Part shown: piece after piece, positions 1 to 64,000 of the stretch
How the letters are laid out: each line of letters opens with the position of its first letter
Numbering within the stretch: position 1 is the first letter of the stretch
Origin: Natrononativus amylolyticus
GTDB taxonomy: Archaea; Halobacteriota; Halobacteria; Halobacteriales; Natrialbaceae
Assembly (NCBI RefSeq): GCF_024362525.1
Contig: NZ_CP101459.1
Coordinates: 186,001-250,000, forward strand
Direction of reading: 5' to 3'
DNA length: 64,000 nt
Position numbers and translations under genes: made by a program
Notes under the pieces: model-generated
Seen by the model: the letters and a program-made list of their open reading frames with translations, nothing else
What the model was told of the DNA's origin: nothing
The model's database searches: none

Positions 1-720
1 TTCGGAGTGTGATGGCAGCGACGCGGTCGGATCGGACAGCGACGGGGCGATCAGCTCGCGGACTCGAGTCCGTGCGCGCTCGAAATCGACGCTGTGGGAA
101 TCCGCGGCGGCGCGACAGCCGTCACAGAAACACTGCGAGAGGAGCGCCGACTCGAGGGGGTCGGTGACCGTCTGGCGCTTGTCGTGGCCGTGTGCGCTCC
201 CGTGGTCGTGAAACGCACTCGGGAAGCCGATCGACTCGAGTTGCACCTCGTCGACGCCGCGATCGACGATCGCCCCGACGACCGCGCCGTAGTAGTCGCG
301 AACGGCCGGATGCGAGGGACACAGCGAGTGGTCGTGAACGTCGCCAAAGGCGCTCTCGAAGCGGTACTCCGGGTTCGCGGCCGCCAGCGCCGTGTTGTGT
401 AAAACCACCGTCCACGCGTTGACGGCGAGGCCGTGGTCGTGGACGCCGTCGACGATCGCCGCGAGCGGATCCGCCCACGGCTCGACGTCGTTGACCGGCG
501 GTTCGATGGGGATCTCATCGAACCGGTCGTCGGGATCGAAGTAGCAGCCGCCGGCATACGACCTGAACAGGGCGTCGGGAAACCGGGGCTGCATCGATCG
601 GACCGAGTGGTAATGACTGGCCACGTTCAGCGCGTCGACACCGCAGGCATCGAGTTCCGTACAGGCGTCCTCGAGTCCGCTGCGACTCAGCGTCCAGGGA
701 TACGTCCACAGGGCTGGCAT
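1..720 (-). CDS. Truncated TIM-barrel glycosidase-like protein (3' end outside the window)
   Basis: An ATG at 720 opens a reading frame that stays open for all 240 codons to the window edge, so the C-terminus is missing. The protein is acidic with haloarchaeal codon use. It has alternating strand/helix segments typical of a TIM barrel: an early VDALNVASHYHS strand, DDRFDEIPIEPP, then GLAVNAWTVVLHNT and VDEVQLESIGFPSAFHDHG. A Cys-rich CFCDGC motif near residue 200 is of a kind I associate with alpha-amylase-superfamily-like proteins. No signal peptide is visible. The first reading looks like a putative glycoside hydrolase acting in the cytoplasm, but I cannot place it in a numbered family. It is divergent from the DegT gene across a long spacer that holds two copies of a 17-bp palindrome. 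Confidence 0.6.
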   Translation of the reverse strand, partial: MPALWTYPWTLSRSGLEDACTELDACGVDALNVASHYHSVRSMQPRFPDALFRSYAGGCYFDPDDRFDEIPIEPPVNDVEPWADPLAAIVDGVHDHGLAVNAWTVVLHNTALAAANPEYRFESAFGDVHDHSLCPSHPAVRDYYGAVVGAIVDRGVDEVQLESIGFPSAFHDHGSAHGHDKRQTVTDPLESALLSQCFCDGCRAAADSHSVDFERARTRVRELIAPSLSDPTASLPSHSE

Positions 721-849
721 ATACGCACACGCTCGAAGAGGAGGGAGAAAAACGTTCGCTCTCGGCCGTGACGAACCGGTCGAACATCCGTAGCACACCG
801 CATCAGCGGGTCGAACGCGTGAACACCGACCGACGCGCAGGACAGGACA

Positions 850-866
850 GTTTTGTCACACAAAAC
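850..866. promoter_or_regulatory. 17-bp palindrome, site A (candidate operator)
   Basis: The sequence is GTTTTGTCACACAAAAC, a perfect inverted repeat with 7-bp arms (GTTTTGT/ACAAAAC) around a 3-nt centre. Close relatives occur at 1050-1066 and 54492-54508, with a degenerate one at 54387-54403, always in divergent intergenic DNA. Recurrence at two loci 53 kb apart supports a regulator binding site. The regulator is not identifiable here. Confidence 0.55.
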
Positions 867-1049
867 AACGTGTGATAGTGACTGACTGACGCGAACGGAC
901 TGCGACCTCGAGTACGACACCTCCTCACACGACCGTTTCACGAGGACTTCGAACGAACTACTCCGACCGAACAGCAGTTCCGTTACGTGACTATACTCGT
1001 AATTGCTACCCGCGAACGAGCAAAGAGACGGGGTTTTCGACCACTATTC

Positions 1050-1066
1050 GTTTAGTGACACAAAAC
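1050..1066. promoter_or_regulatory. 17-bp palindrome, site B
   Basis: GTTTAGTGACACAAAAC matches site A at 15 of 17 positions. One arm pair is mismatched. It lies 200 bp from site A, between that site and the DegT promoter. Confidence 0.5.
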
Positions 1067-1317
1067 AGAACCGGCGAGCGTGTAAATGGGATAACGCGAC
1101 AGTTCCGCAACGAAACGACCGGGACGAGCCGGCAGAACGCTCGGTCTAGCCGATCTCGGCAGGGGGCTGGCGGAACAACGTGGACCGACTATCAGATCGG
1201 GCGCGTTCGCCGTGACCGGGAACCCCCAGATCGTTTTACGTCCCGAAACGGTGTCGAGCGCGCACCACCAGCCGTTCAGACGCGAGAGCGGGCGAAAAAC
1301 GCTAACACGGAAGAAGA

Positions 1318-1325
1318 CTTATACG
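1318..1325 (+). promoter_or_regulatory. TATA box for the DegT/ceramidase-like operon
   Basis: The sequence CTTATACG lies 24-31 nt before the ATG at 1349. This predicts transcription starting at or just before the start codon, so the mRNA is probably leaderless. It decides for 1349 over an in-frame upstream start. Confidence 0.6.
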
Positions 1326-1348
1326 GATTCCTCGAGAGCCACCACGAT

Positions 1349-2575
1349 ATGGGAAAACTTGCCATTACCGGCGGGCCGAGGGCAGCGGAGGCGCTGTCAG
1401 TTCCGGAGTGGCCGCAACCGACGGACACCTGCCGCGAGTACCTCCTCGAGGCGTTCGAGAGCGCCGACTGGTGTCGGGGGCCGTGGATCGAACGACTCGA
1501 GCGGGAGTTCGCCGAGTTCCACGACGCCGAACACGCGATCGCCGTCGCCAACGGAACCGTCGCGATCGAACTCGCGTTGCGAGCCGTCGGCGTCGAACCC
1601 GGCGACGAAGTTCTGGTGCCGTCGTACTCCTTCATCGCCAGTGCGAGCGCCGTCCCGGCGGTCGGCGCGGTTCCGCGCTTCGTCGATACCGACCCGGCGA
1701 CGTACAACGTCGATCCCGAGTCGGTCCGCGAGGCGATCACGGAGGACACCGTCGGCCTCGTCGGCGTCCACTTCGCCGGCTACCCGATGGACATGGACGA
1801 GCTGTTGCCGATCGTCGAGGAACACGACCTGTTCCTGATCGAGGACGCCGCCCACGCACAGGGCAGCGAGTGGCGCGGCGAGAAGGTCGGTACCTTCGGC
1901 GACTTCGGCACGTTCTCGTTCCAGGAGACCAAGTCCCTCCCGTCCGGAGAGGGCGGCATCGTGATCACCGACGACGACGTGCTCGCAGAGCGAGCGAGCA
2001 CCATGCAGAACATCGGCCGCGCGCAGGGCGAGACCGGCTACCGCCACTACCACCTCTCCTCGAACTCTCGCATGTCTGCGTTTCAGGCCGCGGTCGCCAT
2101 CGGTCAACTCGAGAAACTCCCCGAGGAGAACGAGATCCGGGAGGCGAACGAGGCGATCCTGCTCGAGGCGTTCGCCGACATCGACGGCATCGAAACGAAG
2201 CCCCGGGACGACCGGATCACCGCCCGCGGCTACTGCGTCGAGAACGTCCGCTACGATCCCGAGGGGTTCGGCGGCCTCCCGCGCGACCGGTTTATCGAGG
2301 CGCTGCGCGCCGAGGGCGTGCCCGTCTACGACGGCTACGAGGTGCCGATATACAGACAGCCGGCGTTCTTCCGCGACCAGGTGCGCCGCCTCCTCCCGCC
2401 GGGGATCGAGGTACCAGACTACCGGAACCTCCACTTACCCGGCGCTGAGGAGCTGTGCGCGAGGAACGTCTCCTACTCGCACCCCCTCCTGCTCGCGGAC
2501 GAGCCCGACATCCGGACGATCCCGGAGGCAGTCCGAAAAGTCCAGACGAACGTCGGCGAACTGCTGGAGGGCTGA
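1349..2575 (+). CDS. DegT/DnrJ/EryC1/StrS-family PLP aminotransferase
   Basis: The 408-residue product has the usual length of the family. It carries the N-terminal AVANGTVAIELALRA segment that holds the PLP phosphate, LIEDAAHAQGSEW with the cofactor-pairing Asp, and SFQETKSLPSGEGG with the Schiff-base Lys near residue 194. Family members transfer an amino group, usually from glutamate or glutamine, onto a keto-sugar or keto-cyclitol. The upstream frame is open further, but a TATA box at 1318-1325 sets the start at 1349. The next gene follows after 3 nt, so the two are one operon. In this catabolic setting it may run in reverse as an amino-sugar or amino-cyclitol deaminase. That is inference. 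Confidence 0.85.
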   Translation: MGKLAITGGPRAAEALSVPEWPQPTDTCREYLLEAFESADWCRGPWIERLEREFAEFHDAEHAIAVANGTVAIELALRAVGVEPGDEVLVPSYSFIASASAVPAVGAVPRFVDTDPATYNVDPESVREAITEDTVGLVGVHFAGYPMDMDELLPIVEEHDLFLIEDAAHAQGSEWRGEKVGTFGDFGTFSFQETKSLPSGEGGIVITDDDVLAERASTMQNIGRAQGETGYRHYHLSSNSRMSAFQAAVAIGQLEKLPEENEIREANEAILLEAFADIDGIETKPRDDRITARGYCVENVRYDPEGFGGLPRDRFIEALRAEGVPVYDGYEVPIYRQPAFFRDQVRRLLPPGIEVPDYRNLHLPGAEELCARNVSYSHPLLLADEPDIRTIPEAVRKVQTNVGELLEG

Positions 2576-2578
2576 AGG

Positions 2579-3898
2579 GTGGGCGCTTCGAACGCCGCCC
2601 GCGAACGGGCGACGGAGTGGGAAGCGGGCACCGCCACGCGCGTCATCACCCCCGAACAGCCGCTGTGGATGGCCGGATTCGCAGCCAGGGACGACCCCGC
2701 AGACGGCGTCGAAACCGACCTCCACGCGAAGGCCCTCGCGATCCGAGACGCCGACGGCGAGACGGTCGTCCTCGTGAGCGTCGAGGTGATCTCGATCCCG
2801 CCGGGAATGCGCGAGGAACTCGAGCGGCGCTGTCTCGAGGCCCACGGTCTCGGCCCGGAGGCCGTCGCGTTTACGGCCACCCACACCCACTGCGGGCCGA
2901 TCCTCCAGGAGTTCCGTGGCCGGATGTACGGCGCCGATCCGGCGCTGATCGACGCCTCGCTCGCCTACCGCGACCGCCTGACCGACGCGCTCGTCTCGCT
3001 CGTCGGTGACGCACTCGACGTCTGCGAGCCGGCGGCGCTCGAGTACGGCCACGCCCGCTGTGGCTTCGCGACCAACCGCCGGCTGCCGACGCCAGCGGGG
3101 ATCGCCCACCGGGTCAATCCCGACGGGCCGATTGACCACGACGTTCCGGTGCTGGCCGTCGAGACGAACGGCGCCCTCGAGGCGGTCGTCTTCGGCTACG
3201 CCTGTCACGCGACGGCGTTGAAACTGGATCGCTACTGCGGCGACTGGCCGGGGTACGCGATGGCGACCCTCGAGGAGCGGTATCCGGAGGCGACGGCGCT
3301 CTTTCTCACCGGCTGCGCCGGCGACCAGAACCCGTACCCGAAGCGACGGCTCGCCGTCGCGAAACACCACGGGACGGCGCTGGCGAACGCCGTCGAAACC
3401 GCACTCGAGGCGCCCAGACGGCCCCTCCACGGTCCGCTGGGGCTCACATGGGAGGAGGTGCCGCTCGAGTTCGAGGGGTACGATCGGGACGACCTCGAGG
3501 CGCTGCGAGCGTCCGAGGACCCCTTCGAGCGCCGCCACGTCGAGTTGCTGTCCGAGCGCCTCGCGGCGTCCGACGCCGACGAACTGCCGACGGAGTACCC
3601 CTACCGGATGCAGGCGATCGGCTTCGGATCGGACCTCGTGGTGCTCGCGCTGGCCGGCGAGGTCGTCGTCGACTACTCGCTCGCGCTGAAGGCCGACAGT
3701 GCGGAACCGCTCTGGGTAGCAGCGTACACGAGCGGCAGTTTCACGTACGTTCCCACGAGACGGCAACTCGCCGAGGGCGGGTACGAGGGGGGCGACGTCA
3801 CGCGCTTCCGTCGGTACCCCGGCCGGCTGACGCCGGACGTCGAAGAGCGAGTGATGACGCACGCGCGAGTGCTCGTCGACCGGGTTCGCGGTCCGTAA
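2579..3898 (+). CDS. Neutral/alkaline ceramidase-like hydrolase
   Basis: The 439-residue protein starts at a GTG three nt after the DegT stop. It has hallmarks of the neutral ceramidase N-terminal domain (Pfam Ceramidase_alk): TATRVITP and WMAGFAARD at the N-terminus, FTATHTHCGP (zinc-site histidines), VFGYACHATALK, and LFLTGCAGDQNPYP. Characterised members are zinc amidases that cleave N-acyl groups. Relatives in carbohydrate clusters have unknown amide substrates. There is no signal peptide, so it should be cytoplasmic. It could remove an N-acyl group from a sugar, but this is inference. Its last codons and stop are duplicated at 5285-5334. Confidence 0.75.
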   Translation: MGASNAARERATEWEAGTATRVITPEQPLWMAGFAARDDPADGVETDLHAKALAIRDADGETVVLVSVEVISIPPGMREELERRCLEAHGLGPEAVAFTATHTHCGPILQEFRGRMYGADPALIDASLAYRDRLTDALVSLVGDALDVCEPAALEYGHARCGFATNRRLPTPAGIAHRVNPDGPIDHDVPVLAVETNGALEAVVFGYACHATALKLDRYCGDWPGYAMATLEERYPEATALFLTGCAGDQNPYPKRRLAVAKHHGTALANAVETALEAPRRPLHGPLGLTWEEVPLEFEGYDRDDLEALRASEDPFERRHVELLSERLAASDADELPTEYPYRMQAIGFGSDLVVLALAGEVVVDYSLALKADSAEPLWVAAYTSGSFTYVPTRRQLAEGGYEGGDVTRFRRYPGRLTPDVEERVMTHARVLVDRVRGP

Positions 3899-3917
3899 GC
3901 GGGTTCACGGCGGTATC
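3868..3917. repeat. Direct repeat, copy 1 (3' end of ceramidase-like gene)
   Basis: These 50 bp cover the last codons and stop of the ceramidase-like gene plus 19 bp after it. They match 5285-5334 with a single mismatch (G3871 against C5288). The two copies flank about 1.37 kb carrying an open-frame fragment, a hairpin and the lipoprotein gene. Confidence 0.85.
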
Positions 3918-4093
3918 GTCCACGCGTACCCGTCGGGTTTAACCTGGCCGGCAGAGAAATCGTCACCGCAGTGGCGGCGGTCGATCACCTCGACGATGGG
4001 GCGGTCACCAGGACGGACGTCCATCGGTACGTCAACGGCGACATCCGTGTCGATCACATCGACCTCGACGACGACCTTATCGCCCTTCCGTGA
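3899..4093 (+). pseudogene. Start-less coding-like remnant
   Basis: Right after the ceramidase-like stop codon, in the same frame, there is an open stretch of about 64 codons ending in TGA at 4091-4093. Its translation is acidic and haloarchaeal-looking (for example HLDDGAVTRTDVHRYVNGDI and DHIDLDDDLIALP), but it has no ATG and no promoter. I do not recognise the family. It looks like the 3' fragment of a gene carried in with the inserted segment. Confidence 0.35.
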
Positions 4094-4122
4094 CTACTCC
4101 TACGACTGAATCGTGGACTTCC

Positions 4123-4159
4123 CTCACTGAGGCTGGGTCGGCATCTCGCCTTCAGTGAG
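4123..4159. repeat. Imperfect hairpin in the inserted segment
   Basis: CTCACTGAGGC at 4123-4133 pairs with GCCTTCAGTGAG at 4148-4159. The stem is 11 bp with one bulge and a 14-nt loop. It follows the coding remnant and precedes an AT-rich stretch. It could be a transcription-end structure or a relic of a mobile-element end; neither is proven. Confidence 0.4.
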
Positions 4160-4229
4160 AACACGTAGTGTGGTGTGAGTTATCATTATCCCTGAAAATC
4201 TGTTACAAATTATATTAAATAGCCAACAA

Positions 4230-4237
4230 GTTATTTG
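4230..4237 (+). promoter_or_regulatory. TATA box for the lipoprotein gene
   Basis: GTTATTTG lies 28-35 nt before the ATG at 4265, within a markedly AT-rich stretch (about 4170-4260) that contrasts with the surrounding GC-rich DNA. Confidence 0.45.
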
Positions 4238-4264
4238 AGGGTATAAAGAGTCGTAAGGAATGAA

Positions 4265-5278
4265 ATGGAACGACGAAAATTCATTACGGGTTCTGCGGTT
4301 CTAGCCGTTGGACTGGCAGGGTGTGCGGCGAGCGACGATGACGACGAGCCAACCGTCGTAGACGACGATAACGGAAACGGAGACGACGCTACGGGCGCAG
4401 ACGACGATGCCGGAAACGGCGACGAAGAGGAAGGCGAAGACGTCGAGGTTGTCATTGGCGAACTCGTCTCGAGCGACGACCTAGAGTTGGTCGTGGAGAG
4501 CGCCGAACGAGTAACGGAACTCGACGAGTTCACCGAGGCGGACCCCGGTAACGAGTTCGTCGTCGTGAGGCTCGCCTACAAGAATGTCTCCGACGACCAC
4601 ATCTCCGTGAGCGGGTTGCTTCAGACTCGCCTCCGCGACGACGAGGACTACTCGTACGACCAGTCTCTCTTCGGGACTGGCGAGTCGCTCAACGACGGTC
4701 AGGTCGTCCCCGGCGAGGTCGAGCGCGGTGATGTCGTGTACGAGGTTCCCGAGGACGCGAGCGGCCTCGAACTCGAGTTCGACTTCGACATCGGCCTGTT
4801 CAGCGGTATCGACCGCGTGACCGTTAACCTCGAATCCGAGGACGACGTTCACCAACTCGAGCAAGACCTGCAGGTCGATGTCCACGACATCGGCCAGACC
4901 ATCGAGTACAGCGGCATCGAGATCACCGTCAACGACGTCGAGTTCGAGACGGATCTCGACGACTTCACGCAGGCCGAGGAAGGCCACGAGTACGCCATCG
5001 TGGACATCACCGTCTCGAACCAATCCGGTGAGGAACAACGCGTCTCGACGGCACTTCAGATGATGGCCAAGGACGAAGACGGGTTCAGCTACAGAGAAGA
5101 CTTCGGCGCGGCGGCAGCTCTCGACCAGAGCTACGACGAGAGTGCGGAACTCGCCGACGGAGAAGACCGGCGCGGGAAGGTCGCTTACGAGGTTGAGGAG
5201 GGTCTCTCGCCCCTCTACTGGGTGTTCGAATTTGACCTGTTGGACGACGGCGACAAGACGTTCTGGCAGTTGCGGTGA
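4265..5278 (+). CDS. Tat-exported lipoprotein with two DUF4352-like domains
   Basis: The 337-residue product starts with a twin-arginine signal (RRKFITGSAVLAVGLAGC). The lipobox Cys is residue 20, so it should be lipid-anchored outside the membrane. A long Asp/Glu/Gly/Asn linker follows (about 21-58). Two similar beta-rich domains come next (about 60-190 and 200-337), each with an EFVVVRLAYKNVS- or EYAIVDITVSNQS-type strand typical of DUF4352 immunoglobulin-like domains. Such domains are common in haloarchaeal surface lipoproteins of unknown role. The gene sits between two 50-bp direct repeats and has AT-rich upstream DNA, so it looks inserted between the ceramidase-like and isomerase-like genes. 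Confidence 0.75.
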   Translation: MERRKFITGSAVLAVGLAGCAASDDDDEPTVVDDDNGNGDDATGADDDAGNGDEEEGEDVEVVIGELVSSDDLELVVESAERVTELDEFTEADPGNEFVVVRLAYKNVSDDHISVSGLLQTRLRDDEDYSYDQSLFGTGESLNDGQVVPGEVERGDVVYEVPEDASGLELEFDFDIGLFSGIDRVTVNLESEDDVHQLEQDLQVDVHDIGQTIEYSGIEITVNDVEFETDLDDFTQAEEGHEYAIVDITVSNQSGEEQRVSTALQMMAKDEDGFSYREDFGAAAALDQSYDESAELADGEDRRGKVAYEVEEGLSPLYWVFEFDLLDDGDKTFWQLR

Positions 5279-5284
5279 GGCGCT

Positions 5285-5334
5285 AGTCCTCGTCGACCGG
5301 GTTCGCGGTCCGTAAGCGGGTTCACGGCGGTATC
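5285..5334. repeat. Direct repeat, copy 2
   Basis: This copies 3868-3917 with one mismatch. It contains the last codons and stop of the ceramidase-like gene without the rest of that gene. After 5334 the match continues for a few bases with a 1-nt insertion. Confidence 0.85.
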
Positions 5335-5380
5335 CGTCCGCCCACACTCGTGGGGTCACCGGTGCCGGCTTCCGGGACGG

Positions 5381-5388
5381 GTATACTT
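5381..5388 (+). promoter_or_regulatory. TATA box for the isomerase/epimerase-like gene
   Basis: GTATACTT lies 29-36 nt before the ATG at 5417. It is too close (14 nt) to the in-frame GTG at 5402, so the ATG is the likely start. Confidence 0.6.
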
Positions 5389-5416
5389 ATCCCACCGCCC
5401 TGTGAGGGTATTGCAC

Positions 5417-6271
5417 ATGGGACTTCAGCCCGCGCTGTTCAGCAAGGTGCTCGGAGAGCGAAGCCTGCAAGAGGCGGCGACGCTGACCGCCGAGTGCGGC
5501 TACGACGGCTTCGAGCCGATGTGTCGCGACCCGCACCTTGGACCGGACCGGTCGCTCGAGGAGGTCCGCGAACTCCGCGACCACCTCGACGACCTCGGCC
5601 TCGGTGTGCCGTGTCTGGCGACGTACACGGGCAACTACGCCGCTCTGTCGGAGCCCGAGTGCGAAGCGGAACTCGAGACGCTCGAGTCGTTCCTCGGGTT
5701 CGCCGAGATCCTCGACTGCGACGTCGTCCGCCACGGGCCGGGCGGGCCACCCCTCAGGGACGCCACCGACGCTGACTTCGAACACGCCGCGGCCTGGATG
5801 CGTCGGGCCGCCGACCGGGCGGCCGAGTACGACGTCACGGTCGCGATGGAGATCCACGCCCACCGGCTGAGCGAAACCGTCGACTCGACCCGGCGGCTGC
5901 TCGAGGCGATCGATCGCGACAACGTCGGCGCGATCCACGACGCCGGCAACATGTACATCGTGGGCGACGACTACGGTCCCGAATCGGTTCGCCGGCTCGG
6001 CGACGACCTCGTCCACGTCCACGTCAAAGACCTCCAGCGGATCGAGGATGCGACCGGACCGGGGACGTTCGAACTCGAGACCGACGACGGCGTGGAGGCG
6101 TTTCAGCGGCGCCGCCTCGAGGAGGGCGCCGTCGACCACGGGCCGCTGTTCGCCGCGCTCGAGGAGGCAGGGTACGACGGCTACGTCACCGCCGAGTCGA
6201 CGGCCCCCGCCGAGGACGACGTCGCCCTGGCCGAACACGAACTCGCGGCGCTGAGCCGACTCCTCTCCTGA
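5417..6271 (+). CDS. Sugar phosphate isomerase/epimerase-like TIM barrel (AP2Ec family)
   Basis: The 284-residue protein fits the xylose-isomerase-like TIM barrel family. Visible features are CGYDGFEPM on an early strand, ECEAELETLESFLGFAEIL, VTVAMEIHAHRL with the metal-binding Glu, GAIHDAGNMYI, VHVHVKDLQ, and YDGYVTAEST at the C-terminal metal site. Members isomerise or epimerise sugars or keto-cyclitols, or act as dehydratases. The exact reaction cannot be read from the sequence. The promoter position chooses ATG 5417 over GTG 5402. It is in the same direction as the DegT and ceramidase-like genes and may have been their direct neighbour before the 1.37-kb insertion. Confidence 0.75.
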   Translation: MGLQPALFSKVLGERSLQEAATLTAECGYDGFEPMCRDPHLGPDRSLEEVRELRDHLDDLGLGVPCLATYTGNYAALSEPECEAELETLESFLGFAEILDCDVVRHGPGGPPLRDATDADFEHAAAWMRRAADRAAEYDVTVAMEIHAHRLSETVDSTRRLLEAIDRDNVGAIHDAGNMYIVGDDYGPESVRRLGDDLVHVHVKDLQRIEDATGPGTFELETDDGVEAFQRRRLEEGAVDHGPLFAALEEAGYDGYVTAESTAPAEDDVALAEHELAALSRLLS

Positions 6272-6294
6272 AGGTCGCAGCGTCCGGCTGCGAA

Positions 6295-8121
6295 TTACTC
6301 GCTCCGATCGGCCAGAACGGCCACCTCGTCGTCCGAGAGGGGGCGTCTGTAGAGCCGAACGTCGGTCGCGGCGCCGTCGAACCCGCCGCCGAGGAGGTAC
6401 TCCCCCTTGAGCAGCGTCCAGCTCGCCAGCTCCTCGAAGGCGAGCGGCCCCTCGAAGGGAGCGTCGGCGACGACCTGCCCGTCGACCGCGAACTCGACGG
6501 CGGCGCCGTCCCAGCGGCCGGCGAGGTGGCGGGGGACGCCGGCGACCGCGTCGGAGTAGCTGACGACCGTTTCGTTCCCCCGCTCGTCCTCGAGAGCGAA
6601 CCCGTAGCCGGGTCCGTCGAGGCCGACTCCGAGTGTGACCGCGCCGCCGGCGTTCGCGACGACGCCTCGCTCGTCGAGGGTGCGCGCGTCGACGCGGGCG
6701 CAGACGGTGAGCCCCTCGCGGAACGCGGCGGCGTCGTAGAGGTCGACGCCGAGATCGACGCCGTGTCGGCCGTCGCCCTCGAGTTCCCCGCCGGCAAGGT
6801 GGTCGGCCGGCAGCCCCCGGAGCACGGTCTGGGACGTGTCCATGTGCTCGTAGGAACCCGCGAGCCAGAGCACGGGGAGTTCGTCGCTCGCGTTTCGGGG
6901 GACGACGGGCCGCAGGTCGCAGCCGTTCGGCCGCCGCGTGACGGGGACTTCGGCCCACGTCTCGCCGCCGGTGTCGGTTTCGAACCGGCGCAGAACGCAG
7001 TCGTCGCCGCGGGCGACGCAGCCGTAGACGACGGAGGGATCGTCGCGGTCGAGAGAGAGGCCGCCCGAGTAGTGAAGCTCGATCGGGCGCCGCGCGACGT
7101 ATCGCCCGGCGTCGGCGAGGTGGAAGTCGCGCCAGCGGTCGCCGTCCCACCGGGCGTAGCGGTACTCGTGGGCGAGCGTCGACGGGAACGTCGCGTAGGC
7201 CGCCACCGGATGGCCGTCGGCGTCGACCGCCGCGTCCCAGATCCACGTGGAGTGATTTCCGGGGGCGGTCGAGTCGTAGACGACCTCGAGGTCGTCCTTT
7301 CGAAGCGGCAACTCGTCGGGGTCGGCGATCGGCGTACCGTCGGCCGCGGCGAACGAGCCGTCGCGAAAGCGCGCGTACATGACGTTCCACTTCGGCGCGT
7401 CGCCGCCGCGTTCGGCGTCGGTGAAGAAGAAGTGAATCGCCTCCTCCCCGGCGGCCGGAACGAAGTACATCGAGTAGTGACCCTCCGGCGGCCGGACGAT
7501 CCGCGTCTGGTCGCCCCAGGTGCGACCGCCGTCGGTCGAGACCCGGTAGTAGACGTTGCCGTCTCCGACGTAACCGTACTTGTCGTCGGTGGCGTCACTG
7601 GTGTAGGTCCGGTCGCGGTAGAAGAGGTACAGTTCGTCGCTCCAGGGTGCTCGGACGGGGTTCGGGTACGTGACGCTCTCCTGTTCGATCCGGCCCGGGC
7701 GTTCGAACGCGGCGATCGACTCGGGTTCGCTCGAGACCGCCGAGAACAGCGCGTCGCCATTGTGCCCCGCCCAGAAGACGAGTACGTGGCCGTCCTCTCG
7801 GACGTGAATCGACGGGTTGGTGTGGTCGTCGGCGGAGAACTCGCTCGCGAGCACCGTCGTCAAAAACGACCGGTCGTCGTGGTCGTACGCCGCCGCGACG
7901 ATATCGCGGCCGCTCGGACCGCCCAGGTAACACAGGTAGGTCCGGTCGCGGTCGTCGACGTGGCGCACCGCCCGCGGGTTCGTAAACCAGATCCAGCGCG
8001 CGTCGACGCCGTAGTTGCCGTGGTTGGCCTCCGGCGAGCGGTCGCTGACGACGCCGTCCGGCGACCGCTCGCCGGGCCAGTGACCCAGGAGACCGCGGCG
8101 GAGGTTCGGACCGTCGTTCAT
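6295..8121 (-). CDS. BNR-repeat beta-propeller with C-terminal LamG-like domain
   Basis: The 608-residue protein starts with WIWFTNPRAVRHVDD, the typical opening of BNR_4-type beta-propellers. It contains repeated blade motifs (HTNPSIHVREDGHVLVFWAG, YYRVSTDGGRTWGD with an Asp-box) and ends in a concanavalin-like sandwich (about 430-608, with DVRLYRRPLSDDEV as in LamG/pentraxin-like domains). BNR_4 propellers include polysaccharide lyases such as ulvan lyases of families PL24/PL25, as well as uncharacterised proteins. No signal peptide is seen, so it is probably cytoplasmic. It starts 60 nt after the sulfatase stop on the same strand, so the two form an operon. A role on sulfated uronate oligomers is inference. 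Confidence 0.65.
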   Translation of the reverse strand: MNDGPNLRRGLLGHWPGERSPDGVVSDRSPEANHGNYGVDARWIWFTNPRAVRHVDDRDRTYLCYLGGPSGRDIVAAAYDHDDRSFLTTVLASEFSADDHTNPSIHVREDGHVLVFWAGHNGDALFSAVSSEPESIAAFERPGRIEQESVTYPNPVRAPWSDELYLFYRDRTYTSDATDDKYGYVGDGNVYYRVSTDGGRTWGDQTRIVRPPEGHYSMYFVPAAGEEAIHFFFTDAERGGDAPKWNVMYARFRDGSFAAADGTPIADPDELPLRKDDLEVVYDSTAPGNHSTWIWDAAVDADGHPVAAYATFPSTLAHEYRYARWDGDRWRDFHLADAGRYVARRPIELHYSGGLSLDRDDPSVVYGCVARGDDCVLRRFETDTGGETWAEVPVTRRPNGCDLRPVVPRNASDELPVLWLAGSYEHMDTSQTVLRGLPADHLAGGELEGDGRHGVDLGVDLYDAAAFREGLTVCARVDARTLDERGVVANAGGAVTLGVGLDGPGYGFALEDERGNETVVSYSDAVAGVPRHLAGRWDGAAVEFAVDGQVVADAPFEGPLAFEELASWTLLKGEYLLGGGFDGAATDVRLYRRPLSDDEVAVLADRSE

Positions 8122-8181
8122 CGTCGGGGATCTTCCTGTCTCATGTTCACGTTGTCTGTGTTCACTCGAGAGCGCGACCGA

Positions 8182-9660
8182 TCAGCCGTACTGCTCGGCC
8201 AGCCGCTCGGCGTGTTCCTCTCGGCCCGTCTCGATCAGGTGGTCGATGTACGGCTCGAGGTGGTCCCACGTGTAGTAGGGCCCCTTCTCGCCCAGCACGT
8301 TCCACATCGGGTCGGTGAACGCACCCGGCGCGTGCGGGTTGCCGCCGTTCTCGTCGTTGACCGTCTCGAAGCGGCGCTCGTCGTGCCACCGCTGGAGTTG
8401 TGCCAGCCCCGCGTCGACGATCTCCGGCCGTTCGTCGGCGAGGTTCGTCGTCTCGTGGGGGTCCGCGGCGAGGTCGAACAGCATGACGTCCTCGAGGTCG
8501 CTCTTGAACGCGGTGTGGTAGGTCCGGATCAGGAGCCAGTCGGCCCAGCGAACGCTCCGCTGGCAGGTCCAAGTGCCCTGGCTCAACACGAGCGACTCGC
8601 GGCCGCTCTCCTCGCCTTCGGTGACGGTGTCGGCGAAGGACTCGCCGTCCCAGCCGTCGGGGGCCTCTCCGCCGATCAGATCGACCAGCGTCGGGGCCAG
8701 ATCGAGCTGGTAGCGCAGCCCGTGGTCCGTCCCCGGTTCGACGTCCGGTCCGCGGACGATCAGCGGGACGTTACACGCCGGTTCGTCGGCCGTCTGGTGG
8801 TCGCCGTAGACGTTCAGTTCGCCGAGGTTTTCGCCGTGGTCGCCGCTGAGCACGATCAGCGTCTCCTCGAAGACGCCCTTCTCGCGCAGCAGGTCGAACA
8901 GCTTCCCGATGTGGTGGTCCATGTAGCGGACGCCGACGTCGTAGCCGTCAACCATCTTCGCGAAGTCCTCGCGCGAGGCGATCTCGTCGGGCATCCGGTC
9001 GTACTCCCAGGTGCCGCCCCACCCTTTCAGGTCCTGGGCGCTGTGAGCGCCGCTTTCCTCGTAGTGGTCGGCGATCATCTCCTCGGTGAGCCAGTCGGGA
9101 GTGGGGTCGTCCGAAAAGGGGTTGCCGTAGTCGGCGGGCGTGCGGTAGGGCGTGTGCGGATCCCAGAAGTTGACGTGGAGGTACCAGTCGTCCTCGTCGG
9201 CGTGGGACTCGAGCCAGTCGCGGGCGTGGGGGTAGACCTCGTCGGCGCTCTCGCCGCCGTTGCCGCCGGTGTCGTAGAGTTCGCGAAAGCCCTCGACGAC
9301 CTGCCAGCCGTCGTGGCGCGCCGGGAACGGGCTGATCATCGCGGTGTAGAACCCCTCGTCTTTGAGGATCGACGCGAGCGTCCGGTACTCGCGAGGGTAC
9401 TTCGCGCGCCGCGGTTCGCCGACCCGCCGCGGGTCGGCGTTGCGTCCGCCGTGGTTGATTACGCCCGTGTGGATGCCGAACCGGCCGGTGTAGAACGCGG
9501 TCCGGGAGGGCAGGCAGGGCGCGTCGGAGGTGTAGACGTTGGTGAACGTCCGCCCGTCGGCCGCGAGGTCGTCGATGTTCGGCGAGGTGTCCCGCTCGTA
9601 GCCGTAACACCCCAGGTGATCCGGGCGCAACGAGTCGCAGTCGATGTACAGTATTCGCAT
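8182..9660 (-). CDS. Type I (formylglycine) sulfatase
   Basis: The 492-residue protein has the S1 sulfatase layout. It has N-terminal metal ligands in LYIDCDSLRPDHLG, the maturation motif APCLPSRTAFYTGR with Cys49 as the residue converted to formylglycine, HVNFWDPHTPY, and LSGDHGENLGE with the second metal Asp/His. It should remove sulfate esters from sugars. There is no signal peptide, so desulfation is probably intracellular. No formylglycine-generating enzyme or radical-SAM maturase is in this window, so maturation must rely on a gene elsewhere. A TATA-like CGTTATTGCC (9681-9690, minus strand) precedes the ATG. The BNR/LamG gene follows in the same operon. Confidence 0.9.
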   Translation of the reverse strand: MRILYIDCDSLRPDHLGCYGYERDTSPNIDDLAADGRTFTNVYTSDAPCLPSRTAFYTGRFGIHTGVINHGGRNADPRRVGEPRRAKYPREYRTLASILKDEGFYTAMISPFPARHDGWQVVEGFRELYDTGGNGGESADEVYPHARDWLESHADEDDWYLHVNFWDPHTPYRTPADYGNPFSDDPTPDWLTEEMIADHYEESGAHSAQDLKGWGGTWEYDRMPDEIASREDFAKMVDGYDVGVRYMDHHIGKLFDLLREKGVFEETLIVLSGDHGENLGELNVYGDHQTADEPACNVPLIVRGPDVEPGTDHGLRYQLDLAPTLVDLIGGEAPDGWDGESFADTVTEGEESGRESLVLSQGTWTCQRSVRWADWLLIRTYHTAFKSDLEDVMLFDLAADPHETTNLADERPEIVDAGLAQLQRWHDERRFETVNDENGGNPHAPGAFTDPMWNVLGEKGPYYTWDHLEPYIDHLIETGREEHAERLAEQYG

Positions 9661-9741
9661 ACCATGTGCTCACACTCCCCGGCAATAACGTTTTCTCGAT
9701 GCGACCGTCTCGTCGGCGGAACTGTCTTCAGACGGAACGCA

Positions 9742-9749
9742 TCTTTATT
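9742..9749 (+). promoter_or_regulatory. TATA box for the GNAT gene
   Basis: TCTTTATT lies 32-39 nt before the ATG at 9781. The 120-bp divergent spacer with the sulfatase gene also carries a minus-strand TATA-like CGTTATTGCC at 9681-9690. Confidence 0.45.
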
Positions 9750-9780
9750 GCCGTGGGACGTCTCGTAGCCGGTACGACGC

Positions 9781-10932
9781 ATGACGGACAGCAGCCCACG
9801 CCTCGCCACGACGGACGACTACCCCAGGATCACCGAACTCATCGACCGCTACTTCGCCTACGAGCGAGACGGTATGGCCGCCAGACTCCCGTTCTGTTAC
9901 GACCCCGACCGGCCAGAGCGTCACGCGGTCGTCGAGGTCGACGGTCGGATCGCCAGTCACATTGCGGCGGTCCCCCAGACGCTCGCCGTCGGCGACGACA
10001 CCGTCGAGTGCTGGGGCATCGGCGGCGTCGCGACCGACCGGCGCTACCGCGGCAACGGCTACATGAGCGACCTGCTCGAGTTCTGGCTCGATCGGATGGC
10101 GGACGAGGGGGTTCCGCTGTCGGAACTCAGCGGGAACCGCCAGCGGTACGGCCACTTCGGCTACGAGCGCGCCGGCATCGAACACCGGTACCCGATCGAC
10201 GAGCGGTCGTTCGCCGGGACGCCGGCGGCGGCCGACGACGGCGTTATTTCGGTGTACGACGGCGACGCCGACCGGCTCTCGACGCTCCGCGAGCTCCACG
10301 AGCGCGAACCCTACCGCGTCGTGCGAGACCGCGAACTGAGCGAGATCACCTTCGGCCAGCGCGGTCTCGAGACGCTGTGTTACGACGGACCCGAGGGGCC
10401 GGCGTACCTCAGCCTCAGCCGGGAGAGCCGCAGCCGAACGGTAAGGGAGTTCGGCGGCTCGCGTGGCGGCGTCGAAACGCTGCTCGCACACGTCCTCGCA
10501 GTCTACGATCTGAACGAACTGACGGTGTGTGTCCACCCCCGCCACCCGCTCGATTCGCTGTTCCACGAGCACAGCCGCTACTGGAGCCAGCGGCCCCACC
10601 GCCTGCTGAACGTCCGGAGCCTCGAGGGGCTGTTCGAGAGCTTCGAAAGCCAGCTCGAGGCCAACTGGCGCGAGAGCGGCCGCACCGAATCCGGCAGCCT
10701 CTCCCTGGGCCTCGCAGAAACCGGTGAGGCGGTCGAAATCGCGTACGGCCCCGGCGAGCTGTCCGTCGACACGCGGGCGGACACCGACCCCGATCTCACC
10801 CTCGACCGGCTCTCGATGACGACGCTCCTGTTCGGCTTCCACGAGCACATGCGAGAGACCAAACTCTCGGAGCCGGTGCTGGCGGCGGCGCTCCCGCTGC
10901 AGTTCTACATCTGGCCGACAGAACACGTCTGA
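9781..10932 (+). CDS. GNAT N-acetyltransferase of the Eis-like type
   Basis: The 383-residue protein has an N-terminal GNAT fold with the acetyl-CoA pyrophosphate loop GVATDRRYRGNGYM (about 82-95). A second GNAT-like half follows, then a C-terminal sterol-carrier-like region (about 290-383). This three-part layout and length match Eis-type acetyltransferases. The family acetylates amino groups on varied substrates including amino sugars. The substrate here is unknown. The gene stands alone between the divergent sulfatase operon and a convergent Gfo/Idh/MocA gene. Confidence 0.75.
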   Translation: MTDSSPRLATTDDYPRITELIDRYFAYERDGMAARLPFCYDPDRPERHAVVEVDGRIASHIAAVPQTLAVGDDTVECWGIGGVATDRRYRGNGYMSDLLEFWLDRMADEGVPLSELSGNRQRYGHFGYERAGIEHRYPIDERSFAGTPAAADDGVISVYDGDADRLSTLRELHEREPYRVVRDRELSEITFGQRGLETLCYDGPEGPAYLSLSRESRSRTVREFGGSRGGVETLLAHVLAVYDLNELTVCVHPRHPLDSLFHEHSRYWSQRPHRLLNVRSLEGLFESFESQLEANWRESGRTESGSLSLGLAETGEAVEIAYGPGELSVDTRADTDPDLTLDRLSMTTLLFGFHEHMRETKLSEPVLAAALPLQFYIWPTEHV

Positions 10933-10969
10933 ACGGCCAGTTTTCCCGCCGATCGCGGCGTCGGTTTCC

Positions 10970-12013
10970 TCAGAGCGTGACGGGTCCGTGTTTCTCTCCC
11001 GACTCGTAGGCCGCACGAACGATCTCGAGGGCGGCCCGCCCGTCGCGGCCGGTGATCGGCGGCTCCGTCCCCCCGAGCACAGCCTCCGAAAAGTCCTCGA
11101 TCAGACGCACGCCGGAGGGACGGCGCTCGGGGCTCGAGACCTCGTGCCACTCTTCCGCGGGGCCGAGACGGGTCTCGGCGTTCGTCCGGACCAGCAGCGG
11201 CTCCTCGACGACGAGTTCGCCCTCGGTGCCGTAAATCCGGGTTCCCCGTGTCGACCGGTCCCGCGGCGCGTCCTCGAGGAACGAACTCGCGTGGACGGTA
11301 CCGATCGCGCCGTTGTCGTACCGGAGCGTGACGCTACAGAAGTCCTCGACCTCGACGTCCGTGGCGAACGTGTCGAGTTCGGCGTAGACGCGGGCGATCT
11401 CGAGTCCCGTCGCGTAGCGAACGGCGTCGAGGCTGTGAATCGCGTTCATGTTCAACACGCCGCCGCCGCTGTGTTCCCTCGAAGTCCGCCAGTCGGTCTC
11501 CACCCGGCCCGTGTAGCCGCCCGTCCAGTAGCTGTCGGGCTTTCGGACCATGACCTGCACCCGAATGCCGACGACGTCGCCGAGGAAGCCGTCCTCGAGC
11601 AGTTCCTTCGCTCTCTCGACCTGCGGGGAGTACCGCCGGGGCATGCAGACCGAGAGCGCGACGACGTTCTCCGCGCAGGCCGCGATCATCTCGTCGGCCT
11701 CGGCGACGGAGACGGCGATCGGCTTCTCGACCAGCACGTGCTTTCCGGCCTCGGCTGCGGCGATCGTCCCCTTCGCGTGGAGGTGATGCGGGGTCGCGAT
11801 ATACACCGCATCGACCGCCTCGTCCTCGAGGACGTCCGCCGTCGCCGTGGAGTGCGGAACGTCGAAGCGCTCGCCGATGTCTCGCGCGGCGTCGGCGTCG
11901 ACGTCCATCACCGGCCCGAGTTCGGTGTTCTCGGCGCTCGCGATGCTATCTGCGGTTCGCTTGCTCGTGATCTCGCCGCAGCCGAGGACGCCGACGGTGC
12001 AGAGTTCAGACAC
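10970..12013 (-). CDS. Gfo/Idh/MocA-family oxidoreductase
   Basis: The 347-residue protein has an N-terminal Rossmann motif (TVGVLGCGEIT), AVYIATPHHLHA, and the family signature GKHVLVEKPIA with the catalytic Lys of the EKP motif near residue 92. A C-terminal beta-sheet substrate domain follows with GGGVLNMNAIHSLDAVRYATG. Members oxidise or reduce sugars, sugar acids or inositols with NAD(P). I chose the GTG at 12013, directly before SELCTVGVLG. The frame stays open upstream to an ATG at 12136, but that extension is basic and unlike the family. It is divergent from the aldehyde dehydrogenase gene. It is one of six paralogous family members in this window. Confidence 0.85.
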   Translation of the reverse strand: MSELCTVGVLGCGEITSKRTADSIASAENTELGPVMDVDADAARDIGERFDVPHSTATADVLEDEAVDAVYIATPHHLHAKGTIAAAEAGKHVLVEKPIAVSVAEADEMIAACAENVVALSVCMPRRYSPQVERAKELLEDGFLGDVVGIRVQVMVRKPDSYWTGGYTGRVETDWRTSREHSGGGVLNMNAIHSLDAVRYATGLEIARVYAELDTFATDVEVEDFCSVTLRYDNGAIGTVHASSFLEDAPRDRSTRGTRIYGTEGELVVEEPLLVRTNAETRLGPAEEWHEVSSPERRPSGVRLIEDFSEAVLGGTEPPITGRDGRAALEIVRAAYESGEKHGPVTL

Positions 12014-12215
12014 GGATCCCCTTCGAGCCGCCGGCCGACCGCCCGCCGATCGGCGGCCGTCGATGATGTGCGACGCTCCCGTCTGCCGTTCGGATCGCTG
12101 ACATGGGTTGTTCGGAGCGAGGGGCTCCGGTCTCATAACGCTGACGTCGGTTCGGCCGCCGCAACCGTATCAACCGAAAGCTATGTCCCGATTGACGGGA
12201 GTAGTAGCCGAACGC

Positions 12216-13667
12216 ATGTCCGAGACACGCGGCAACTTCATCGGTGGCGAGTGGACAGATTCGGAGTCGAACGAGGCGTTCGTCGTCCGAAATCCGGCGG
12301 ATCCGAGCGACGAGGTCGCGTCGTTCCCGCAGTCGTCGGCCGACGACGTCGACCGCGCCGTCGAAGCGGCGAGCGACGCCGCGGGAGCGTGGGCTGACAC
12401 ACCCGCATCGGAGCGCGGAGCGGTCCTCTCGCGGACCGCACGGGAACTCGAGGCCCGCACCGACGAACTCGCAGAAACGCTCGTGCGGGAGGAGGGGAAG
12501 GCTCGCCCCGAGGCGGCAGGCGAAGTCGGTCGCGCGGCCGACATCTTCGAGTACTACGCGGCGAAGACGCGGGACCTGGGCGGCGTCGTCAAGTCATCCA
12601 GCTCGAGCGGACAGCGCCTCTACACCGTCGCCGAACCGCTCGGCGTCACCGCCCTGATCACCCCCTGGAACTACCCGATCGCGATTCCGGCCTGGAAGCT
12701 CGCACCGGCGCTCGCAGCGGGGAACACGGCCGTACTCAAGCCGGCCACGCTCGCCCCGGAGATCGGCCGCCTGCTGATCGAGTGTCTCGAGGAGGCGGGC
12801 GTCCCCGACGGCGTCGTCAACTACGTTACCGGCTCCGGAAGCGAGGTCGGCGACGCCCTCGTCAGTCACGAAGACGTCGACGCTGTCTCCTTCACCGGCA
12901 GCGCCCGGGTTGGCGACGCTGTCTACCAGCGCGCCGCCGAGGACCAGAAGCGAGTGCAACTCGAGATGGGCGGCAAGAACCCGACGATCGTTTCGGAGAG
13001 CGCCGACGTCGAGGAAGCCGCAGAGATCGTCGCCACCGGCGCGTTCGGCGTCACCGGCCAGGCCTGTACCGCCTGCTCGCGGGCGATCGTCCACGAGTCG
13101 GTCCACGACGCGTTTCTCGAAGCCGTCGTCGAGCGCGCCGAAGCCATCGACGTCGGCCCCGGCCTCGAGGGCGGCGAGATGGGGCCGCAGGTCAGCGAGG
13201 ACGAACTCGAGAGCACCCTCGAGTACGTCGACGTCGCGAAACGCGAGGGCGCGACGCTCGAGACCGGCGGCGGCCGGCCCGAAGACGAGCAGTGTGAGTC
13301 GGGGTACTTCGTCGAACCGACGGTATTCTCGGACGTCGACCCCGAGATGCGGATCGCCCAGGAGGAGGTGTTCGGCCCCGTGCTCTCCGTTCTCACCGTC
13401 TCCGACTTCGAGGAGGCGGTCGCCGTCGCCAACGACGTCGAGTACGGCCTCTCGGCGAGTATCGTAACGAACGATCACGCGGAGGCCAACCGCTTCGTCG
13501 ACGACGTCGAGGCGGGCGTCGTCAAGGTCAACCAGAAGACGACCGGCCTCGAGTTGCACGTTCCGTTCGGCGGGATGAAAGCGTCCTCGAGTGAAACCTA
13601 CCGCGAACAGGGCGACGCTGGCCTCGACTTCTACACCATCACGAAAACGGTGTACGACAGCTACTAG
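12216..13667 (+). CDS. NAD(P)-dependent aldehyde dehydrogenase (possible 2-oxoglutarate semialdehyde dehydrogenase)
   Basis: The 483-residue product is a canonical aldehyde dehydrogenase. Its motifs are NFIGGEWTDSES at the N-terminus, the LITPWNYPIAIP oxyanion/cofactor segment, FTGSARVGD, LEMGGKNP with the general-base Glu, and GVTGQACTACSR with the catalytic Cys near residue 283. The motif style resembles haloarchaeal 2-oxoglutarate semialdehyde dehydrogenases, the last step of the non-phosphorylative pentose pathway. Succinate-semialdehyde or glyceraldehyde dehydrogenase is also possible. In-frame upstream starts at 12108 and 12183 add basic, non-family sequence, so I chose the ATG at 12216. 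Confidence 0.85.
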   Translation: MSETRGNFIGGEWTDSESNEAFVVRNPADPSDEVASFPQSSADDVDRAVEAASDAAGAWADTPASERGAVLSRTARELEARTDELAETLVREEGKARPEAAGEVGRAADIFEYYAAKTRDLGGVVKSSSSSGQRLYTVAEPLGVTALITPWNYPIAIPAWKLAPALAAGNTAVLKPATLAPEIGRLLIECLEEAGVPDGVVNYVTGSGSEVGDALVSHEDVDAVSFTGSARVGDAVYQRAAEDQKRVQLEMGGKNPTIVSESADVEEAAEIVATGAFGVTGQACTACSRAIVHESVHDAFLEAVVERAEAIDVGPGLEGGEMGPQVSEDELESTLEYVDVAKREGATLETGGGRPEDEQCESGYFVEPTVFSDVDPEMRIAQEEVFGPVLSVLTVSDFEEAVAVANDVEYGLSASIVTNDHAEANRFVDDVEAGVVKVNQKTTGLELHVPFGGMKASSSETYREQGDAGLDFYTITKTVYDSY

Positions 13668-13788
13668 AGCCGTCCAAAGGGCAGCTGGCGTCAACCAGCG
13701 GGTCGTCGTTCGTCCGTCGCGGCCTCGAGCGAACCGACGAAAGACACCCGGGCGGGTGGGTCGGCGTGATCGAACCGTTCGGGGACGG
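13668..13788. other. Convergent intergenic spacer
   Basis: This 121-bp gap lies between the convergent stops of the aldehyde dehydrogenase and the first heparinase-like gene. I see no gene and no clear T-rich terminator run. Confidence 0.4.
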
Positions 13789-16700
13789 CTATTCGGCCGA
13801 CCACGACGAGACGAGCGGAATCGTCACGTCGTCGTCCTCGTCGATGATGTACCGGTAGCCGCCGTCTTCGAGCTGGTCGGGGTCCTCGAAGTCGCGGGTG
13901 AACGTCTTGTCGCCGACGTCGACCGTGACGAGGTTACCCCGGCCGCTCGAGAGCCCTTCGATCGGGTAGGCGCCGTTACCGCGACCGCGACGACTGCGTC
14001 CGAACGGCGGCTCCTCGGGGTCGGGGTGGCCCCGCCACGGGTTCGAGTCGTCGTTGTCGACGTAGACGAAGCCGGCGTGGCGCTCGAGTTCGCCGCGGTT
14101 GCCCGCGACCCGCATCGTGAGCTCGTTCTCGAGGCTGATATCGCGCGTGAAGTCCTCGACGAACGCCTGGACGGAGGCCGTCGACTCCTGGATCAGCGAC
14201 TCGCCGTCGACGACGAGGTGGGTGCCGTCGTGGACGTAGGCGTACTCCGGCTCGCCGTTCTCGACGGAGTAGAGGCCGAAGAAGCCCTTGAACTCGAAGG
14301 TGTCGTCGACGACGACGGTTGTGTCGTCGTCGAACGCGCAGACGACGTAGTCGGTCCGGCCGGTCGTCAGCTCGACTCGGACCGCCCGCGCGTTCGTCGG
14401 CTCGCCGTCCTCGTCGACGGCGGGCACGACGTCGACCGAGTCGACGACGCGGTCGCCCTCGTAGTGCTCGATCGTCGAGACGAACGTGCTCTCGAGGTCG
14501 CCGCCCGACCGGTTGAGGAACGCGTAGGGGATCGAGGGCTCCGGCGTCGCACCGTCGGTGCTGTTCGGCGGGTAGCCGTCCGCGATGGCGACCTCGTCGA
14601 ACTCGCCGAAAGATGTCAGCCGCATGGCGACGCCCTCGGCGTTGTCGTCGCGGAGGTCGAAGTGGTCCTCGACGTCCCACTCGATCGAAACCTTCTCGGC
14701 GGGGTCCGCGTCACGCGAGACGTTGTCGAAGTAGTTGTAGCCGGCACCTTCGGCCGCACCCCAGCCGGGGATCCGCTCGTCGTTGTAGTCCTCGTCGGCG
14801 TAGGGAACGTCCTCTCCGGCCAGCGTGCCACCGTCCTGGGGGACGAGCTCGAGCCCCTCGGTGTTCACGTCGGCTCGCGTCCCGTGGAAGCTGTAGAGGT
14901 GGTCCTCGCCGCCCGCGACGCGGAAGAAGTCGACCGCGTAGGAGTGTTCCTCGTCGACGGTGATCCAGGCGACGGCTCGCCGGTACTCGTCGGTCTCCTC
15001 GTAGACGTGCGGCGCCTCGACGTCGATCAGGTTCACGCGCTCGTCTTCGCCGTCGAAGTGACGCGGCAGGCCGACCCAGTGGTGTTGCTGGCCCGCCTTG
15101 TTCACGACGACGGTGTTGTGGCTGATCGTGTTGTCGGTGAAAAAGCGCCGCGGCGGGTGGTCGCCGGTCGACTCGGGATAGCCCAGGTCTCGAGCCAGCT
15201 CCATCTCGTTGGCCGCGAGCCCGACGTTCAGCGTGTCGCGGTGGCCGTGGACGGTGCCGCCGCCCTCGATGCCGTTGCGGCCGTAGTACATCCAGAGCTC
15301 GCGTTTGGTGTTCCCGAGGGTCGAGGCGCCGTCTCTGATCTCGCGATCCGTCGAGTCGAGTAACTCGAGGGTGTACAGCGCCATCCGGTAGCCGTTCGCG
15401 TCCTCGTTCCGACCCACGTTTTCGAAGCGGATCTCGGTCGTTCCCGCCGCCAGTTCGTGCGTGTACGTCAGGGTCTCGCGGCCGCTACCGTCGAACGCGA
15501 AGTCGACCGTGTCGACGTGCTCGTCGTCGATGTACACCTCGTAGATGCCGTAGGTGTCCGCGAACAGCACGTCGACGTCGAGGTCGTACTCGTCGCTCGC
15601 ACCGACGTCGACCGCGAACGTCCACTGTTCGCCCGCCTCGTCCGCGTTGAGCTGGATCGCCTCCGGGAAGCTGTCGTCGACGTGTGTCGACGCCTCCTCG
15701 AACAGAGTCGAGAAGTCGTGGGTGACGCCGTAGGAGACGGTCAGGTAGTTCTCGCCGTCGCGCAGGGCGGCGAAGCCGTAGCCCGCGAGGTTGTCGCTTC
15801 CGAGGTCGAGCGGTCCTTCGGCGTCGATGATCGACTGGATCTCCTCGTCGAGCCCCTCGGGGTCGGCGTCGAAGATCGACCCCTGGATGCCGTCGGTGGA
15901 GTAGCCGTTCAGGAAGTGCCAGAACTGGGCGTAGTAGCTGTCGCCGGTAACGTGGTAGCCGTCCTCGATCCCCGTCTGGCTCACCTGGTAGGGCGGGCTC
16001 ATATCGTAGGTGTGGGTGTCGCCGATCTCCGGGAACACCGTGTCGAGGAGCACGAGGTGGGAGTTGATTCCCAGCGCCTGCTGGAGCTTGGGGTGCTGGT
16101 AGAGGTCCGCGCCGTCGAAGCCGTCGTACCCCTGAAGCACCTCCGCGACTTGCCGGACCGAGGACATCTGGATGCGGTTGTACAGCTGTGCGGCCTCGTG
16201 CCAGTAGCCGTCGCGGTCACAGTCGTTGACGACCGGTACCAGCAGCTCGCCGCCGGTCGTGTTCCAGTTCTCCGGTTCCTCGTCCCAGACGTCGCCGTCG
16301 AAGATCTCGCCGCCGGGCTGGAACAGCCACTCGAGTGCTTCCCTGGTGTACCCCTCCTCGCGAACGTCGTCCTGAACGCGAGCCGAGACCGCGATCGTCG
16401 GGCGCTGGCCCCGGTCGGGGACGAGATCGGAGTTCTTGGCAGCGGGGAGCATCTCCATGATGAAGTTCTCCTCGATGTTCTCGCGAATCGCCTCGACGGA
16501 GTCCTTCGCCGGCAAACCGGGGTACTCGTCGACCCGGCCCTGCAGGAAGTCGAGCACTTCGTCGGCGACGTCCTCGTCGTCGAGGGCGGGGAAGAGCGCG
16601 TCGTACGCCTCGATCAGCGGCCGGACGAGGTTCGTCTCCCAGGAGCCGCCGATGACGCGCCCGGTCTGGCGGCCGCCGTGGTTGTTCCAGAAGCCGTCGA

Positions 16701-17580
16701 GCGACTGGGTGTACTCCGTGAGGTCCATCTCCGGGTAGACGTCCGCGATCCGATCGAGCATGACGAGCCCGGCGACGGCGTACTTCGAGTCGCCCGTCAG
16801 CAGGTAGGCGTCGGCGAGCGAGGGGACGAGGTCGTCGACGCCCCGCGGACGCCAGACGAACCAGTGGTTGTAGTAGGCGACGAAGTTCCAGCGGTTGCCC
16901 GCGCCGAGCCCGAGGTCGTTATTGTCGTCGTGCCAGCCCCAGCCGTCGTCGACGCCCCAGCCCTCGCCCATCTCGGGGTGCTCCTCGTTGACGAGCAGCG
17001 AGTCGTCGGCGAGGTCGGGGTCGAACATCCCGCGGTCGTCGAGGCCGCTCTCGCGGTAGGCCGCGAAGTCGTTCGTCGGGAAGACGAAGTTCCCGTCGCC
17101 GTGGGGGTTGTCGATCGCCGATTCGATCTTCCACGGCCTGTCCGTGCCGGGTTCGCTGTAACCGCCCAGCGCGTTTCGCTCCGAGGTCTCCCCGCCGCCG
17201 CGGGGGATCTTCTGGGAGGTGATCAGGCTCCAGAGACTCTCGAGGTCGGGGCCCCACCGATCGAGGTTCGATTCGGCAGTCGACACCGCGCTGTCCCGCT
17301 CGCTCGCCGCCCAGTCGTAGTTCTGGACGTTCTGGCGGGCGTTCTCGCGCATCTCGGTCGTGTAGAGCGTCGGCCGCGTCTTCAGGTGATAGGCGCCGTC
17401 GCCGCTCTCTTCGGCCGCGACGCTGCCGAAGCCGGTGAACATGCCGCCGACGATTCCTGCCCCGGTCGTCGCCAGCAACGTTCGCCGCGAGAATCCGCTT
17501 CTGTCGCGCGATTCGCCGGTATCGTACCCCGTTTCGTCTGACGGTCCGTTCGGTAGGCCCCGATGGCTATTGCCTGCCAT
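13789..17580 (-). CDS. Tat-exported heparinase II/III-like polysaccharide lyase, paralog 1
   Basis: The 1263-residue precursor has a twin-arginine signal (RR at 32-33, then TLLATTGAGIVGG) and no lipobox, so it is released or loosely bound outside the cell. A long helical part (about 70-600) resembles the alpha/alpha toroid of these lyases. An Ig/CBM-like beta-sandwich (about 630-735, with YGIYEVYIDDEHVDTVDF) is inserted before the lyase beta-domain. That domain carries HGHRDTLNVG near 777 and TISHNTVVV near 817, the typical heparinase II/III metal/catalytic segments. It is larger than characterised members (about 650-770 residues). It should cleave a uronate-containing glycan by beta-elimination. 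It is the lone member here; two paralogs lie at 25.5-33.1 kb. Confidence 0.85.
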   Translation of the reverse strand: MAGNSHRGLPNGPSDETGYDTGESRDRSGFSRRTLLATTGAGIVGGMFTGFGSVAAEESGDGAYHLKTRPTLYTTEMRENARQNVQNYDWAASERDSAVSTAESNLDRWGPDLESLWSLITSQKIPRGGGETSERNALGGYSEPGTDRPWKIESAIDNPHGDGNFVFPTNDFAAYRESGLDDRGMFDPDLADDSLLVNEEHPEMGEGWGVDDGWGWHDDNNDLGLGAGNRWNFVAYYNHWFVWRPRGVDDLVPSLADAYLLTGDSKYAVAGLVMLDRIADVYPEMDLTEYTQSLDGFWNNHGGRQTGRVIGGSWETNLVRPLIEAYDALFPALDDEDVADEVLDFLQGRVDEYPGLPAKDSVEAIRENIEENFIMEMLPAAKNSDLVPDRGQRPTIAVSARVQDDVREEGYTREALEWLFQPGGEIFDGDVWDEEPENWNTTGGELLVPVVNDCDRDGYWHEAAQLYNRIQMSSVRQVAEVLQGYDGFDGADLYQHPKLQQALGINSHLVLLDTVFPEIGDTHTYDMSPPYQVSQTGIEDGYHVTGDSYYAQFWHFLNGYSTDGIQGSIFDADPEGLDEEIQSIIDAEGPLDLGSDNLAGYGFAALRDGENYLTVSYGVTHDFSTLFEEASTHVDDSFPEAIQLNADEAGEQWTFAVDVGASDEYDLDVDVLFADTYGIYEVYIDDEHVDTVDFAFDGSGRETLTYTHELAAGTTEIRFENVGRNEDANGYRMALYTLELLDSTDREIRDGASTLGNTKRELWMYYGRNGIEGGGTVHGHRDTLNVGLAANEMELARDLGYPESTGDHPPRRFFTDNTISHNTVVVNKAGQQHHWVGLPRHFDGEDERVNLIDVEAPHVYEETDEYRRAVAWITVDEEHSYAVDFFRVAGGEDHLYSFHGTRADVNTEGLELVPQDGGTLAGEDVPYADEDYNDERIPGWGAAEGAGYNYFDNVSRDADPAEKVSIEWDVEDHFDLRDDNAEGVAMRLTSFGEFDEVAIADGYPPNSTDGATPEPSIPYAFLNRSGGDLESTFVSTIEHYEGDRVVDSVDVVPAVDEDGEPTNARAVRVELTTGRTDYVVCAFDDDTTVVVDDTFEFKGFFGLYSVENGEPEYAYVHDGTHLVVDGESLIQESTASVQAFVEDFTRDISLENELTMRVAGNRGELERHAGFVYVDNDDSNPWRGHPDPEEPPFGRSRRGRGNGAYPIEGLSSGRGNLVTVDVGDKTFTRDFEDPDQLEDGGYRYIIDEDDDVTIPLVSSWSAE

Positions 17581-17600
17581 GGTTTGCCATGGCGATGCCG

Positions 17601-17609
17601 GTAAATAAC
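17601..17609 (-). promoter_or_regulatory. TATA box for heparinase-like paralog 1
   Basis: On the minus strand GTTATTTAC lies 21-29 nt before the ATG at 17580. A second AT-rich run (minus-strand ACATATAAAA, 17621-17630) is 41 nt or more away. Two CCATGG palindromes (17577-17582 and 17587-17592) overlap the start-codon region. Confidence 0.45.
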
Positions 17610-17730
17610 AGTTACTGTGTTTTTATATGTATTCGATATTTCAGAACAGTAGGACAGAAGTTCGACTCGCGGAACGTCTCCGAAAAACGACCGACTCTGG
17701 TACCCGGCAACGAAGCCACAACGCCACAAG

Positions 17731-17740
17731 AATATTATCG
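17731..17740 (+). promoter_or_regulatory. TATA box for the GH3 gene
   Basis: AATATTATCG ends 21 nt before the ATG at 17761, predicting a leaderless or nearly leaderless mRNA for the GH3/HEAT gene pair. Confidence 0.5.
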
Positions 17741-17760
17741 CCTCGCACGAGAGGGAGCGT

Positions 17761-19413
17761 ATGGTCGATTCGCCAGCGGAAATGTCGGAGCTGTCGCTTT
17801 CGGAAAAGGTCGGACAGCTGCTCCACGTCGGGATCGGGCTCGGCCACCTCGAGACCGACGAGGGGTGGCCCGACGAGGAGTTTCGCACCGTCCTCGAGGA
17901 GCTCAAACCGGGCGGGGTCAGAGTGTACGGAAATCACGCGGTCACCCCGCACTTCATGGCCCAGTACACGAACCGGATCCAGGAGTGGGCGGCGGAGACC
18001 TCCCACGGGCATCCCGTGTTGATCTCCTGTGACGGCGAGTACGGCACCGTCGACATCACCAGACACGAAGCGCAGGCGTATCCGGCGCTCATGGGACGAA
18101 CGGCGGCCGGCGATCGGACGCTCGCGACGGACGTCTCGAGCGCGGTCGCCCGCGACATGCTCGCGATCGGGTTGAACATGAACCACCAGCCGGTGGTCGA
18201 CGTCAACACGAACCCGGACAACCCGGTCATCGGCGTCCGTTCGCCCGGCAGCGATCCCGAGACGGTCGCCGACTACGCCGGGGCGGCCCTCGAGGGGATC
18301 CACGCCGAGGAGCAGATCGCCGTCGCGAAGCACTTCCCCGGCCACGGCGACACGGAACTCGACTCCCACGAGGTGTTGCCCCACGTCCGGTACGACCGTG
18401 AAACGCTCGAGGAGATCCACCTGCCGCCGTTCGAGGCGATGATCGAGGCGGGCGTCGACTGCATCATGACCTCCCACATCGTCGTCGAGTGTCTGGACGA
18501 CTCCCAGCCAGCGACGCTCTCGAGGCCGGTGCTCACCGGCCTCCTCCGGGAGGAACTCGGCTTCGACGGCGTCGTGATCACCGACGCGATGATGATGGAC
18601 GCTATCGCGGACAACTACGGCGTCGGCGAAGCGGCCGTCCGGGCGGTCGACGCCGGCGTCGACCTGATTCTGACCGGCTTCGTCCCCGCAGCGGACCTCC
18701 GGGAGACGCGCGACGCCCTCCTCGAGGCCGTCGAGGAGGGGCGACTGTCCGAGGAGCGCATCGACCGATCCGTCGAGCGAATCCTCGCGCTCAAGGAGCG
18801 CTACGACCTCGCCGAACGGCGGTCGGTCGATCCCCTCGCCGCCCTCGAGACGATCGGCGGCGACGAGGGAGGCGCGCTCGCCGTCGAGGCCTACGAACGG
18901 TCGCTGACGCTGCTCGGAAACGACGACCTCCTGCCGCTGGCGCCCGATTCGAACGTCCTCCTGACGGGAATCCGGGGCGTCCACGCCCTCGAGCCCCACT
19001 TCGACGCCACCTTCGGCGACGTCGTGAGCTGTTCGCTCGCCCCGGACCACGCGCGCATGCTCGACGACGTGAAACCGGAGACCGAGCCGGATTCGATCGA
19101 GACGCAACTCGAGACGCTTCGGTCGCTCGCGGGAGCCGTCGACGTCGCCGTCGTCACCACGTACTCCCGAGAGGAGTTCTCCGAGGACCAGCGTCGGCTC
19201 GTCGACGGTCTCGCGGCCGACCTGCCGGTCGTCGTCGTCTCGCTCGGCCTCCCGAACGAGTACGAACGGCTCCCGGCGGACGTCGCGTACCTCGCGACGT
19301 ACCTGCAGGATCGCCTCGGAATGCCGGCGCCGGTTCCCGACGCGGCCGCCGCCGCGATCGTCTCGACGCTCGAGCGAGACGTCGACGCCGTCGAGTCGCT
19401 CCCGATCGAGTGA
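17761..19413 (+). CDS. Glycoside hydrolase family 3 beta-N-acetylhexosaminidase (NagZ-like)
   Basis: The 550-residue protein has a GH3 TIM barrel with the NagZ signature KHFPGHGDTELDSH (about 190-203). That histidine-containing loop supplies the acid/base in beta-N-acetylglucosaminidases. The nucleophile Asp is in VITDAMMMDAI near residue 274. A second alpha/beta domain follows from about 370. The family removes terminal beta-linked GlcNAc, and some members are phosphorylases. There is no signal peptide, so it acts on imported oligomers. Together with the GH20 gene it points to an N-acetylhexosamine-containing substrate. The HEAT-repeat gene follows after 51 nt. Confidence 0.9.
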   Translation: MVDSPAEMSELSLSEKVGQLLHVGIGLGHLETDEGWPDEEFRTVLEELKPGGVRVYGNHAVTPHFMAQYTNRIQEWAAETSHGHPVLISCDGEYGTVDITRHEAQAYPALMGRTAAGDRTLATDVSSAVARDMLAIGLNMNHQPVVDVNTNPDNPVIGVRSPGSDPETVADYAGAALEGIHAEEQIAVAKHFPGHGDTELDSHEVLPHVRYDRETLEEIHLPPFEAMIEAGVDCIMTSHIVVECLDDSQPATLSRPVLTGLLREELGFDGVVITDAMMMDAIADNYGVGEAAVRAVDAGVDLILTGFVPAADLRETRDALLEAVEEGRLSEERIDRSVERILALKERYDLAERRSVDPLAALETIGGDEGGALAVEAYERSLTLLGNDDLLPLAPDSNVLLTGIRGVHALEPHFDATFGDVVSCSLAPDHARMLDDVKPETEPDSIETQLETLRSLAGAVDVAVVTTYSREEFSEDQRRLVDGLAADLPVVVVSLGLPNEYERLPADVAYLATYLQDRLGMPAPVPDAAAAAIVSTLERDVDAVESLPIE

Positions 19414-19464
19414 GTCGGCGCAGACGGCAGTTATAAGGACGTTCCGAAACTGGATACCGGTATC

Positions 19465-20643
19465 ATGCCCCCTTCCGACGACGATCCGTCCGCTCGAGCG
19501 GGTTCGGCGCCCGATCCCGAGACCGCCGCGTCGGTTCCCGCGGACGTCGCCGATCTCGTCGACCGACTGCTGTACGGAGACGAGCGAGAGCGACGGGACG
19601 CGCTCGAGTCGTTCGACGAACTCACAGCCGAGCGCGAGTCCGGGGCGGCGGCCGTCGCGGACCACCTCGAGACCATGCTCGTCGCCGAGGACGCGGAAAC
19701 GCGCCGTCGGGCGACGCTCGTCGTCGACTCGCTCGTCGACCGCCAGCCCGACGCGTTCGCCCGTCTCCGCCCCGAACTCGCGGCGATCGGCTCCGACATC
19801 GCCGATCCGGCTCGCGAGCGGGCCGTGCTCGCGCTGTCGAAGCTCGCACTCGAGCGACCCGACCTCGGAGCGCCCGCGACCGAAACCCTGGTTGCGATGT
19901 GTCACTCGCGGATCGGCTTCGACGACGAACCGGCGGACGGAATCGCGGGGCCGCCGGGAGCCGGACCGCCGGTCGAGCGGGTCCGCGAAAGCCCGGAGCG
20001 CGAGCGGCGCGATGCGGTTCGAATCCACGCCGCCGGCGCCCTCACGCGCATCGCCGCCGAGCGCCCCGACGCCGTCGTCGATCACGTCCCGCGAGTCGGC
20101 GCGCTCCTCGAGTACGAGGACGAGAACCACCTCGTCCGCAGCGGCGCGTGCGAGGTGCTCGAGTCGATGGCCAGATCGAATCCCGACTCCGCCGAACCGT
20201 TCGCGCCGGCGCTGGCCTCGCTCGTCGCGACGAGCGTCGAGCGCACGGTCGTCTGGCGGGCGGCCGACGCGCTCGAGGCGCTCGCCGAGGGCGCCCCCGA
20301 AGCGGTCGGCGAGGCGGTCGCGTCGCTGGCCGCGGAGTTCGGCTCGCGCCTCGAGTCGACCCACCCCGGACTCAGGGGCGCCAGCGCGGGACTGCTCGCC
20401 TACGCCGCCGAGGTCGACCCGTCGACCGTCGAGCCGTTCGTCCCCCGGTTTCGGGACCTCCTCGCGGACGAGCAGCCGCCGGTGCGGGCGAACGCGGCGC
20501 TCACACTGGGGCTTGTCGACGCGGTCGAGGCCCGCGAGGAACTGGACGACCTCGCGACGAACGACCCCGACGAGGACGTTCGAACGCTCGCCCGCAGCGC
20601 GGTCGACCGCCTCGAGGCGGCCGAGGCCGACGACGCCGACTGA
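19465..20643 (+). CDS. HEAT-repeat protein
   Basis: The 392-residue acidic protein is built from tandem helical pairs of HEAT/PBS-lyase type (for example ADVADLVDRLLYGDERERRDA, RIHAAGALTRIAAERPDAV, VRANAALTLGLVDAVEA and DEDVRTLARSAVDRLEAAEA). Such solenoids act as scaffolds; no catalytic motif is visible. Haloarchaea encode many of these with unknown roles. It follows the GH3 gene and precedes the binding-protein gene, which has its own promoter. I cannot assign a partner. Confidence 0.75.
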   Translation: MPPSDDDPSARAGSAPDPETAASVPADVADLVDRLLYGDERERRDALESFDELTAERESGAAAVADHLETMLVAEDAETRRRATLVVDSLVDRQPDAFARLRPELAAIGSDIADPARERAVLALSKLALERPDLGAPATETLVAMCHSRIGFDDEPADGIAGPPGAGPPVERVRESPERERRDAVRIHAAGALTRIAAERPDAVVDHVPRVGALLEYEDENHLVRSGACEVLESMARSNPDSAEPFAPALASLVATSVERTVVWRAADALEALAEGAPEAVGEAVASLAAEFGSRLESTHPGLRGASAGLLAYAAEVDPSTVEPFVPRFRDLLADEQPPVRANAALTLGLVDAVEAREELDDLATNDPDEDVRTLARSAVDRLEAAEADDAD

Positions 20644-20711
20644 CTCGAGACTGCCGTGTTCGCGTTCCTGACCGCGAACACGGCGCCTCCTCGTCGCCGT
20701 CCGAACGCGAC

Positions 20712-20725
20712 CTACCGGCAGGTAG
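20712..20725. promoter_or_regulatory. Short inverted repeat upstream of the binding-protein promoter
   Basis: CTACC-GGCA-GGTAG lies 16 nt before the TATA box of the solute-binding protein gene, overlapping CGGCA-GGTAG-TGCCG. It could be an operator. The arms are only 5 bp, so it may be chance. Confidence 0.25.
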
Positions 20726-20740
20726 TGCCGATGCAATCAC

Positions 20741-20748
20741 GTATTTAC
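20741..20748 (+). promoter_or_regulatory. TATA box for the solute-binding lipoprotein gene
   Basis: GTATTTAC lies 28-35 nt before the ATG at 20776. This favours that start over in-frame upstream ones. Confidence 0.55.
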
Positions 20749-20775
20749 GGTCCGGTCGGCGAACAGATACGATAC

Positions 20776-22653
20776 ATGGTAATTACTGACAAGCACGGCG
20801 GTAGTAACGCGACGGAGACGGCGCTGACGCGGCGCAAGATGCTCGCGGCGAGTTCGGCGCTGCTCGCGGCCGGTGCGGCCGGCTGTCTCAGCGGCGGCGA
20901 GGACGACGACGGCGAGGACGGCGCCAACGGCGGCGGCGAGGCGGAAACGATCACGACGTGGACCTCGACCATCCCCGGCGAGATGAACCTCAACAGCATG
21001 GCGTCGGGGTTCCCGTGGGACGAGGAGTGGATCTTCTTCGAGCAGATCACCACGTTCTACGCCGACGGCGAGGTCGAACACGAACTCGTCGAAGACTGGG
21101 AGTACGACAACGACGACCGCACGCTCACCGTGGAGTTCGCCGACGGCTGGTACTGGTGGAACGGCGACCAGGTCACCGCCGAGGACATCTACTGGACCGA
21201 CATGGTCAGCCACCACAGCAATCCGGAGATCAGCCAGTGGGAGGACCTCGAGCTGGTCGACGAGATGACCATCGTCCGCACCTTCAAGGAAGAACAGAAC
21301 CCGATCCACATCGACTCGATGGTCAGCGGCGCCTTCGGAGAGACGGTTCGCGGCCACCGCGACTGGTACGAGCCGTGGGCCGAGCGACTCGCGGAGGCGA
21401 GCGACCAGGAAGAGCGCGCCGAACTCCAGGACGAACTCGCCGAGGAGATGCCGATTCACCTCTCGACGGCCGTCGAGGAGGGGCTCGGGAACGGCCCGTA
21501 CGCGATCACCGAGTTCGACGAGCAGTCGATCCGCCTCGAGTTGAACGACGACCACCCCTACGCCGACGAGATGGACATTCCCCGCCTCGAGATCATCCTC
21601 GCCGCGGACGACGCGCTCGCCCAGCGCATCCTCGGCGGCGACATCGACTTCGGGAGCGGGCTCCTCGAGACGCACATCGGCGACGCGGAGCGACCCGACC
21701 ACCTCGATGACGTCGTCCGGTACGACGACACGTACATGCGGAACGTCAAATTCTACGAGCAGGGGCCGGGCGAGGCGCACATGCGCACCCTGGAGGTCCG
21801 ACGTGCGATCGCGCACGTCCTCGATAATCCCGATATTTCGGAGAACTACGCCACGCCGAGTACGCCGCGGGAAGCACAGACCGGCATGACCGCCGCCGTC
21901 ACCGAGACGTTCTTCGACGACGAGTTTATCGACGACTTCATCGACTACCCGTACCAGGCCGACGAGGACGGTGCGATCGACCTGATGGAGTCCGCGGGCT
22001 ACGAACTCGACGGCGACGACTGGGTCGACGAAGACGGCGACCGGGTCGAACTCGAGATGGTGATCCCCGACCGGCACACGAACATCGCGCGAACGGTCGT
22101 CGATCAGCTCAACGAGTTCGGATTCACAGTGGATCTGAACGTCCTCGAGGGAGCGACGTACAACGATCGGCGCTCGGACGTGATCGACTGGGATCTCACC
22201 GTCGGCGAGCACGGCGGGATGATCGCCCACCCGTGGTACTACTTTCGGCTCGAACACCAGCACTCGAACGACTTCGGCGAGATCGACGTCGCGATGGACG
22301 CCATCGAGGAAGGCGAGACGCGCACGCCGTACAACGGACGCCAGACGGTCGTCGACCTCCCCACCGAGGTCGGCCAGGAAGATCCCAGCGGCTCGACCGA
22401 GGAGGTCAATCTCGTCGAACTCTACAACGAGTGGTGGATCACCCAGACCGACGAACGAAACCAGGAGATCGCCGAGACGTTCGCGTGGTGGTTCAACTAC
22501 TACGTCCCGATGGTCGACCTCGTCGAACTCGAGACGGGGTCGTTCGGAAACACGCGGGACTTCCAGTTCGACACGGAAACGAACGACTGGCAGACCTACC
22601 GGGGCGACTACCGCGCGCTACGTCGCGGCCGGATTACCGCCGGCACCGACTGA
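20776..22653 (+). CDS. ABC transporter solute-binding lipoprotein, family 5 (Dpp/Opp type), orphan copy
   Basis: The 625-residue precursor has a Tat signal (RR at 19-20) and lipobox AAGC with Cys37, followed by an Asp/Glu/Gly linker. The body fits SBP family 5, which binds peptides and, in several microbes, oligosaccharides such as chitobiose. Motifs include DGWYWWNGDQVTAEDIYW, RRAIAHVLDNPDISENY and the C-terminal WYYFRLEHQHSND. No permease or ATPase genes adjoin it. It is a full-length paralog of the binding protein at 57.7 kb, with the same length and the same RR and Cys positions, so it may dock on the same importer (60-64 kb). The frame is open upstream, but the TATA box and signal peptide set the start at 20776. 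Confidence 0.9.
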   Translation: MVITDKHGGSNATETALTRRKMLAASSALLAAGAAGCLSGGEDDDGEDGANGGGEAETITTWTSTIPGEMNLNSMASGFPWDEEWIFFEQITTFYADGEVEHELVEDWEYDNDDRTLTVEFADGWYWWNGDQVTAEDIYWTDMVSHHSNPEISQWEDLELVDEMTIVRTFKEEQNPIHIDSMVSGAFGETVRGHRDWYEPWAERLAEASDQEERAELQDELAEEMPIHLSTAVEEGLGNGPYAITEFDEQSIRLELNDDHPYADEMDIPRLEIILAADDALAQRILGGDIDFGSGLLETHIGDAERPDHLDDVVRYDDTYMRNVKFYEQGPGEAHMRTLEVRRAIAHVLDNPDISENYATPSTPREAQTGMTAAVTETFFDDEFIDDFIDYPYQADEDGAIDLMESAGYELDGDDWVDEDGDRVELEMVIPDRHTNIARTVVDQLNEFGFTVDLNVLEGATYNDRRSDVIDWDLTVGEHGGMIAHPWYYFRLEHQHSNDFGEIDVAMDAIEEGETRTPYNGRQTVVDLPTEVGQEDPSGSTEEVNLVELYNEWWITQTDERNQEIAETFAWWFNYYVPMVDLVELETGSFGNTRDFQFDTETNDWQTYRGDYRALRRGRITAGTD

Positions 22654-22729
22654 ACCGCCGCCGACCGAAAGCGCACTGCCAGCAGGGGTATCTACACCCT
22701 CGGAACGTAGTTTTTGGAAATCACCGATA

Positions 22730-22737
22730 GATTTACT
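22730..22737 (+). promoter_or_regulatory. TATA box for the gamma-glutamyltransferase gene
   Basis: GATTTACT lies 27-34 nt before the ATG at 22764. It is too close to the in-frame start at 22743 for that start to be used. Confidence 0.5.
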
Positions 22738-22763
22738 ACCTGTTGGTGGGAGATGGTGTCTGT

Positions 22764-24650
22764 ATGTCAGACAGTCACAAGAAGGGGAGTGAATCGCGAG
22801 GCGACTCGAGTCCGTCGAGCGACGCGAGCGGCCCCGCCCGCCGCGACTTCATGAAAGGAACGGCGGCAGCGTTCGCGGTTGCAGGAACCGGCCTCGTACC
22901 GATGCAAGCGGCCGCGAGCGAGGACGGCGGCTGGGAGGCAGAGACGATCCGCGCCGACGACGGGATCGTCGCCGCGTCCCAGCCGGTCGCGGCGGAGGTC
23001 GGCGCGGAGGTGCTCGATGCGGGCGGGAACGCGTTCGACGCCGCTGCGGCGGTTCAGCTTGCGCTGACGGTCGTCGACCCGTACGGTTCGGGCCTCGGCG
23101 GCAGCGGGATGATGGTCGGCTACTCCGCCGCCGACGAGCGGACCTACACCCTGAACAGCCAGGTCCGCGCGCCGATCGACGCCTCGGTCGATATCAGGTA
23201 CGACGAGGACGGCAACCTCAAACCATCCAACGACCGCCGCTTCGGCGGTATCGCGGTCGGAACCCCGGGTACCCTCAGGGGTCTCGACGTGATGGTGAAG
23301 AACTGGGGAACGATGGATCTCTCGGAACTGGCGGGCCGCCCCGCCGAGATCGCCGAAGACGGGTTCGAGGTCGACGAACGACTCGCGAGCGTCGTCGCGG
23401 GGGTCGCCTGGCGGTTCAACGACGCCGCCGAGGAGATCTGGGGGACCGACGGCGATCCCGTACAGGCGGGAGAAACCGTCGTCCAGGAGGATCTCGGGAG
23501 GACGCTCCGTCTAATCGAGGACGACGGGATCAGACCGTTCTACCGCGGCGAGATCGCCGAGGCGATCGTCGAAACCGTTCGCGACGCCGGCGGCGTGATG
23601 CGGATGGCCGACCTCCAGTCGTACCGACCGACGCTCGACAGACCGACGCAGATACGATACGACAACCCCCACCCCACGATCGCGAACAACGAACCGATCG
23701 ACGTCGTCTCCGCGCCGGCGCCGATCGAGGGCGGCTACATCGTTCCGGGGATGCTGAAACTCCTCGACGAACTCGACGTCTCCGACGTCGACTCGCTGTC
23801 GGCCGAACGGTTCAACCTCACCTGGCAGGCTCGAGCGGCGATGGAAAATCCCGTGATCACGACCGCCGCCGATCCCGAGTTCGTCGACGTGCCGTCGTCG
23901 GGCATCCTCGACGACGACTTCCTCGACACCCGACGGGACCTGATGACCCCCGGCGAACGAAATCCGGACCTCCTGGACGAGGAGAGCGACCCGTGGGCCT
24001 ACCAGGCAGGCGAGCCGTGGACGACCGACCCGCCGGTCGGGATCGACGACGAGGACGTCCCGGACGAACACGAACCACCGGAGCAGGACACGACGCACTT
24101 CACCGTCGCCGACGGCGACGGCAACGTCGTCTCGTTCACCGGCACGCTCTCCTCCGGTTTCGGCACCGGAGCGATCGTTCCGGAGTACGGCTTCTTCCTC
24201 AATAACTCGGTGGCCCAGCTCGCGAACAGCGGCCCGACCCAGATCGGACCGCTCCGTCGGTACACCACCACCGTCGCACCGACGCTCGTGCTCCGGGGCG
24301 GGAAGCCGTTGTTCACCTGCGGCTCTCCAGGTGGGATCGTCATCTCCCAGGCCGTCGCGGACGTGCTGGTAAACGTCCTCGAGTACGGCATGACCCTCAA
24401 GGAGGCGGTCGAACACCCGCGGATGTACGTCTTCACCGGTCAGTGGGAGCCGGGGACCCCCGAGGAGACGATCGACGGCCTCGAGGACCTCGGCTACGAG
24501 ATGAACGCCTCGCCGGGCGGCGGCGTCGGCGACACGCAGATGATCGCCGTCGACCAGGAACGAGGTGAACTCGTCGGCGTCTACGACCCCAGACGCGGCG
24601 GCGGCGTCAGCGGCGTCGGCACCGATCGCAAGCGGGCGCCGCGGCGCTAA
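22764..24650 (+). CDS. ggt: Tat-exported gamma-glutamyltransferase family protein
   Basis: The 628-residue precursor carries a Tat signal (RR at 26-27, then DFMKGTAAAFAVAGTG) without lipobox. The GGT family landmarks are present: GGNAFDAAAAVQLALTVV, SGLGGSGMM, DTTHFTVAD with the self-cleaving nucleophile Thr near residue 443, and SPGGIVISQAV. The usual P-L-S-S-G-G loop reads APAPIEGG, so substrate handling may differ. The family hydrolyses or transfers gamma-glutamyl groups after autoproteolytic splitting into two subunits. Placed outside the cell in a glycan island, it may act on a gamma-glutamyl-containing polymer or peptide. That is inference. Confidence 0.85.
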   Translation: MSDSHKKGSESRGDSSPSSDASGPARRDFMKGTAAAFAVAGTGLVPMQAAASEDGGWEAETIRADDGIVAASQPVAAEVGAEVLDAGGNAFDAAAAVQLALTVVDPYGSGLGGSGMMVGYSAADERTYTLNSQVRAPIDASVDIRYDEDGNLKPSNDRRFGGIAVGTPGTLRGLDVMVKNWGTMDLSELAGRPAEIAEDGFEVDERLASVVAGVAWRFNDAAEEIWGTDGDPVQAGETVVQEDLGRTLRLIEDDGIRPFYRGEIAEAIVETVRDAGGVMRMADLQSYRPTLDRPTQIRYDNPHPTIANNEPIDVVSAPAPIEGGYIVPGMLKLLDELDVSDVDSLSAERFNLTWQARAAMENPVITTAADPEFVDVPSSGILDDDFLDTRRDLMTPGERNPDLLDEESDPWAYQAGEPWTTDPPVGIDDEDVPDEHEPPEQDTTHFTVADGDGNVVSFTGTLSSGFGTGAIVPEYGFFLNNSVAQLANSGPTQIGPLRRYTTTVAPTLVLRGGKPLFTCGSPGGIVISQAVADVLVNVLEYGMTLKEAVEHPRMYVFTGQWEPGTPEETIDGLEDLGYEMNASPGGGVGDTQMIAVDQERGELVGVYDPRRGGGVSGVGTDRKRAPRR

Positions 24651-24676
24651 CCGCGGACGAACCTTCCGAGCGCAAC

Positions 24677-24684
24677 TGTTTTAC
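24677..24684 (+). promoter_or_regulatory. TATA-like box for the second isomerase/epimerase-like gene
   Basis: TGTTTTAC lies 28-35 nt before the ATG at 24712 and supports that start over in-frame upstream ones. Confidence 0.45.
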
Positions 24685-24711
24685 CGTCCGAGTCACGTGC
24701 AGTTACCAGCC

Positions 24712-25482
24712 ATGAAATTCGGGTTGTGTACGCTCTCGCGGACCGAGTCGCCGGTCGAATCCGTCGTCCGGACGGCGGGGGACGTCGGCTACGACGGCGT
24801 CGAAATCTGGGGCAAAGATCACGTGGACAGCGGCGACGAGGGCGTCTGCCGGTCGATCCGCGACGCAGCGCAGACTCACGACCTCGAGATCCCGGTGTAC
24901 GGCTCCTACGCTCGAGCCGGCAGCGCCGAGTTCGGCGACGAGATTGCCGACGAGGTTGCGATCGCGGATCGGCTGGACGCGGACCTGATCCGCCTCTGGG
25001 CGGGGAGTCAGGAGTACGGCGATCACGACGACGCCCACTGGGAGGCGGTCGTCGAGGATCTGGAGACGGCCGCCGAGCTCGCCGCCGACCGCGGGCTCGC
25101 CGTCACCGTCGAGAAACACGCGAACACGCTGACGAACGACACCGAGGGCGCCGAGAGGCTGATCGAGGCCGTTTCTCACCCCGCCTGTCTGCTCAACTGG
25201 CAGCCCGTCTTCGGGATGCCCGCCGACGAGGTCGTCGCCGACGCCGAGCGGCTGGTCGGTCTGTCGAACAACGTCCACATCCAGGCCGTTCCCGATCCCG
25301 AGTCGAGCCCGAGCGACCGCTGCCTGCTCGAGGACGCCTACTTCGACGTCGAAGCGATCCTCGAGGTCTTCGCCGCGGACGGGTTCGACGGGTTCGTCAA
25401 CGTCGAGTTCGTCACCGACGACGTGGCGTACGAGGAGGCGATCGAGGCGGATCTCGAGTACCTCCGCTCGCTGGCAGTCTGA
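24712..25482 (+). CDS. Sugar phosphate isomerase/epimerase-like TIM barrel, second copy
   Basis: The 256-residue protein shows the AP2Ec/xylose-isomerase-like barrel: VGYDGVEIWGKDH, LDADLIRLWAGSQ, GLAVTVEKHANTLTND with a metal-binding Glu, NNVHIQAVPD, and FDGFVNVEFVTDD. It differs strongly from the copy at 5.4 kb, so it is not a recent duplicate. Likely activity is isomerisation or epimerisation of a sugar or keto-sugar, with unknown substrate. It ends 25 nt from the convergent stop of heparinase-like paralog 2. The frame is open upstream, but that extension is basic and lies before the TATA-like box. Confidence 0.75.
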   Translation: MKFGLCTLSRTESPVESVVRTAGDVGYDGVEIWGKDHVDSGDEGVCRSIRDAAQTHDLEIPVYGSYARAGSAEFGDEIADEVAIADRLDADLIRLWAGSQEYGDHDDAHWEAVVEDLETAAELAADRGLAVTVEKHANTLTNDTEGAERLIEAVSHPACLLNWQPVFGMPADEVVADAERLVGLSNNVHIQAVPDPESSPSDRCLLEDAYFDVEAILEVFAADGFDGFVNVEFVTDDVAYEEAIEADLEYLRSLAV

Positions 25483-25507
25483 AAGAGGGGAAACGAAGTC
25501 GCGGAGG

Positions 25508-28500
25508 TTACTCGTCGCGCGACCAGGTCTCTGCGACCGGGATCACCACGCCGTCGTTCTCGCCGACGATGTACTCGTAGCCGCCGTCCTCGAGTTCGTC
25601 GGGGTCGGTGAACGCCTTGATGAACGTCCGGTCGCCGACGTCGACGGTCACGCGGTTGCCGCCGGCGGACTCGATCGCCTCGACCGGGTAGGCGCCGTTG
25701 CGGGCGTGCGTGTCGGGCTGGTCGAACGGCTCGTCCACGTCGACGAAGACGAAGTCCGCCGTCACCGACGGCTCGTCGCCGATGGCCGCGGCGTCGTCGT
25801 GGTGGCCCTCGAGAGAGACCTCGAGTTCGTTCTCGTGGGCCATCTCGCGGGTGAAGTCGTTGATGGTTCCCGTGAACCGGCCGTAGGGACGCTGAATGAG
25901 GGGGCGCCCACCGACGGGCTGGAGCAGCCGGCCGTCCTGAACGTAGGCGAACTCGGGCTCGCCGCCCTCGACGGAGTACGCTCCGAGGAAGCCGCGGAAG
26001 CGGAACGTTTCGTCGACGGTGACGACGTCCTCCTCGCGGGAGTAGACCACGTAGTCGGTCCGTCCCGTCGCGAGGTCGACTTTGACCGCTCGCGCGTCAG
26101 CCGGCTCGCCGTTCTCGTCCACGACGTCGACCGTTTCGATCGCCTCGATGGCGCGGTCGCCCTCGTAGTGTTCGATCACGGACGTGAACGTACTCTCTAC
26201 GTCCTCGCCCTGACGATGGATCATCGCGTACCGCAGCGATTCGGGCTGGCCGCCGTGTTGCGGCGGTTCCCCGTCGGCCAGCGCCACCTCGTCGAACTCG
26301 CCGAAGGTCGTCAGCCGCATGTGGACCTCCTCGGCGTTATCGTCGCGGTGGCCCCAGTGGTCCTCGACGTCCCAGTCGATCGCGACCTTCTCGTCGGGGT
26401 CGTCGCCGCGCTCGACGTTCGCGAGGTAGTTGAAGCCGCTGCCGACCTCGTGGTTGTACGGGTGGTCCTCACCGTGGCCCGGCATCGGAATATCCTCGCC
26501 CGCGTACGTTCCCTCCTCTTGAGAGGCGAGGTCGACGCCCTCGGCGGTCGCCTCGCCGACCTGGCCGTGGAAGCTGAAGTGGTGGTCGTCGCCGCCGAGC
26601 ACGCGGAAGAAGTCCACCGCGTAGGAGTGTTCTTCGTCGACCTCTACCATCGCCAGCGTCCGCCGGTACTCCTCGGTCTGGGGGTAGACCTGCGGCGCTT
26701 CGACGTCGATCAGGTTCACCCGCTCGCTCGAGCCGTCGAAGTGATGCGGGTAGCCGACCCACTGGTCGCGCTGTTCTGACTCGTCGACGACCACGGTGTT
26801 GTGGCTCACCGTGTTCATCGTCCAGTAGTCGGCCTTCGGCCAGTCGCCGCCGGTCTGCTCGATGTAACCCAGGTCTGGCGAGAGCTCGAGTTCGTGGGCG
26901 GCGACGCCGATATTCAGCGCGTCGCTGTGGTTGTGGAACGCGCCGCCAGCGTTCGAGCCGTTGCGCCCGTAGTACAACCAGAACGCTCGCTTGGCGTTGC
27001 CGAGCTCCGCCTCGTCTCGGGCCTCCCGGGCCTCCTCGTCGAGCAGCGTGAGCGAGTAGAGCGCCATGAGGTAGTTGTCGGAGTCGTCGTTCTTCCCGAT
27101 ACACTCGAAGCGCATCGTGTTCGTCCCCGCCTGGAGGTCGTGGGAGTACGTCAGCGTGCTCTCGCCGCTGCCGTCGGCCATGAAGTCGATCGTGTCGACG
27201 TACTCGTCGTTGATCGTGAGCTCGTAGATGCCGTAGGTGCCGACGAACAGCGCCTCGATATCGAGGTCGTACTCGCCGCCCTCCTCTATGTCGAACTCGA
27301 AGGTCCACCACTCGCCGGGCTCGTAGGCCTGCAGCTGGATCGCGCGGTCGAAGCTGTCGTTGACCTCCGTCGAGGCCTCCGCGAACAGGTTCGAGGTGTC
27401 GAGGACGATACCCAGCGACCGGGCGTCGTAGTTGACGCCGTCGCGCAGCGCGGCGAAGCCGTAGCCCGCGAGGTTCTGGCTCGGCAGGTCGAGCGGTCCC
27501 TCGGCGTCGATAACTTCCTGGATGTCCGTCGCGAGCCCCTCGGGATCCTCGTCGAAGGCGTCGCCGCGGATGCCCACCGTCGAGTAGCCGTTCAGGTAGT
27601 GCCACGTCTGGGCGTAGATGGGGTCGCCGAGCGTCGTGAACCCGCCCTCGATCGCGCTCCCCGAGACGTAGTTATCGTTCGGGTGGGAGTTGCCGATCTC
27701 CGGCATGTGCTGGTCGAGCAGGAGCAGCGGCAGGTTCTGGGTCAACGTTCGACGGAACTTCGGGTGGTCGTAGAGGTCGGCGCCGTCGAACCCGTCGTAC
27801 CCCTGGAGGTAATCCGCCGTCTCGAGGTAGGAGTTGTTCCGGATCCGGTTGTACATCGGCGACGCCCGGTTGTTGTAGCCGTCGCGGTCGACGACGTCGA
27901 CCAGCGGCGCGAGGATGTTTCCGCCCGTGGTGATCCAGTTCCAGGGCTCCTCGTCCCACTGGTCGCCGACGAACAGCTCCTCGCCGGGCTGGAAGATCCA
28001 CTCGAGGGCCTCCTGGGTGTAGCCGTCGGCCTCGTCGAGCGCGCGGGCGGCCTGCGTGACGACGCTGTAGCCGCCGCTCTCGAGGACAACCTCGGAGTTC
28101 TCCGCGGCGGGGAGGATCTCCCGGTGGATGCCGTCCTCGATGTTCTTTCGGATCTCCTCGATCGAGCTCTTGCTCTCGAGGCCGGGATACTCGTCGGTCT
28201 TGGCCTCAAGGAACTCGACGAGTTCGTCGTCGCCCTCCATTCCCGGGAAGAAGGCGTCGTAGGCCCTGACGATCGGCCGCATCAGGTTCGACTCCCAGGT
28301 CGCGCCCTTGACCTTCCCGGTCATCCGCCCGCCGGTGCTGTTCCAGAAGCCGTCCAGGGTGTACACCGAGCTATCCATCTCGGGGTAGACGTCCGCGATG
28401 CGGTCGAGCAGCACCGAACCGGCCCGCGAGTAACGCCGGTCGCCCGTGTAGAGGTAGGCGTCCGTCAGCGCCTGGACGATGTTGAGGATGCCGCCGGGCC

Positions 28501-29200
28501 GCCAGACGTGCCAGTGGTTGTAGTAGGCCACGGGGTAGAGCCGCTCGCCGGCGCCTACGATGTCGCCGTCCTCGTCGAGCCAGCCGTAGCCGTCGTCGAC
28601 GCCCCAGCTTTCGCCCTTCTCGGGGTACTCCTCGTTGACCAGCAGGGAGTCGTCCGCCAGTTCGGGGTTGAACAGGCCCCGGTCGTCGAGCCCGCTCTCG
28701 CGGTAGGCCGCGAAGTCGTTCGTCGGGAAGACGTACTCCTCGCCGTCTGTACCACGTACGAAGAGCTTCCAGGGCCGGTCGGTCCCCGGGTCTCCGATAC
28801 CGGTATACACGTTCGCCCGGCGGGTCCCGCTCTCGCCGCTTCGGGGGAGCTGTTGGCCGGTGACCATACTCCAGAGGTCGTCCAGGCTGTACTCGTCGAG
28901 GTAGCCGTCCGCGCTCGAGACGGCGCTGTCGCGTGCCGACGCCGCCCAGTCGTACCGTTCGACGTTAGCGAGCGCGTTTGCCCGCATCTCCTCGGTCCAG
29001 ATCGTCGGTCGTGTCTTCGCGTTGAGTGGGTCCGAGTCGTCTGCGCCGACCGCACTGCTGGCCGGGAGCATCCCGGCGAGCAGTCCGGCACCGGTCGTCG
29101 TCAGTACCGACCGCCGCGACACGTCGAGGTTCGTCGCTTGATCGGAGTTCGAACCGCTCCGTCCCTTGCTATCGCTTTCGATCGGATCGTCGCTTGCCAT
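25508..29200 (-). CDS. Tat-exported heparinase II/III-like polysaccharide lyase, paralog 2
   Basis: The 1230-residue precursor has a Tat signal (RR at 29-30, SVLTTTGAGLLAG). The N-terminal helical region shares IWTEEMRANALANVERYDWA and NDFAAYRESGLDDRG with its paralogs. Then comes YGFAALRDG, an inserted beta-sandwich with YGIYELTINDEYVDTIDFM, and the lyase beta-domain with FHNHSDALNIG near 753 and TVSHNTVVVDES near 797. The promoter (minus-strand GCTATTTCG) favours ATG 29200 over a GTG at 29221. It is tandem with paralog 3, 156 nt apart, but has its own TATA box. Confidence 0.85.
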   Translation of the reverse strand: MASDDPIESDSKGRSGSNSDQATNLDVSRRSVLTTTGAGLLAGMLPASSAVGADDSDPLNAKTRPTIWTEEMRANALANVERYDWAASARDSAVSSADGYLDEYSLDDLWSMVTGQQLPRSGESGTRRANVYTGIGDPGTDRPWKLFVRGTDGEEYVFPTNDFAAYRESGLDDRGLFNPELADDSLLVNEEYPEKGESWGVDDGYGWLDEDGDIVGAGERLYPVAYYNHWHVWRPGGILNIVQALTDAYLYTGDRRYSRAGSVLLDRIADVYPEMDSSVYTLDGFWNSTGGRMTGKVKGATWESNLMRPIVRAYDAFFPGMEGDDELVEFLEAKTDEYPGLESKSSIEEIRKNIEDGIHREILPAAENSEVVLESGGYSVVTQAARALDEADGYTQEALEWIFQPGEELFVGDQWDEEPWNWITTGGNILAPLVDVVDRDGYNNRASPMYNRIRNNSYLETADYLQGYDGFDGADLYDHPKFRRTLTQNLPLLLLDQHMPEIGNSHPNDNYVSGSAIEGGFTTLGDPIYAQTWHYLNGYSTVGIRGDAFDEDPEGLATDIQEVIDAEGPLDLPSQNLAGYGFAALRDGVNYDARSLGIVLDTSNLFAEASTEVNDSFDRAIQLQAYEPGEWWTFEFDIEEGGEYDLDIEALFVGTYGIYELTINDEYVDTIDFMADGSGESTLTYSHDLQAGTNTMRFECIGKNDDSDNYLMALYSLTLLDEEAREARDEAELGNAKRAFWLYYGRNGSNAGGAFHNHSDALNIGVAAHELELSPDLGYIEQTGGDWPKADYWTMNTVSHNTVVVDESEQRDQWVGYPHHFDGSSERVNLIDVEAPQVYPQTEEYRRTLAMVEVDEEHSYAVDFFRVLGGDDHHFSFHGQVGEATAEGVDLASQEEGTYAGEDIPMPGHGEDHPYNHEVGSGFNYLANVERGDDPDEKVAIDWDVEDHWGHRDDNAEEVHMRLTTFGEFDEVALADGEPPQHGGQPESLRYAMIHRQGEDVESTFTSVIEHYEGDRAIEAIETVDVVDENGEPADARAVKVDLATGRTDYVVYSREEDVVTVDETFRFRGFLGAYSVEGGEPEFAYVQDGRLLQPVGGRPLIQRPYGRFTGTINDFTREMAHENELEVSLEGHHDDAAAIGDEPSVTADFVFVDVDEPFDQPDTHARNGAYPVEAIESAGGNRVTVDVGDRTFIKAFTDPDELEDGGYEYIVGENDGVVIPVAETWSRDE

Positions 29201-29224
29201 CAATTCGCATGAGACTTCCACTCA

Positions 29225-29233
29225 CGAAATAGC
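29225..29233 (-). promoter_or_regulatory. TATA box for heparinase-like paralog 2
   Basis: On the minus strand GCTATTTCG lies 25-33 nt before the ATG at 29200, predicting a leaderless mRNA that begins after the alternative GTG at 29221. Confidence 0.55.
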
Positions 29234-29356
29234 TTCCGGCTATGGCCACTATCATCGCTCGTGAGAGAAAGATCGGATCGCAGAACCTCGAGGAGGGTTG
29301 ACGGGCCCCGCTGCGGTTCCGAACAAAGGAACTGCCGGTGACGAGCGACAGTACCC

Positions 29357-32300
29357 TTATCTCCCGTCCCACGCCGCCGACAGCGGGATGCGGATGTCGT
29401 CATCCTCGGAGATCATGTACTCGTAGCCGCCGTCCTCGAGTTGGTCGGGGTCGGTGAACTGGCGGACGAACGTCTGGCGTCCGACGCCGACGGTGTACCG
29501 GTTGCCGTGCCCGGACTCGATGTCCTCGATTTCGTAGACGCCGTTGCCGCGGCCGCGCTGGCCACTCGCAGCCAGTTTCTCCTTGGGGTCAGCGTCGTCG
29601 CGCCACGGGTTAGAGTCGTCGTTGTCGACGTAGACGAACCCGGTGTGGCGCTCGAGGTCGCTGCGTCCGCGCATGAGCTGAACGTCGAGTTCGTTCTCGA
29701 GGCTCATGCCGCGAGTGAAGTCCTCGACGACGCCGCCGACGAAGCCCTGGGACTCCTCGACGAGTGGCTCCTCTTCGTCAGTGGGGGCCAGCAGCGTGCC
29801 GTCGTGGACGTAGGCGTACTCGGAGTCGCCGCCCTCGACGCAGTAGACCCCGAAGAAGCCCTCGAACTCGAACGTATCGTCGACGACGACCTCGTCCTTT
29901 TCGAACGAGCAGACGACGTAGTCCGTGCGGCCGGTCGTCAGTTCGACCTTGAGCGCGCGGCCCTCGCCGCCGGCGACCTCGACCTCCTCGACGTCCTCGA
30001 CGACGCGCTCGCCGTCGTAGTGCTCGATGAGCGAGAGGAACTCGCTCTCTACGTCCTCGCCCTCGCGGTTGAACAGCGCGTAGTCGAGGGAGTCCGGATT
30101 GCCGTCGCGGTCGGGCGGGTGGCCGTCGGCCAGCGCCACTTCGTCGAACTCGCCGAACGTGGTGAGCCGGAGGTGGACGCCCTCCGCGTTATCGTCGCGG
30201 TGGCCGTAGTGGTCGATCACGTCCCAGTCGACGGTCACTTTCGAGCCGGGGGAGTCGTCGCGGGCGACGTTCGTGAGGTAGTTGAAGCCGCTGCCGTTCT
30301 CCTGGTTGTACTCCGTGTCCTCGCCGTAATCGGGCTTGGGAACGTCCTCACCGGCGTAGGTGCCGCCGTCCTGGGGAACGAGGTCGACGCCCTCTGCAGA
30401 CGCCTCGCCGGCCTGCCCGTGGAAGCTAAACACGTGGTCGTCGCCGCCGGCGACTCGGAAGAGGTCCACGCCGTAGGAGTGGGCCTCGTCAACCTCGATC
30501 ATCGCCGTCGTCCGGCGGTACTCTTCACACTGGTCGTAGGCGCGGAACGCGTCGACATCGATCAGGTTCACCCGCTCGTCCTCGCCGTCGAAGTGCCGCG
30601 GGATGCCGACCCAGTGGCTGTCTTGCTCCGACTCGTCGACGGTCACCGTGTTGTGGCTGATCGTGTTCTCCGTCCAGTTGAGTCGCTTGGGGTGGCTACC
30701 GGTTTCTTCCGGATAGCCGAGGTCGGGCGCGAGTTCGAGGTCGTGAGCTGCGACACCGATGTTGAGTGCGTCCTTGTGGTTGTGGGAGTGAGTTCCGTTT
30801 CGGCCGTAGTACATCCAGATAGCGCGCTTTGCGTTGCCGAGGGCTGCCTGCTCGTCGTCCTGATCTTCCTCGTCGAGAACGGCGATCTCGTACAGCGCCA
30901 TCAGATAATTGTCGGAGTCGTCGTTCTTGCCGACACACTCCAGGTACATCTCGTTGGTTCCCTCGAGGAGGTCGAGGTCGTACGAGATGGTGTCGCGATC
31001 GTCGGCGTCGGCCATGAAGTCGATCGTGTCGACGAGTTCGTCGTTGACGTACAGCTCGTAGATTCCGTAGGTGGTCGGACCGAACAGGGCATCGATCTCG
31101 AACTCGTACTCGCCGCCCTCCGCGAGGTCGAACTCGAAACGCCACCACTCGCCCACGTCATTGGCCTGTAGCTGGATCGCCTCGGGGAAGCTGTCGTTGA
31201 CCTCGACCGATGCCTCGACGAAGATCTCCGAGGTGTCGAACGCGCCAGCGCGAATCTGCAGGCCGTAGTTGTTTCCGTCTTTGAGGGCTGCAAAACCGTA
31301 TCCTGGGAGATTTCGGCTGGGGAGGTCGAGAGGGCCTTCGGCCTGGATGATCGCATCGATTTCCTCGGAGAGTCCTTCGGGATCCTCGTCGAAGATCGAC
31401 CCCTGGATGCCGTCCGTGGAATACCCCTGGTCGAAGTGCCACACCTGGGCGAACAGGGACTCTCCGATCACCTCGAACCCTTTCTGAATGCTGGTCGAGT
31501 TCCACTCAGAGGTGTACGGTCCGTGCTGGTTTCCGATCTGCGGGGTAAACCGGTCGATTACGAGCAACGGCACGTTCACGTCCAGCGACTGCTGGAGCTT
31601 CGGGTGCTGGTAGAGATCCGCGCCGTCGAACCCGTCGTACCCCTGGAGGTAGTCGGCGACCTCGCGGGTGCCGCTTAGCTGGATAGTGTTGTATCCCGGT
31701 CCCGCTCTGTTGTTGTACCCGTCTCGATCCCAGACGTCGACCATCGGAACGAGGAGGCCTCCGCCAGTGGCGTTCCAGTTCTCGGGTTCTTCGTCCCAGA
31801 CGTCGCCGTCGAAGATGTGCTCGCCGGGCTGGAACACCCACTCGATCGCCTCTTTGGAGTAACCATCGGGCTCGTCGAGGACGCGGGCGGCCTGGACGAG
31901 GGCGCTATTCCCGCCGCTGTCCATGTTGATGTTCTTCATCGCCGGAAGGATCTCCCGAAGGATGTTGTCCTCGATGTTCTTTCGAATCTTCTCGACGGAG
32001 TCCTTCTCCTCGAGTCCCGGGAACTCGTCGGTCTTGGCCTCGAGGAACTCGACGAGTTCGTCGTCGCCCTCCATCGCCGGGAAGAAGGCGTCGTACGCCT
32101 GGATGATCGGCCGCAGGGCGTTCGACTCCCAGTAGGCGCCGACGACCTTTCCGGTCTGCATGCCGCCGTGGCTGTTCCAGAAGCCGTGGAGCGTCTCGGT
32201 GTACACCGTCATGTCCATCTCGGGGTAGACGTCGGCGATTCGGTCGAGCATGACCGTGCCTGCCCGCGCGTACTCCTGGTCGCCCGTCAGCAGATACGCG

Positions 32301-33088
32301 TCGGTCAACTCCGTCAGCACGCGCGAAATGCCGCCACCGTGGTGCCACACCGCCCAGTGGTTGTAGTGGGCGACGAAGTTCCAGCGAGTTCCCTCTCCGG
32401 CACCGAGGACGTTCTCCTCGTCGTACCAGCCCCAGCCGTCGTCGACGCCCCAGCCCTCGCCGAGTTCGGGATGCTCCTCGTTAACGAGCAGGTCGTCGTC
32501 GGCGAGGTCGGGATCGAACATCCCGCGGTCGTCCAGCCCGCTCTGGCGGTACGCCTCGAAGTCGTTCGTCGGCACCGTGATGGTCCCCTCTCCTTCGGGG
32601 TTGTCGACGCCGGTGTCCGTCTTCCACATCTGACCGTCTCTCTCCCCATCTTGAGAGATGAACCGCGTTGGTCCGGGCCCGGCGCCGCGGGGGATTTTCT
32701 GGGAGGTCACCACTCGCCAGAGGCTCTCGAGGTCGGGGGTGTCCGCGTCCGAGCCGAACCGTCCCTGCCAGTCCTCGAGCCGGGACTCGACCCTCGAGAT
32801 GGCGCTGTCTCGCTGGTCTTCCGCCCAGTCGTACTGCTCGACGTTGTTTCGAGCGTTTTCACGGTCTTCCTCGGTCCAGATCGTCGGTCGGGTCTTCGCG
32901 TTGAGCGCGTCGGACTCCTGGGCTCCGGCCGTCCCCGCCGTCGACAGGAGTCCGCCGAGGATTCCCGCCCCGGTCGTCGCCAACATCGATCGTCGCGAGA
33001 GGTCGAAGCGTCCCGTCGAATCGACGACAGAACACAATCGGTCATGAGTCCACTCACCGCTGCTATCGCTCCGCTCGTTGCGTGCCAT
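29357..33088 (-). CDS. Tat-exported heparinase II/III-like polysaccharide lyase, paralog 3
   Basis: The 1243-residue precursor has a Tat signal (RR at 32-33, SMLATTGAGILGG). It shares the layout of the other two: helical toroid, YGFAALKDG, an inserted beta-sandwich (FGPTTYGIYELYVNDELVDT), and the lyase domain with SHNHKDALNIG near 765 and TISHNTVTVDES near 810. The C-terminus DPDQLEDGGYEYMISEDDD is common to all three. No membrane anchor or sorting signal is visible at the C-terminus. It should cut a uronate-containing polysaccharide outside the cell; the substrate is unknown. Confidence 0.85.
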   Translation of the reverse strand: MARNERSDSSGEWTHDRLCSVVDSTGRFDLSRRSMLATTGAGILGGLLSTAGTAGAQESDALNAKTRPTIWTEEDRENARNNVEQYDWAEDQRDSAISRVESRLEDWQGRFGSDADTPDLESLWRVVTSQKIPRGAGPGPTRFISQDGERDGQMWKTDTGVDNPEGEGTITVPTNDFEAYRQSGLDDRGMFDPDLADDDLLVNEEHPELGEGWGVDDGWGWYDEENVLGAGEGTRWNFVAHYNHWAVWHHGGGISRVLTELTDAYLLTGDQEYARAGTVMLDRIADVYPEMDMTVYTETLHGFWNSHGGMQTGKVVGAYWESNALRPIIQAYDAFFPAMEGDDELVEFLEAKTDEFPGLEEKDSVEKIRKNIEDNILREILPAMKNINMDSGGNSALVQAARVLDEPDGYSKEAIEWVFQPGEHIFDGDVWDEEPENWNATGGGLLVPMVDVWDRDGYNNRAGPGYNTIQLSGTREVADYLQGYDGFDGADLYQHPKLQQSLDVNVPLLVIDRFTPQIGNQHGPYTSEWNSTSIQKGFEVIGESLFAQVWHFDQGYSTDGIQGSIFDEDPEGLSEEIDAIIQAEGPLDLPSRNLPGYGFAALKDGNNYGLQIRAGAFDTSEIFVEASVEVNDSFPEAIQLQANDVGEWWRFEFDLAEGGEYEFEIDALFGPTTYGIYELYVNDELVDTIDFMADADDRDTISYDLDLLEGTNEMYLECVGKNDDSDNYLMALYEIAVLDEEDQDDEQAALGNAKRAIWMYYGRNGTHSHNHKDALNIGVAAHDLELAPDLGYPEETGSHPKRLNWTENTISHNTVTVDESEQDSHWVGIPRHFDGEDERVNLIDVDAFRAYDQCEEYRRTTAMIEVDEAHSYGVDLFRVAGGDDHVFSFHGQAGEASAEGVDLVPQDGGTYAGEDVPKPDYGEDTEYNQENGSGFNYLTNVARDDSPGSKVTVDWDVIDHYGHRDDNAEGVHLRLTTFGEFDEVALADGHPPDRDGNPDSLDYALFNREGEDVESEFLSLIEHYDGERVVEDVEEVEVAGGEGRALKVELTTGRTDYVVCSFEKDEVVVDDTFEFEGFFGVYCVEGGDSEYAYVHDGTLLAPTDEEEPLVEESQGFVGGVVEDFTRGMSLENELDVQLMRGRSDLERHTGFVYVDNDDSNPWRDDADPKEKLAASGQRGRGNGVYEIEDIESGHGNRYTVGVGRQTFVRQFTDPDQLEDGGYEYMISEDDDIRIPLSAAWDGR

Positions 33089-33115
33089 CGCCGTGCAAGA
33101 GAAACTCTGGCACGA

Positions 33116-33125
33116 AGTATGTATC
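33116..33125 (-). promoter_or_regulatory. TATA box for heparinase-like paralog 3
   Basis: On the minus strand GATACATACT lies 28-37 nt before the ATG at 33088. The GH20 gene ends just upstream, at 33211. Confidence 0.5.
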
Positions 33126-33210
33126 GGTTATCATCAGTTACAACGTTCCATGAACGAACGATAGCGGCAGAAACGCTAGAGGATGAGCGGTGGCTCGGGG
33201 TTGCCGCTGC

Positions 33211-34977
33211 TCAGGGGCGGTCGATCACGCCTCGCCCCTCCCGATCCGCGACCTCGATAAGCCACTCGAGCACGTCCGCGTATGCGTCCGCGGTCTCGGC
33301 GTAGACGGCCTCGCCCTCGTCGCGGAGCCCGGTGAGCGTCTCGAGGGTCTCCTCGTACCCCGCCCGCGCGGCCGCCGGGGTTCGGTCGCCAAGCGAGGCG
33401 TTGGCGTGCGCCCACGGCTCCTTGCCCGATCGGCGCCAGTTCGTCGGGACGATCAGTCCGCCGAGATCTCGATAAATGTCGAATCCGTCCGGAACGAACG
33501 GCCCCAGCGCGTGACGGGTCACCGCCTGTGAGAACGCCGGGCGGTCGTGGGGCTCGGGATTCCAGAGCCGGTCGGCGAAGACGGGAATCGCCGAGGGGAG
33601 CGCCCGCTCGAAGTAGGCGTGGCGCTCCTCGCTCGAGGGTTCCCACGCGAGCAGTTCCCCGCCCCGGACCTGCGAGGCGCGTTCCTCGGGGACTGTCGGC
33701 CGACGCCGCGGCGCCCAGCCGAGCATGTACTCCTCGGAGATCCAGCCTCTCACATAGGCCGCGTGGACGTAGGAGTTGAGCACGTCGAACCCCTCCTCGA
33801 GGAAGCGCTCCATACTCACGCCCTCGACGGGTCCCCGGCCCGGAGCCGCGACGCGCCAGAACTGGATCAGGATGTCGCGGGGGAGGTCGGGCGACTCCGA
33901 AATGTCGATCTGGTCGTTCCACATGATCGTCCGCCGGTCGCGGTCTGCGAGGAACCCGTGGAGGTGACGGACGAACGCGTAGAAGTGCTCCCGAACCGTC
34001 TCGGAGCCCTCCTCGGCCATCTTCCGCCGGCAGTCGACGCACTCGTCCCAGGAGTGGCCGTGCATCTCCCATTCGTCGCCCCCGACGTGGACGTACTCGA
34101 AGGGGAACAGCTCGAGCACCTCGGCGTACAGCGTCTCGACGAACTCGTAGGTTTCCGGGCGGCCGATGCAGATCGTTCTGTCGGCCGGCTCGCCGTCCTC
34201 GACGGTGCAGCGCAGTTCGGGATAGGTCTCGAGGACGTGCGTGGCGTGGGCCGGCACGTCGACCTCGGGGAGTACCCGGATCCCGCGGCGGTTCGCGTAC
34301 GCGACGATCTCCTCCACGTCGGCCGGCGAGTACGCCGGCCGCTCGGTGCCGTCGGCGTCCCGGTTCAGCTCGGGGTAGGCTTCGGACTCGAGGGCGTACC
34401 CCTCGTCGTCGAGTACGTGGAGGTGGAGCCGGTTGTACTTCGCGCGGGCGGCCTGGTCGATCCGTCGTTTGACGTCCTCGACCGGCAGGTGGCCGCGCGC
34501 GGGGTCGAGCATGAACCCGCGCCACTCGGTCTCCGGCCAGTCGTGGATCTCACAGGCGGGAAGCGACCAGCGCGCGCCGTCCCCGCCTCTGCCGTCGGCG
34601 GTGACACCGTCCGCAGAGAGCGCGGTCACGAGCGTCTGACAGCCGTTCCGGAGGCCGTCTCCCGTCTTCGCGGTGATCGTGACGCCGGCGCTCCTCGCCT
34701 CGTCCCCGACGCCGGCCTCGAGGACGTACCCCTCCGGGTCGTCGAACCGATCCGAGGGGGTGGACTCGAGGCGCAGCCGGACGTCCGGCCGCTCGCCGGC
34801 GCTCGCGCGGGTGACCGTCTCGTTCGTCTCGCGCTCGAGGAGTTCCTCGAGGAGCGAGGCGACCGCCGCCGTCTCCTCGCTCGAGTCGATCGCGAGTGGG
34901 GTTTCGAAGCGAACGCGCTCGTCGTGGGTTTCGACGCGCCGGGGTCGCGGAACGACGCGCAAGTCTCTCGCTGCCAT
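33211..34977 (-). CDS. Glycoside hydrolase family 20 beta-N-acetylhexosaminidase
   Basis: The 588-residue protein has a GH20 N-terminal alpha/beta domain (about 1-140). The catalytic barrel opens at WRGFMLDPARGHLPVEDVK, continues with RLHLHVLDDEGYALES, and has the catalytic Asp-Glu pair in YVHVGGDEWEMHG near residue 300. The barrel shows TIMWNDQID and VFADRLWNPEPHD. GH20 enzymes remove terminal beta-GlcNAc or GalNAc by substrate-assisted catalysis that needs the 2-acetamido group. There is no signal peptide, so it acts inside the cell. It lies upstream of the two tandem lyase genes on the same strand; the 122-nt gap and own TATA box of the next gene suggest separate transcripts. Confidence 0.9.
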   Translation of the reverse strand: MAARDLRVVPRPRRVETHDERVRFETPLAIDSSEETAAVASLLEELLERETNETVTRASAGERPDVRLRLESTPSDRFDDPEGYVLEAGVGDEARSAGVTITAKTGDGLRNGCQTLVTALSADGVTADGRGGDGARWSLPACEIHDWPETEWRGFMLDPARGHLPVEDVKRRIDQAARAKYNRLHLHVLDDEGYALESEAYPELNRDADGTERPAYSPADVEEIVAYANRRGIRVLPEVDVPAHATHVLETYPELRCTVEDGEPADRTICIGRPETYEFVETLYAEVLELFPFEYVHVGGDEWEMHGHSWDECVDCRRKMAEEGSETVREHFYAFVRHLHGFLADRDRRTIMWNDQIDISESPDLPRDILIQFWRVAAPGRGPVEGVSMERFLEEGFDVLNSYVHAAYVRGWISEEYMLGWAPRRRPTVPEERASQVRGGELLAWEPSSEERHAYFERALPSAIPVFADRLWNPEPHDRPAFSQAVTRHALGPFVPDGFDIYRDLGGLIVPTNWRRSGKEPWAHANASLGDRTPAAARAGYEETLETLTGLRDEGEAVYAETADAYADVLEWLIEVADREGRGVIDRP

Positions 34978-35107
34978 GTACTACTCGCTCGCAGACGGGC
35001 AACCGTCTTAGTCGTTGTCACCACTGCAAGCCCGTCGGCGGGTCCGCTCGATCCCCGCGACCGTCGCTCGGTTTTTTGCTCCGTCGCTCCAGAACTGCGC
35101 ACACCCC

Positions 35108-36046
35108 ATGACAGAAACAGGTCCCGTTCTGGGACGCCTCGAGGAACCGACGACGGAGCAACCGACGCGTCTGGCGTTGCTCTCGGACCTCCACCTCGCC
35201 GTCGAGATGGAGGGGTCGTGGCGCGTCTCCCACCGAACCGAGAGCCGCCTCGAGGCGGCCGTCGACTCGCTGAACCGCCGGGAACTGGACGGCGTCGTGT
35301 TCGTCGGCGACCTCGTCCAGAGCGGCACGCGCGCCCAGTACCAGGCGTTCGACCGGCTCGTAGACGGGCTGGACCACCCCTTCTTCGCGGTGCCGGGAAA
35401 CCACGACCTCGTCGAGTTCGGCTCGGGCGAGAAGCTCGCGCTGTCGGCGTTCGAACGTCGGTACACGCCCGGCCGGCTCCCTTACCACGAGCGGATCGGC
35501 GGCGTCGACCTGCTGGCGCTCAACAGCAACGCGTCGACGCGGGACTCTGTCGCGGAGACGTATACGGGCCGCCTCTCGCCCGACTCCCTCGCGTGGCTCG
35601 AGGGAAAACTCGAGACGGTCGACGTGCCGCTCGTCGCGGTCCACCACAACCTCTCGGGGACGCGGTCGCTGCTGTTCGACTGGGGCGAGCGGCTCCCCGT
35701 CGAGCCGGGGTCGCCCCCGTTCGAGAACGACGGGGAGCTCCTCGACGTCCTCGAGCGCACCGGCTCTCCGCTCGTCGTGACCGGCCACGTCCACTTCCCG
35801 GCGATCGTCCGCACGCGAGGCGTCCGCGAGTTCACGCTGCCGTCGCTCGGCCCCTATCCGGGGGCGTACACGGTGCTCGAGGTCGACGAACGGGGGACGA
35901 CGGCGACGCTACAGCCGATCCTCGACCGCGAGGAGCGCCTCGAGGCGCTCGTCAGCGGGCTCGAGCACAGCCGCGTACTGATCGCGGCGGCACAGCTCGC
36001 CGGATTGCCGCTGGTCGACGAGTTTGCGGCCGACCCGCGGCCCTGA
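35108..36046 (+). CDS. Calcineurin-like metallophosphoesterase
   Basis: The 312-residue protein shows every block of the metallophosphoesterase fold in order: LALLSDLHLA, VFVGDLVQSG, FFAVPGNHDLV, LVAVHHNLSG, and VVTGHVHFPA. Together these build a two-metal site that hydrolyses phosphomono- or diesters. The closest style is the Icc/CpdA-like group, but the substrate is open. A T-rich TATA-like GTTTTTTGCT (35071-35080) lies 28-37 nt before ATG 35108, favouring it over an upstream in-frame start. Its stop is 1 nt from the convergent stop of the SDR gene. Confidence 0.85.
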   Translation: MTETGPVLGRLEEPTTEQPTRLALLSDLHLAVEMEGSWRVSHRTESRLEAAVDSLNRRELDGVVFVGDLVQSGTRAQYQAFDRLVDGLDHPFFAVPGNHDLVEFGSGEKLALSAFERRYTPGRLPYHERIGGVDLLALNSNASTRDSVAETYTGRLSPDSLAWLEGKLETVDVPLVAVHHNLSGTRSLLFDWGERLPVEPGSPPFENDGELLDVLERTGSPLVVTGHVHFPAIVRTRGVREFTLPSLGPYPGAYTVLEVDERGTTATLQPILDREERLEALVSGLEHSRVLIAAAQLAGLPLVDEFAADPRP

Positions 36047-36047
36047 C

Positions 36048-36905
36048 TCACCGCTTGCTCGGCCGCGTCGGCGGCTCCTCGCTCCCGAAGATCTGCGTCT
36101 GGAAGCCCCAGTCCAGCCCGGCCGTGAGGCCGCCGTCGACGACGAGGTGGGTGCCGTTGACGAACGAGGACATCCCCGAGACGAGAAACAGCGTCGCGTC
36201 GGCGACCTCCTCGGGTCTGCCGAACCGCCCCGCCGGGTACTGGTCGATCCACTCGTCGCGCTGGGTCCACTCTCCGTCGTCGGTTTCGCGGCTCTCGCCG
36301 ACGTCGTCCAGCTGCTCGCTCCGCCGGCCGGTCTCGATCGTTCCCGGACAGACGACGTTCGACCGGATCCCGTGCCGACCGTACTGCGTCGCGATGAGCC
36401 TCGAGAGGCCGAGCACGCCGCTTCTGGCCGAGGAGTAGGCGATCTGGCCGATCCCGTCGAGGCCGTTGACCGAGGACATGTGAACGATCGAGCCGCCGCC
36501 GCTCTCGACCATCGGCGGGAGGACCTCCCGCGAGACCAGGAACAGCGATTTGAGGTTGAGTTCGACGGTTCGATCCCAGGCCTCCTCGTCGATCCGGTGG
36601 AGGTTGTCGTCGTTTATCGAGCCGCCGGCGTTGCTGACCAGGCCGTCGATCCCGTCGAAGCGCTCGAGGGTCGCGTCGACGAGCGCCTCGATCTCGGCGG
36701 GTTCGGTCACGTCACACGGGACGCCGACGGCGTCCGCGCCGTACTCGTCTCGCAGCTCCGCCGCGACCGTCTCGACGTCGTCCGGGCTTCTCGAGGAAAC
36801 GACGAGGTTCGCGCCGTTTTCGGCGAGGCGGTCGACGATCGCTCGACCGATCCCGCGGGAGGCGCCGGTGACGATCACGGTCTCGTCCGTGAGTAGTTGC
36901 GACAT
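36048..36905 (-). CDS. Short-chain dehydrogenase/reductase with Arg in place of the catalytic Lys
   Basis: The 285-residue protein is a classical SDR. It has VTGASRGIGRAIVDRL for NAD(P) binding, CDVTEPAEIEAL, LVSNAGGSI, the Ser in VHMSSVNGL, the Tyr in AYSSARSG, and VVCPGTIETG. The catalytic YxxxK reads Y-S-S-A-R because the codon is AGA, so the conserved Lys is Arg. Sequence style is near 2-deoxygluconate 3-dehydrogenase/KduD-like sugar SDRs, a step that would suit unsaturated uronate catabolism, but this is inference. An upstream in-frame start is open; ATG 36905 fits the family and a minus-strand TATA-like CGGTTAAGAC (36931-36940). Confidence 0.8.
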   Translation of the reverse strand: MSQLLTDETVIVTGASRGIGRAIVDRLAENGANLVVSSRSPDDVETVAAELRDEYGADAVGVPCDVTEPAEIEALVDATLERFDGIDGLVSNAGGSINDDNLHRIDEEAWDRTVELNLKSLFLVSREVLPPMVESGGGSIVHMSSVNGLDGIGQIAYSSARSGVLGLSRLIATQYGRHGIRSNVVCPGTIETGRRSEQLDDVGESRETDDGEWTQRDEWIDQYPAGRFGRPEEVADATLFLVSGMSSFVNGTHLVVDGGLTAGLDWGFQTQIFGSEEPPTRPSKR

Positions 36906-37033
36906 CGTCTGTACCGTTTGTGAGGCAGTCGTCTTAACCGATTGGTTGACCTCCTCCCGCACCTACAGTCGCGGGAATCTCACACAGCGACCGTTCACCG
37001 CGGATAAGACGCCGGCTCTCGAGCAGGGTCAGA

Positions 37034-37041
37034 ACTATATG
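37034..37041 (+). promoter_or_regulatory. TATA box for the Gfo/Idh/MocA gene at 37 kb
   Basis: ACTATATG lies 24-31 nt before the ATG at 37065, consistent with a leaderless mRNA. Confidence 0.55.
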
Positions 37042-37064
37042 TCCGGACGGTCCAGTTATGAGAG

Positions 37065-37958
37065 ATGATCGAGGTAGGAGTCCTGGGGTTAGACACCAGT
37101 CACCCCGAGAAGTTCGCATCCATCCTGGGTGACTGCGACGACGTCTCCGTAGCCGGCGTCTGGGACGACGGAAAGGTGCGCGACGAGACGTATACGAACG
37201 AGTTCTGTGCCGACCACGGCGCCGATCGCTACGACGACCCGTACGCGATGATCGACGACGTCGACGCGGCGATGATTCTGACCGTCGACTGGTGTTCGCA
37301 CCGAACGCTGTCGGTGCCGTTTCTCGAGGCGGGCGTCCCGACGATGATCGACAAACCGCTGGCCGGATCGATCACCGACATCGACGCGATCGAGGCCGCC
37401 GCGATCCGAAGCGGAACCCCGCTGTACGGCGGCTCGGCCGTCCCGTTTCATCCCGACCTCGCGGCGCTGACGACGATGAACCCGAAAACCGTGTTCTGTT
37501 CGGGCTACGGCGACCCGTTTTACTACGGCGTCCACCTGGTCGACACCGTCCGGTCGCTCCTCGAATCCGACTGGACGCGCATCGAACCCGTCGACGGCGC
37601 CGGCCGCGTCGCCGTCGTTCACTTCGTCGACGGCTCGACGGCGACGCTCCGGTTCGACGGCCCCGAAGAGGAGGGGACGTTCGCCTTCCTTGGCGTCGGC
37701 GACCGGACGAAAACCGTCCACATCGAGAGCACGGTCGACGAACTCGAGCGGATGTACGGCCCGTTCGTCGACGGCTTCCTCGAGGCGGTTCGAGGCGAGC
37801 GAGACGACCGCGAGCGACTGATCGACGGCGCCAGACTCCTCCTCGGGCTGCAGGCGGCGTTCGAGGACGGCGAATCCGTCCCGCTCGACGACGTCGCGGC
37901 CGCGGCGTCGGCGTTCGACAGCACCGCGTTTCTGGCCAACTACGAACCCTACTACTGA
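37065..37958 (+). CDS. Gfo/Idh/MocA-family oxidoreductase (short, divergent)
   Basis: The 297-residue protein begins EVGVLGLDTSHPEKFASIL, a nucleotide-binding start in which GxGxxG is relaxed to GLDTSH. It keeps the dinucleotide-fold strand AAMILTVDWCSHRT, and VPTMIDKPLAGS where DKP replaces the usual EKP. The C-terminal domain is shorter than usual. Several haloarchaeal and bacterial Gfo-like proteins of this type have no assigned substrate. It is one of six family members in the window and sits between the SDR and another Gfo/Idh/MocA gene. Confidence 0.75.
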   Translation: MIEVGVLGLDTSHPEKFASILGDCDDVSVAGVWDDGKVRDETYTNEFCADHGADRYDDPYAMIDDVDAAMILTVDWCSHRTLSVPFLEAGVPTMIDKPLAGSITDIDAIEAAAIRSGTPLYGGSAVPFHPDLAALTTMNPKTVFCSGYGDPFYYGVHLVDTVRSLLESDWTRIEPVDGAGRVAVVHFVDGSTATLRFDGPEEEGTFAFLGVGDRTKTVHIESTVDELERMYGPFVDGFLEAVRGERDDRERLIDGARLLLGLQAAFEDGESVPLDDVAAAASAFDSTAFLANYEPYY

Positions 37959-38010
37959 TCCGAACCGCGAGCGAAAACGACCCGTCGACACCTCGAGTCG
38001 CCGGACGGCC

Positions 38011-39090
38011 TCACTCTCTGTCCTGGCTCTGTGGCTGCGGCGTAAGCTCGCCGCTCTCGACCAGCGCGACCAGCGGGTTGTCGTCGATCTCGAGCGGGAG
38101 GTCGACCCGCCCCCGACGGCGCGAGGACTCGTAGCCGGCGAGGATGATCTCCATCGCCGCGAGGGCCCGTCGCGCGCTCAGCTCCGGTTCGGCGCCCGTC
38201 TCGAGTCCCTCGATGACGTCGTCGATCGCCGCGGGGATGTCCGAGAACGGCTCGCCGGTGTGGATCTCCTCCCACGGCTCGGTCTCGCCGCGCTTACACC
38301 GGAGCTGTGTGTCCCCTGGCGGGTTGAGTTCGACGGCGCCGTCGGTGCCGAGCACCCGGAGGTCGCAGTCGATGAAATCGGCGTCGTCGCCCATCGCCGC
38401 GACGGCGTCGACGCCGCCCTCGTAGCGCCAGCGGACGAACGCCTCGTTGTCGTTGTGGACGCCGTATCGAACGTTCTCGACCCGGTAGTCGATCGCTCCG
38501 AGGACCCACTCGGCCGGCCGGTCCTCGAGGACGGCGTTACAGAGGTCGATGAAGTGCGTCCCCGAGTCGAAGAGGTTCTTCGTGGTGAGTTCGATCCGTT
38601 CGACGTCGCCGACCGCCCCGCCGGCGGCGAGCGAGACGAGACGGCGACTCGGCGCGGACACCCGCCGCTGGTGGTTGAACGTCAGCTGCACCCCCTCGCG
38701 GTCGCACGCCGCCGTCATTCGGCGGCTGTCGGCCATCGTCACGGCCATCGGCTTCTCGCAGTGGATCGCCGACGGCCCCTCCTCGTGTTCCGCGCAGGCG
38801 ACGACGATGTCGGCGTGCGTCGGCACCGGCGTACAGACGCTGACGACGTCGGGACTGGTCGCCTCGAGCATCCGCTCGTACTCGGTGAACACGCTCCCGT
38901 CGTCGATCCCGTTTCGCTCGGCGAAGGCGCGCGCGTTCTCCGCGACGATGTCGGCGCAGGCGGTCAGTCGACACGCCGGCTGTCGGTCGTATCCCTCCGC
39001 GTGGCGGTAGGCCATCGCGGCGCTCTGGCCCCAGACGGGAGTCTCCGGTTCCGGCCCCGTTCCGATGAATGCGACTTGGTACTCGCTCAC
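38011..39090 (-). CDS. Gfo/Idh/MocA-family oxidoreductase, paralog of the 51-kb gene
   Basis: The 359-residue protein opens EYQVAFIGTGPEPET, then VVSVCTPVPTHADI and AIHCEKPMAVTMADSRRM with the EKP catalytic Lys. It ends with RRRGRVDLPLEIDDNPL and LVESGEL, a tail almost shared with the gene at 51023-52081. I start it at GTG 39090, which aligns with the ATG of that paralog and lies 24-33 nt after a TATA box. It should oxidise or reduce a sugar-type substrate with NAD(P). It is divergent from the D-aminoacylase-like operon. Confidence 0.85.
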   Translation of the reverse strand: MSEYQVAFIGTGPEPETPVWGQSAAMAYRHAEGYDRQPACRLTACADIVAENARAFAERNGIDDGSVFTEYERMLEATSPDVVSVCTPVPTHADIVVACAEHEEGPSAIHCEKPMAVTMADSRRMTAACDREGVQLTFNHQRRVSAPSRRLVSLAAGGAVGDVERIELTTKNLFDSGTHFIDLCNAVLEDRPAEWVLGAIDYRVENVRYGVHNDNEAFVRWRYEGGVDAVAAMGDDADFIDCDLRVLGTDGAVELNPPGDTQLRCKRGETEPWEEIHTGEPFSDIPAAIDDVIEGLETGAEPELSARRALAAMEIILAGYESSRRRGRVDLPLEIDDNPLVALVESGELTPQPQSQDRE

Positions 39091-39113
39091 AGTGGCCCCA
39101 CTGTCGGAGACCG

Positions 39114-39123
39114 GCAAATAAGT
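39114..39123 (-). promoter_or_regulatory. TATA box deciding the GTG start of the Gfo/Idh/MocA gene
   Basis: On the minus strand ACTTATTTGC lies 24-33 nt before GTG 39090. It overlaps the in-frame start at 39117, which therefore should not be used. Confidence 0.55.
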
Positions 39124-39192
39124 TCCGCCGCCCTCATCGTAGTCAGCGCGGGTTGTCGCCGTAGACGCCCGCGATCGGTTCCTCGAGCGGTG

Positions 39193-39200
39193 GATTTAGG
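39193..39200 (+). promoter_or_regulatory. TATA-like box for the deacylase/FAH/SelA-like operon
   Basis: GATTTAGG lies 25-32 nt before the ATG at 39225. Confidence 0.45.
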
Positions 39201-39224
39201 ACGCCGGCGGCGAACTGGTGAGCT

Positions 39225-40823
39225 ATGACTCTCGAGTTACTCGTCGAGAACGCCCGGATCGTCGACGGAACCGGCGCACCCTGGTTCCGCGGAGCCGTCG
39301 GCATCACCGACGGCGAGATCAGCCACGTGAGCAGGGCGACGGACCACGGCCTCGACGCCGAGACGCGAATCGACGCCGACGGCAGCGTCGTGGCGCCGGG
39401 CTTCATCGACGCCCACTCACACTCGGACCTCGAGCTGTTTTCCGACCCCGCGCTCGCGCCGAAGACCCGCCAGGGGATCACCACCGAGATCCTCGGCCAG
39501 GACGGCTTCTCGATGGCGCCGCTGTACCGCGAGGACGGCGTCGAACCCTACCAGGAGTACCTGAGCGGACTCGCCGGTCGCCTCGAGCGCGAGTGGAGCT
39601 GGAACTCGATGTCCGACTACCTGGACGCGATCGACGACGCCGGCATCGCGCCCAACGTCGCGACGCTCGTGGGCCACGGCACCGCCCGCTACGAGGTGCT
39701 CGGCATGGAGGACGTCGAACCCGACGACGACGAACTCGAGGCGATGGCCGACCTGATCGCGGAGGGGCTCGCAGACGGCGCGATCGGCTTCTCGACCGGG
39801 CTGGTGTACACGCCGCAGGTGTACTCAGAGACCGCGGAGGTCTCCCGACTCGCGGCCGAACTCGCACCCTACGGCCGGCCGTTCGTCGCGCACATCCGCA
39901 GCGAGGGTCGCTGGATCTGGGAGGCGCTCGACGAGTTCTTCGACATCGGCGCCGACCACGAGATCCCGCTGCACATCTCGCACTTCAAGCTTACCGGCGC
40001 CGCTCAGCACGGGAAGACCGACCGCCTGCTCGCGCTGGTCGAAACCGCCCGCGAGCGCGGCATCGACGTGACCGCGGACCAGTACCCCTACACCGCCGGC
40101 AGCAGCATGCTGACCGCGCTGTTGCCGCCGTGGGCGCAGTCGGCCGACGCCGGGGAGATGCGGGAGACGCTCGCCGATCCCGCCCGGCGCGAGGAGATCC
40201 GCCGCGACATCGAGGAGTGGCGGATCGACGGCTGGCAGAACGTCGCCGGCAAGACCGGCTGGGACCGCATCCACGCGACGAACCTCACCTCCGAGGAGTT
40301 CCGGGACGAGGGCGGCGACGCGATCGCGGCGATCGCCGCCGAGCGCGGAATCGAACCGGTCGACGCCCTCTGTGAGGTGTTGCTCGCCGAGGACCTCGAG
40401 GCGTCGATGATCGCCCACGGGCTGGTTGAATCGGACGTCCGGGCGATCCTGCGCTCCGACCGCGTTGCGGTGGGCTCCGACGGCCTGTTCGGCGCCCGAC
40501 CGCACCCCCGCGTCTACGGCACCTTCCCCCGGGTGCTCGGCCGCTACGTCCGCGAGGAGGACGTGCTCTCGCTCGAGGAGGCGGTCCGGAAGATGACCTC
40601 GCTGCCGGCGCGCGCGATGGGGCTCGACTCGAAGGGAGTGCTCCGGCCCGGTCTCGACGCGGACCTGGTCGTCTTCGATCCGGCGGTCGTCGCCGACAGG
40701 GCGACGTTCGACGACCCCGAGCGCCACCCGATCGGCGTCGAACACGTGATCGTCGACGGCACGCCGATCGTCTCGGACGGCGAGGACACCGGCGCCAGGC
40801 CGGGTCGCGCGATCCGCGCCTGA
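39225..40823 (+). CDS. D-aminoacylase-family amidohydrolase (N-acyl deacylase)
   Basis: The 532-residue protein is an amidohydrolase of the N-acyl-D-amino-acid deacylase group. The metal motif is GFIDAHSHSD (His64, His66). Later come LVGHGTARYEVLGM, GAIGFSTGLVYTP, IPLHISHFKLTG and SDGLFGARPHPR, all typical of the group. The position where D-aminoacylases have the metal-bridging Cys (GNCG) reads GQDG. A possible role is removing N-acetyl from a 2-amino sugar acid such as N-acetylglucosaminate, because a FAH-family gene and a SelA/DgaE-like gene follow in the same direction. True D-amino-acid substrates remain possible. Confidence 0.8.
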   Translation: MTLELLVENARIVDGTGAPWFRGAVGITDGEISHVSRATDHGLDAETRIDADGSVVAPGFIDAHSHSDLELFSDPALAPKTRQGITTEILGQDGFSMAPLYREDGVEPYQEYLSGLAGRLEREWSWNSMSDYLDAIDDAGIAPNVATLVGHGTARYEVLGMEDVEPDDDELEAMADLIAEGLADGAIGFSTGLVYTPQVYSETAEVSRLAAELAPYGRPFVAHIRSEGRWIWEALDEFFDIGADHEIPLHISHFKLTGAAQHGKTDRLLALVETARERGIDVTADQYPYTAGSSMLTALLPPWAQSADAGEMRETLADPARREEIRRDIEEWRIDGWQNVAGKTGWDRIHATNLTSEEFRDEGGDAIAAIAAERGIEPVDALCEVLLAEDLEASMIAHGLVESDVRAILRSDRVAVGSDGLFGARPHPRVYGTFPRVLGRYVREEDVLSLEEAVRKMTSLPARAMGLDSKGVLRPGLDADLVVFDPAVVADRATFDDPERHPIGVEHVIVDGTPIVSDGEDTGARPGRAIRA

Positions 40824-40889
40824 ACCGTCCGCCGGCCCGACCGTCGTGACCGAAAGAACGTTAGTGCGTGGGGACAACCCTCGAGCACA

Positions 40890-41624
40890 ATGCGAACGGT
40901 ACGATTCGAAGACGAGACCGGCTACGCTCGCCGCGGCGAGTGGACCGACGACGGCATCGTCGCGAACGGTAACACGTACGATCCAGCTGAAGCGAACGTC
41001 CTGGCGCCCTCGGAACCGACGAAGATCATCTGTCAGGCCGGCGGCTACATGGACCACCGCGAGGAGTCGGGCTTCGACGACCGCCCCGACCGCCCCGAAC
41101 TGTTTTTGAAGACGCCCAACTGCGTCGTCGCCCACGGCGACGCGATCGAACTGCCGCCGGGCCGCGAGAGCGTCGAGTTCGAAGCCGAGTTCGGCATCGT
41201 CATTTCCGAGCAGTGTCGCGCAGTGTCGGAGGACGAGGCGATGGAGTACGTCGAGGGCTTCACCTGTGTGAACGACATCTCGAACCGCGACGACCAGGAG
41301 CAGGAACGAAACTGGGTCCGCGGGAAGGCCTTCGACGCCTCCTGTCCGATCGGGCCCGTCGTCGCCACCCCCGACGAGGTGCCGGACGATGCAACACTCA
41401 CTCTGCGGCTCAACGGCGAGACGAAACAGGAGACCACCCGCGAGCACATGATCTTCTCGGTGCCCGAACTGGTGGCGGACGTCAGCGAACTCATCACGCT
41501 CGAGCCCGGGGACGTGATCGCCACCGGCACGCCGTTCGGCCCGGACGAACTCGCCCCCGGCGACACCGTCGAAGTCGAGTTCGACGGCGTCGGCACCCTC
41601 GAGAACCACGTGATCGCACGATGA
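40890..41624 (+). CDS. FAH-family hydrolase/dehydratase
   Basis: The 244-residue protein has the fumarylacetoacetate-hydrolase fold: LKTPNCVVAHGD, VEFEAEFGIVISEQ with metal-binding Glu residues, FTCVNDISNRDDQEQ, KAFDASCPIGPVV, and GDVIATGTPFG. FAH members include the haloarchaeal 2-keto-3-deoxypentonate dehydratase of the xylose/arabinose route as well as C-C hydrolases and isomerases. A 2-keto-3-deoxy sugar acid is a reasonable substrate, by context. Its stop overlaps the next start (ATGA at 41621-41624), suggesting translational coupling with the SelA/DgaE-like enzyme. Confidence 0.85.
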   Translation: MRTVRFEDETGYARRGEWTDDGIVANGNTYDPAEANVLAPSEPTKIICQAGGYMDHREESGFDDRPDRPELFLKTPNCVVAHGDAIELPPGRESVEFEAEFGIVISEQCRAVSEDEAMEYVEGFTCVNDISNRDDQEQERNWVRGKAFDASCPIGPVVATPDEVPDDATLTLRLNGETKQETTREHMIFSVPELVADVSELITLEPGDVIATGTPFGPDELAPGDTVEVEFDGVGTLENHVIAR

Positions 41625-42859
41625 CGGGCGAACGAGACGTCGCGACGGGCGGCCGCGACACCATCTACGACGAACTCGGCGTCCCGTCCGTGGTGAACGC
41701 CACCGGAACCAAAACGCGGATCGGCGGCACGCTGATCAGGGAGGAGGCCCTCGAGGCGATGAACCGCGCGGCCGAGGCTTTCGTCCGCATCTCCGATCTG
41801 CAGGCGGCCGCCTCGGAGCGGATCGCGGAGGCGACCGGCGCCGAGGCGGGCTACGTCACGAACGGCGCGAGTTCGGCGCTCACGCTGGCGGCGGCGGCCT
41901 GCATCGCAGGCGACGACCTCGGCGCGATGGCGCGACTGCCCGACACGGAGGGCGTACCGGACGAGATCATCGTTCCGCGGACCCACCGCAACGGCTACGA
42001 TCACGCGCTCCGGGTCGCGGGCGCCGAACTCGTCGACGTCGGCGGGAACGACTACCACCTCGGAACCGGCTCGGAGAACACCGAACTCTGGGAGATCGAG
42101 GACGCCATCTCAGAGGAGACGGCCGCGGTCGCCTACATGGAGAAGCCGTTCACGCAGCCGCCGCTCCCCGACGTCTGCGAGGTCGCCCACGCCCACGACG
42201 TGCCGGTGATCGTCGACGCCGCCGCGGAACTGCCGCCGACGCGGAACCTCTCGAAATACTCCGAGCAGGGCGCCGACCTGGTCGCGTTCAGCGGCGGGAA
42301 GGCGATCCGCGGCCCGCAGTCCTCGGGGATTCTCGCCGGACGAGCGGACCTGATCACGTCGGTCGCCCGCCAGCACCTCGACATGCACGCCGCGGAGGCG
42401 GCCTACGAGCCGCCGGAGGACCTCGTCGCGGCCGACGAACTCCCCGGCGTCCCACGCCAGGGGATCGGCCGCTCGATGAAAGTCGGCAAGGAGGAACTCG
42501 CGGGGCTTGTCGCCGCCCTCGAGGCGTTCATCGCGGAGGACGACGACGCCGTGCTCGCCGAGTGGCACGACCGCGCAGCGCGGATCGCCGGGGCCCTCGA
42601 GTCCGTCGACGGCCTCGAGACGGAACTCGCGAACGCGGGCAAAACCGAGGCGGTCACGTCGGTTACCGTCACGGTCACGGACTCGGCGCCCGTAAGCGCG
42701 ACCGACATCGTCCACGGGCTTCGCCAGGAGAACCCGCGGGTGTTCGTCGGCGCCGACGACCTGCACCTGTCGCAGTTTACGATCAACCCGCGGTGTCTGC
42801 CCGACGAGGAAGTCGACTACGTCGTCGAGCGAATCGCCGCCAACGCCGAGTCGGTCTGA
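41621..42859 (+). CDS. SelA/DgaE-like PLP-dependent enzyme (candidate amino-sugar-acid ammonia-lyase)
   Basis: The 412-residue protein matches the SelA-like PLP group that includes D-glucosaminate-6-phosphate ammonia-lyase DgaE. It begins YDELGVPSVVNATGTKTRIGG, then has EAGYVTNGASSALTLA and VIVDAAAELPP with the cofactor Asp. The Schiff-base Lys is in FSGGKAIRGPQSSG. Halobacteria generally lack selenocysteine synthesis by SelA, so a catabolic lyase is more likely. With the upstream deacylase it could turn a 2-amino-2-deoxy-aldonate into a 2-keto-3-deoxy acid. The start ATG overlaps the FAH stop by 4 nt. Phosphorylated versus free substrate cannot be told from the sequence. Confidence 0.8.
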   Translation: MTGERDVATGGRDTIYDELGVPSVVNATGTKTRIGGTLIREEALEAMNRAAEAFVRISDLQAAASERIAEATGAEAGYVTNGASSALTLAAAACIAGDDLGAMARLPDTEGVPDEIIVPRTHRNGYDHALRVAGAELVDVGGNDYHLGTGSENTELWEIEDAISEETAAVAYMEKPFTQPPLPDVCEVAHAHDVPVIVDAAAELPPTRNLSKYSEQGADLVAFSGGKAIRGPQSSGILAGRADLITSVARQHLDMHAAEAAYEPPEDLVAADELPGVPRQGIGRSMKVGKEELAGLVAALEAFIAEDDDAVLAEWHDRAARIAGALESVDGLETELANAGKTEAVTSVTVTVTDSAPVSATDIVHGLRQENPRVFVGADDLHLSQFTINPRCLPDEEVDYVVERIAANAESV

Positions 42860-42873
42860 GCCGTCCGTCGGCG

Positions 42874-43577
42874 CTACTCGGCCGTACTCCGCTCGCAGTC
42901 GGCGGCGCGAGCCGCCGCGTACGCGAGGAAGTTGTCGAACACCACCTTGGCGTCCGCGGCGGTCGCGACGGTCTCGTCCGTGATTCCCTCGAGAACGCGC
43001 TCGATCCGCTCGTCCGGGAGGTCCTTCCCCCGCGCGACCCGGATCGCCGTCTCCCGGTCGTACTCGGGGTGAAACTGCACCCCGAAGACGGCTCCTTGCG
43101 GAACGCCTGGATCGAGTAATCGTTTTCCGCCAGCAACTCGGCGCCGGGCGGGAGCGCGACGACCTCGTCGGAGTGGGTAGCGAAGACGAGGAATCGGTCG
43201 GGAAGCTCCGCCAGGAGGTCCGAGTCGCGGGTGCGTTCCATCTCGCGGTAGCCGAGTTCGTACTCACCCATGTCCCGCACCTCGCCGCCGAGGACCTGGG
43301 CGAGCAGCTGGTGGCCGAAGCAGACGCCGAGGACCGGTAGGTCGCGCTCGATCGCGGTCTCGAGCCACGCAGACAGCGGCGGAATCCACTCCTCGTCGCC
43401 GTAGGCGGCCGCGGCCGAGCCGCTCACGATCGCGGCGTGCCAGTCGTACCGTTCCGGAAGCTCGCCCCGGGTGGCGTCGAACGGGGTGACGTCGGCGTTC
43501 ACGTCGCGGTCGAAGTTCCGACGGGTCGCCTCGTCGTTGAAGGAAGCGTTCAGCAGTGCCACGCGTAGCGGGTTCAT
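42874..43577 (-). pseudogene. Class I glutamine amidotransferase, frameshifted
   Basis: From ATG 43577 the first frame gives a GATase with GVCFGHQLLAQVLGG (catalytic Cys) and TRDSDLLAELPDRFLVFATHSDE, up to YSIQAFRK. From about 43095 the gene continues in another frame with GAVFGVQFHPEYD, which holds the catalytic His and Glu, to a stop at 42874. Adding one G at about 43094-43097 (minus strand CGCAAGGAGCC to CGCAAGGGAGCC) would restore a typical protein of about 234 residues. Without it the catalytic triad is broken. It may be a real pseudogene or a sequencing error. The convergent SelA-like gene ends 14 nt away. Confidence 0.8.
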
Positions 43578-43687
43578 CTCGATGCGACTAACGTCACGTC
43601 GAAACGTAATGAACGTTCGCCTCGAGACCCGTTCTCGAAACCGATTGTTCGACGCCAAACCGCGGGTTTCCGTCCCGAAAACGAAGC

Positions 43688-44689
43688 CTACAGCTCCTCG
43701 ATCGCGACCGCCCGCCCCCGCTCGCTCGACTCGTAGATCGCCGCGAGAACCCGCTGGACGGCCAGCGCCTCCTCGACGGTGCCACTCGGCGCTCGCGTCC
43801 CGGCGACCATCTCGAGAAACGCCTCGGCCTCCCGGTCGTAGATGTCGACGTCGTCGACGGACACCGTCTCGGGGTCGGCGTCCGGGTCGGCGTCGACGAG
43901 CGTCAGCTCGGAGTCGGTGACGCCGAACCGCGCGCCGGCTTCGGTGCCGCGGAGAACGCAGGTTCTCGAGGGCTCTGCGGTGCCGTGCCAGGCGGTCTCG
44001 ACGGAGATCGTCTGCCCGTCGGAACACCGGAGGAACGCGCTCGCGGAGTCGTCGACCGCGTACTCGCCGAACTCCGAGCGGACCTGCCCGCTGACTTCGA
44101 CGACCGCCGGGTACTCGAGCAGGTGGAGCGCGAGGTCGATCACGTGGACGCCGAGGTCCATCAGGACGCCGCCGCCGGCGAGTTCCTCGTCGACGAACCA
44201 GCCGCCGTTTCTCGGGACCCCGCCCCGCCGCAGGTAGTCGACGTGGACGTGCGAGAGCGAGCCGAACCGGCCGTCGTCGCGCAGCGAGACGACCCGTTCG
44301 GTGGGGGCCGCAAAGCGCATCGTGAACCCGACCGCACAGAACCCGTCCGATCGGCGCGCGGCCGCCGCGATCCGTTCGGCGCTCTCGAGGGAGTGTGCCA
44401 TCGGCTTCTCGAGCAACACGTCGACGCCCGCCTCGAGCGCGTCGACCGCGATCTCCTCGTGAAAGCGGTTGGGAACGCCGACGATCACCGCGTCGACGCC
44501 TGCCTCGAGCAACGCGTCGTGGTCGGCGCAGGTCGTGGCGTCGAACTCCGCTGCGAACGCCTCACGGGCAGCCGCGTCGAGGTCCGCCCCGAGGAGATCA
44601 CAGTCGAGTCGGGCGAGCCGCGTCGCGTGGATTCGTCCGATCGTTCCCAGGCCGACGATACCGATTCGCGTGGTCGTATCCGTGCTCAT
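43688..44689 (-). CDS. Gfo/Idh/MocA-family oxidoreductase
   Basis: The 333-residue protein has the classic GIVGLGTIGRIHATRL dinucleotide motif, AVIVGVPNRFHEE, DVLLEKPMAHSLESAERI with the EKP Lys, and GGVLMDLGVHVIDLALHLL in the substrate domain. This looks like a well-conserved sugar dehydrogenase of the glucose-6-phosphate 3-dehydrogenase/inositol dehydrogenase sort, with unknown substrate. I chose ATG 44689, just before the dinucleotide motif. A minus-strand TATA-like GCTTTTTGTC at 44713-44722 supports it. The frameshifted GATase follows 110 bp downstream. Confidence 0.85.
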   Translation of the reverse strand: MSTDTTTRIGIVGLGTIGRIHATRLARLDCDLLGADLDAAAREAFAAEFDATTCADHDALLEAGVDAVIVGVPNRFHEEIAVDALEAGVDVLLEKPMAHSLESAERIAAAARRSDGFCAVGFTMRFAAPTERVVSLRDDGRFGSLSHVHVDYLRRGGVPRNGGWFVDEELAGGGVLMDLGVHVIDLALHLLEYPAVVEVSGQVRSEFGEYAVDDSASAFLRCSDGQTISVETAWHGTAEPSRTCVLRGTEAGARFGVTDSELTLVDADPDADPETVSVDDVDIYDREAEAFLEMVAGTRAPSGTVEEALAVQRVLAAIYESSERGRAVAIEEL

Positions 44690-44768
44690 TGGGTGGCGGT
44701 CACACGGGCGGGACAAAAAGCTGAGCCATCCGGCGGTCCGTGGGAGTCCCGTTCGAGTTGGGACGCGG

Positions 44769-46397
44769 CTACCGCGGGAGCCGCCCCTCATGCGCCGCGA
44801 GGTACTCCCTCGCGCCCTCGCGGATGACCTCCTCGGGGCCGACGACGCAGTCGCGCCTGAGCTCGGGGAACTCGCCCTCGAGGAGCGCCTTGACCTCGCC
44901 GTCGAGCGCCGCGGCCTCGGCGATCGGCCGACCCTCGAGGTGTTCCGCGAGCAGGTCCGCGACTGCCGTGGAGACCGCACAGCTCTCGCTCTCGAAGCCG
45001 AGTCGTTCGATCGTGCCGTCGGGAGCGACCGCGACGTGGAACTCGCCCTCGTCGCCACAGGAGGTCTCCTCGGAGTGCTTCGTGAACGTCGGCTCGGCGA
45101 GCCCGCCGTCGTTGCGGGGGTGCTCGTGGCGCTCGAGGATCGCGTCGTGGTAGGACGAGGCGAGGTAGCCCTCGAGTTCGTCGGCCGCGTCGTCGACGGC
45201 CGCTAACAGCAGGTCGATCTCCTCGGTCGTGTTGTAGACGTAAAAGGACGCCCGGACCGACCCCGGAATCGAGAGGATGTCGTGCAGCGGCTGCGTGCAG
45301 TGATCGCCCGCCCGGACGGCGATGCCGCGGCGGTCGAGCAGCGAGGAGAGGTCGTGGCCGTGGACGCCGTCGACGTTGAACGCGACGACGCCGGTGCGCT
45401 CCTCGCCCGCGGGCGGGCCGTACGTCTCGACGTGATCGCGCGCGTCGAGGCGCTCGAGGGCGTACTGGGCCAACTCGTTCTCGTGGTCGCGGATGGCGTC
45501 CATCCCGATCTCCTCGAGGTAGTCCGCCGCCGCCGCGAGCGCGATCCCCTCCGCGATCGGCGGCGTGCCGGCCTCGAACTTCCAGGGAAGGCCGTTCCAG
45601 GAGGAGTCCGCGAACGTGACGTGTCGGATCATCTCGCCGCCGAAGAGGAACGGGTCCATCTCCTCGAGCAGCTCGCGTTTCCCGTAGAGGCCGCCGATAC
45701 CGGTCGGGCCGGCCATCTTGTGCCCCGAGAAGGCGAAAAAGTCGGCGTCCATCGCCTCGACGTCGATCGGTCTGTTGGGGGCGGACTGGGCGCCGTCGAC
45801 GAGGACGGAGGCGTCGTGTTCGTGCGCCAGATCGGCGATCTCCCGGACGGGGTTGACCGTCCCAAGTACGTTCGAGACGTGGACGACCGAGACGAGCGCG
45901 GTGTCGGGGCCGATCAGTTCCGCAGCGTGGTCCATGTCGAGGCGTCCGTCGTCGTCGACGCCGACGAATCGAAGCGTGGCGCCGGTCTTCTTGGCCACCT
46001 GCTGCCAGGTGACCAGCGAGGCGTGGTGTTCCATCTCCGTCGTCACGATCTCGTCCTCGGGGCCGAGCTCGTTCACGCCGAGGCCGTAGGCGACGAGGTT
46101 GATGCTCTCGGTGGTGTTCTTCGTGAAGATCATCTCCTCGCGACCGCCGCTGGCGCCCACGAACGCCGCGAGCCGGTCGTGGGCCTCCTCGTAGGCGACG
46201 GACGCCTCGTGGCTCAGCGTGTGAATGCCCCGGTGGATGTTCGCGTTGTAGCCGCCGTAGAACTCCTCGTAGACGCGGTAGACGCGCTCGGGAGTCTGTG
46301 TCGTCGCCGCGTTGTCGAGGTAGACGAGCGGCCGTCCATCGACCGTTCGCTCGAGAATCGGAAACTCGCTCCTGATCGCCGATACGTCTCGGTTCAT
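44769..46397 (-). CDS. sufS: SufS cysteine desulfurase fused to a SufU/IscU-like scaffold domain
   Basis: The 542-residue protein joins two modules. Residues about 1-405 are a class V PLP cysteine desulfurase with LVYLDNAATTQTP, FFAFSGHKMAGPTG (PLP Lys near 226) and VRAGDHCTQP with the catalytic Cys near 364. Residues about 415-542 resemble SufU/IscU, with YHDAILERHEHPRN, SCGDEG, ESCAVSTAVADLL and LRRDCVV providing the three scaffold/zinc Cys. Group II SufS enzymes use SufU as a sulfur acceptor, so a fusion would channel persulfide within one chain. A minus-strand TATA (46421-46430) precedes it. Its tie to the glycan genes is unclear. Confidence 0.9.
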   Translation of the reverse strand: MNRDVSAIRSEFPILERTVDGRPLVYLDNAATTQTPERVYRVYEEFYGGYNANIHRGIHTLSHEASVAYEEAHDRLAAFVGASGGREEMIFTKNTTESINLVAYGLGVNELGPEDEIVTTEMEHHASLVTWQQVAKKTGATLRFVGVDDDGRLDMDHAAELIGPDTALVSVVHVSNVLGTVNPVREIADLAHEHDASVLVDGAQSAPNRPIDVEAMDADFFAFSGHKMAGPTGIGGLYGKRELLEEMDPFLFGGEMIRHVTFADSSWNGLPWKFEAGTPPIAEGIALAAAADYLEEIGMDAIRDHENELAQYALERLDARDHVETYGPPAGEERTGVVAFNVDGVHGHDLSSLLDRRGIAVRAGDHCTQPLHDILSIPGSVRASFYVYNTTEEIDLLLAAVDDAADELEGYLASSYHDAILERHEHPRNDGGLAEPTFTKHSEETSCGDEGEFHVAVAPDGTIERLGFESESCAVSTAVADLLAEHLEGRPIAEAAALDGEVKALLEGEFPELRRDCVVGPEEVIREGAREYLAAHEGRLPR

Positions 46398-46455
46398 GTC
46401 CGTACGTTCGGTGCAACCGGCATAAATCTACGCCGCCTCTCGAATTGTCGGAACG

Positions 46456-48504
46456 CTACTCGACCGTCTCGAGGTCGCGGTCCTCGAGGACCGCCAGCAA
46501 CTGCGGGAGGTCACAGCTACCGACGAGCCCGTGAACGCGGCGCCTGAAGTCGATTTCGTACTCGTGGCTGGTCGCAATTTCGTAGAAGGAGTCCGGCAGG
46601 TTCTCGAGGCGCACCGTCTCGAACGCCGGATTGGCCACCGCGGCGTACACCGCGTGGAGCGCGCCAAGTCCGACCCCCTCGAGGCCGTACCCGTCCGCAT
46701 CCGCCGGGAGCACGTCACTGTCGGCGACGCGGCGCTCGAGGTACGCCCGCGCCCGAAGAACGTCGAACACCCGCATCCCGAACAGCGACTCGCCGAGCAT
46801 GAGCGCGTCACTGCCGAGTTTGTACTCGGTGCCGTGGTAGTCGAAGTACTCGCCGCCGTTCGACTGCGGCGTGTTCACGTCGCGCGCCCGAACGGCGCCG
46901 ACGCCGCGCGGGTCGAACGCCATCGCCGCGCCACGCTCGCGGGCGAGCGCCGCGAGGCGCTCCTCGTACCGCTCGAACTCGTTCGTGCCGCGATCCGGCA
47001 GGACGACCGTCGGCACGACGGTGTCGGGTGACTCGAGCGCGACGGCGGCGATACCGGTCACGACGACCCCGGGTTCGCTGTAGAAGAACGTCTTCTCCCA
47101 GCGCACGCCCCGCTCCTCGTCTTCCTCCCGTTCGATCCGGCGGGGGTGAAGCTCACAGCGCGGCCGCTCGAGGTCGAGTTCGTCGATCACGGTCTCGCGC
47201 ATCGCCTCGGCGTAGGCGGCGGGGTCGTCGACCGCAGGGGGCGTTCCCGCGTCGTCGTGGCGTCGCTCGACGAACGCCCGGGTGAGGTCGACGACGTGGG
47301 TCTCGTCGGCGTACTCGCCGTGGACCTGTCCGGCCGCCGTACAGCGCAGGTCGGCTACGTCCTCGACGGCGGGGTCGCCGGTTTCGAAGTCCGGCTCGAG
47401 CCCGCGGAGGTGTTCGCGGAACCAGTTCACCATCGCCTCCCGGAGCGGCGGCGAGAGGCCGTGGGTCCGATCCGCGACCGCCATGTCGACGTTCTCGGGG
47501 CGATCGTACAGGCCGTAGACGGCCCGCGCGCGCTCGAGGCTCTGGCGGGCGCCGTCGATGCAGAGGAAGTCGGACTGGGCGGCGCCGATCAGGGCGGGCT
47601 TCGGGGCGAACGCGGAGACGAAGTCGTCGTAGTTCAGCCCGCGCTCGATCGCGCCGTAGACGATCTGCTCGCCGTCCTGTGCCTGTCCGGTTTCCATGTA
47701 CGACTCCCGCGAGGTGACGAAACAACACGGCACCGCGGCCTCGAGGCGGTCGTCGACGAGCATCAGAAAGCCGGTCTGCATCCCGCCGCCGGAGTTGCCG
47801 GTCGCCCCCAGGCGCGACTCGTCGACGTCGGGGCGGGCCTCGAGGTAGTCGAGCGCCCGGATCATGTCGTGGACGAAGTACCGCGCGAGGTTCGACTCGG
47901 CGGCCGCACACTGCTGGCCGAGGTAGGTGTGTTCGGTCGTGTTCTGGCGCGGAATCTCGCCCGTCTCGGGGTCGTAGCTCTGCATCCGCTCGCCCTGGCC
48001 GATCGGGTCGATCGCGAACACGACGAACCCGTTCCGGACGAGGTCGAGACAGGCCTGCTGGTAGCCCCCGGCCGCTTTACCGACCGCCGCGTGCCCGCAG
48101 AGGAAGAGAACGGCGGGGTGCGGTCCGTCCGTCGCTTCGGCACCTTCACCGGAGTCGGTGTCTTCGCTCTCGCCGTCGTCTCGAGTCGGCCGGTAGAGGT
48201 TCCCCGTGACGTGAAAGTCCGGCAGGCTCTCGAAGACGACCGTCTCGATCGCGTAGCCGTCGCGCTCGAGGGTGGCAGTCGTCTCGGCGGAAAGCGGCGG
48301 CCGCTGCTCGGGGAGTCCGCCGAGGCCCTCGAGAAACGCCTCGCGCATCTCCGCGGCGTGGCGTTCGTGGTCGTCGACCGTCTCGATGGCCGCCTTCCGG
48401 GCGCGCTCGGCCTCGAAACGCTCCTCCGCCCGCGCTTTGAGGTACCGTGGCAACTGATTCTCGACGTCGTAGTAGCCGTCGACGTGGCTGTCGAAGCCGT
48501 CCAT
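46456..48504 (-). CDS. Two-domain alpha/beta-hydrolase, acetyl xylan esterase-like
   Basis: The 682-residue protein has a complete alpha/beta-hydrolase half: AVLFLCGHAAVGKAAGGY, FVVFAIDPIGQGERM, LGATGNSGGGMQTGF with the nucleophile Ser, FLCIDGARQ and a C-terminal His in ADRTHGLSPP. A second, degenerate hydrolase-like half follows (about 430-682), where the nucleophile elbow reads GLEGVGLGALHA without Ser. This resembles large acetyl xylan esterase/dienelactone-hydrolase-type proteins found with glycan genes. It may remove acetyl or methyl esters from oligosaccharides. There is no signal peptide. I start at ATG 48504; a GTG two codons upstream is possible. Confidence 0.75.
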   Translation of the reverse strand: MDGFDSHVDGYYDVENQLPRYLKARAEERFEAERARKAAIETVDDHERHAAEMREAFLEGLGGLPEQRPPLSAETTATLERDGYAIETVVFESLPDFHVTGNLYRPTRDDGESEDTDSGEGAEATDGPHPAVLFLCGHAAVGKAAGGYQQACLDLVRNGFVVFAIDPIGQGERMQSYDPETGEIPRQNTTEHTYLGQQCAAAESNLARYFVHDMIRALDYLEARPDVDESRLGATGNSGGGMQTGFLMLVDDRLEAAVPCCFVTSRESYMETGQAQDGEQIVYGAIERGLNYDDFVSAFAPKPALIGAAQSDFLCIDGARQSLERARAVYGLYDRPENVDMAVADRTHGLSPPLREAMVNWFREHLRGLEPDFETGDPAVEDVADLRCTAAGQVHGEYADETHVVDLTRAFVERRHDDAGTPPAVDDPAAYAEAMRETVIDELDLERPRCELHPRRIEREEDEERGVRWEKTFFYSEPGVVVTGIAAVALESPDTVVPTVVLPDRGTNEFERYEERLAALARERGAAMAFDPRGVGAVRARDVNTPQSNGGEYFDYHGTEYKLGSDALMLGESLFGMRVFDVLRARAYLERRVADSDVLPADADGYGLEGVGLGALHAVYAAVANPAFETVRLENLPDSFYEIATSHEYEIDFRRRVHGLVGSCDLPQLLAVLEDRDLETVE

Positions 48505-48602
48505 TGTCACCTAACTCGTTACCGACGACTTCAACGTTGTGCCGCGCCGTCGCGGCAGCTCCCTCGTCACGGCCGAAAACCGCGCGGTTGCGCGATCACC
48601 CA

Positions 48603-48610
48603 CACTTATG
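48603..48610 (+). promoter_or_regulatory. TATA box for the enolase-superfamily gene
   Basis: CACTTATG lies 26-33 nt before ATG 48636, ruling out the longer in-frame start. Confidence 0.5.
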
Positions 48611-48635
48611 TCACTCCGTGGCACTGCACTCGATA

Positions 48636-50087
48636 ATGAAACTCGACGTCGTCGGCGCCGAGCAGTACGTCCGAACCAACGAGAAGCGGATGGCGTTTCA
48701 CTTCGGAAACGTCGTCGCCACCGAGGGCGCCCACCACTTCCTCGAGGTCGACCTCGACGTCGACGGCGAGCGAGTGACGGGGCTCTCGATGGTCGGCATC
48801 GCCCCGGCGTGGTTCCTCAAGGACCCCGAACTCTCGATGGTCGAGCAGACCGAACTGTTGCTCGAGACCTTCGACGCCGCCTGCGAGCACGCGCTGGCCC
48901 TCGAGCCCGCGCCGTCTGTGTTCGACTGGTGGTACGACCTCTACGAGCGCCAGCGCGAGTGGGCCGCAGACACCGCCCACCCGCCGCTGCTGTGGGGGTA
49001 CGGGGTGGCCATGGTCGAACAGGCGGTGATCGACGCCGTCTGTCGCCACCGGGGGATCACGTTCGCCGAGGGAATCCGACGCGGCGCCTTCGGCGTCGAG
49101 CCGGGACGTATCTACGACGAACTCGAGGGAACCGACCCCGGCGAACTCCTGCCCGCGGAGCCGACGCGCGAGGTTGCGCTCCGGCACACGGTGGGGCTGG
49201 CGGACCCGCTCGTCGGGGCGGAGATCGATCCCGAGGAGCGACTTGACGACGGCCTCCCGCAGGCGCTCGACGAGTACGTCGAGCGCGACGGCGTCGACCA
49301 CTTCAAGATCAAGCTCTCGGCGGACCCGGAACGCGACGCCGACCGCCTCGCGACGATCGGCGAGGTGCTAGAAGCGAGTTCGCTCGAGTCGTGGTTCTGT
49401 ACGGTCGACGCGAACGAGGGGTACGAGGACGTGCGGACGTTCAAGGACCAGTGGGAGCGCCACGCCGCCGATCCGTCCGTCGCCGCCGTCGTCGACAGCG
49501 TCGCGTACGTCGAACAGCCCCTGCCGAGGAACGAGGCGCTCACCGACGAAACCGGCGAGGTGCTCACGGAGTGGGCGGAGCGCCCGCCGATCATCATCGA
49601 CGAGTCCGACGACGGCCTCGACACCGCCGGCCGCGCCCTCGAGTGTGGCTACGCCGGGACGAGCCACAAGAACTGCAAGGGCGTGTTCAGCGGCGTCGTC
49701 AACGCCTGCCTGCTCGAGAGCCGACGGCGCGAGGACGCCGACCGCGAGTACGTGATGAGCGGCGAGGACCTCACCACCATCGGCCCCGTCGAGTTGCTTC
49801 ACGACCTCGCGGTGATGGGGACGCTCGGAACGACTCACGTCGAGCGCAACGGCCACCACTACTACCGGGGGCTGAGTTTCCTCCCCGAAGACCTCCAGGG
49901 GACGGTCCTCGAGGCCCACGGGGACCTCTACGAGCGCCACGACGCCGGGTTCCCGACGCTCGCCGTCGACGACGGGCGCGTGCGCTTCGACAGCGTGATC
50001 GAGGCGCCGTTCGGCCGCGACTTCGAGCTCGATCCGGCGCGGTTCACGCCCCTCGAGGAGTGGTCGATCGAGTCGCTCTACGAGTGA
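48636..50087 (+). CDS. Enolase-superfamily (mandelate racemase-like) sugar-acid dehydratase
   Basis: The 483-residue protein has the superfamily pattern: a capping domain (about 1-190), then HFKIKLS with the catalytic Lys, CTVDANEGY with the first metal Asp, YVEQPLP with the second ligand Glu, IIIDESDD with the third ligand, and SHKNCKG with the opposite-face Lys. Family members in haloarchaea dehydrate aldonic acids such as xylonate or gluconate. The protein is longer than the usual 370-410 residues because of an enlarged N-terminal part. Context supports dehydration of a sugar acid made by one of the neighbouring dehydrogenases. Which acid is unknown. Confidence 0.85.
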   Translation: MKLDVVGAEQYVRTNEKRMAFHFGNVVATEGAHHFLEVDLDVDGERVTGLSMVGIAPAWFLKDPELSMVEQTELLLETFDAACEHALALEPAPSVFDWWYDLYERQREWAADTAHPPLLWGYGVAMVEQAVIDAVCRHRGITFAEGIRRGAFGVEPGRIYDELEGTDPGELLPAEPTREVALRHTVGLADPLVGAEIDPEERLDDGLPQALDEYVERDGVDHFKIKLSADPERDADRLATIGEVLEASSLESWFCTVDANEGYEDVRTFKDQWERHAADPSVAAVVDSVAYVEQPLPRNEALTDETGEVLTEWAERPPIIIDESDDGLDTAGRALECGYAGTSHKNCKGVFSGVVNACLLESRRREDADREYVMSGEDLTTIGPVELLHDLAVMGTLGTTHVERNGHHYYRGLSFLPEDLQGTVLEAHGDLYERHDAGFPTLAVDDGRVRFDSVIEAPFGRDFELDPARFTPLEEWSIESLYE

Positions 50088-50097
50088 CGACCGGCGG

Positions 50098-51015
50098 CTA
50101 CGGGCTCCGGGGGGCCGCCGACCGGAGCTCCGCGCCGGCGATCCCGCGCTCGCCGGCGATCGCGTAGTACAGGTAGACGCGACCCTCGTCCTCGAGGACG
50201 GCGGGGTCGCGCAGCGCCCGTGTCGGCTCGTCGGCGCTCCCGTCGCTCGAGGTGACGGTCGGCAACGCACCCCCCTCGTACTCCCGGTCCGGCCAGAGGA
50301 GCGTCTCCGGCGGGTGAGGGTCCGGGCGCCACGCCGCCTCCGCCGGCGCGAGATCCATCGTCGCCACCATCAGCCGTTCGGGTCTATCGCCGCGGCGCGT
50401 CAGAAACAGCTGCAGGCGGTCGTCTCCGAGCCGCCTGACCGCGAAGTGGCGGTTCCTCGGGAACAACTCCTGTCCCCGTTCGAACGGGGCCAACGGGTCC
50501 GGGCTCCGATACAGGTGTCCGTCGTTCGCGACGGCGTAGTGAACGCCGTCGTACTCCCACACCCGGAAGTAGGAGTCGCCGAGCGTCTCCCCGCGGACCT
50601 CGAAGGAGAGCCCGTCGGTCGACGTGGCGACGTCCGTCGCCTGGCTCAGTTCGCCGGACTCGTGGTCGAACGGGCCACAACAGCCGTGGAAGTACAGCCG
50701 AATCCGCTCCCGGTCGCGGTCGACGTGGACGTCCGGCGAGGCGATGTGCTCGTCGAAGCGGGTGTCCTCGAGTCCGAGCGCCCCCGGCGGGTGGACCGTC
50801 CACGGCCCGCGGGGCGAGTCGGCGTAGGCGAGCCGGATGAACGTCCCGCTGTGGTGGGCGAAGTACATGTAGTACCGACCGAGGGGGTTCTCGAGCCACG
50901 CCGGCGCCCGGATCACCGACGGCCCGTTGACGTTCGTCCCGACGCCGTCGGCCGACTCGGGCGTGATCAGCGGGTTCTCCGAAAATCGAGCGACGGTGAG
51001 GTCAGTAGCGCGCAT
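50098..51015 (-). CDS. GH43/GH32-like five-bladed beta-propeller
   Basis: The 305-residue protein has propeller features of clan GH-J/F type: FSENPLITPESADG at the start, RYYMYFAHHSGTFIRLAYADS, TRFDEHIASPDVHVD, FRVWEYDGVHYAVANDGHLYRS, and TRALRDPAVLEDEGRVYLYYA with an Asp at a blade edge. The family hydrolyses terminal sugars such as arabinose, xylose or galactose, but many relatives are uncharacterised. There is no signal peptide. It is last in a four-gene operon running leftward from 54.2 kb and starts 7 nt after the preceding gene ends. Confidence 0.65.
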   Translation of the reverse strand: MRATDLTVARFSENPLITPESADGVGTNVNGPSVIRAPAWLENPLGRYYMYFAHHSGTFIRLAYADSPRGPWTVHPPGALGLEDTRFDEHIASPDVHVDRDRERIRLYFHGCCGPFDHESGELSQATDVATSTDGLSFEVRGETLGDSYFRVWEYDGVHYAVANDGHLYRSPDPLAPFERGQELFPRNRHFAVRRLGDDRLQLFLTRRGDRPERLMVATMDLAPAEAAWRPDPHPPETLLWPDREYEGGALPTVTSSDGSADEPTRALRDPAVLEDEGRVYLYYAIAGERGIAGAELRSAAPRSP

Positions 51016-51022
51016 CGCCGAC

Positions 51023-52081
51023 TCACTCGTCGCGGCTCGGCGGCAGTTCGCCGGACTCGATCAGCGCCCTGAGCGGGTTGTCCTCGATCTCGAGCGGCGG
51101 CTCCACGCGACCGCGCCGCCGCGCGGATTCCCAGATTCCGAAGACGAGTTCGGTCGCGCCGAGCGCCCGGTCGGCGCCGATGATCGGCTCGGTGCCGGTC
51201 TCGAGCGAGCGAACGACGACCTCCGCCGCGGCCGTCTGGGCGGACGCCCCGCCGACCTCGACGGTCGTCCAGCCCCCGGTCGTCGGCGTCCGAATCCGGT
51301 ACTCGTCGCCGAGTTGGAACTCGATCGCGCCCTCCGTTCCCAGGAACCGGTTCGTCTGGGGACCGACGGCGGACGCGCCCGCGCCGGTCGAACAGAGGCC
51401 GTGAACGCCGGATTCGTACTCCCACATCCCGAGCCCCTGGACCTCCGCGGGCATGTCGGTGTACCAGATGTGCTCGTCCGGGTAGTCGATCTGTCCCACG
51501 ATCCACTCGACGGGTTCGTCGCCGAGGACGTAGTTCGCGAGGTCGAGGTGGTGGAGCCCCGTCTGCAACAGATCCTGACGACCGATCTCGACCCGCTCGA
51601 GGTCGCCGATCTCGCCGCCGTCGATCGCCGACTTGATCGCCGCAGCACCGTCGCTACACCGGTTCTGGAGGTTGATCGTCAGCTGGACGTCGTCGCCGGC
51701 CCCGAGTTCGACGAGTCGGCGGCTCTCGCCCATCGTCGGCGCGAGCGGCTTCTCGCAGTGAACCGCCCGGACGGCGTCGTGGTCGACGCAGGCCTCGACG
51801 AGATCGACGTGGGTCGACGGCGGCGTACAGATACTGACGACGTCGGGCGAAGCGGTATCGAGCATCGACTCGAGGTCGGTGAAGACGCCGTCGTCGGGCA
51901 GGTCGAACGCGGCGCCGAAGTCGCGTGCGTGGTCGCTCACGACGTCGGCGCAGGCGACGAGTCGGCAGCCCTCGACGGAATCGAACGCCCTCGCGTGTCG
52001 GTACCCCATCGAGAACCCGTCGTGGCTGGACTCGTCGGGGTTGGGACCCGTGCCGACGACTCCGATCGTGTACTCGCTCAT
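51023..52081 (-). CDS. Gfo/Idh/MocA-family oxidoreductase, paralog of the 38-kb gene
   Basis: The 352-residue protein opens EYTIGVVGTGPNPDES, then VVSICTPPSTHVDLV and AVHCEKPLAPTMGESRRLV. It ends RRRGRVEPPLEIEDNPL and LIESGELP, nearly the same tail as the product of 38011-39090. The two are clearly duplicates that diverged. It is the third gene of the operon that starts with the flavin oxidoreductase, with a 54-nt gap before it. NAD(P)-dependent sugar or inositol oxidation is the family role. The substrate is unknown. Confidence 0.85.
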   Translation of the reverse strand: MSEYTIGVVGTGPNPDESSHDGFSMGYRHARAFDSVEGCRLVACADVVSDHARDFGAAFDLPDDGVFTDLESMLDTASPDVVSICTPPSTHVDLVEACVDHDAVRAVHCEKPLAPTMGESRRLVELGAGDDVQLTINLQNRCSDGAAAIKSAIDGGEIGDLERVEIGRQDLLQTGLHHLDLANYVLGDEPVEWIVGQIDYPDEHIWYTDMPAEVQGLGMWEYESGVHGLCSTGAGASAVGPQTNRFLGTEGAIEFQLGDEYRIRTPTTGGWTTVEVGGASAQTAAAEVVVRSLETGTEPIIGADRALGATELVFGIWESARRRGRVEPPLEIEDNPLRALIESGELPPSRDE

Positions 52082-52135
52082 TGTGTCACGGCCGTAGTTG
52101 CTCCGAGGCGGCCATAGTTCTGCCGGTGGCGCGAC

Positions 52136-53227
52136 TCAGTCCGACCCGCTCGAGGGCAGCCGGCGAGCGGCGCCATCGACGTCCACCCACGCCCCCGTTT
52201 CGGCGGACTCGTAGGCGGCATCGAGGATTCGCAGGACGGTCAGCGCGTCCTCGAGCGTCACCGGCGGTTCGGCCTCGCCGTCGCAGGCGTCGAAGAAGGT
52301 TCGGACGAACGCCATCCCCCACGAACCGCCGTAACCGGGGGCCGGCTCGTACTCGTGGGTGATCGTCCGGTGGGGCGTGCTCGCCCAGTCGCCGCTCGCG
52401 TCGTCGAGTTCGAGCGCCGTCTCGCCGTCGAAGCCGAACTCGCGGCCCATCGGATCCCAGCTGCTTCGCCCCCCGGTGCCGTAGACGTCGAGGTGCGTGT
52501 CGTACAGGTCCGCACCGAGGTAGTAACCGCAGTGGAGCGTCCCGAGCGCCCCGCCGGCGGTCTCGAGTTGGAGCGTCGCCGCGTCCTCGACCCCGACGCC
52601 GTCGGCCCCGGCGGCCGTGTTCGCGTTTACGCGCGCGATCGGCTCCTCGAGAACCGAGGTGAGCAGTTGAATCCAGTGGATGCCGAGCCACTGGAGGATG
52701 CCGCCCCGGCTCGCCCCCGGATCGAAGATGAAGTGGTCGGTGTCGCGGAACGCGAGCTGTGAGGCCACGTACCGGGCGTCGAACGCCCGGATTTCGCCGA
52801 AAAAGCCCGAGCTGACGAGCGACCGGAGTTCGCTCGCAATCGGGTGGGACTGCCACGGGTAGGAGACGCAGACGGTCGAGTCGGTCGTCGAGAGCCGGTC
52901 GCACAGCGCCTCGAGTTCGGCCGCGGTTCGAGCGGCCGGCTTCTCGGTGTAGACGTCGACTCCGGCGTCGACGGCGGTCTCGATCGCCGCGGGCGTGTCG
53001 CGGTTCGGGAGGGTGAGAAACACCGCGTTCAGCGCCGTCGATTCGAGCATCGATTCGAGGGAGTCGTACACCGGAACGTCGCCCAGCGAGGCGACGCTCG
53101 AGGCGTCGAACGACGGGGTCGGTTCGCAGGCGCAGGTCACGTCGACCGGGAGTTCGGCGAGCGTCTGCAGGTACGGCTCCGCGTGGTGGTGGTCGAGCCC
53201 GGCGTAGCCGATACGGCGCCGGCTCAT
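52136..53227 (-). CDS. Gfo/Idh/MocA-family oxidoreductase
   Basis: The 363-residue protein starts RRIGYAGLDHHHAEPYL, a GxGxxG variant with GLDHHH. It contains VFLTLPNRDTPAAIE, VDVYTEKPAARTAAE with the EKP Lys, and a substrate domain with GGILQWLGIHWIQLL. Start ATG 53227 overlaps the stop of the flavin oxidoreductase gene by 4 nt (ATGA), so the two are translationally coupled. It is sixth by map order among family members here, and distinct from the 38/51-kb pair. Confidence 0.85.
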   Translation of the reverse strand: MSRRRIGYAGLDHHHAEPYLQTLAELPVDVTCACEPTPSFDASSVASLGDVPVYDSLESMLESTALNAVFLTLPNRDTPAAIETAVDAGVDVYTEKPAARTAAELEALCDRLSTTDSTVCVSYPWQSHPIASELRSLVSSGFFGEIRAFDARYVASQLAFRDTDHFIFDPGASRGGILQWLGIHWIQLLTSVLEEPIARVNANTAAGADGVGVEDAATLQLETAGGALGTLHCGYYLGADLYDTHLDVYGTGGRSSWDPMGREFGFDGETALELDDASGDWASTPHRTITHEYEPAPGYGGSWGMAFVRTFFDACDGEAEPPVTLEDALTVLRILDAAYESAETGAWVDVDGAARRLPSSGSD

Positions 53228-54216
53228 CGGTCACCGCTCGCGAACGCCGGCATGACCTCCTCGCCGAACCGCTCGAGGCACTCGAGGGTGACGTCCTGTG
53301 GCTGGCCGGGGAACTGGACCCGGAGGTAGACCTGGTCGACGCCGAGGTCCTCGTACGTCCGCAACTTCTCGAGGCAGTCCTCGGGGGAGCCGAGGACGAA
53401 CTTCTCCTCGAGTTCGTCGTAGTCGACTTCGACCTCGTGTTCGTCCATGTACGTCTGGCCCCACCGGGCGTACCACTCGTACATCTGTAGCAGGTACGGC
53501 TCGATCGTCTCGCGGGCGTCCTCGAGGGAGTCGGCGACGAAGCAGTCGCGCATGAGGACCACGTCGTTGTCCGCGCGATCCATCTCGAACTCCTCGAGGG
53601 AGTCCTCGTAGACGCCGATCTGGTGCGCTAAGTCGTCGGTGGTCGAGGAGGCGCTGGCGATCCAGGCGTCGCCGCGATAGGCCGCCCGCTTGATAGCGAT
53701 GTCGGCGTGGCCGCCGATCCAGACCGGCATCGACCCCGCCGGTCGGGGGCTGACGAACACGTCCTCGAACGACCACCGGTCGCCGTCGTGAGAGACGCTC
53801 TCGTCGGCCCAGAGCCGTTTCAGGACGTGCAGCGACTCGATGAACGCCTTCGAACGCTCCTCCATGTCGATTCCGAACGGTTCGATCTCCCGTTCGCGGT
53901 AGCCGATCGCCGCGCCGAAGTGCATTCGGCCGCCGGAGAGGCGGTCGACGGTCGCAATCTGTTCGGCGAGCGTGAGCGGGTTGTACAGCACCGGGAGCAT
54001 CGCCATCGTCGCGAGGTCGAGCGTCTCGGTCCTGGCGGCGAGCGCGGCGAGCGTCGTAACCGGCTCGACGAACCCCTCCTCGTGGACGTGTCGCTCACCG
54101 AGTGCCGCGCCGTCGAACCCGAGTTCCTCCATCAGGTCGGCCTGTTCGAAGAGGTGTGCGAGCTCGAACTCGCTTTCGGGTGTGTAGTATTGGTTCAAGA
54201 AAACGCCGAACTTCAC
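53224..54216 (-). CDS. LLM-class flavin-dependent oxidoreductase (luciferase-like)
   Basis: The 330-residue protein fits the bacterial luciferase-like fold: KFGVFLNQYYTPESE, GFDGAALGERHVHEEGF, ALAARTETLDLATMAMLPVL, GGRMHFGAAIGYRERE, and VSPRPAGSMPVWIGGH. Members use FMN or F420 to oxidise small organics. I place the start at GTG 54216. It is preceded by a Shine-Dalgarno-like GAGGTGGGG and fits the family N-terminus, while an upstream ATG at 54285 lies right after the TATA run at 54287-54298 and would be outside the transcript. It heads a four-gene leftward operon. Confidence 0.8.
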   Translation of the reverse strand: MKFGVFLNQYYTPESEFELAHLFEQADLMEELGFDGAALGERHVHEEGFVEPVTTLAALAARTETLDLATMAMLPVLYNPLTLAEQIATVDRLSGGRMHFGAAIGYREREIEPFGIDMEERSKAFIESLHVLKRLWADESVSHDGDRWSFEDVFVSPRPAGSMPVWIGGHADIAIKRAAYRGDAWIASASSTTDDLAHQIGVYEDSLEEFEMDRADNDVVLMRDCFVADSLEDARETIEPYLLQMYEWYARWGQTYMDEHEVEVDYDELEEKFVLGSPEDCLEKLRTYEDLGVDQVYLRVQFPGQPQDVTLECLERFGEEVMPAFASGDR

Positions 54217-54286
54217 GGCGACCCCACCTCTGACAGCGCCTTTCGACAGATATCCATTGTATTCGTCTACTGCGAGGAACGCCATT

Positions 54287-54298
54287 GTTATGTAATTT
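54287..54298 (-). promoter_or_regulatory. TATA region for the flavin oxidoreductase operon
   Basis: The minus strand reads an AT-rich run (AAATTACATAAC) here. A start site about 25 nt downstream would give a leader of about 45 nt before GTG 54216, matching the Shine-Dalgarno-like GAGGTGGGG just upstream of it. A second AT-rich run at 54256-54265 is an alternative. Confidence 0.4.
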
Positions 54299-54386
54299 GT
54301 GGGGAACTCCGCCGAACCCTTCGAGGGCCGCTGATTTCGAACGGTTGCCGATCTGAGTGTCATTTGGTACCGTGGACCAGAAATCC

Positions 54387-54403
54387 GTTTAGACATACCA
54401 AAC
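54387..54403. promoter_or_regulatory. 17-bp palindrome, degenerate site D
   Basis: GTTTAGACATACCAAAC keeps the outer GTTT/AAAC arms and the 17-bp length of sites A-C, and shares GTTTAG with site B. It is the weakest of the four and lies 89 bp from site C. Confidence 0.35.
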
Positions 54404-54491
54404 GAACGCGTTCCGAGGCCGCCACGATTCCGGCCGAGCACCCGACACCTCGCGTCGACCGGGACAAAACGTCGAGAAAAGCGTGTAAATT

Positions 54492-54508
54492 GTTTTGCAC
54501 AACAAAAC
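54492..54508. promoter_or_regulatory. 17-bp palindrome, site C
   Basis: GTTTTGCACAACAAAAC has perfect 6-bp arms (GTTTTG/CAAAAC) around 5 nt. It shares length and arms with site A at 850-866, 53.6 kb away. Confidence 0.5.
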
Positions 54509-54844
54509 GATTGGTCAAACTGCCGAAATCACGGGATACCGGCACCCTCCTACATCATCTGTCGAGAAATTCTGGCTGACCGGCCATATACATTACATGC
54601 ATATGTCTGTAACTCTAACGCGTCTCGACCGTCGACAGACACCCGCTTCGAGTGAATGGACAGACCGGTGTTTAGAATTACAAAACTTACGTGGCAGCCG
54701 CTACCACACACCTAGCCATTGGTTATCCTTCGGCGCGTTAGCCGCTCGGATCGACGCGATCGAGTTTCAGGGAACTCGTAGCGCGAGCGACGTTTCCGAT
54801 CGAAATCGGCGTTCTCTGGCGACAAACCGGTGGTTCAACCGGAA

Positions 54845-54854
54845 CTATAATAAT
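54845..54854 (+). promoter_or_regulatory. TATA box for the aldolase-family gene
   Basis: CTATAATAAT lies 24-33 nt before ATG 54878. It overlaps the region just before the in-frame GTG 54857, which therefore cannot be the start. Confidence 0.6.
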
Positions 54855-54877
54855 CGGTGACTTCAAATCACCGACCC

Positions 54878-55819
54878 ATGCCATACGACACGCTCCGAGA
54901 GAGTCTCCGCTCCGTTTCGTTCACGACGCCGACGCCGTTCAGCGACGACGGCGACCGGGTCCTCGAGGAACGGATCGGAGAAAACGTTCGAACGCTGTAC
55001 GACGCGGGCGCCCGCGTCTTCATCCCGTGTGGGAACACCGGCGAGTACTACTCGCTCTCGCAAGCCGAGCGGATCGACGTCGTGGAGACGACCGTCGACG
55101 CACTCCCCGAGGACGCGACCGTGATCGGCGGCGTCGGCGGAAGCACGAAGAACGCCCTCGAGTTGCTCGAGGCCTACGAGCGAGCCGGGGCGGACGCCGC
55201 GATGATCATGTACCCGCGGCACACGTACATCCACGAGCAGGGGCTGATCGAGTACTACCGCGCGCTCGCGGACGCGACCGACCTGGGAATCGTCCTGTAC
55301 AAGCGCGGCCCGCTGCTCAACGAGACCGTCCTCGACGAGCTGTCGACCGTCGAAAACGTCGTCGCCGTCAAGTACGCCGTCAACGACGTCAAGCAGTTCT
55401 CGCGCGTGACCCAGACCGTCTCCGGGGACGTCGTCTGGCTCAACGGCGTCGCCGAGCGCTACGCGCTGGCGTACGCCCTCGAGGGCGCGGAGGGGTTCAC
55501 CACGGGTATCGGGAACTTCGTTCCCGAACCGGTGCTCGCGCTCGAGAGCGCGCTCAGCGCCGGTGACTGGTCGCAAGCGCGCGAGATTCGAGACGCGCTG
55601 CGACCCTACGAGGACCTCCGCGAGGAAACCGGCGGCGGACCCGCGTTCGGTTCGGCGAAGAACGTCCCCGTCGTGAAGTACGGCTCGGAGCTACAGGGAA
55701 TGTACGGCGGACCGGTCCGAAACCCGCTGATCGAACTCGAGGCCGACGACCGGACGCGGGTCGAGGAGTATCTCGAAGAACTCGAGAAGGCCGGCCACCT
55801 GACGTCACCCAGCGCCTGA
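54878..55819 (+). CDS. DHDPS/KDG-aldolase-family lyase
   Basis: The 313-residue protein belongs to the dihydrodipicolinate synthase/N-acetylneuraminate lyase superfamily. It has FTTPTPFSDDG, FIPCGNTGEYYSLS with the substrate-binding GxxGE loop, GIVLYKRGPL with the catalytic Tyr, and VVAVKYAVND with the Schiff-base Lys near residue 164. In sugar-acid routes the family gives 2-keto-3-deoxygluconate aldolase or 5-dehydro-4-deoxyglucarate dehydratase. Lysine biosynthesis is less likely from the context. It opens a rightward run with the M14-like and DUF218 genes. It is a good candidate for the aldolase step of the proposed non-phosphorylative pathway. Confidence 0.8.
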   Translation: MPYDTLRESLRSVSFTTPTPFSDDGDRVLEERIGENVRTLYDAGARVFIPCGNTGEYYSLSQAERIDVVETTVDALPEDATVIGGVGGSTKNALELLEAYERAGADAAMIMYPRHTYIHEQGLIEYYRALADATDLGIVLYKRGPLLNETVLDELSTVENVVAVKYAVNDVKQFSRVTQTVSGDVVWLNGVAERYALAYALEGAEGFTTGIGNFVPEPVLALESALSAGDWSQAREIRDALRPYEDLREETGGGPAFGSAKNVPVVKYGSELQGMYGGPVRNPLIELEADDRTRVEEYLEELEKAGHLTSPSA

Positions 55820-55912
55820 GACGGGTCGACGCGCAAGCCGAGACTCGTCGCTGGACGAGCGGCTCGCGAGAGCCCAACAGTTAAGCTACGGACGTTCCTC
55901 GTACCGACCATC

Positions 55913-57001
55913 ATGGCCGACGACAGTAGTGCGACGATGACGTACCGCGAGGCAGTCGACCGCATCCCCGACAGGGAACTCCCCGAGTTCTGGATCGGGA
56001 GCCGCGAGGCGCTCGCCGCCCAGCTGGATTCGCTCGAGCGTGGTCGGGTCGAGGAGGTGACCACCTCGCCGGGCGGCCGGCCGATTCGGCTCGTCACCTA
56101 CGGCGACCGGCCGGAGCGCGACCAGGAGGCGAACTTCAACTCCGCCGTCGCCGGGAAACGGCCGGCGGCGTACGCGAACCGGGACGAGCGGGAGACCCCG
56201 GTCGTGTTCTTCATCGGTCCCGTTCACGGCCACGAGGTCGAGGGGCTGACCGGACTCTGTAACCTCCTTTCGATCGTGGAGACGGGTCGCGACCTCAGGG
56301 GGACCGAACAGCCGACGATTCGCGAACTGGCCGATCAGTGTCGGCTCGTCGTCCTTCCCTGTGGCAACCCCGACGGTCTCGATCGCTTCGAGCCGGAGTC
56401 GCTACACGGGATGGCGCTCGCGGACCTCGAGTTCTGGGGACAGGGAACGTGGGCCGACGACCGGTCCATCGGCTACCCGGACGCCAAGCAGCGCCACCCG
56501 ATGACCGGCGACGACGTCGGGTTCCTGGGGTGTTACTTCGACGACGCGGGCGTGAATCCGATGCACGACGAGTTCTTCGATCCGATGGGGCCGGAGGCGC
56601 CGGCGATCCTCGACGTCGCCCGCCGCGAGGCGCCGGATCTCACGGTGTCGCTACACAGCCACGGCTACCCGCCGGGACTCATCCGGCCGAAGTACGTCCC
56701 CCTCGAGGTCCAGGCCGACGCCAGGGCGATCCACCGGGAGTACAACGCGCGTCTGGACGACCTCGAGATTCCACAGATATACGCCTCGGAGGTCGCGAGC
56801 GAAAGCGGGAGCCCCCCGCCGTACTTCAACCTCGTCAGCGCGGCCTACCACGTCAGCGGGACCATCGGACTGCTCCACGAGTCGGCCCACGGCCTCTCGG
56901 ACGGGTACACCGGCGAGATCACGCACGAGGAGATCCTGGACGCGCAACTCGCCCTCTACGAGGTGATGCTTCGACACGCCACCGACGACTCCGGGCCGTA
57001 A
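55913..57001 (+). CDS. M14-family zinc carboxypeptidase-like protein
   Basis: The 362-residue protein has an M14 zinc-site pattern: GPVHGHEVEG with His104 and Glu107 (HxxE), LHSHGYPPG with a third ligand near 247, and LLHESAHG with the candidate catalytic Glu near 320. PCGNPDGLDRFEP is the typical Asn-Pro-Asp-Gly segment. The family cleaves C-terminal residues from peptides or acts on N-acyl and murein-type substrates. There is no signal peptide, so it is cytoplasmic. A TATA-like GTTAAGCT (55880-55887) fits ATG 55913; a second ATG eight codons later is possible. Confidence 0.8.
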   Translation: MADDSSATMTYREAVDRIPDRELPEFWIGSREALAAQLDSLERGRVEEVTTSPGGRPIRLVTYGDRPERDQEANFNSAVAGKRPAAYANRDERETPVVFFIGPVHGHEVEGLTGLCNLLSIVETGRDLRGTEQPTIRELADQCRLVVLPCGNPDGLDRFEPESLHGMALADLEFWGQGTWADDRSIGYPDAKQRHPMTGDDVGFLGCYFDDAGVNPMHDEFFDPMGPEAPAILDVARREAPDLTVSLHSHGYPPGLIRPKYVPLEVQADARAIHREYNARLDDLEIPQIYASEVASESGSPPPYFNLVSAAYHVSGTIGLLHESAHGLSDGYTGEITHEEILDAQLALYEVMLRHATDDSGP

Positions 57002-57028
57002 GTACGACCCGAATCGTACACGAGAGAA

Positions 57029-57038
57029 GAATATATGT
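57029..57038 (+). promoter_or_regulatory. TATA box for the DUF218 gene
   Basis: GAATATATGT lies 25-34 nt before ATG 57063 and predicts a leaderless mRNA starting at that ATG rather than at the GTG one codon earlier. Confidence 0.55.
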
Positions 57039-57062
57039 GTGCGAGGCGCCACGCTGTGAGTG

Positions 57063-57623
57063 ATGGTCGTCGTGGTACTCGGACAGGCGCTCGCCCAACG
57101 CACGATTCACCCGCACCTCCGCCGTCGGGTCGACGCGGGGATCACAGCGCTACGTGAGACCGATTCTCGACAGCTGGTGCTGTCGGGCGGGAGGCGAAAC
57201 CGATCGGTCGATCGCGCCGAGGCAGACGCGATGGGGGCGTACGCCCGCCAGCGCGGCGTGAGTCGTGACGCGATACTGCGCGAGCGCCGCTCGCGGGACA
57301 CGATCGGGAACGGCTACTTCACTCGACGCCTCCTCGAGGACCTCGAGGTCGAACCCGACGCCCTCTACCTCGTGACCGCAGAGTGGCACGCACCGCGCGC
57401 GGCGTTCGTCTTCGAGCAGTGTTTCGGCGAGGCGGTCACGATCGACACCAGGTACGCGACGACCGTGACTGGCGGTGGAAACCGAACCGAAGAGCGGGCC
57501 GCACTCGAGCGGACGCGGTCGTTCTTCGAGCCGGTTACGCCCGGCGACCTCGAGGCGGTCCGGCGGCGACTCGTCGCGGACCACGACTGGTACGACCTCG
57601 AAACCGCGACGACGCCCGTCTGA
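57063..57623 (+). CDS. DUF218 (SanA/YdcF/ElyC-like) protein
   Basis: The 186-residue protein shows the DUF218 pattern: VVVLGQAL at the first strand, LVLSGGRRNRS, AEADAMGAYARQRGV, RSRDTIGNGYFTRRLL, and LYLVTAEWHAPRAAFVF. The fold binds a small nucleotide-like or polyprenyl-phosphate-like ligand in bacterial relatives, where some members affect envelope polysaccharides. No transmembrane segment is present, unlike bacterial SanA. Function here is unknown. It has its own promoter after the M14-like gene. Confidence 0.75.
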   Translation: MVVVVLGQALAQRTIHPHLRRRVDAGITALRETDSRQLVLSGGRRNRSVDRAEADAMGAYARQRGVSRDAILRERRSRDTIGNGYFTRRLLEDLEVEPDALYLVTAEWHAPRAAFVFEQCFGEAVTIDTRYATTVTGGGNRTEERAALERTRSFFEPVTPGDLEAVRRRLVADHDWYDLETATTPV

Positions 57624-57706
57624 CGGGCCGGTTGCGGTCGTGACACTGGAGGGCAGAAAACGGGTGAAAACGACGGGGCGAACGCGTTGGTTCGGTTCGA
57701 CGCGGA

Positions 57707-59584
57707 TTACAGCGGGTTGATCTTGCCGCGCTTGAGCTGGTGGTAGACCGCGCGGTAGACCTGCCATCCGACGTCGTCCGAGTTGAACTCGAACTCCTGT
57801 GTATTACCCCAGGAGCCGGTCTGCGTTTCGATGAGGTCGATCTGTGGAAGCTGGTAGTTCCAGTACCACGTGAGCGTCTCGGTGAGTTCCAGGGTCTCCT
57901 CTTCGGACTGTGCGCTCTCGAGCGCGTTGTGAAGCTCGAAGAGGTTGATCTCCTGCGTTCCGCCCGAGAGGTCCTCCGCACCGACCTCCTCGGGGATTTC
58001 GAGAACCATCTCCCGACCGTTGTACTCCGCACGCGTCGCACCCTCTGCGACGTTCCGCTCGACGACCCCGTAGTCGCCCAGGTCGTTGCTGTGGGTGTGG
58101 TTGATGCGGAAGTACCAGAACGGGTGTGGGTTCTGTCCGCCGTGAGTGCCGACGGTCATGTCGAAGTCGATCCGGTCTTCGGTGTTCGCGTTGTACGTCG
58201 CTCCCTCGAGAGCCGTGAAGTCGATCTCGAATCCGAACGACGAGAGCTGGTCCGAAACCGTTCGTCCGATGTTCGTGTGCTCTTCGCGGATGACGAGCTC
58301 GAGGGTGACCGAGTCGCCGTCCTCGTCGACCCACTGGTCGCCGTCGAGTTCGTAGCCCGCCGACTCCATCAGCTCGATCGCACCGTCCTCGTCTCCCTGG
58401 TGCGGGTAGTCGATGAAGTCGTCGACGTAATCGCCGAGCAGGTTCTCGGTCATCGACGACGTGATACCCGTCTGTTGCTCACGGGCAGCCGCTTCGGAGG
58501 GGTAGTTGCTCGCGATGTGTTCGTTGTCGAGCACGTGAGCGATCGCGCGGCGGACTTCGATACGGTCGAGGTGCTCTGCACCCGGACCGTTGTGGAAGAA
58601 CTCGATCTTCCGCATGAAGGTGTCGGTGTGAACGCCGACGTTCTCCGCGTGGTCCGGCGCGTTGCCCTCGCCGACCCAGTTTTCGACCGTGCTGAAGCCC
58701 GCATCGACGTCGCCAGCCATGATCCGCTGTGCGAGCGCCTCGTCGGCCGCCAGGATCCACTCGAACTCGTCGATCTCGATCTGGTCGGCGTACGGGTGCT
58801 GGTCGAACTTTTCGAAGCGCATTCCCTCCGTGTCGTAGTCGACGAGTTCGAACGGACCGGCGCCGAGGCCCTCCTCCATCACCGTCGAGATGTGGAGCGG
58901 CATCTCGTCGCCCATCCGTTCCTGGACCTCGAGGCGTTCGTCCTGATTATCGAGGTCTTCGAGCTCTTCGGCCCACGGCTGATACTTGGGACCGTAGGAT
59001 CGGAGCATCGGTCCGAGGTGGCCGCCGACGGCGTACTCGATGAGTTGCGGACTCTGCGGTTCCTTGAAGTGGTAAACCAGTGTCTGGTCGTCAGCGAGTT
59101 CGACGTCCTCCCAGTCGGAGCCCTCGGGGTCGAACAGCCGAGCGCACTCGTTGTACCAGTAGGCGTCTTCCGCGGTAACCTGGTCGCCGTTCCACCAGTA
59201 GAAGTCCTCGCTGTAGGTGACCGTCAGCGCCTGGTCGCCCTCGTCGTACGACCAGTCGTCGACCAGGTCGTGCTGGACGGTCCCGTCCCTGAAGTAGCGC
59301 GTGTGGAACTCCATGAACATCTTGGCGTTGTCCCACGGGTACCCCGACGCCCACGTGTTGAAGTTCATCTCGTCGGGGATCGTCGGCATCGCCATCGTGA
59401 TCGTGACCGGACCGTCGTCGCCGTTACCGCCGTTGCCGCTATCGTCCGAGTCGTCCTCCTCACCACCGCTCAAACACCCTGCCAGGCTCGCACCCACCGC
59501 TGCCGAGCCGGCACCGAGGATCTGCCGACGGCTAAAGAGTTCCTCGATCGATGTAACAGTCCCGTCTCTGCCATTGCGTGACAT
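57707..59584 (-). CDS. ABC transporter solute-binding lipoprotein, family 5, second copy
   Basis: The 625-residue precursor has a Tat signal (RR at 19-20, QILGAGSAAVGASLAGC) with lipobox Cys37, then an acidic Gly/Asn/Asp linker. The family-5 body contains EMNFNTWASGYPWD, FYWWNGDQVTAEDAYW, RRAIAHVLDNEHIASNY and FWYFRINHTHSND. It has the same length and signal layout as the copy at 20.8 kb. It sits next to, but on the opposite strand from, the ATPase and permease genes and is the most likely primary receptor of that importer. ATG 59584 follows a TATA box; the open frame upstream is non-coding in character. Confidence 0.9.
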   Translation of the reverse strand: MSRNGRDGTVTSIEELFSRRQILGAGSAAVGASLAGCLSGGEEDDSDDSGNGGNGDDGPVTITMAMPTIPDEMNFNTWASGYPWDNAKMFMEFHTRYFRDGTVQHDLVDDWSYDEGDQALTVTYSEDFYWWNGDQVTAEDAYWYNECARLFDPEGSDWEDVELADDQTLVYHFKEPQSPQLIEYAVGGHLGPMLRSYGPKYQPWAEELEDLDNQDERLEVQERMGDEMPLHISTVMEEGLGAGPFELVDYDTEGMRFEKFDQHPYADQIEIDEFEWILAADEALAQRIMAGDVDAGFSTVENWVGEGNAPDHAENVGVHTDTFMRKIEFFHNGPGAEHLDRIEVRRAIAHVLDNEHIASNYPSEAAAREQQTGITSSMTENLLGDYVDDFIDYPHQGDEDGAIELMESAGYELDGDQWVDEDGDSVTLELVIREEHTNIGRTVSDQLSSFGFEIDFTALEGATYNANTEDRIDFDMTVGTHGGQNPHPFWYFRINHTHSNDLGDYGVVERNVAEGATRAEYNGREMVLEIPEEVGAEDLSGGTQEINLFELHNALESAQSEEETLELTETLTWYWNYQLPQIDLIETQTGSWGNTQEFEFNSDDVGWQVYRAVYHQLKRGKINPL

Positions 59585-59610
59585 ACAACAGATATAACTC
59601 TCCTCAGACG

Positions 59611-59620
59611 TTAAATATCT
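59611..59620 (-). promoter_or_regulatory. TATA box for the second solute-binding protein gene
   Basis: On the minus strand AGATATTTAA lies 27-36 nt before ATG 59584. Confidence 0.6.
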
Positions 59621-59634
59621 TTCTCCTGGGTGAC

Positions 59635-59647
59635 TGTCTGACAGACA
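59635..59647. promoter_or_regulatory. Palindrome upstream of the second binding-protein promoter
   Basis: TGTCTG-A-CAGACA is a perfect inverted repeat with 6-bp arms, 15 bp upstream of the TATA box (59611-59620) on the binding-protein side. Its position just behind the promoter suits an activator or repressor site. Confidence 0.4.
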
Positions 59648-59703
59648 TGTGCTCCGGCAGAACCCACGATGAGGAGAATCGACACCCGCACCGATCACGA
59701 CCG

Positions 59704-60000
59704 CTACTTTCGCTGAATCAGCTGTATAACCACGTAGAACAGGCCGCCGGCGATGATCGACGAGATTCCGAACACGCCGAGCATTCCGGCGATAACACCG
59801 TCCTGGCTGGTGATCTCGAAGGTGGTGACGTTCGCGATCTCGAAGACCATCCCGACGGCGAGCAACAGGATGCCGACGGCGACGAGCGAGAGCAGAAACG
59901 AACCGCGCAGTAGTTTGAGTATCCGATACGTGACGCTGTTCGACTCGACCGATTCGGGCTCTTCGACCTCACCGGATTCAGAGTCGGCTACGGTTGCCAT
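59704..60000 (-). CDS. Small two-helix membrane protein
   Basis: The 98-residue protein has an acidic N-terminus (about 1-28) and two predicted membrane helices, FLLSLVAVGILLLAVGMVF (about 35-53) and a second at about 69-95 with GMLGVFGISSIIAGGLFYVV. It ends in QLIQRK. There is no recognised family. A TATA box (60031-60040, minus) precedes it. It lies inside the transporter cluster, so a role with the importer is possible but unproven. Confidence 0.65.
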   Translation of the reverse strand: MATVADSESGEVEEPESVESNSVTYRILKLLRGSFLLSLVAVGILLLAVGMVFEIANVTTFEITSQDGVIAGMLGVFGISSIIAGGLFYVVIQLIQRK

Positions 60001-60030
60001 CGTGTCTACACTGGTTTTGTCGTAGCTACT

Positions 60031-60040
60031 ATAAATATTT
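60031..60040 (-). promoter_or_regulatory. TATA box for the small membrane protein gene
   Basis: On the minus strand AAATATTTAT lies 31-40 nt before ATG 60000. Confidence 0.5.
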
Positions 60041-60088
60041 GGTGTCGAGCTGTCGAAATCGTCGCGTCGAGGCCCCGCTTACGGAAAA

Positions 60089-60096
60089 GATTAATA
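60089..60096 (+). promoter_or_regulatory. Possible TATA box for the ABC ATPase gene
   Basis: GATTAATA lies about 95 nt before ATG 60191. If used, the mRNA has a leader of about 65 nt, unlike most genes here. Confidence 0.35.
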
Positions 60097-60190
60097 TGGA
60101 CGTTGTCCCAACTGCTCTCTCATAGGGACCCACCGTACTCCTGGAAGGTTCGACGATCCTGATCGAGTACGCCACGATCGCTCATCTCAT

Positions 60191-62380
60191 ATGACTCAGA
60201 CCCAATTCGACGCTCAAAACCGGAGCAACGGACGACAGGACGTAATTCTCGAGGTTCGGGACCTCGAGGTCGCATTCGACATGGACCGGGGCAAGTCGCG
60301 CGTCATCGACAGCGTCGACTTCGACGTCCAGCGCGACGAGATGCTCGGAATCGTCGGTGAGAGTGGCAGCGGGAAATCGATGTTCGCCTCGGCGATGTTG
60401 AACGCCGTCGTCGAACCCGGCGTCGCGACCGGGGAAGTGATCTACCATCCGAGAGACGGCGAACCCGTCGACGTGCTCTCGCTTACGGACACCCAGCTCG
60501 AGAAGTTCCGCTGGGAGGAGATCGCGATGGTGTTCCAGGGCGCGATGAGCTCCTGGAACCCGACGATGAAGATCGAGGACCACTTCATCGAGACGATCAA
60601 GGCCCACGGGAAAAACGTCGAGGAGCGAATGGCCCACGGTCGCCAGCTCATCGCGGACCTCTACATGGACCCCGACCGCGTGCTCGGTGCCTACCCCCAC
60701 GAGCTGTCCGGCGGGATGAAACAGCGGACGCTGATCGCACTGAGTCTCATCCTCGAGCCGCGGGTGCTCGTCATGGACGAGCCGACGGCGGCGCTGGACC
60801 TGCTGATGCAGCGGTCGATCATGAGCCTGCTCACCGACCTCCAGGAGCGGTACGATCTGACGATCCTCTTTATCACCCACGACCTGCCGCTCGTCGCCGG
60901 CATCGCGGATCGCCTGGCGGTGATGTACGCCTTCGAGTTCGTCGAGTACGGCCCGAGCGAGGAGGTGATCCGGAACGCGGCGCATCCGTACACGCGCGCG
61001 CTGTTGAAATCCGTCCCGAGCGTCGACGCGCCGCTCGAGGAGATGACCACGATCGAAGGCGAGAGTCCGGACCCGGTGAACACGCCGGACGGCTGTTCGT
61101 ACCACCCCCGGTGTCCGATGGCGACACAGCAGTGTCGCGACGCGGACCCGGAGTACCACGACGTCGGCCCGAACCGCGGGGCCACCTGCTTCCACTGGGA
61201 GCGATCCGCAGACGAGATCCAGTACTCACTCGGCACCGAGGAACTGGACCCGTCGTCGATCGAGCAGGTAGCCGAAACCAAAGACGAGGACACCGTCGTC
61301 TCCCTCGAGGAGGTCGACGTCCACTTCAACATCTCGGGGATGATCGACGAGCTGTTCGGCAAGGAGACGATCGTCAAAGCCGTCAACCAGGTGTCGCTGG
61401 ATCTCCACGAGAACGAGGTCGTCGCCCTCGTCGGCGAGTCCGGCTGCGGGAAGACGACGCTCGGCAAGACGGCGATCGGGATCCAGAAGCCGACGGGCGG
61501 CACCGTCAACTACCGCGATCAGGACATATGGGCTGCGAAGGACGGCGACGGCGAGATTCCTTTCGAGGAGATCCGCCGCGCGCTCCAGATCGTCCACCAG
61601 GACCCCGGGAGTTCGCTGAACTCCTCCCGGACGATCCGGGCGAGCCTGAGTGCGCCCCTGAAGCGGTGGCGGCCGGACCTCAACGCCTCCGAACGGGAGA
61701 CGGTGGTCTACAACCTCCTCGAGCGGGTGGGGATGAAGCCCGCCGAGGACTACGCGCTCCGGTTCCCACACCAGCTTTCCGGTGGAGAACAACAGCGCGT
61801 CGTGCTCATGCGGGCGCTGCTGATGAGCCCCGACCTCATCCTCGCCGACGAGGCCGTCTCGGCGCTGGACGTCTCGCTGCGCGTCGAGATGATGGACCTG
61901 ATGCTCAACCTCCAGCAGACGTTCGACACCTCGTACCTGTTCATCTCCCACGACTTCTCGAACGCGCGCTACCTGACGGAGAAGTCCGGCGGCCGCATCG
62001 GGATCATGTACCTCGGCCACCTCGTCGAGATCGGACCGGCCCAGGAGATCATCCACAACCCGAAACACCCCTACACGAAGGTGCTGAGCTGGGCGACGCC
62101 GCCGCTCGACCCCGACGCCGCGCGGGAGGCGAACGCGACGAAACCGCCGATCCGCGACATCGACATTCCCGACCCGACCGACCCGCCCGAGGGCTGTCCG
62201 TTCCACACGCGCTGTCCGGAGGCCCGCGAGGTCTGCACCCGCGAGATGCCCGAACTCCGCGACAGCGACAACCACTCGCGCGTCGCCTGCTTCCGCGAGG
62301 AGCCCGACCACGAGTACTGGAACAGCGAGCCGATCGACGAGGAGGCGGTCGACCTCGAGGAGCCGGCCGCCGGAGACTGA
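60191..62380 (+). CDS. Fused double ATPase of a Dpp/Opp-type ABC importer
   Basis: The 729-residue protein holds two complete ATPase modules, equivalent to separate DppD and DppF. Module 1 has Walker A GESGSGKS near 56, signature LSGGMKQR near 172 and Walker B VLVMDEP. Module 2 has GESGCGKTT near 415, signature LSGGEQQR near 530 and Walker B LILADEA. Each module ends in the oligopeptide-transporter C-terminal Cys motif (GCSYHPRCP and GCPFHTRCP), which binds an Fe-S cluster in some relatives. It powers the importer with the permeases at 62.7-64 kb. Such importers take peptides or, in some microbes, oligosaccharides. Confidence 0.92.
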   Translation: MTQTQFDAQNRSNGRQDVILEVRDLEVAFDMDRGKSRVIDSVDFDVQRDEMLGIVGESGSGKSMFASAMLNAVVEPGVATGEVIYHPRDGEPVDVLSLTDTQLEKFRWEEIAMVFQGAMSSWNPTMKIEDHFIETIKAHGKNVEERMAHGRQLIADLYMDPDRVLGAYPHELSGGMKQRTLIALSLILEPRVLVMDEPTAALDLLMQRSIMSLLTDLQERYDLTILFITHDLPLVAGIADRLAVMYAFEFVEYGPSEEVIRNAAHPYTRALLKSVPSVDAPLEEMTTIEGESPDPVNTPDGCSYHPRCPMATQQCRDADPEYHDVGPNRGATCFHWERSADEIQYSLGTEELDPSSIEQVAETKDEDTVVSLEEVDVHFNISGMIDELFGKETIVKAVNQVSLDLHENEVVALVGESGCGKTTLGKTAIGIQKPTGGTVNYRDQDIWAAKDGDGEIPFEEIRRALQIVHQDPGSSLNSSRTIRASLSAPLKRWRPDLNASERETVVYNLLERVGMKPAEDYALRFPHQLSGGEQQRVVLMRALLMSPDLILADEAVSALDVSLRVEMMDLMLNLQQTFDTSYLFISHDFSNARYLTEKSGGRIGIMYLGHLVEIGPAQEIIHNPKHPYTKVLSWATPPLDPDAAREANATKPPIRDIDIPDPTDPPEGCPFHTRCPEAREVCTREMPELRDSDNHSRVACFREEPDHEYWNSEPIDEEAVDLEEPAAGD

Positions 62381-62390
62381 CGGCGGGCAA

Positions 62391-62398
62391 AGTATTTT
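62391..62398 (+). promoter_or_regulatory. TATA box for the small membrane protein at 62.4 kb
   Basis: AGTATTTT lies 29-36 nt before ATG 62427, only 10 nt after the ATPase stop. Confidence 0.5.
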
Positions 62399-62426
62399 TA
62401 GCCCCGCTCGAAAGTATCGCTGACGA

Positions 62427-62660
62427 ATGAGCAGTAAATACGACAAGAGCTTCCTCGAACACCTCTGTGACTACGAGCAGGCCTGGCGCCTGCTGTTTAC
62501 GTTTTCCGTCGCCGTGATCGGGCTCATGTCGCTGTGGCTCTTCACAGCCGACCGGGAGTCGGCGACGTTCGCGGTCGTCGTGTTGAACATCGTCGGCGCG
62601 TCGGCGTTCGCGCTACTGAGCGGCTTCCTCCTCTGGAAGTGTCGGTGGAGCAAGGGGTGA
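62427..62660 (+). CDS. Small two-helix membrane protein
   Basis: The 77-residue protein has a short polar N-terminus (about 1-20) and two hydrophobic helices (LLFTFSVAVIGLMSLWLF, about 22-39; and VVVLNIVGASAFALLSGFLL, about 49-68), then a basic tail CRWSKG. No family is recognised. It has its own TATA box and sits between the ATPase and the first permease gene, so it may be an accessory subunit or simply an interposed gene. Confidence 0.6.
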   Translation: MSSKYDKSFLEHLCDYEQAWRLLFTFSVAVIGLMSLWLFTADRESATFAVVVLNIVGASAFALLSGFLLWKCRWSKG

Positions 62661-62692
62661 AATCCGGAATCGTTGTACCGCAGCCTGGGAAA

Positions 62693-62701
62693 GATATATT
62701 A
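62693..62701 (+). promoter_or_regulatory. TATA box for the permease genes
   Basis: GATATATTA lies 30-38 nt before ATG 62731, so the two permease genes have a promoter separate from the ATPase. Confidence 0.5.
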
Positions 62702-62730
62702 TGTATGGAGCCAGATTCAGCACTACCTAG

Positions 62731-63753
62731 ATGAGGTATTTTGTCAACCGCGTGTTACACGCTTTCGTGGTACTAATTAGCGTGACGACGATCACGTTCG
62801 CGCTGTTCCGATTGATGCCGGGGAATCCGGCGCAGGCGATGCGCGCGCAGTTCGAAGCACAGGCCGAGGCACGGGGGCAAACGGTCAATCCCGACTATCT
62901 CGATGCGATGGTCGCACAACACACCGGATTCGACCCGGACCAGCCCTGGTACATCCAGTACGTCGAATACTTACAGGACATCATCCTCTACCAGGACTTC
63001 GGCCACTCGATCTTCTACAACGAACCGGTGTTCGACATCCTGTTCACCGCGATGCCGTGGTCGATTTTCATCAGCGTCTACGGGCTGGCGTTCGGCTACA
63101 CGGCGAACATCCTGCTCGGGGCAGCGATGGCGTACGCAGAGGGGTCGCGCTTCGACAGCTACTCGACCGTCCTGGCGACGTTCCTGAACTCGGTCCCCTA
63201 CTACGTCGGGGCGATCCTGTTCCTCGCGTTCTTCGCCTACCAACTCGGTTGGTTCCCGAGCGGCGGCCGGTACAACACGAACCTGGAAGCCGGACTCAAC
63301 GTCCAGTTCATGGCGAGCATCACACACCACGCGGTGCTCCCGATCATGTCGAGTTTCATCGTCGGGTTCGGCGGCGGTGCGCTGGCAATGCGGGGTAACT
63401 CCATCCGAATCCTCGGAGAGGATTACCTCCGGGTTGCCCGGCTCCGCGGGATCAGTTCCGAACGCATCGCGACCCGCTACGTCGCGCGGAACGCGATCCT
63501 CCCGCTGTACACCGAGATGATGATCGGCATCGCCGCCGTCTTCTCGAGCAGCGTCGTCCTCGAGTTCATCTTCACGTACCCCGGCGTCGGCTGGTACACC
63601 TACGACGCGGTTATCCGGCGCGACTACCCGCTTCTGATGGGATCGTTCCTCTTCTTTACCATCGTCACGCTCATCGGCATCCTCATCGCCGAGTTCACGT
63701 ACGGCATCGTCGACCCACGGATCGGATCTGGTGAAAACAATGAGTCATACTGA
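62731..63753 (+). CDS. ABC importer permease, DppB/OppB type
   Basis: The 340-residue membrane protein starts RYFVNRVLHAFVVLISVTTITFALFRLMPG, the typical DppB first helix with a following Pro-Gly. An external loop follows, then further membrane helices in the BPD_transp_1 domain. The coupling-helix motif EDYLRVARLRGISSERI, which contacts the ATPase, is intact, followed by ILPLYTEMMIGIAAVFSSSVVLEFIFTYPGVGW. Its end overlaps the next permease start by 14 nt. Confidence 0.92.
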   Translation: MRYFVNRVLHAFVVLISVTTITFALFRLMPGNPAQAMRAQFEAQAEARGQTVNPDYLDAMVAQHTGFDPDQPWYIQYVEYLQDIILYQDFGHSIFYNEPVFDILFTAMPWSIFISVYGLAFGYTANILLGAAMAYAEGSRFDSYSTVLATFLNSVPYYVGAILFLAFFAYQLGWFPSGGRYNTNLEAGLNVQFMASITHHAVLPIMSSFIVGFGGGALAMRGNSIRILGEDYLRVARLRGISSERIATRYVARNAILPLYTEMMIGIAAVFSSSVVLEFIFTYPGVGWYTYDAVIRRDYPLLMGSFLFFTIVTLIGILIAEFTYGIVDPRIGSGENNESY

Positions 63754-64000
63754 CGAACCTCGGACAGACGGAGGCGAACCGCTCAGCGACGAACAGCTGT
63801 TCGGCCAGCTCGCCGAGAAAGACCGCGTCGAACTCTCGCGCAAGGAACGGTATTCCCGTGCACTCGACGCGTACGTTCTCGCGCCGGCCCGGGTCGCCTG
63901 GGAGGACTGGCGGATGCGCTTTGGCATCTTCATCATCACGATGTTCGTGTTCGTCGGCGTCGTCGGCACCCGCCTCGTTCCCAGGCCGGGGACCAACCAG
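63740..64000 (+). CDS. ABC importer permease, DppC/OppC type (truncated by window end)
   Basis: From ATG 63740 the frame is open to the window edge (87 codons). The N-terminal cytoplasmic part (GEPLSDEQLFGQLAEKD, RKERYSRALDAYVLAP) leads into one membrane helix, FGIFIITMFVFVGVVG, as in DppC-type permeases with an extended N-terminus. The overlap with DppB-type gene points to coupled translation. The conserved permease domain lies beyond the window. Confidence 0.75.
   Translation, partial: MSHTDEPRTDGGEPLSDEQLFGQLAEKDRVELSRKERYSRALDAYVLAPARVAWEDWRMRFGIFIITMFVFVGVVGTRLVPRPGTNQ

Follow-up and report, generated by a model that had tools for sequence, protein, structure and literature searches.

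Three paralogous lyase-like genes on a haloarchaeal replicon

The window (the whole stretch of 64,000 nucleotides analyzed here) lies on a 768 kb replicon of a Natrialbaceae-type haloarchaeon. It carries three paralogous open reading frames, all on the minus strand and 57–62% identical in pairwise comparison (alignments A1–A3), as the first-pass annotation had reported:

13789..17580, minus: P0001, putative lyase paralog of ortholog group A (ORF, 1263 aa)
25508..29221, minus: P0002, putative lyase paralog of ortholog group B (ORF, 1237 aa from GTG)
29200, minus: likely start of P0002, an ATG at codon 8, giving 1230 aa
29357..33088, minus: P0003, putative lyase paralog of ortholog group C (ORF, 1243 aa; structure predicted)

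The 1230 aa given in the first-pass annotation were probably those of P0002 counted from the codon-8 ATG. The coding statistics of all three genes are haloarchaeal (GC3 0.86–0.92; acidic residues 20–22%), and each N-terminus carries a twin-arginine (Tat) signal, predicting export. The motifs that had been named along with this signal, YGFAAL(R/K)DG, YGIYE, H-x-H-x-D and SHNT, were recovered in each protein. PF07940 (Hepar_II_III_C) scores of 30.7 (P0001), 25.8 (P0002) and 38.7 bits (P0003) exceed the Pfam gathering cut-off of 24 bits, with the match beginning at profile position 32–36, immediately C-terminal of an inserted module. A genome search found no further PF07940 proteins, and none of the three matched an NCBIfam model. 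For the three we found no solved structure of a close relative, and no measured activity for any member of the family. Scans for promoters, terminators and inverted repeats gave nothing notable.

Predicted fold and catalytic residues

The predicted structure of P0003, the one paralog modeled (pLDDT 89.7, pTM 0.85), combines an alpha-toroid with an antiparallel beta-sandwich, which bears out the heparinase II/III-type lyase fold proposed earlier. Its best structural match is the PL40 ulvan lyase Uly1040 (Z 38.2, 718 residues, 3.5 Å); further matches are PL17 (Z 34–35), PL39 (Z 30.6) and PL12 (Z 28), and the PL12/PL21 heparinases 5jmf, 4mmh and 2fuq score Z 25–28. The proteins had also been described as about 500 residues longer than typical lyases of this kind. 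This holds against PL12/PL21 enzymes of 640–750 residues but not against Uly1040 (856 residues), and the insert accounts for only ~130–145 of the extra residues. The following features were placed on the genes:

31334..32893, minus: P0003 N-terminal helical toroid, residues ~66–585 (model secondary structure, alignment range)
31691..31693, minus: P0003 Tyr466, predicted catalytic acid
30770..30784, minus: P0003 HNHKD, residues 769–773
30647..30658, minus: P0003 SHNT, residues 811–814
15235..15249, minus: P0001 HGHRD, residues 778–782, predicted base and metal-relay His (aligned with PL40 His485/His487)
26921..26935, minus: P0002 HNHSD, residues 763–767

Conservation was assessed in a 71-row alignment (A3) of 68 of the 80 near-complete relatives and the three window proteins. 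Left out of it were L047:9983 and L090, which carry the insert, and L098, L103, L105, L107, L109, L110, L111, L117, L119 and L122, which lack it. In P0003 numbering, Y466, H769, H812 and N813 are conserved in 71/71 rows, D773 in 70/71 and H771 in 69/71. Profile alignment pairs H769/H771 with His485/His487 of Uly1040, for which mutants identified His485 as base, His487 as metal relay and Tyr305 as acid (PMC12915356). Candidate counterparts of the neutralizing Asn-Trp pair of PL40 (Asn245/Trp246) are, by sequence position, W/Y at 438 (46/71 rows) and an N-H-W motif at 243–245.

Since Uly1040 is the top match by structure and by profile, the three proteins could simply be ulvan lyases, in PL40 or a sister family, with a locus that serves the use of ulvan or some comparable polymer of algae. 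However, the profile similarity (E 2.8e-13) equals that to PL17 (4.6e-13) and is limited to the C-terminal beta domain: it spans only profile positions 688–1043, and similarity in the N-terminal domain is not significant. The fold and the Tyr/His set would also suit uronyl C5-epimerases or inactive binding proteins, as both are found in human dermatan sulfate epimerase DS-epi1 (6hzn; Z 26.5 over 591 residues), which shares its catalytic apparatus with such lyases (PMC11848413). Against an epimerase, PL40 (Z 38) and PL17 (Z 35) match the model far better than DS-epi1 does.

A binding-module-like insert beside the catalytic histidines

Each protein contains an insert of ~130 residues, located in a hairpin whose second strand runs into the catalytic His-x-His:

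15352..15735, minus: inserted module of P0001, residues ~616–743 (edges approximate, carried over from the P0003 model)
27035..27418, minus: inserted module of P0002, residues ~602–729 (approximate)
30869..31255, minus: inserted module of P0003, residues 612–740, MiXBM-like

The insert model matches MiXBM (7ehg) with Z 18.1 and 1.9 Å over 125 residues at 17% identity. With the family profile, E-values were 8.3e-12 for 7ehg and 3.8e-8 for residues 794–902 of 6f2p, the tail module of a Paenibacillus xanthan lyase. This profile was required, as single-sequence phmmer searches of PDB sequences with the insert returned chance-level matches only. In Pfam, CBM_35 matched two of the three inserts (best E 0.084) and CBM_6 one (E 0.038, 14.7 vs 28.9 bits), all below the gathering score. 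The xanthan-binding modules of the two organisms have mainly been placed in CBM84 (PMC11002231); the assignment of 7ehg and the 6f2p tail follows that study and PMC10881899. In modeled fold and in sequence the insert resembles these CBM84 modules, and glycan binding is predicted. The first-pass annotation had called it Ig/CBM-like: the inserted beta-sandwich is real and forms a carbohydrate-binding-module jelly roll, while the structural and profile matches to binding modules rule out an Ig domain. Closeness of insert and cleft is read from sequence position, in a ligand-free model. As its hairpin strand terminates in the catalytic His pair, this module of the xanthan-lyase-tail type would probably anchor the polymer there.

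The insert is present in 51 of the 80 near-complete relatives and absent in 29. It is missing from close relatives, and the fixed subfamily architecture implied earlier is therefore unsupported. Bacterial relatives carry sister modules in tandem at their N-termini, and the insert itself is widespread in Paenibacillus. We built an insert tree from the copies of L046–L122 that cover at least 70 model positions, together with the three window copies. Several independent captures of N-terminal modules by the hairpin are not favored, as 45 of 47 N-terminal copies group together in a clade separate from the internal copies; the other two, both from L085, sit on very long branches. Insert divergence tracks core divergence (r 0.79). 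Judged from these sequences, the trees fit a single old insertion followed by what would be many clean losses. The whole module thus seems to have dropped out cleanly on many occasions, leaving matched lyases with and without a module in one hairpin beside the active site, a natural experiment in enzyme design.

Alternatively, the insert could have a structural role as a lid or spacer, giving the cleft its shape or aiding solubility at high salt, rather than being a binding module. Its root beside the catalytic His pair, the 29 relatives that do without it and the co-divergence of insert and core are all consistent with a lid. On the other hand, the match to xanthan-enzyme binding modules is clear in fold and profile, a lid role is unlikely for the tandem N-terminal modules of bacterial relatives, and Paenibacillus are not extreme halophiles. 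We consider a lid unlikely, though worth keeping in view, and prefer a binding module.

A second insertion (~210 residues after HHFSFHG) is present in L096, L100 and L013. It had no Pfam match in L100 or L096, and a model built from two sequences reached pLDDT 49.8.

Three ortholog groups

In a tree of 33 chosen locus proteins and the three window proteins (near-copies omitted), P0001, P0002 and P0003 fall in three separately supported ortholog groups (A, B and C). Recent tandem duplication is ruled out, because each paralog is nearer to relatives in other genera than to its genome mates. The three copies are old, separately conserved paralogs that probably differ in the repeat unit or sulfation state they act on. 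The first x of HxHxD is Gly or Ala in 10/10 group-A rows and Asn in all 9 group-B and -C rows; a Glu beside the catalytic Tyr is present in 10/10 and 0/9 rows, respectively. Over the whole family the x positions of HxHxD vary widely. Differing cleavage specificities had been suggested from the His motif. Its differences do follow the ortholog groups, with the stronger difference lying beside the Tyr, a pattern that fits specialization but does not prove it.

The surrounding cassette

The neighboring genes encode mainly candidate catabolic and transport functions:

5402..6271, plus: AP_endonuc_2 TIM-barrel (sugar isomerase/3-keto-lyase type)
8182..9660, minus: sulfatase, CLPSR motif, SGSH_C-type C-terminus, no signal seen
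10970–12136, 37065–37958 and 38011–39117: three further Gfo/Idh/MocA oxidoreductases, besides the two below
12108..13667, plus: 2,5-dioxovalerate (alpha-ketoglutarate semialdehyde) dehydrogenase (NF052305, 841 bits, cut-off 750)
17761..19413, plus: GH3, N-terminal domain only, KHFPGHG motif, NagZ-like
20656..22653, plus: second SBP_bac_5 solute-binding protein
22743..24650, plus: gamma-glutamyltranspeptidase, Tat-type N-terminus
24565–25482: second AP_endonuc_2 TIM-barrel
33211..34977, minus: GH20 beta-N-acetylhexosaminidase, GGDE motif, no signal peptide seen
36048..36962, minus: SDR-family dehydrogenase
39225..40823, plus: D-aminoacylase-type amidohydrolase, 82–83% identity in three other loci
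48447..50087, plus: enolase-superfamily (MR_MLE_C) protein
51023..53227, minus: two Gfo/Idh/MocA oxidoreductases
54857..55819, plus: DHDPS-superfamily protein (best model 5-dehydro-4-deoxyglucarate dehydratase, below its cut-off)
57707..59698, minus: SBP_bac_5 solute-binding protein, Tat-type
60191–62380 and 62731–63753: ATPase and permease-like partners of the preceding protein

By sequence, the last three genes (57707–63753) are an oligopeptide/oligosaccharide-type ABC importer. Tat-type starts were found on the lyases and none on the GH20, GH3 or sulfatase. A cassette of GH20, NagZ-like GH3, sulfatase, oligopeptide-type ABC importer and 2,5-dioxovalerate dehydrogenase recurs in haloarchaeal loci at 30–88% identity and barely in bacterial lyase loci. 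In the class sample, 8/8 Natrialbaceae genomes with a lyase have GH20, in every case no more than 5 kb from a lyase; it was found in 11/383 other genomes of the sample and in 0/6 other strongly lyase-bearing genomes. The association derives from related genomes.

Unsaturated uronates are normally handled by a GH88/105 partner, which this cassette usually lacks. GH88/105 exceeded the cut-off in one of the eight Natrialbaceae genomes (60/391 in the class) and KduI is below its cut-off in this genome, so the usual downstream steps are missing. PL8 gave no significant match in this genome, and the same search gave none in any control genome either.

That seven of the eight genomes have no GH88/105 over the cut-off would suit epimerases. 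However, importer, hexosaminidases, sulfatase and dioxovalerate dehydrogenase mark the locus as catabolic, and we regard epimerases or inactive binding proteins as very unlikely. Sulfatases also occur in ulvan loci, but GH20 and the NagZ-like GH3, two types of N-acetylhexosaminidase, suit amino sugars, whereas ulvan consists of rhamnose, xylose, GlcA and IdoA; we give ordinary ulvan lyases a slim chance.

Proposed function

We consider it fairly likely that P0001–P0003 are secreted beta-eliminating lyases acting on a sulfated hexosamine-uronate polymer and feeding an oxidative pathway, with activity and substrate predicted. From the sequence, predicted fold, conservation, insertion history and locus conservation described above we infer the lyase activity, its chemistry, the substrate, transport and the order of the pathway. 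A 1,4-linked uronic-acid polymer would occupy the cleft between toroid and beta-sandwich. The first His of H-x-H-x-D would take the C5 proton with help from the second His and from a metal, and Tyr466 (P0003) would protonate the leaving sugar. The products may be imported via the ABC importer; in the cytoplasm, the sulfatase would desulfate them and GH20 and GH3 would trim them, and the uronate part would be oxidized towards 2,5-dioxovalerate and alpha-ketoglutarate.

Further, the plasmid loci could be a haloarchaeal system dedicated to feeding on a surface polymer of archaea. The polymer would be a sulfated glycan of the S-layer or wall, built of hexosamine and uronate and possibly gamma-glutamyl-linked as in the Natronococcus wall; the lyases would carry a removable binding module beside the active site, and the products would take an oxidative GH88- and KduI-free route. 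We offer this extended reading as speculative and rather improbable. If true, it would account for the presence of polysaccharide lyases in haloarchaea that use neither alginate nor pectin for growth. A 2022 survey reports polysaccharide lyase genes in haloarchaea, describes such genes as nearly unknown in archaea and did not find their targets (PMC9726719). The lyase family, the conserved locus and the three ortholog groups provide defined genes and a short list of substrates to test.

Comparison with known systems

PL40 Uly1040 (PDB 9vtk; PMC12915356) shares the full-length toroid and antiparallel beta-sheet fold, and its acid Tyr has a likely counterpart. It differs in its 15% identity to the window lyase, with profile similarity in the C-terminal half only, in its 856 residues with no inserted module, and in an ulvan locus lacking the window cassette. 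For the PL17 oligoalginate lyases (Alg17C 4nei, AlgL17 9irq), the fold, His motif, HNT-type motif and Tyr region align; these enzymes of ~705 residues have no insert, act on alginate and show no match past model residue ~1029. The PL12/PL21 heparinases belong to the same fold superfamily but are 12–13% identical, 637–747 residues long and without insert. The insert shares its fold and detectable sequence similarity with MiXBM 7ehg and the 6f2p tail module; the latter is terminal in the Paenibacillus xanthan lyase, whereas the window insert interrupts the catalytic beta-sandwich. Lastly, the haloarchaeal PL8 hyaluronate/chondroitin lyases (PMC13260240) are likewise plasmid-borne, Tat-exported lyases of acidic polymers, but they belong to another family, are 804–823 aa long and have a proposed GH88/GH154 plus KduI/KdgK route.

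Three lyase genes on one replicon

Three heparinase II/III-type lyase paralogs are encoded by the window, all on the minus strand and at the places given in the first-pass annotation:

13789-17580, minus strand: lyase P0001 (ortholog group A), 1263 residues
25508-29221, minus strand: lyase P0002 (ortholog group B), 1237 (or 1230) residues
29357-33088, minus strand: lyase P0003 (ortholog group C), 1243 residues

They lie on a replicon of 768,154 bases in a Natrialbaceae-type haloarchaeon (genome 3.99 Mb, three contigs), and a search of the genome for additional lyase copies found none. Plus-strand genes for GH3, HEAT, solute-binding, gamma-glutamyltranspeptidase and TIM-barrel proteins separate P0001 from P0002. 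A 94-nt tRNA-Asp reported by ARAGORN (24053-24146, minus strand), antisense within the gamma-glutamyltranspeptidase gene, is probably a false call.

Fold and catalytic residues

AlphaFold2, supplied with mature P0003 and the 70 other rows of our alignment (68 relatives and the three window proteins), predicted a structure with a pLDDT of 89.7 and a pTM of 0.85. Comparison of this model by VIA-align bore out the expected toroid and beta-sandwich fold, with PL40 Uly1040 as the top match (Z 38.2, rmsd 3.5 Å, 718 residues, 15% identity), followed by PL17 (Z 34-35), PL39 (30.6), PL12 (28), DS-epi1 (26.5), PL15 (26.5), PL35 (26.3), PL21 (25) and PL33 (23). Against PDB sequences, the family profile retrieved Uly1040 (E 2.8e-13, limited to the C-terminal half) and PL17 AlgL17 (E 4.6e-13).

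His485 and His487 of Uly1040 align with H769 and H771 (P0003 numbering), and the Tyr region of PL17 aligns with that of Tyr466. From Uly1040 mutants, His485 is reported as the base, His487-Mn-Asp358 as its relay and Tyr305 as the acid (PMC12915356). Y466, H769, H812 and N813 are invariant (71/71 rows each), while D773 is found in 70/71 and H771 in 69/71. Together, the alignments and this conservation mark H-x-H-x-D and SHNT as the motifs that serve catalysis and metal binding throughout the superfamily; judged by sequence, they are not peculiar to the three window proteins.

The insert resembles xanthan-binding modules

The insert, a domain of ~130 residues inside the lyase beta-sandwich, follows ALRDG and precedes the strand WMYYGRN, at whose end the His pair stands. 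The length of this stretch is bimodal (27-43 residues in 19/71 rows, 167-201 in 52/71, no intermediates), and the insert is present in 51 and absent from 29 of all 80 near-complete relatives from genome contigs. In the P0003 model it has the MiXBM fold (Z 18.1, 1.9 Å, 125 residues), and the family profile matched MiXBM (E 8.3e-12) and residues 794-902 of a Paenibacillus xanthan lyase (E 3.8e-8); Pfam alone returned only CBM_35 and CBM_6, below threshold. In the literature, 7EHG (MiXBM) is listed alongside the Microbacterium sp. XT11 xanthan lyase (PMC10881899), CBM84 is said to account for most of the xanthan-binding modules in P. nanensis and Microbacterium XT11 (PMC11002231), and a catalytic domain fused to such modules gained xanthan affinity (PMC10049358).

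On a tree of the core (the lyase without insert), insert presence and absence require 11 changes, at least nine on well-supported branches, compared to a shuffled mean of 17.0. Core and insert distances are correlated (r 0.79; 0/999 permutations that high), with concordant nearest neighbours in only 26/52 rows. One ancient insertion followed by many clean losses would be the simplest account, and some regain or exchange may have occurred. In a module tree of few columns and rough support, 45/47 N-terminal copies, joined by a single non-lyase copy, make up a clade that is separate from the 56 internal copies.

Such sister modules stand ahead of the enzyme in bacterial relatives (e.g. three copies in locus L083, five in L079). 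Paenibacillus relatives (L083, L116, L119, L079, L081 and others) are up to 1600-3260 residues long and bear between one and five insert-type modules at the N-terminus, and P. contaminans and P. oceani carry many paralogs. A Cohnella protein adjoining a lyase gene (L058, 14782-19104, plus strand) also has an insert-type module (E 1.1e-17) and is a non-lyase by the core model. In a Saliphagus-type copy (L047 9956-13936, L004 874-4854) the first ~180 residues are tandemly repeated at the N-terminus.

A second insertion site, after HHFSFHG, holds a different insertion of ~210 residues, unrelated to the first, in Haloferax, Halogranum and Haladaptatus copies (L096, L100, and L013 at 5670-9638 and 36215-39904). 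It had no match in Pfam and was predicted as all-beta with low confidence.

Three ortholog groups

A tree of 36 rows places P0001 in a ten-row group (support 100/100) with Natrinema, Halomontanus, Halovivax, Natrialba-like, genus g5 and G026 (Saliphagus-like genome) copies; P0002 clusters with two Natronococcus copies (94/99) and P0003 with G026, Halomontanus, Halovivax and g5 copies (100/100). A and C copies occur together in several genomes. A Glu five residues upstream of the catalytic Tyr, present in 65/71 rows overall, is found in 10/10 rows of group A and replaced by Arg or Ile in 9/9 rows of groups B and C; the first x of HxHxD splits along the same groups. Glu301 of Uly1040, near the acid Tyr, is reported to affect activity, although its spacing of four makes it uncertain that the position is the same (PMC12915356). 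The Glu and HxHxD differences are the best sequence evidence for differing specificity among the copies, which they suggest.

A conserved haloarchaeal locus

The window's neighbour genes recur near haloarchaeal lyases (30-88% identity), whereas bacterial lyase loci share at most one distant gene with it, e.g. DegT. Annotated plasmids of Halomontanus rarus, Natronococcus sp. CG52, Natrinema zhouii and Haladaptatus sp. YSMS36 combine lyases with sulfatase, GNAT, Gfo/Idh/MocA and ABC genes, and with GH20 (3/4), GH3 (2/4) and PIG-L deacetylase (2/4). The copy on plasmid 2 of CG52 has unrelated neighbours. Plasmid records name the relatives solely 'heparinase II/III family protein', except for one 'PKD domain-containing protein'. 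A single ORF (44769-46397, minus strand) joins a SufS-type cysteine desulfurase to a NifU-like N-terminal domain and has an 82% identical counterpart in the H. rarus lyase locus.

Lyase matches were obtained in 24/391 genomes of the class sample (E <=0.001), 14 of them at E <1e-100. GH20 occurs in 8/8 Natrialbaceae genomes among these 14, always <5 kb from the lyase, in 0/6 of the other strong ones, and in 11/383 genomes outside the eight (Fisher 6e-12, kinship among genomes ignored). GH88/105 exceeded the cut-off in 60/391 genomes overall, in 1/8 Natrialbaceae lyase genomes and in 4/6 other strong ones; KduI was below cut-off in this genome.

Proposed pathway

The locus sulfatase, GH20 and GH3 carry the motifs CLPSR, GGDE and KHFPGHG, respectively, which we take to have their customary meaning. 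Twin-arginine starts are present on the lyases and solute-binding proteins; none was seen on the sulfatase, GH20 or GH3. The most likely working order is exported lyases, importer, cytoplasmic trimming: a uronate-hexosamine polymer would be cut outside the cell, the oligosaccharides taken up by the importer of the locus and trimmed by sulfatase, GH20 and GH3. The uronate end could then be oxidised to 5-dehydro-4-deoxyglucarate, dehydrated by a DHDPS-type enzyme and oxidised to alpha-ketoglutarate. We infer this oxidative route, as the DHDPS-type protein scores below the cut-off of its model and no enzyme can be named for the first oxidation; a curated model identifies the locus aldehyde dehydrogenase as a 2,5-dioxovalerate dehydrogenase. 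Five Gfo/Idh/MocA and two AP_endonuc_2 genes presumably resemble 3-keto-glycoside pathway gene sets and could stand in for GH88.

Genes for gamma-glutamyltranspeptidase (22743-24650), an M14 peptidase (55913-57001) and a prolyl-oligopeptidase-type protein (46456-48510) co-occur in several lyase loci, a pattern that might point to a glycan with peptide or glutamyl links. The Natronococcus wall polymer is described as glutamylated and glycosylated (PMC4243693), which together with the locus gamma-glutamyltranspeptidase raises the idea of a gamma-glutamyl or wall-polymer substrate.

Comparison with known haloarchaeal systems

Among the matches listed by a literature search on heparinase and polysaccharide lyases in haloarchaea, with most subscription papers outside its coverage, none dealt with this family. 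Polysaccharide lyases whose action is unknown are reported from haloarchaeal strains without growth on alginate or pectin (PMC9726719). Haloarchaea growing on hyaluronan and chondroitin use PL8 lyases with a proposed GH88/GH154 route; that paper mentions heparinase once, as a tree outgroup (PMC13260240). Four points go beyond the first-pass annotation: what the insert is, its likely repeated loss, the division of the lyases into three ortholog groups, and a catabolic cassette conserved among haloarchaea.

Follow-up and report, generated by a model that had tools for sequence, protein, structure and literature searches.

A conserved haloarchaeal gene trio as the possible core of a non-phosphorylative route for amino-sugar acids

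Introduction

Three neighbouring genes of the haloarchaeon Natrononativus amylolyticus, encoding a deacylase, a FAH-superfamily enzyme and a SelA/DgaE-like PLP enzyme, raise the question of whether this organism can break down an N-acetylated amino-sugar acid without any phosphorylated intermediate. The genes lie within a 64,000-nucleotide stretch of contig NZ_CP101459.1, called the window. An earlier note, made from the letters of this stretch, had proposed that GlcNAc or GalNAc could be converted to the aldonate, deacetylated and relieved of its ammonia by the products of these and other genes of the window, the resulting 2-keto-3-deoxy acid then being split or oxidised.

Results

The three open reading frames have a halophile-type coding signal and are all placed on the plus strand. 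The D-aminoacylase-family amidohydrolase (39225–40823, 532 aa) is followed after a gap of 66 bp by the FAH-superfamily gene (40890–41624, 244 aa), whose stop overlaps the start of the PLP-enzyme gene (41621–42859, 412 aa) by an ATGA read in the sequence at 41621–41624, so the arrangement described in the earlier note is confirmed. Five further haloarchaeal genomes (Natrinema zhouii, Halomontanus rarus, G235, G040 and G057) show the three genes in this order, which makes a chance association untenable. Gene order is kept in all six genomes and the trio members are monophyletic for both enzymes; genome G050 has the FAH and SelA-like genes only. In the other trio loci, genes of heparinase II/III, GH20 or PIG-L deacetylase families lie close by; L031, L032 and L039 are the loci in which heparinase II/III-like genes are neighbours of the trio. 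The trio is a conserved unit of amino-sugar polymer loci.

A Gfo/Idh/MocA oxidoreductase (43688–44689, minus strand) travels with the trio and has orthologues at 64–72% identity in trio loci L032, L040 and L042. An SDR (36048–36962, minus strand), which falls into the glucose 1-dehydrogenase subfamily of NCBIfam with 218 bits against a cut-off of 215 and is a candidate sugar 1-dehydrogenase or C4 dehydrogenase, is most similar to genes that H. rarus (82%) and N. zhouii (78%) carry in their trio loci, and its next relatives adjoin sugar-acid dehydratase and RidA genes. The source of the substrate is suggested by a GH20 hexosaminidase (33211–34977, minus strand), a candidate producer of free N-acetylhexosamine, by three heparinase II/III-like lyases (13789–17580, 25508–29221 and 29357–33088, the last on the minus strand) and by a sulfatase with an SGSH_C domain (8182–9660, minus strand). 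Together they point to a sulphated, uronate-containing polymer.

The sugar dehydrogenases, the DHDPS-family gene and the aldehyde dehydrogenase listed in the earlier note are indeed present, as several Gfo/Idh/MocA genes and an SDR for the first of these. The reading of the DHDPS-family gene (54857–55819, plus strand) as a KDG aldolase did not hold, the archaeal KDG-aldolase model giving 49 bits and the 5-dehydro-4-deoxyglucarate dehydratase (KdgD) subfamily, its nearest, 170 bits (cut-off 278). The plasmids that carry the trio in H. rarus and N. zhouii also encode homologues of it, at 75% and 73% identity, and the next best reaches 62%. The aldehyde dehydrogenase (12108–13667, plus strand) matches the haloarchaeal 2,5-dioxovalerate dehydrogenase model NF052305 with 841 bits, over the cut-off of 750, and the two genes look like a glucarate/uronate tail. 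No sugar kinase is found among the annotated genes of the window, as had been claimed, and the absence of NagB extends to the whole genome, where it has zero matches; NagA gives only sub-threshold fragments genome-wide.

For the deacylase (Amidohydro_3, 1.6e-42 in the profile search) the best solved relative is the D-aminoacylase 1m7j, and PpOngB, the deacetylase of the Ong pathway described in Pseudoalteromonas (OngB/OngC/OngD/KdgK; PMC9537276, PMC12017989), was matched too. Aligned to OngB, it keeps the catalytic Asp368, the His68/70 pair (HxH) and the carboxylate binders Lys254, Tyr285 and Arg379, and of the sugar-type cavity residues it has the equivalents of Ser292 and Gly348. The subtype V Cys/His/His metal site of OngB is incomplete, Cys97 being replaced by Asp while His222 and His252 are kept. 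The third cavity position, Gln298, falls within an insertion of unreliable alignment and was left out of account. Within the trio clade Gly348 occurs in all six members and Ser292 in five of the six; the sister clade has neither and carries amino-acid-type residues. Since each residue represents one ancestral change, this pattern is statistically weak. The OngB-like changes of the cavity nevertheless support a possible role as an N-acetyl-aldosaminate deacetylase. Against this stands the overall similarity of the protein, which is about 60% identical to D-aminoacylases of peptide contexts and only 34% to OngB, together with the missing Cys97 ligand.

The FAH enzyme (FAA_hydrolase, 5.6e-65 in the profile search) has the catalytic His/Glu pair HxxE in the motif YMDHREE; every aligned relative has the histidine, and nearly every one the acidic partner. 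Relatives at 58–64% identity adjoin MR/MLE or UxaA dehydratases and Gfo genes, one of them LUD genes as well. Because the hydrolase motif is combined with kin beside sugar-acid dehydratases, hydrolysis of a 2,4-diketo-3-deoxy-aldonate is the most likely function of this gene, to which the earlier note had given no role. The score against the curated 2,4-didehydro-3-deoxy-L-rhamnonate hydrolase model NF053535 is 144, under its cut-off of 500. Identity as a KDG dehydratase like 2q18 was rejected on a weak match.

The PLP enzyme belongs to the SelA/Aminotran_5 families in the profile search. Its top NCBIfam model is TIGR01437, 'DgaE family ammonia lyase' (208 bits, under the cut-off of 385), NF047797 gives 196 bits (under 600), and the first match of its predicted structure (pLDDT 91.4) is DGL, the DgaE of the Salmonella Dga pathway (7lc0; PMC9529869), at TM 0.78/0.87. 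Grouping with DgaE/DGL is supported; selenocysteine synthase was dismissed, SelA proper being much more distant, and so was a cysteine-desulfurase-like reading, for which the Aminotran_5 support is weak. The PLP lysine is kept, while H162/H163, R301 and R332 of DGL are lost. The two arginines belong to the docked phosphate site of DGL (PMC9529869); they are replaced by S/T/E/Q and by G in every haloarchaeal row aligned (about 40), and the three phosphate-site positions of the window enzyme read S, G and R. Such residue states support the view that the phosphate site is mostly gone. The equivalents of Arg226 and Arg346 are kept in the trio-clade enzymes. The loop at H162/H163 reads EKPFTQPP and is histidine-free, and since the H163A mutant of DGL releases the enamine, the same release may be expected from an enzyme without this proton donor.

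Neighbours of RidA and glucose-dehydrogenase (GDH) type are what a glucosaminate lyase releasing an enamine would be expected to have. Of the 86 haloarchaeal relatives of the PLP enzyme, 44 have a RidA gene at a distance of 10 kb or less, against a background of four RidA genes in the entire 4-Mb genome of the window; GDH-type genes are near 38 and PIG-L genes near 56 of these relatives, and all three together near 31. A paired test of RidA with GDH presence on the tree went in the expected direction, with a median p of 0.125 and too few independent pairs. Around the trio itself, however, neither RidA nor GDH genes occur within 10 kb, which counts against our preferred explanation; likewise a 10-kb search around the lyase of the window found none of the Natrarchaeobius-type neighbours GDH, RidA and CE14, which were seen in sister clades. 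Bacterial relatives (40–48% identity) occur in mixed contexts (M81, SDR, MR/MLE, second SelA copies) that do not narrow the substrate.

Discussion

We put at about an even chance the explanation that the three genes form the centre of a pathway in which an N-acetylated amino-sugar acid, derived from a polymer with sulphate groups and uronate, is degraded without phosphorylation. What is observed is the gene order and its conservation, the folds, the states of key residues and the genome content; every substrate and reaction is inferred. The GH20 enzyme would release N-acetylhexosamine, which may be oxidised at C1 by the SDR, a Gfo/Idh/MocA protein or a chromosomal glucose dehydrogenase, a GDH orthologue being encoded in the genome together with a glycerate kinase. 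The D-aminoacylase-family enzyme would then take acetate off the N-acetyl-aldosaminate. The SelA/DgaE-like enzyme, a candidate non-phosphorylated amino-sugar-acid ammonia-lyase, would drive PLP-dependent loss of the C3 hydroxyl, giving ammonia and a 2-keto-3-deoxy-aldonate by way of an enamine hydrolysed by RidA. Oxidation at C4, for which the SDR is one candidate, would yield the diketo acid to be cleaved by the FAH enzyme to pyruvate and glycerate. The interpretation of the earlier note is supported in part: the steps of aldonate formation, deacetylation and ammonia elimination gain from the conserved unit, the DgaE/DGL kinship, the largely lost phosphate site, the OngB-like cavity and the absence of NagB. 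The tail is less well served, as the KdgD-like and 2,5-dioxovalerate dehydrogenase genes match a glucarate tail and not the FAH one.

The same two tail genes would find a use if the substrate were charged at C6, either as a 6-sulphated acid or as an amino-sugar aldarate arising from a 2-acetamido-2-deoxyuronic acid: 2-keto-3-deoxyglucarate made by the lyase from the aldarate would pass to 2-oxoglutarate. The co-conservation of the KdgD-like gene with the trio on two plasmids, the curated match of the dehydrogenase, the sulfatases and heparinase-like lyases, and the equivalent of DGL Arg346 (window Arg391), present throughout the trio-clade enzymes and replaced by Met in almost every other haloarchaeal relative, all agree with this variant. 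We consider it unlikely, as both tail genes may be there just for the polymer's plain uronate half, FAH would be left without a role and a single arginine is thin evidence. It is rather doubtful that the FAH gene is merely carried along and serves the uronate branch as a hydratase or isomerase: FAH copies do exist without a lyase nearby, and one relative has an acyl-CoA context, but in all seven trio-clade members the FAH gene either overlaps the lyase gene or lies immediately next to it. Catabolism of N-acyl-D-amino acids, with the deacylase releasing D-amino acids and the PLP enzyme carrying out beta-elimination on hydroxylated ones, for instance D-serine or D-threonine, would suit the gamma-glutamyltranspeptidase and M14 peptidase genes of the locus and the nearest deacylase relatives outside the trio clade, which lie beside threonine dehydratase, Zn-dependent hydrolase, M81 peptidase and peptide transporter genes. 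Bacterial PLP-enzyme relatives often adjoin M81 or D-threonine-aldolase-like genes, and OngC also accepts D-serine and D-threonine. In the trio clade, however, the cavity residues changed together with the gene neighbourhood, which now has heparinase, GH20 and PIG-L genes, and the haloarchaeal PLP relatives sit with GDH, RidA and PIG-L instead of peptide genes, so that we find this reading improbable.

For Natrarchaeobius, a 2025 paper predicted a GlcNAc route with CE14, GDH, RutC/RidA and DGA, in which GlcN is oxidised to glucosaminate and reaches the DgaE homologue via a phosphorylated intermediate (PMC12343721). A kinase would here make D-glucosaminate 6-phosphate, converted by the PLP enzyme to KDPG. 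Homology to DGL and the existence of a KDPG branch in haloarchaea are compatible with this, but the loss of two of the three phosphate-site arginines and of the loop histidines in every haloarchaeal copy examined, including L167 of N. chitinivorans AArcht7, disfavours a phosphorylated intermediate for the Natrarchaeobius proposal too and, with no sugar kinase annotated in the window, makes this course very unlikely. Least credible is a Cap15-like oxygen-dependent amino-acid monooxygenase-decarboxylase releasing an amide and CO2 instead of ammonia (PMC7497351). Although Cap15 (8t7j) is as close as DGL in profile and fold searches, it retains the arginine cluster lost in the haloarchaeal family, and the RidA association suits an enamine-releasing lyase.

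The earlier note had supposed a haloarchaeal version of such a route to be new; this holds only in part, because the Natrarchaeobius prediction already contains an oxidative route with a DgaE homologue. That route shares the oxidative entry at C1 and a homologous PLP enzyme (62% identity, L167); its cluster deacetylates before oxidation with CE14 and postulates a kinase, whereas the window, as a new version of the route, encodes a deacylase of the aldonate type together with a FAH enzyme. The parallel drawn with oxidative GlcNAc use in marine bacteria stands for the chemistry and fails for the deaminase. In the Ong pathway a D-aminoacylase-family deacetylase acts on the aldonate before PLP-dependent deamination to a 2-keto-3-deoxy acid, as is proposed for the window, and the Ong cluster includes RidA, with GH20 upstream. 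OngC is of fold-type III (PMC9537276), not of the SelA-like fold-type I, and thus the same chemistry would be carried out by an unrelated enzyme. No OngC-type deaminase was found beside the candidate deacetylase in the window; L093 is a true ong cluster. OngB also keeps the Cys97 that the window deacylase lacks, Ong uses a KDG kinase where the window has a FAH gene, and its substrate is chitin and not the polymer of a heparinase/sulfatase locus.

With the Salmonella Dga pathway the window enzyme shares the fold, the PLP lysine and the Arg226/Arg346 equivalents of its clade, but it differs in the phosphate-site arginines and loop histidines, and no PTS or DgaF was recognised for the window system. 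A FAH-family enzyme with a His/Glu pair placed after a 2-keto-3-deoxy acid recalls the diketo-hydrolase routes of sugar acids, such as bacterial Route III (PMC6336799) and the haloarchaeal pathway that degrades rhamnose to pyruvate and lactate (as cited in PMC8305020); in the window an ammonia-lyase, not a dehydratase, would supply the keto-deoxy acid. Loci on haloarchaeal plasmids that deal with acidic hexosamine polymers are also known from PL8-lyase degradation of glycosaminoglycans (PMC13260240), whereas in the window heparinase II/III-like lyases were seen and PL8 was not.

A further, bolder proposal, to which we give little credence, is that the trio clade handles an amino-sugar acid with a charge at C6, which could be sulphated at that carbon or be a 2-amino-2-deoxy-aldarate formed from an acetamido-uronic acid, and which would come from a sulphated polymer of the haloarchaeal envelope or slime, with deacetylation of amino-sugar acids evolved from a peptide D-aminoacylase independently of OngB, and ammonia-lyase activity from the SelA/DgaE fold independently of OngC. 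If the kinase-free route proposed here is true, the published haloarchaeal proposal, which needs an unidentified kinase, would be corrected, the adjacency of RidA to the lyases would be explained by enamine release, and the residue-level predictions could be put to the test. The oxidative amino-sugar route would have had two or more separate origins, each using a deaminase unrelated to the other, and haloarchaea would gain a kinase-free way to recover both carbon and nitrogen from acidic amino-sugar polymers.

A conserved three-gene cluster

The deacylase (39225–40823), the FAH-family enzyme (40890–41624) and the SelA/DgaE-like PLP enzyme (41621–42859, hereafter the lyase), all on the forward strand, are real genes, and the last two are coupled through an ATGA common to the FAH stop and the lyase start, as the earlier note had described. 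The same gene order was found in Natrinema zhouii, Halomontanus rarus and three further genomes (G235, G040 and G057); another genome, G050, has FAH–lyase without the deacylase. The trio lyases form a monophyletic clade in the tree (SH-aLRT 100), the sister clade of which is heparinase-linked too, and the trio deacylases are likewise monophyletic; the 58–65% relatives of the deacylase that were examined occupy other loci, mostly with amino-acid and peptide genes. The trio is real and conserved; its reaction we infer.

The organism's own genome carries a second FAH gene (C2:290604–291338, L057:804–1538), located with an IclR regulator and a flavin reductase, and a second lyase copy (C2:283467–284657, 63%) about 6 kb from it. 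This second FAH protein is 98% identical to the window copy, reflecting either recent duplication or gene conversion. In Haloarcula sp. GH36 two divergent lyase copies (L038:9983–11197 and 12855–14078) flank two proteins (L038:11300–12825) that gave no Pfam match and whose homologues also lie beside FAH in loci L054/L078. In Planctomycete-type loci (L196, L216, L224 and L236), two copies of the lyase family occur close to M81 peptidase and MR/MLE genes, suggesting a bacterial pathway.

Putative substrates of the lyase and the deacylase

By NCBIfam the lyase is nearest to DgaE, with a score below the cut-off; the top match of its AlphaFold model (38 rows, pLDDT 91.4) is the Salmonella DgaE (DGL), with Cap15, a PLP-dependent oxygenase-decarboxylase, nearly equal, and the profile search was concordant. 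Phosphate docked into DGL lies at Arg301, 332 and 346; DGL also has a conserved pair, His162/163, of which His163 donates the proton at C3 (PMC9529869). The window enzyme and all aligned haloarchaeal rows (about 40) retain the PLP lysine and lack the histidine pair; Arg301 is replaced by S/T/E/Q and Arg332 by Gly. The loss of both arginines and the histidine pair makes a phosphorylated substrate unlikely.

The trio clade retains the equivalent of Arg346 (Arg391 in the window lyase), where nearly all other haloarchaeal rows have Met. Because of this arginine, an amino sugar with a C6 carboxylate is a live alternative as substrate, and the lyase would then feed a uronate/glucarate tail directly. 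Such a tail may plausibly be formed by the DHDPS-family gene (54857–55819, (+)) and the aldehyde dehydrogenase (12108–13667, (+)), both present around the trio as the earlier note had it. The former, however, is nearest to KdgD and not to the KDG aldolase then proposed; the latter scores above the cut-off of the haloarchaeal 2,5-dioxovalerate dehydrogenase model.

Numbered by PpOngB, the deacetylase of the marine Ong route (PMC12017989), the deacylase keeps the catalytic Asp, the HxH, two His ligands and all carboxylate binders; Asp takes the place of the Cys ligand, a replacement shared with the sister clade and other relatives. Positions 292 and 348 separate OngB from D-amino-acid deacylases. 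At both, the trio clade matches OngB (Ser292 in 5/6, Gly348 in 6/6), while the sister clade has Thr at 292 and a non-Gly residue at 348. Placed on the tree, the two states are convergent with OngB. This is only suggestive: each arose in one ancestral change, and the deacylase and OngB share 34% identity.

The FAH enzyme carries the HxxE pair of C–C hydrolases. Sugar-acid dehydratases of the MR/MLE or UxaA type and a Gfo/Idh/MocA dehydrogenase adjoin its 58–64% relatives, one of which also neighbours LUD genes, of a type linked to lactate utilisation in rhamnose degradation. By analogy with known routes that oxidise a 2-keto-3-deoxy acid at C4 and then hydrolyse it (PMC6336799), the lyase would stand in the dehydratase's place and FAH would give pyruvate and glycerate. 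A glycerate kinase gene is present.

Genomic setting

The window is haloarchaeal (768 kb contig, 3.99 Mb genome). The trio is surrounded by three heparinase II/III-like paralogues of ~1240 aa (13789–17580, 25508–29221 and 29357–33088, all (−)), a GH20 hexosaminidase, a GH3, a sulfatase with an SGSH_C domain, six Gfo/Idh/MocA genes, an SDR (36048–36962, (−)) and dipeptide-type transporters; no PL8 gene was seen within the window. The gene content suggests a locus for a sulphated, uronate-containing hexosamine polymer. Its genes for a gamma-glutamyltranspeptidase (22743–24650, (+)) and an M14 carboxypeptidase (55913–57001, (+)) raise the possibility of a glycan-peptide or polyglutamyl envelope polymer.

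A class I glutamine amidotransferase (42874–43579, (−)) shifts frame partway relative to the intact H. rarus gene (L032:4677–5399), through either sequencing error or decay. Also within the locus, 44769–46397 (−) encodes a fusion of the cysteine desulfurase SufS with a NifU/SufU-like domain; H. rarus too has a SufS-family gene close to its trio. An LLM flavin-dependent oxidoreductase and the Gfo gene next to it (52136–54441, (−)) form a pair found again at L076, L114, L119 and, in the own genome, L056/L057, there accompanied by a sulfatase, a flavin reductase and a further lyase copy; the arrangement resembles two-component sulphonate monooxygenases.

Relation to known routes

The marine Ong route follows the same logic as the trio, but its deaminase has the unrelated fold type III (PMC9537276). 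Haloarchaeal glycosaminoglycan use was demonstrated in 2026 for PL8 lyases, not heparinase-type loci (PMC13260240). The haloarchaeal novelty suggested earlier holds only in part: no paper on the trio was found in the literature searched, but a DgaE homologue was predicted in a GlcN–glucosaminate route of Natrarchaeobius in 2025, with a postulated kinase and a RutC protein read as a repressor (PMC12343721).

DGL lacking His163 is still active and releases the enamine (PMC9529869); a need for RidA is therefore predicted for the haloarchaeal lyases. RidA lies within 10 kb of 44/86 lyase copies, a glucose-dehydrogenase-type gene is near 38/86, a PIG-L deacetylase near 56/86 and the three genes together near 31/86. 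These tallies are not independent, as the copies are related, but the tree shows 15 changes in RidA presence. Neither RidA nor glucose dehydrogenase was found near the lyase in the trio loci themselves; the own genome encodes RidA four times, twice on the window's replicon, and has a glucose dehydrogenase orthologue on another contig. Contrary to the Natrarchaeobius proposal, our results suggest that a kinase is unnecessary in the DgaE-homologue route and that the RutC/RidA protein works on the enamine instead of acting as a repressor.
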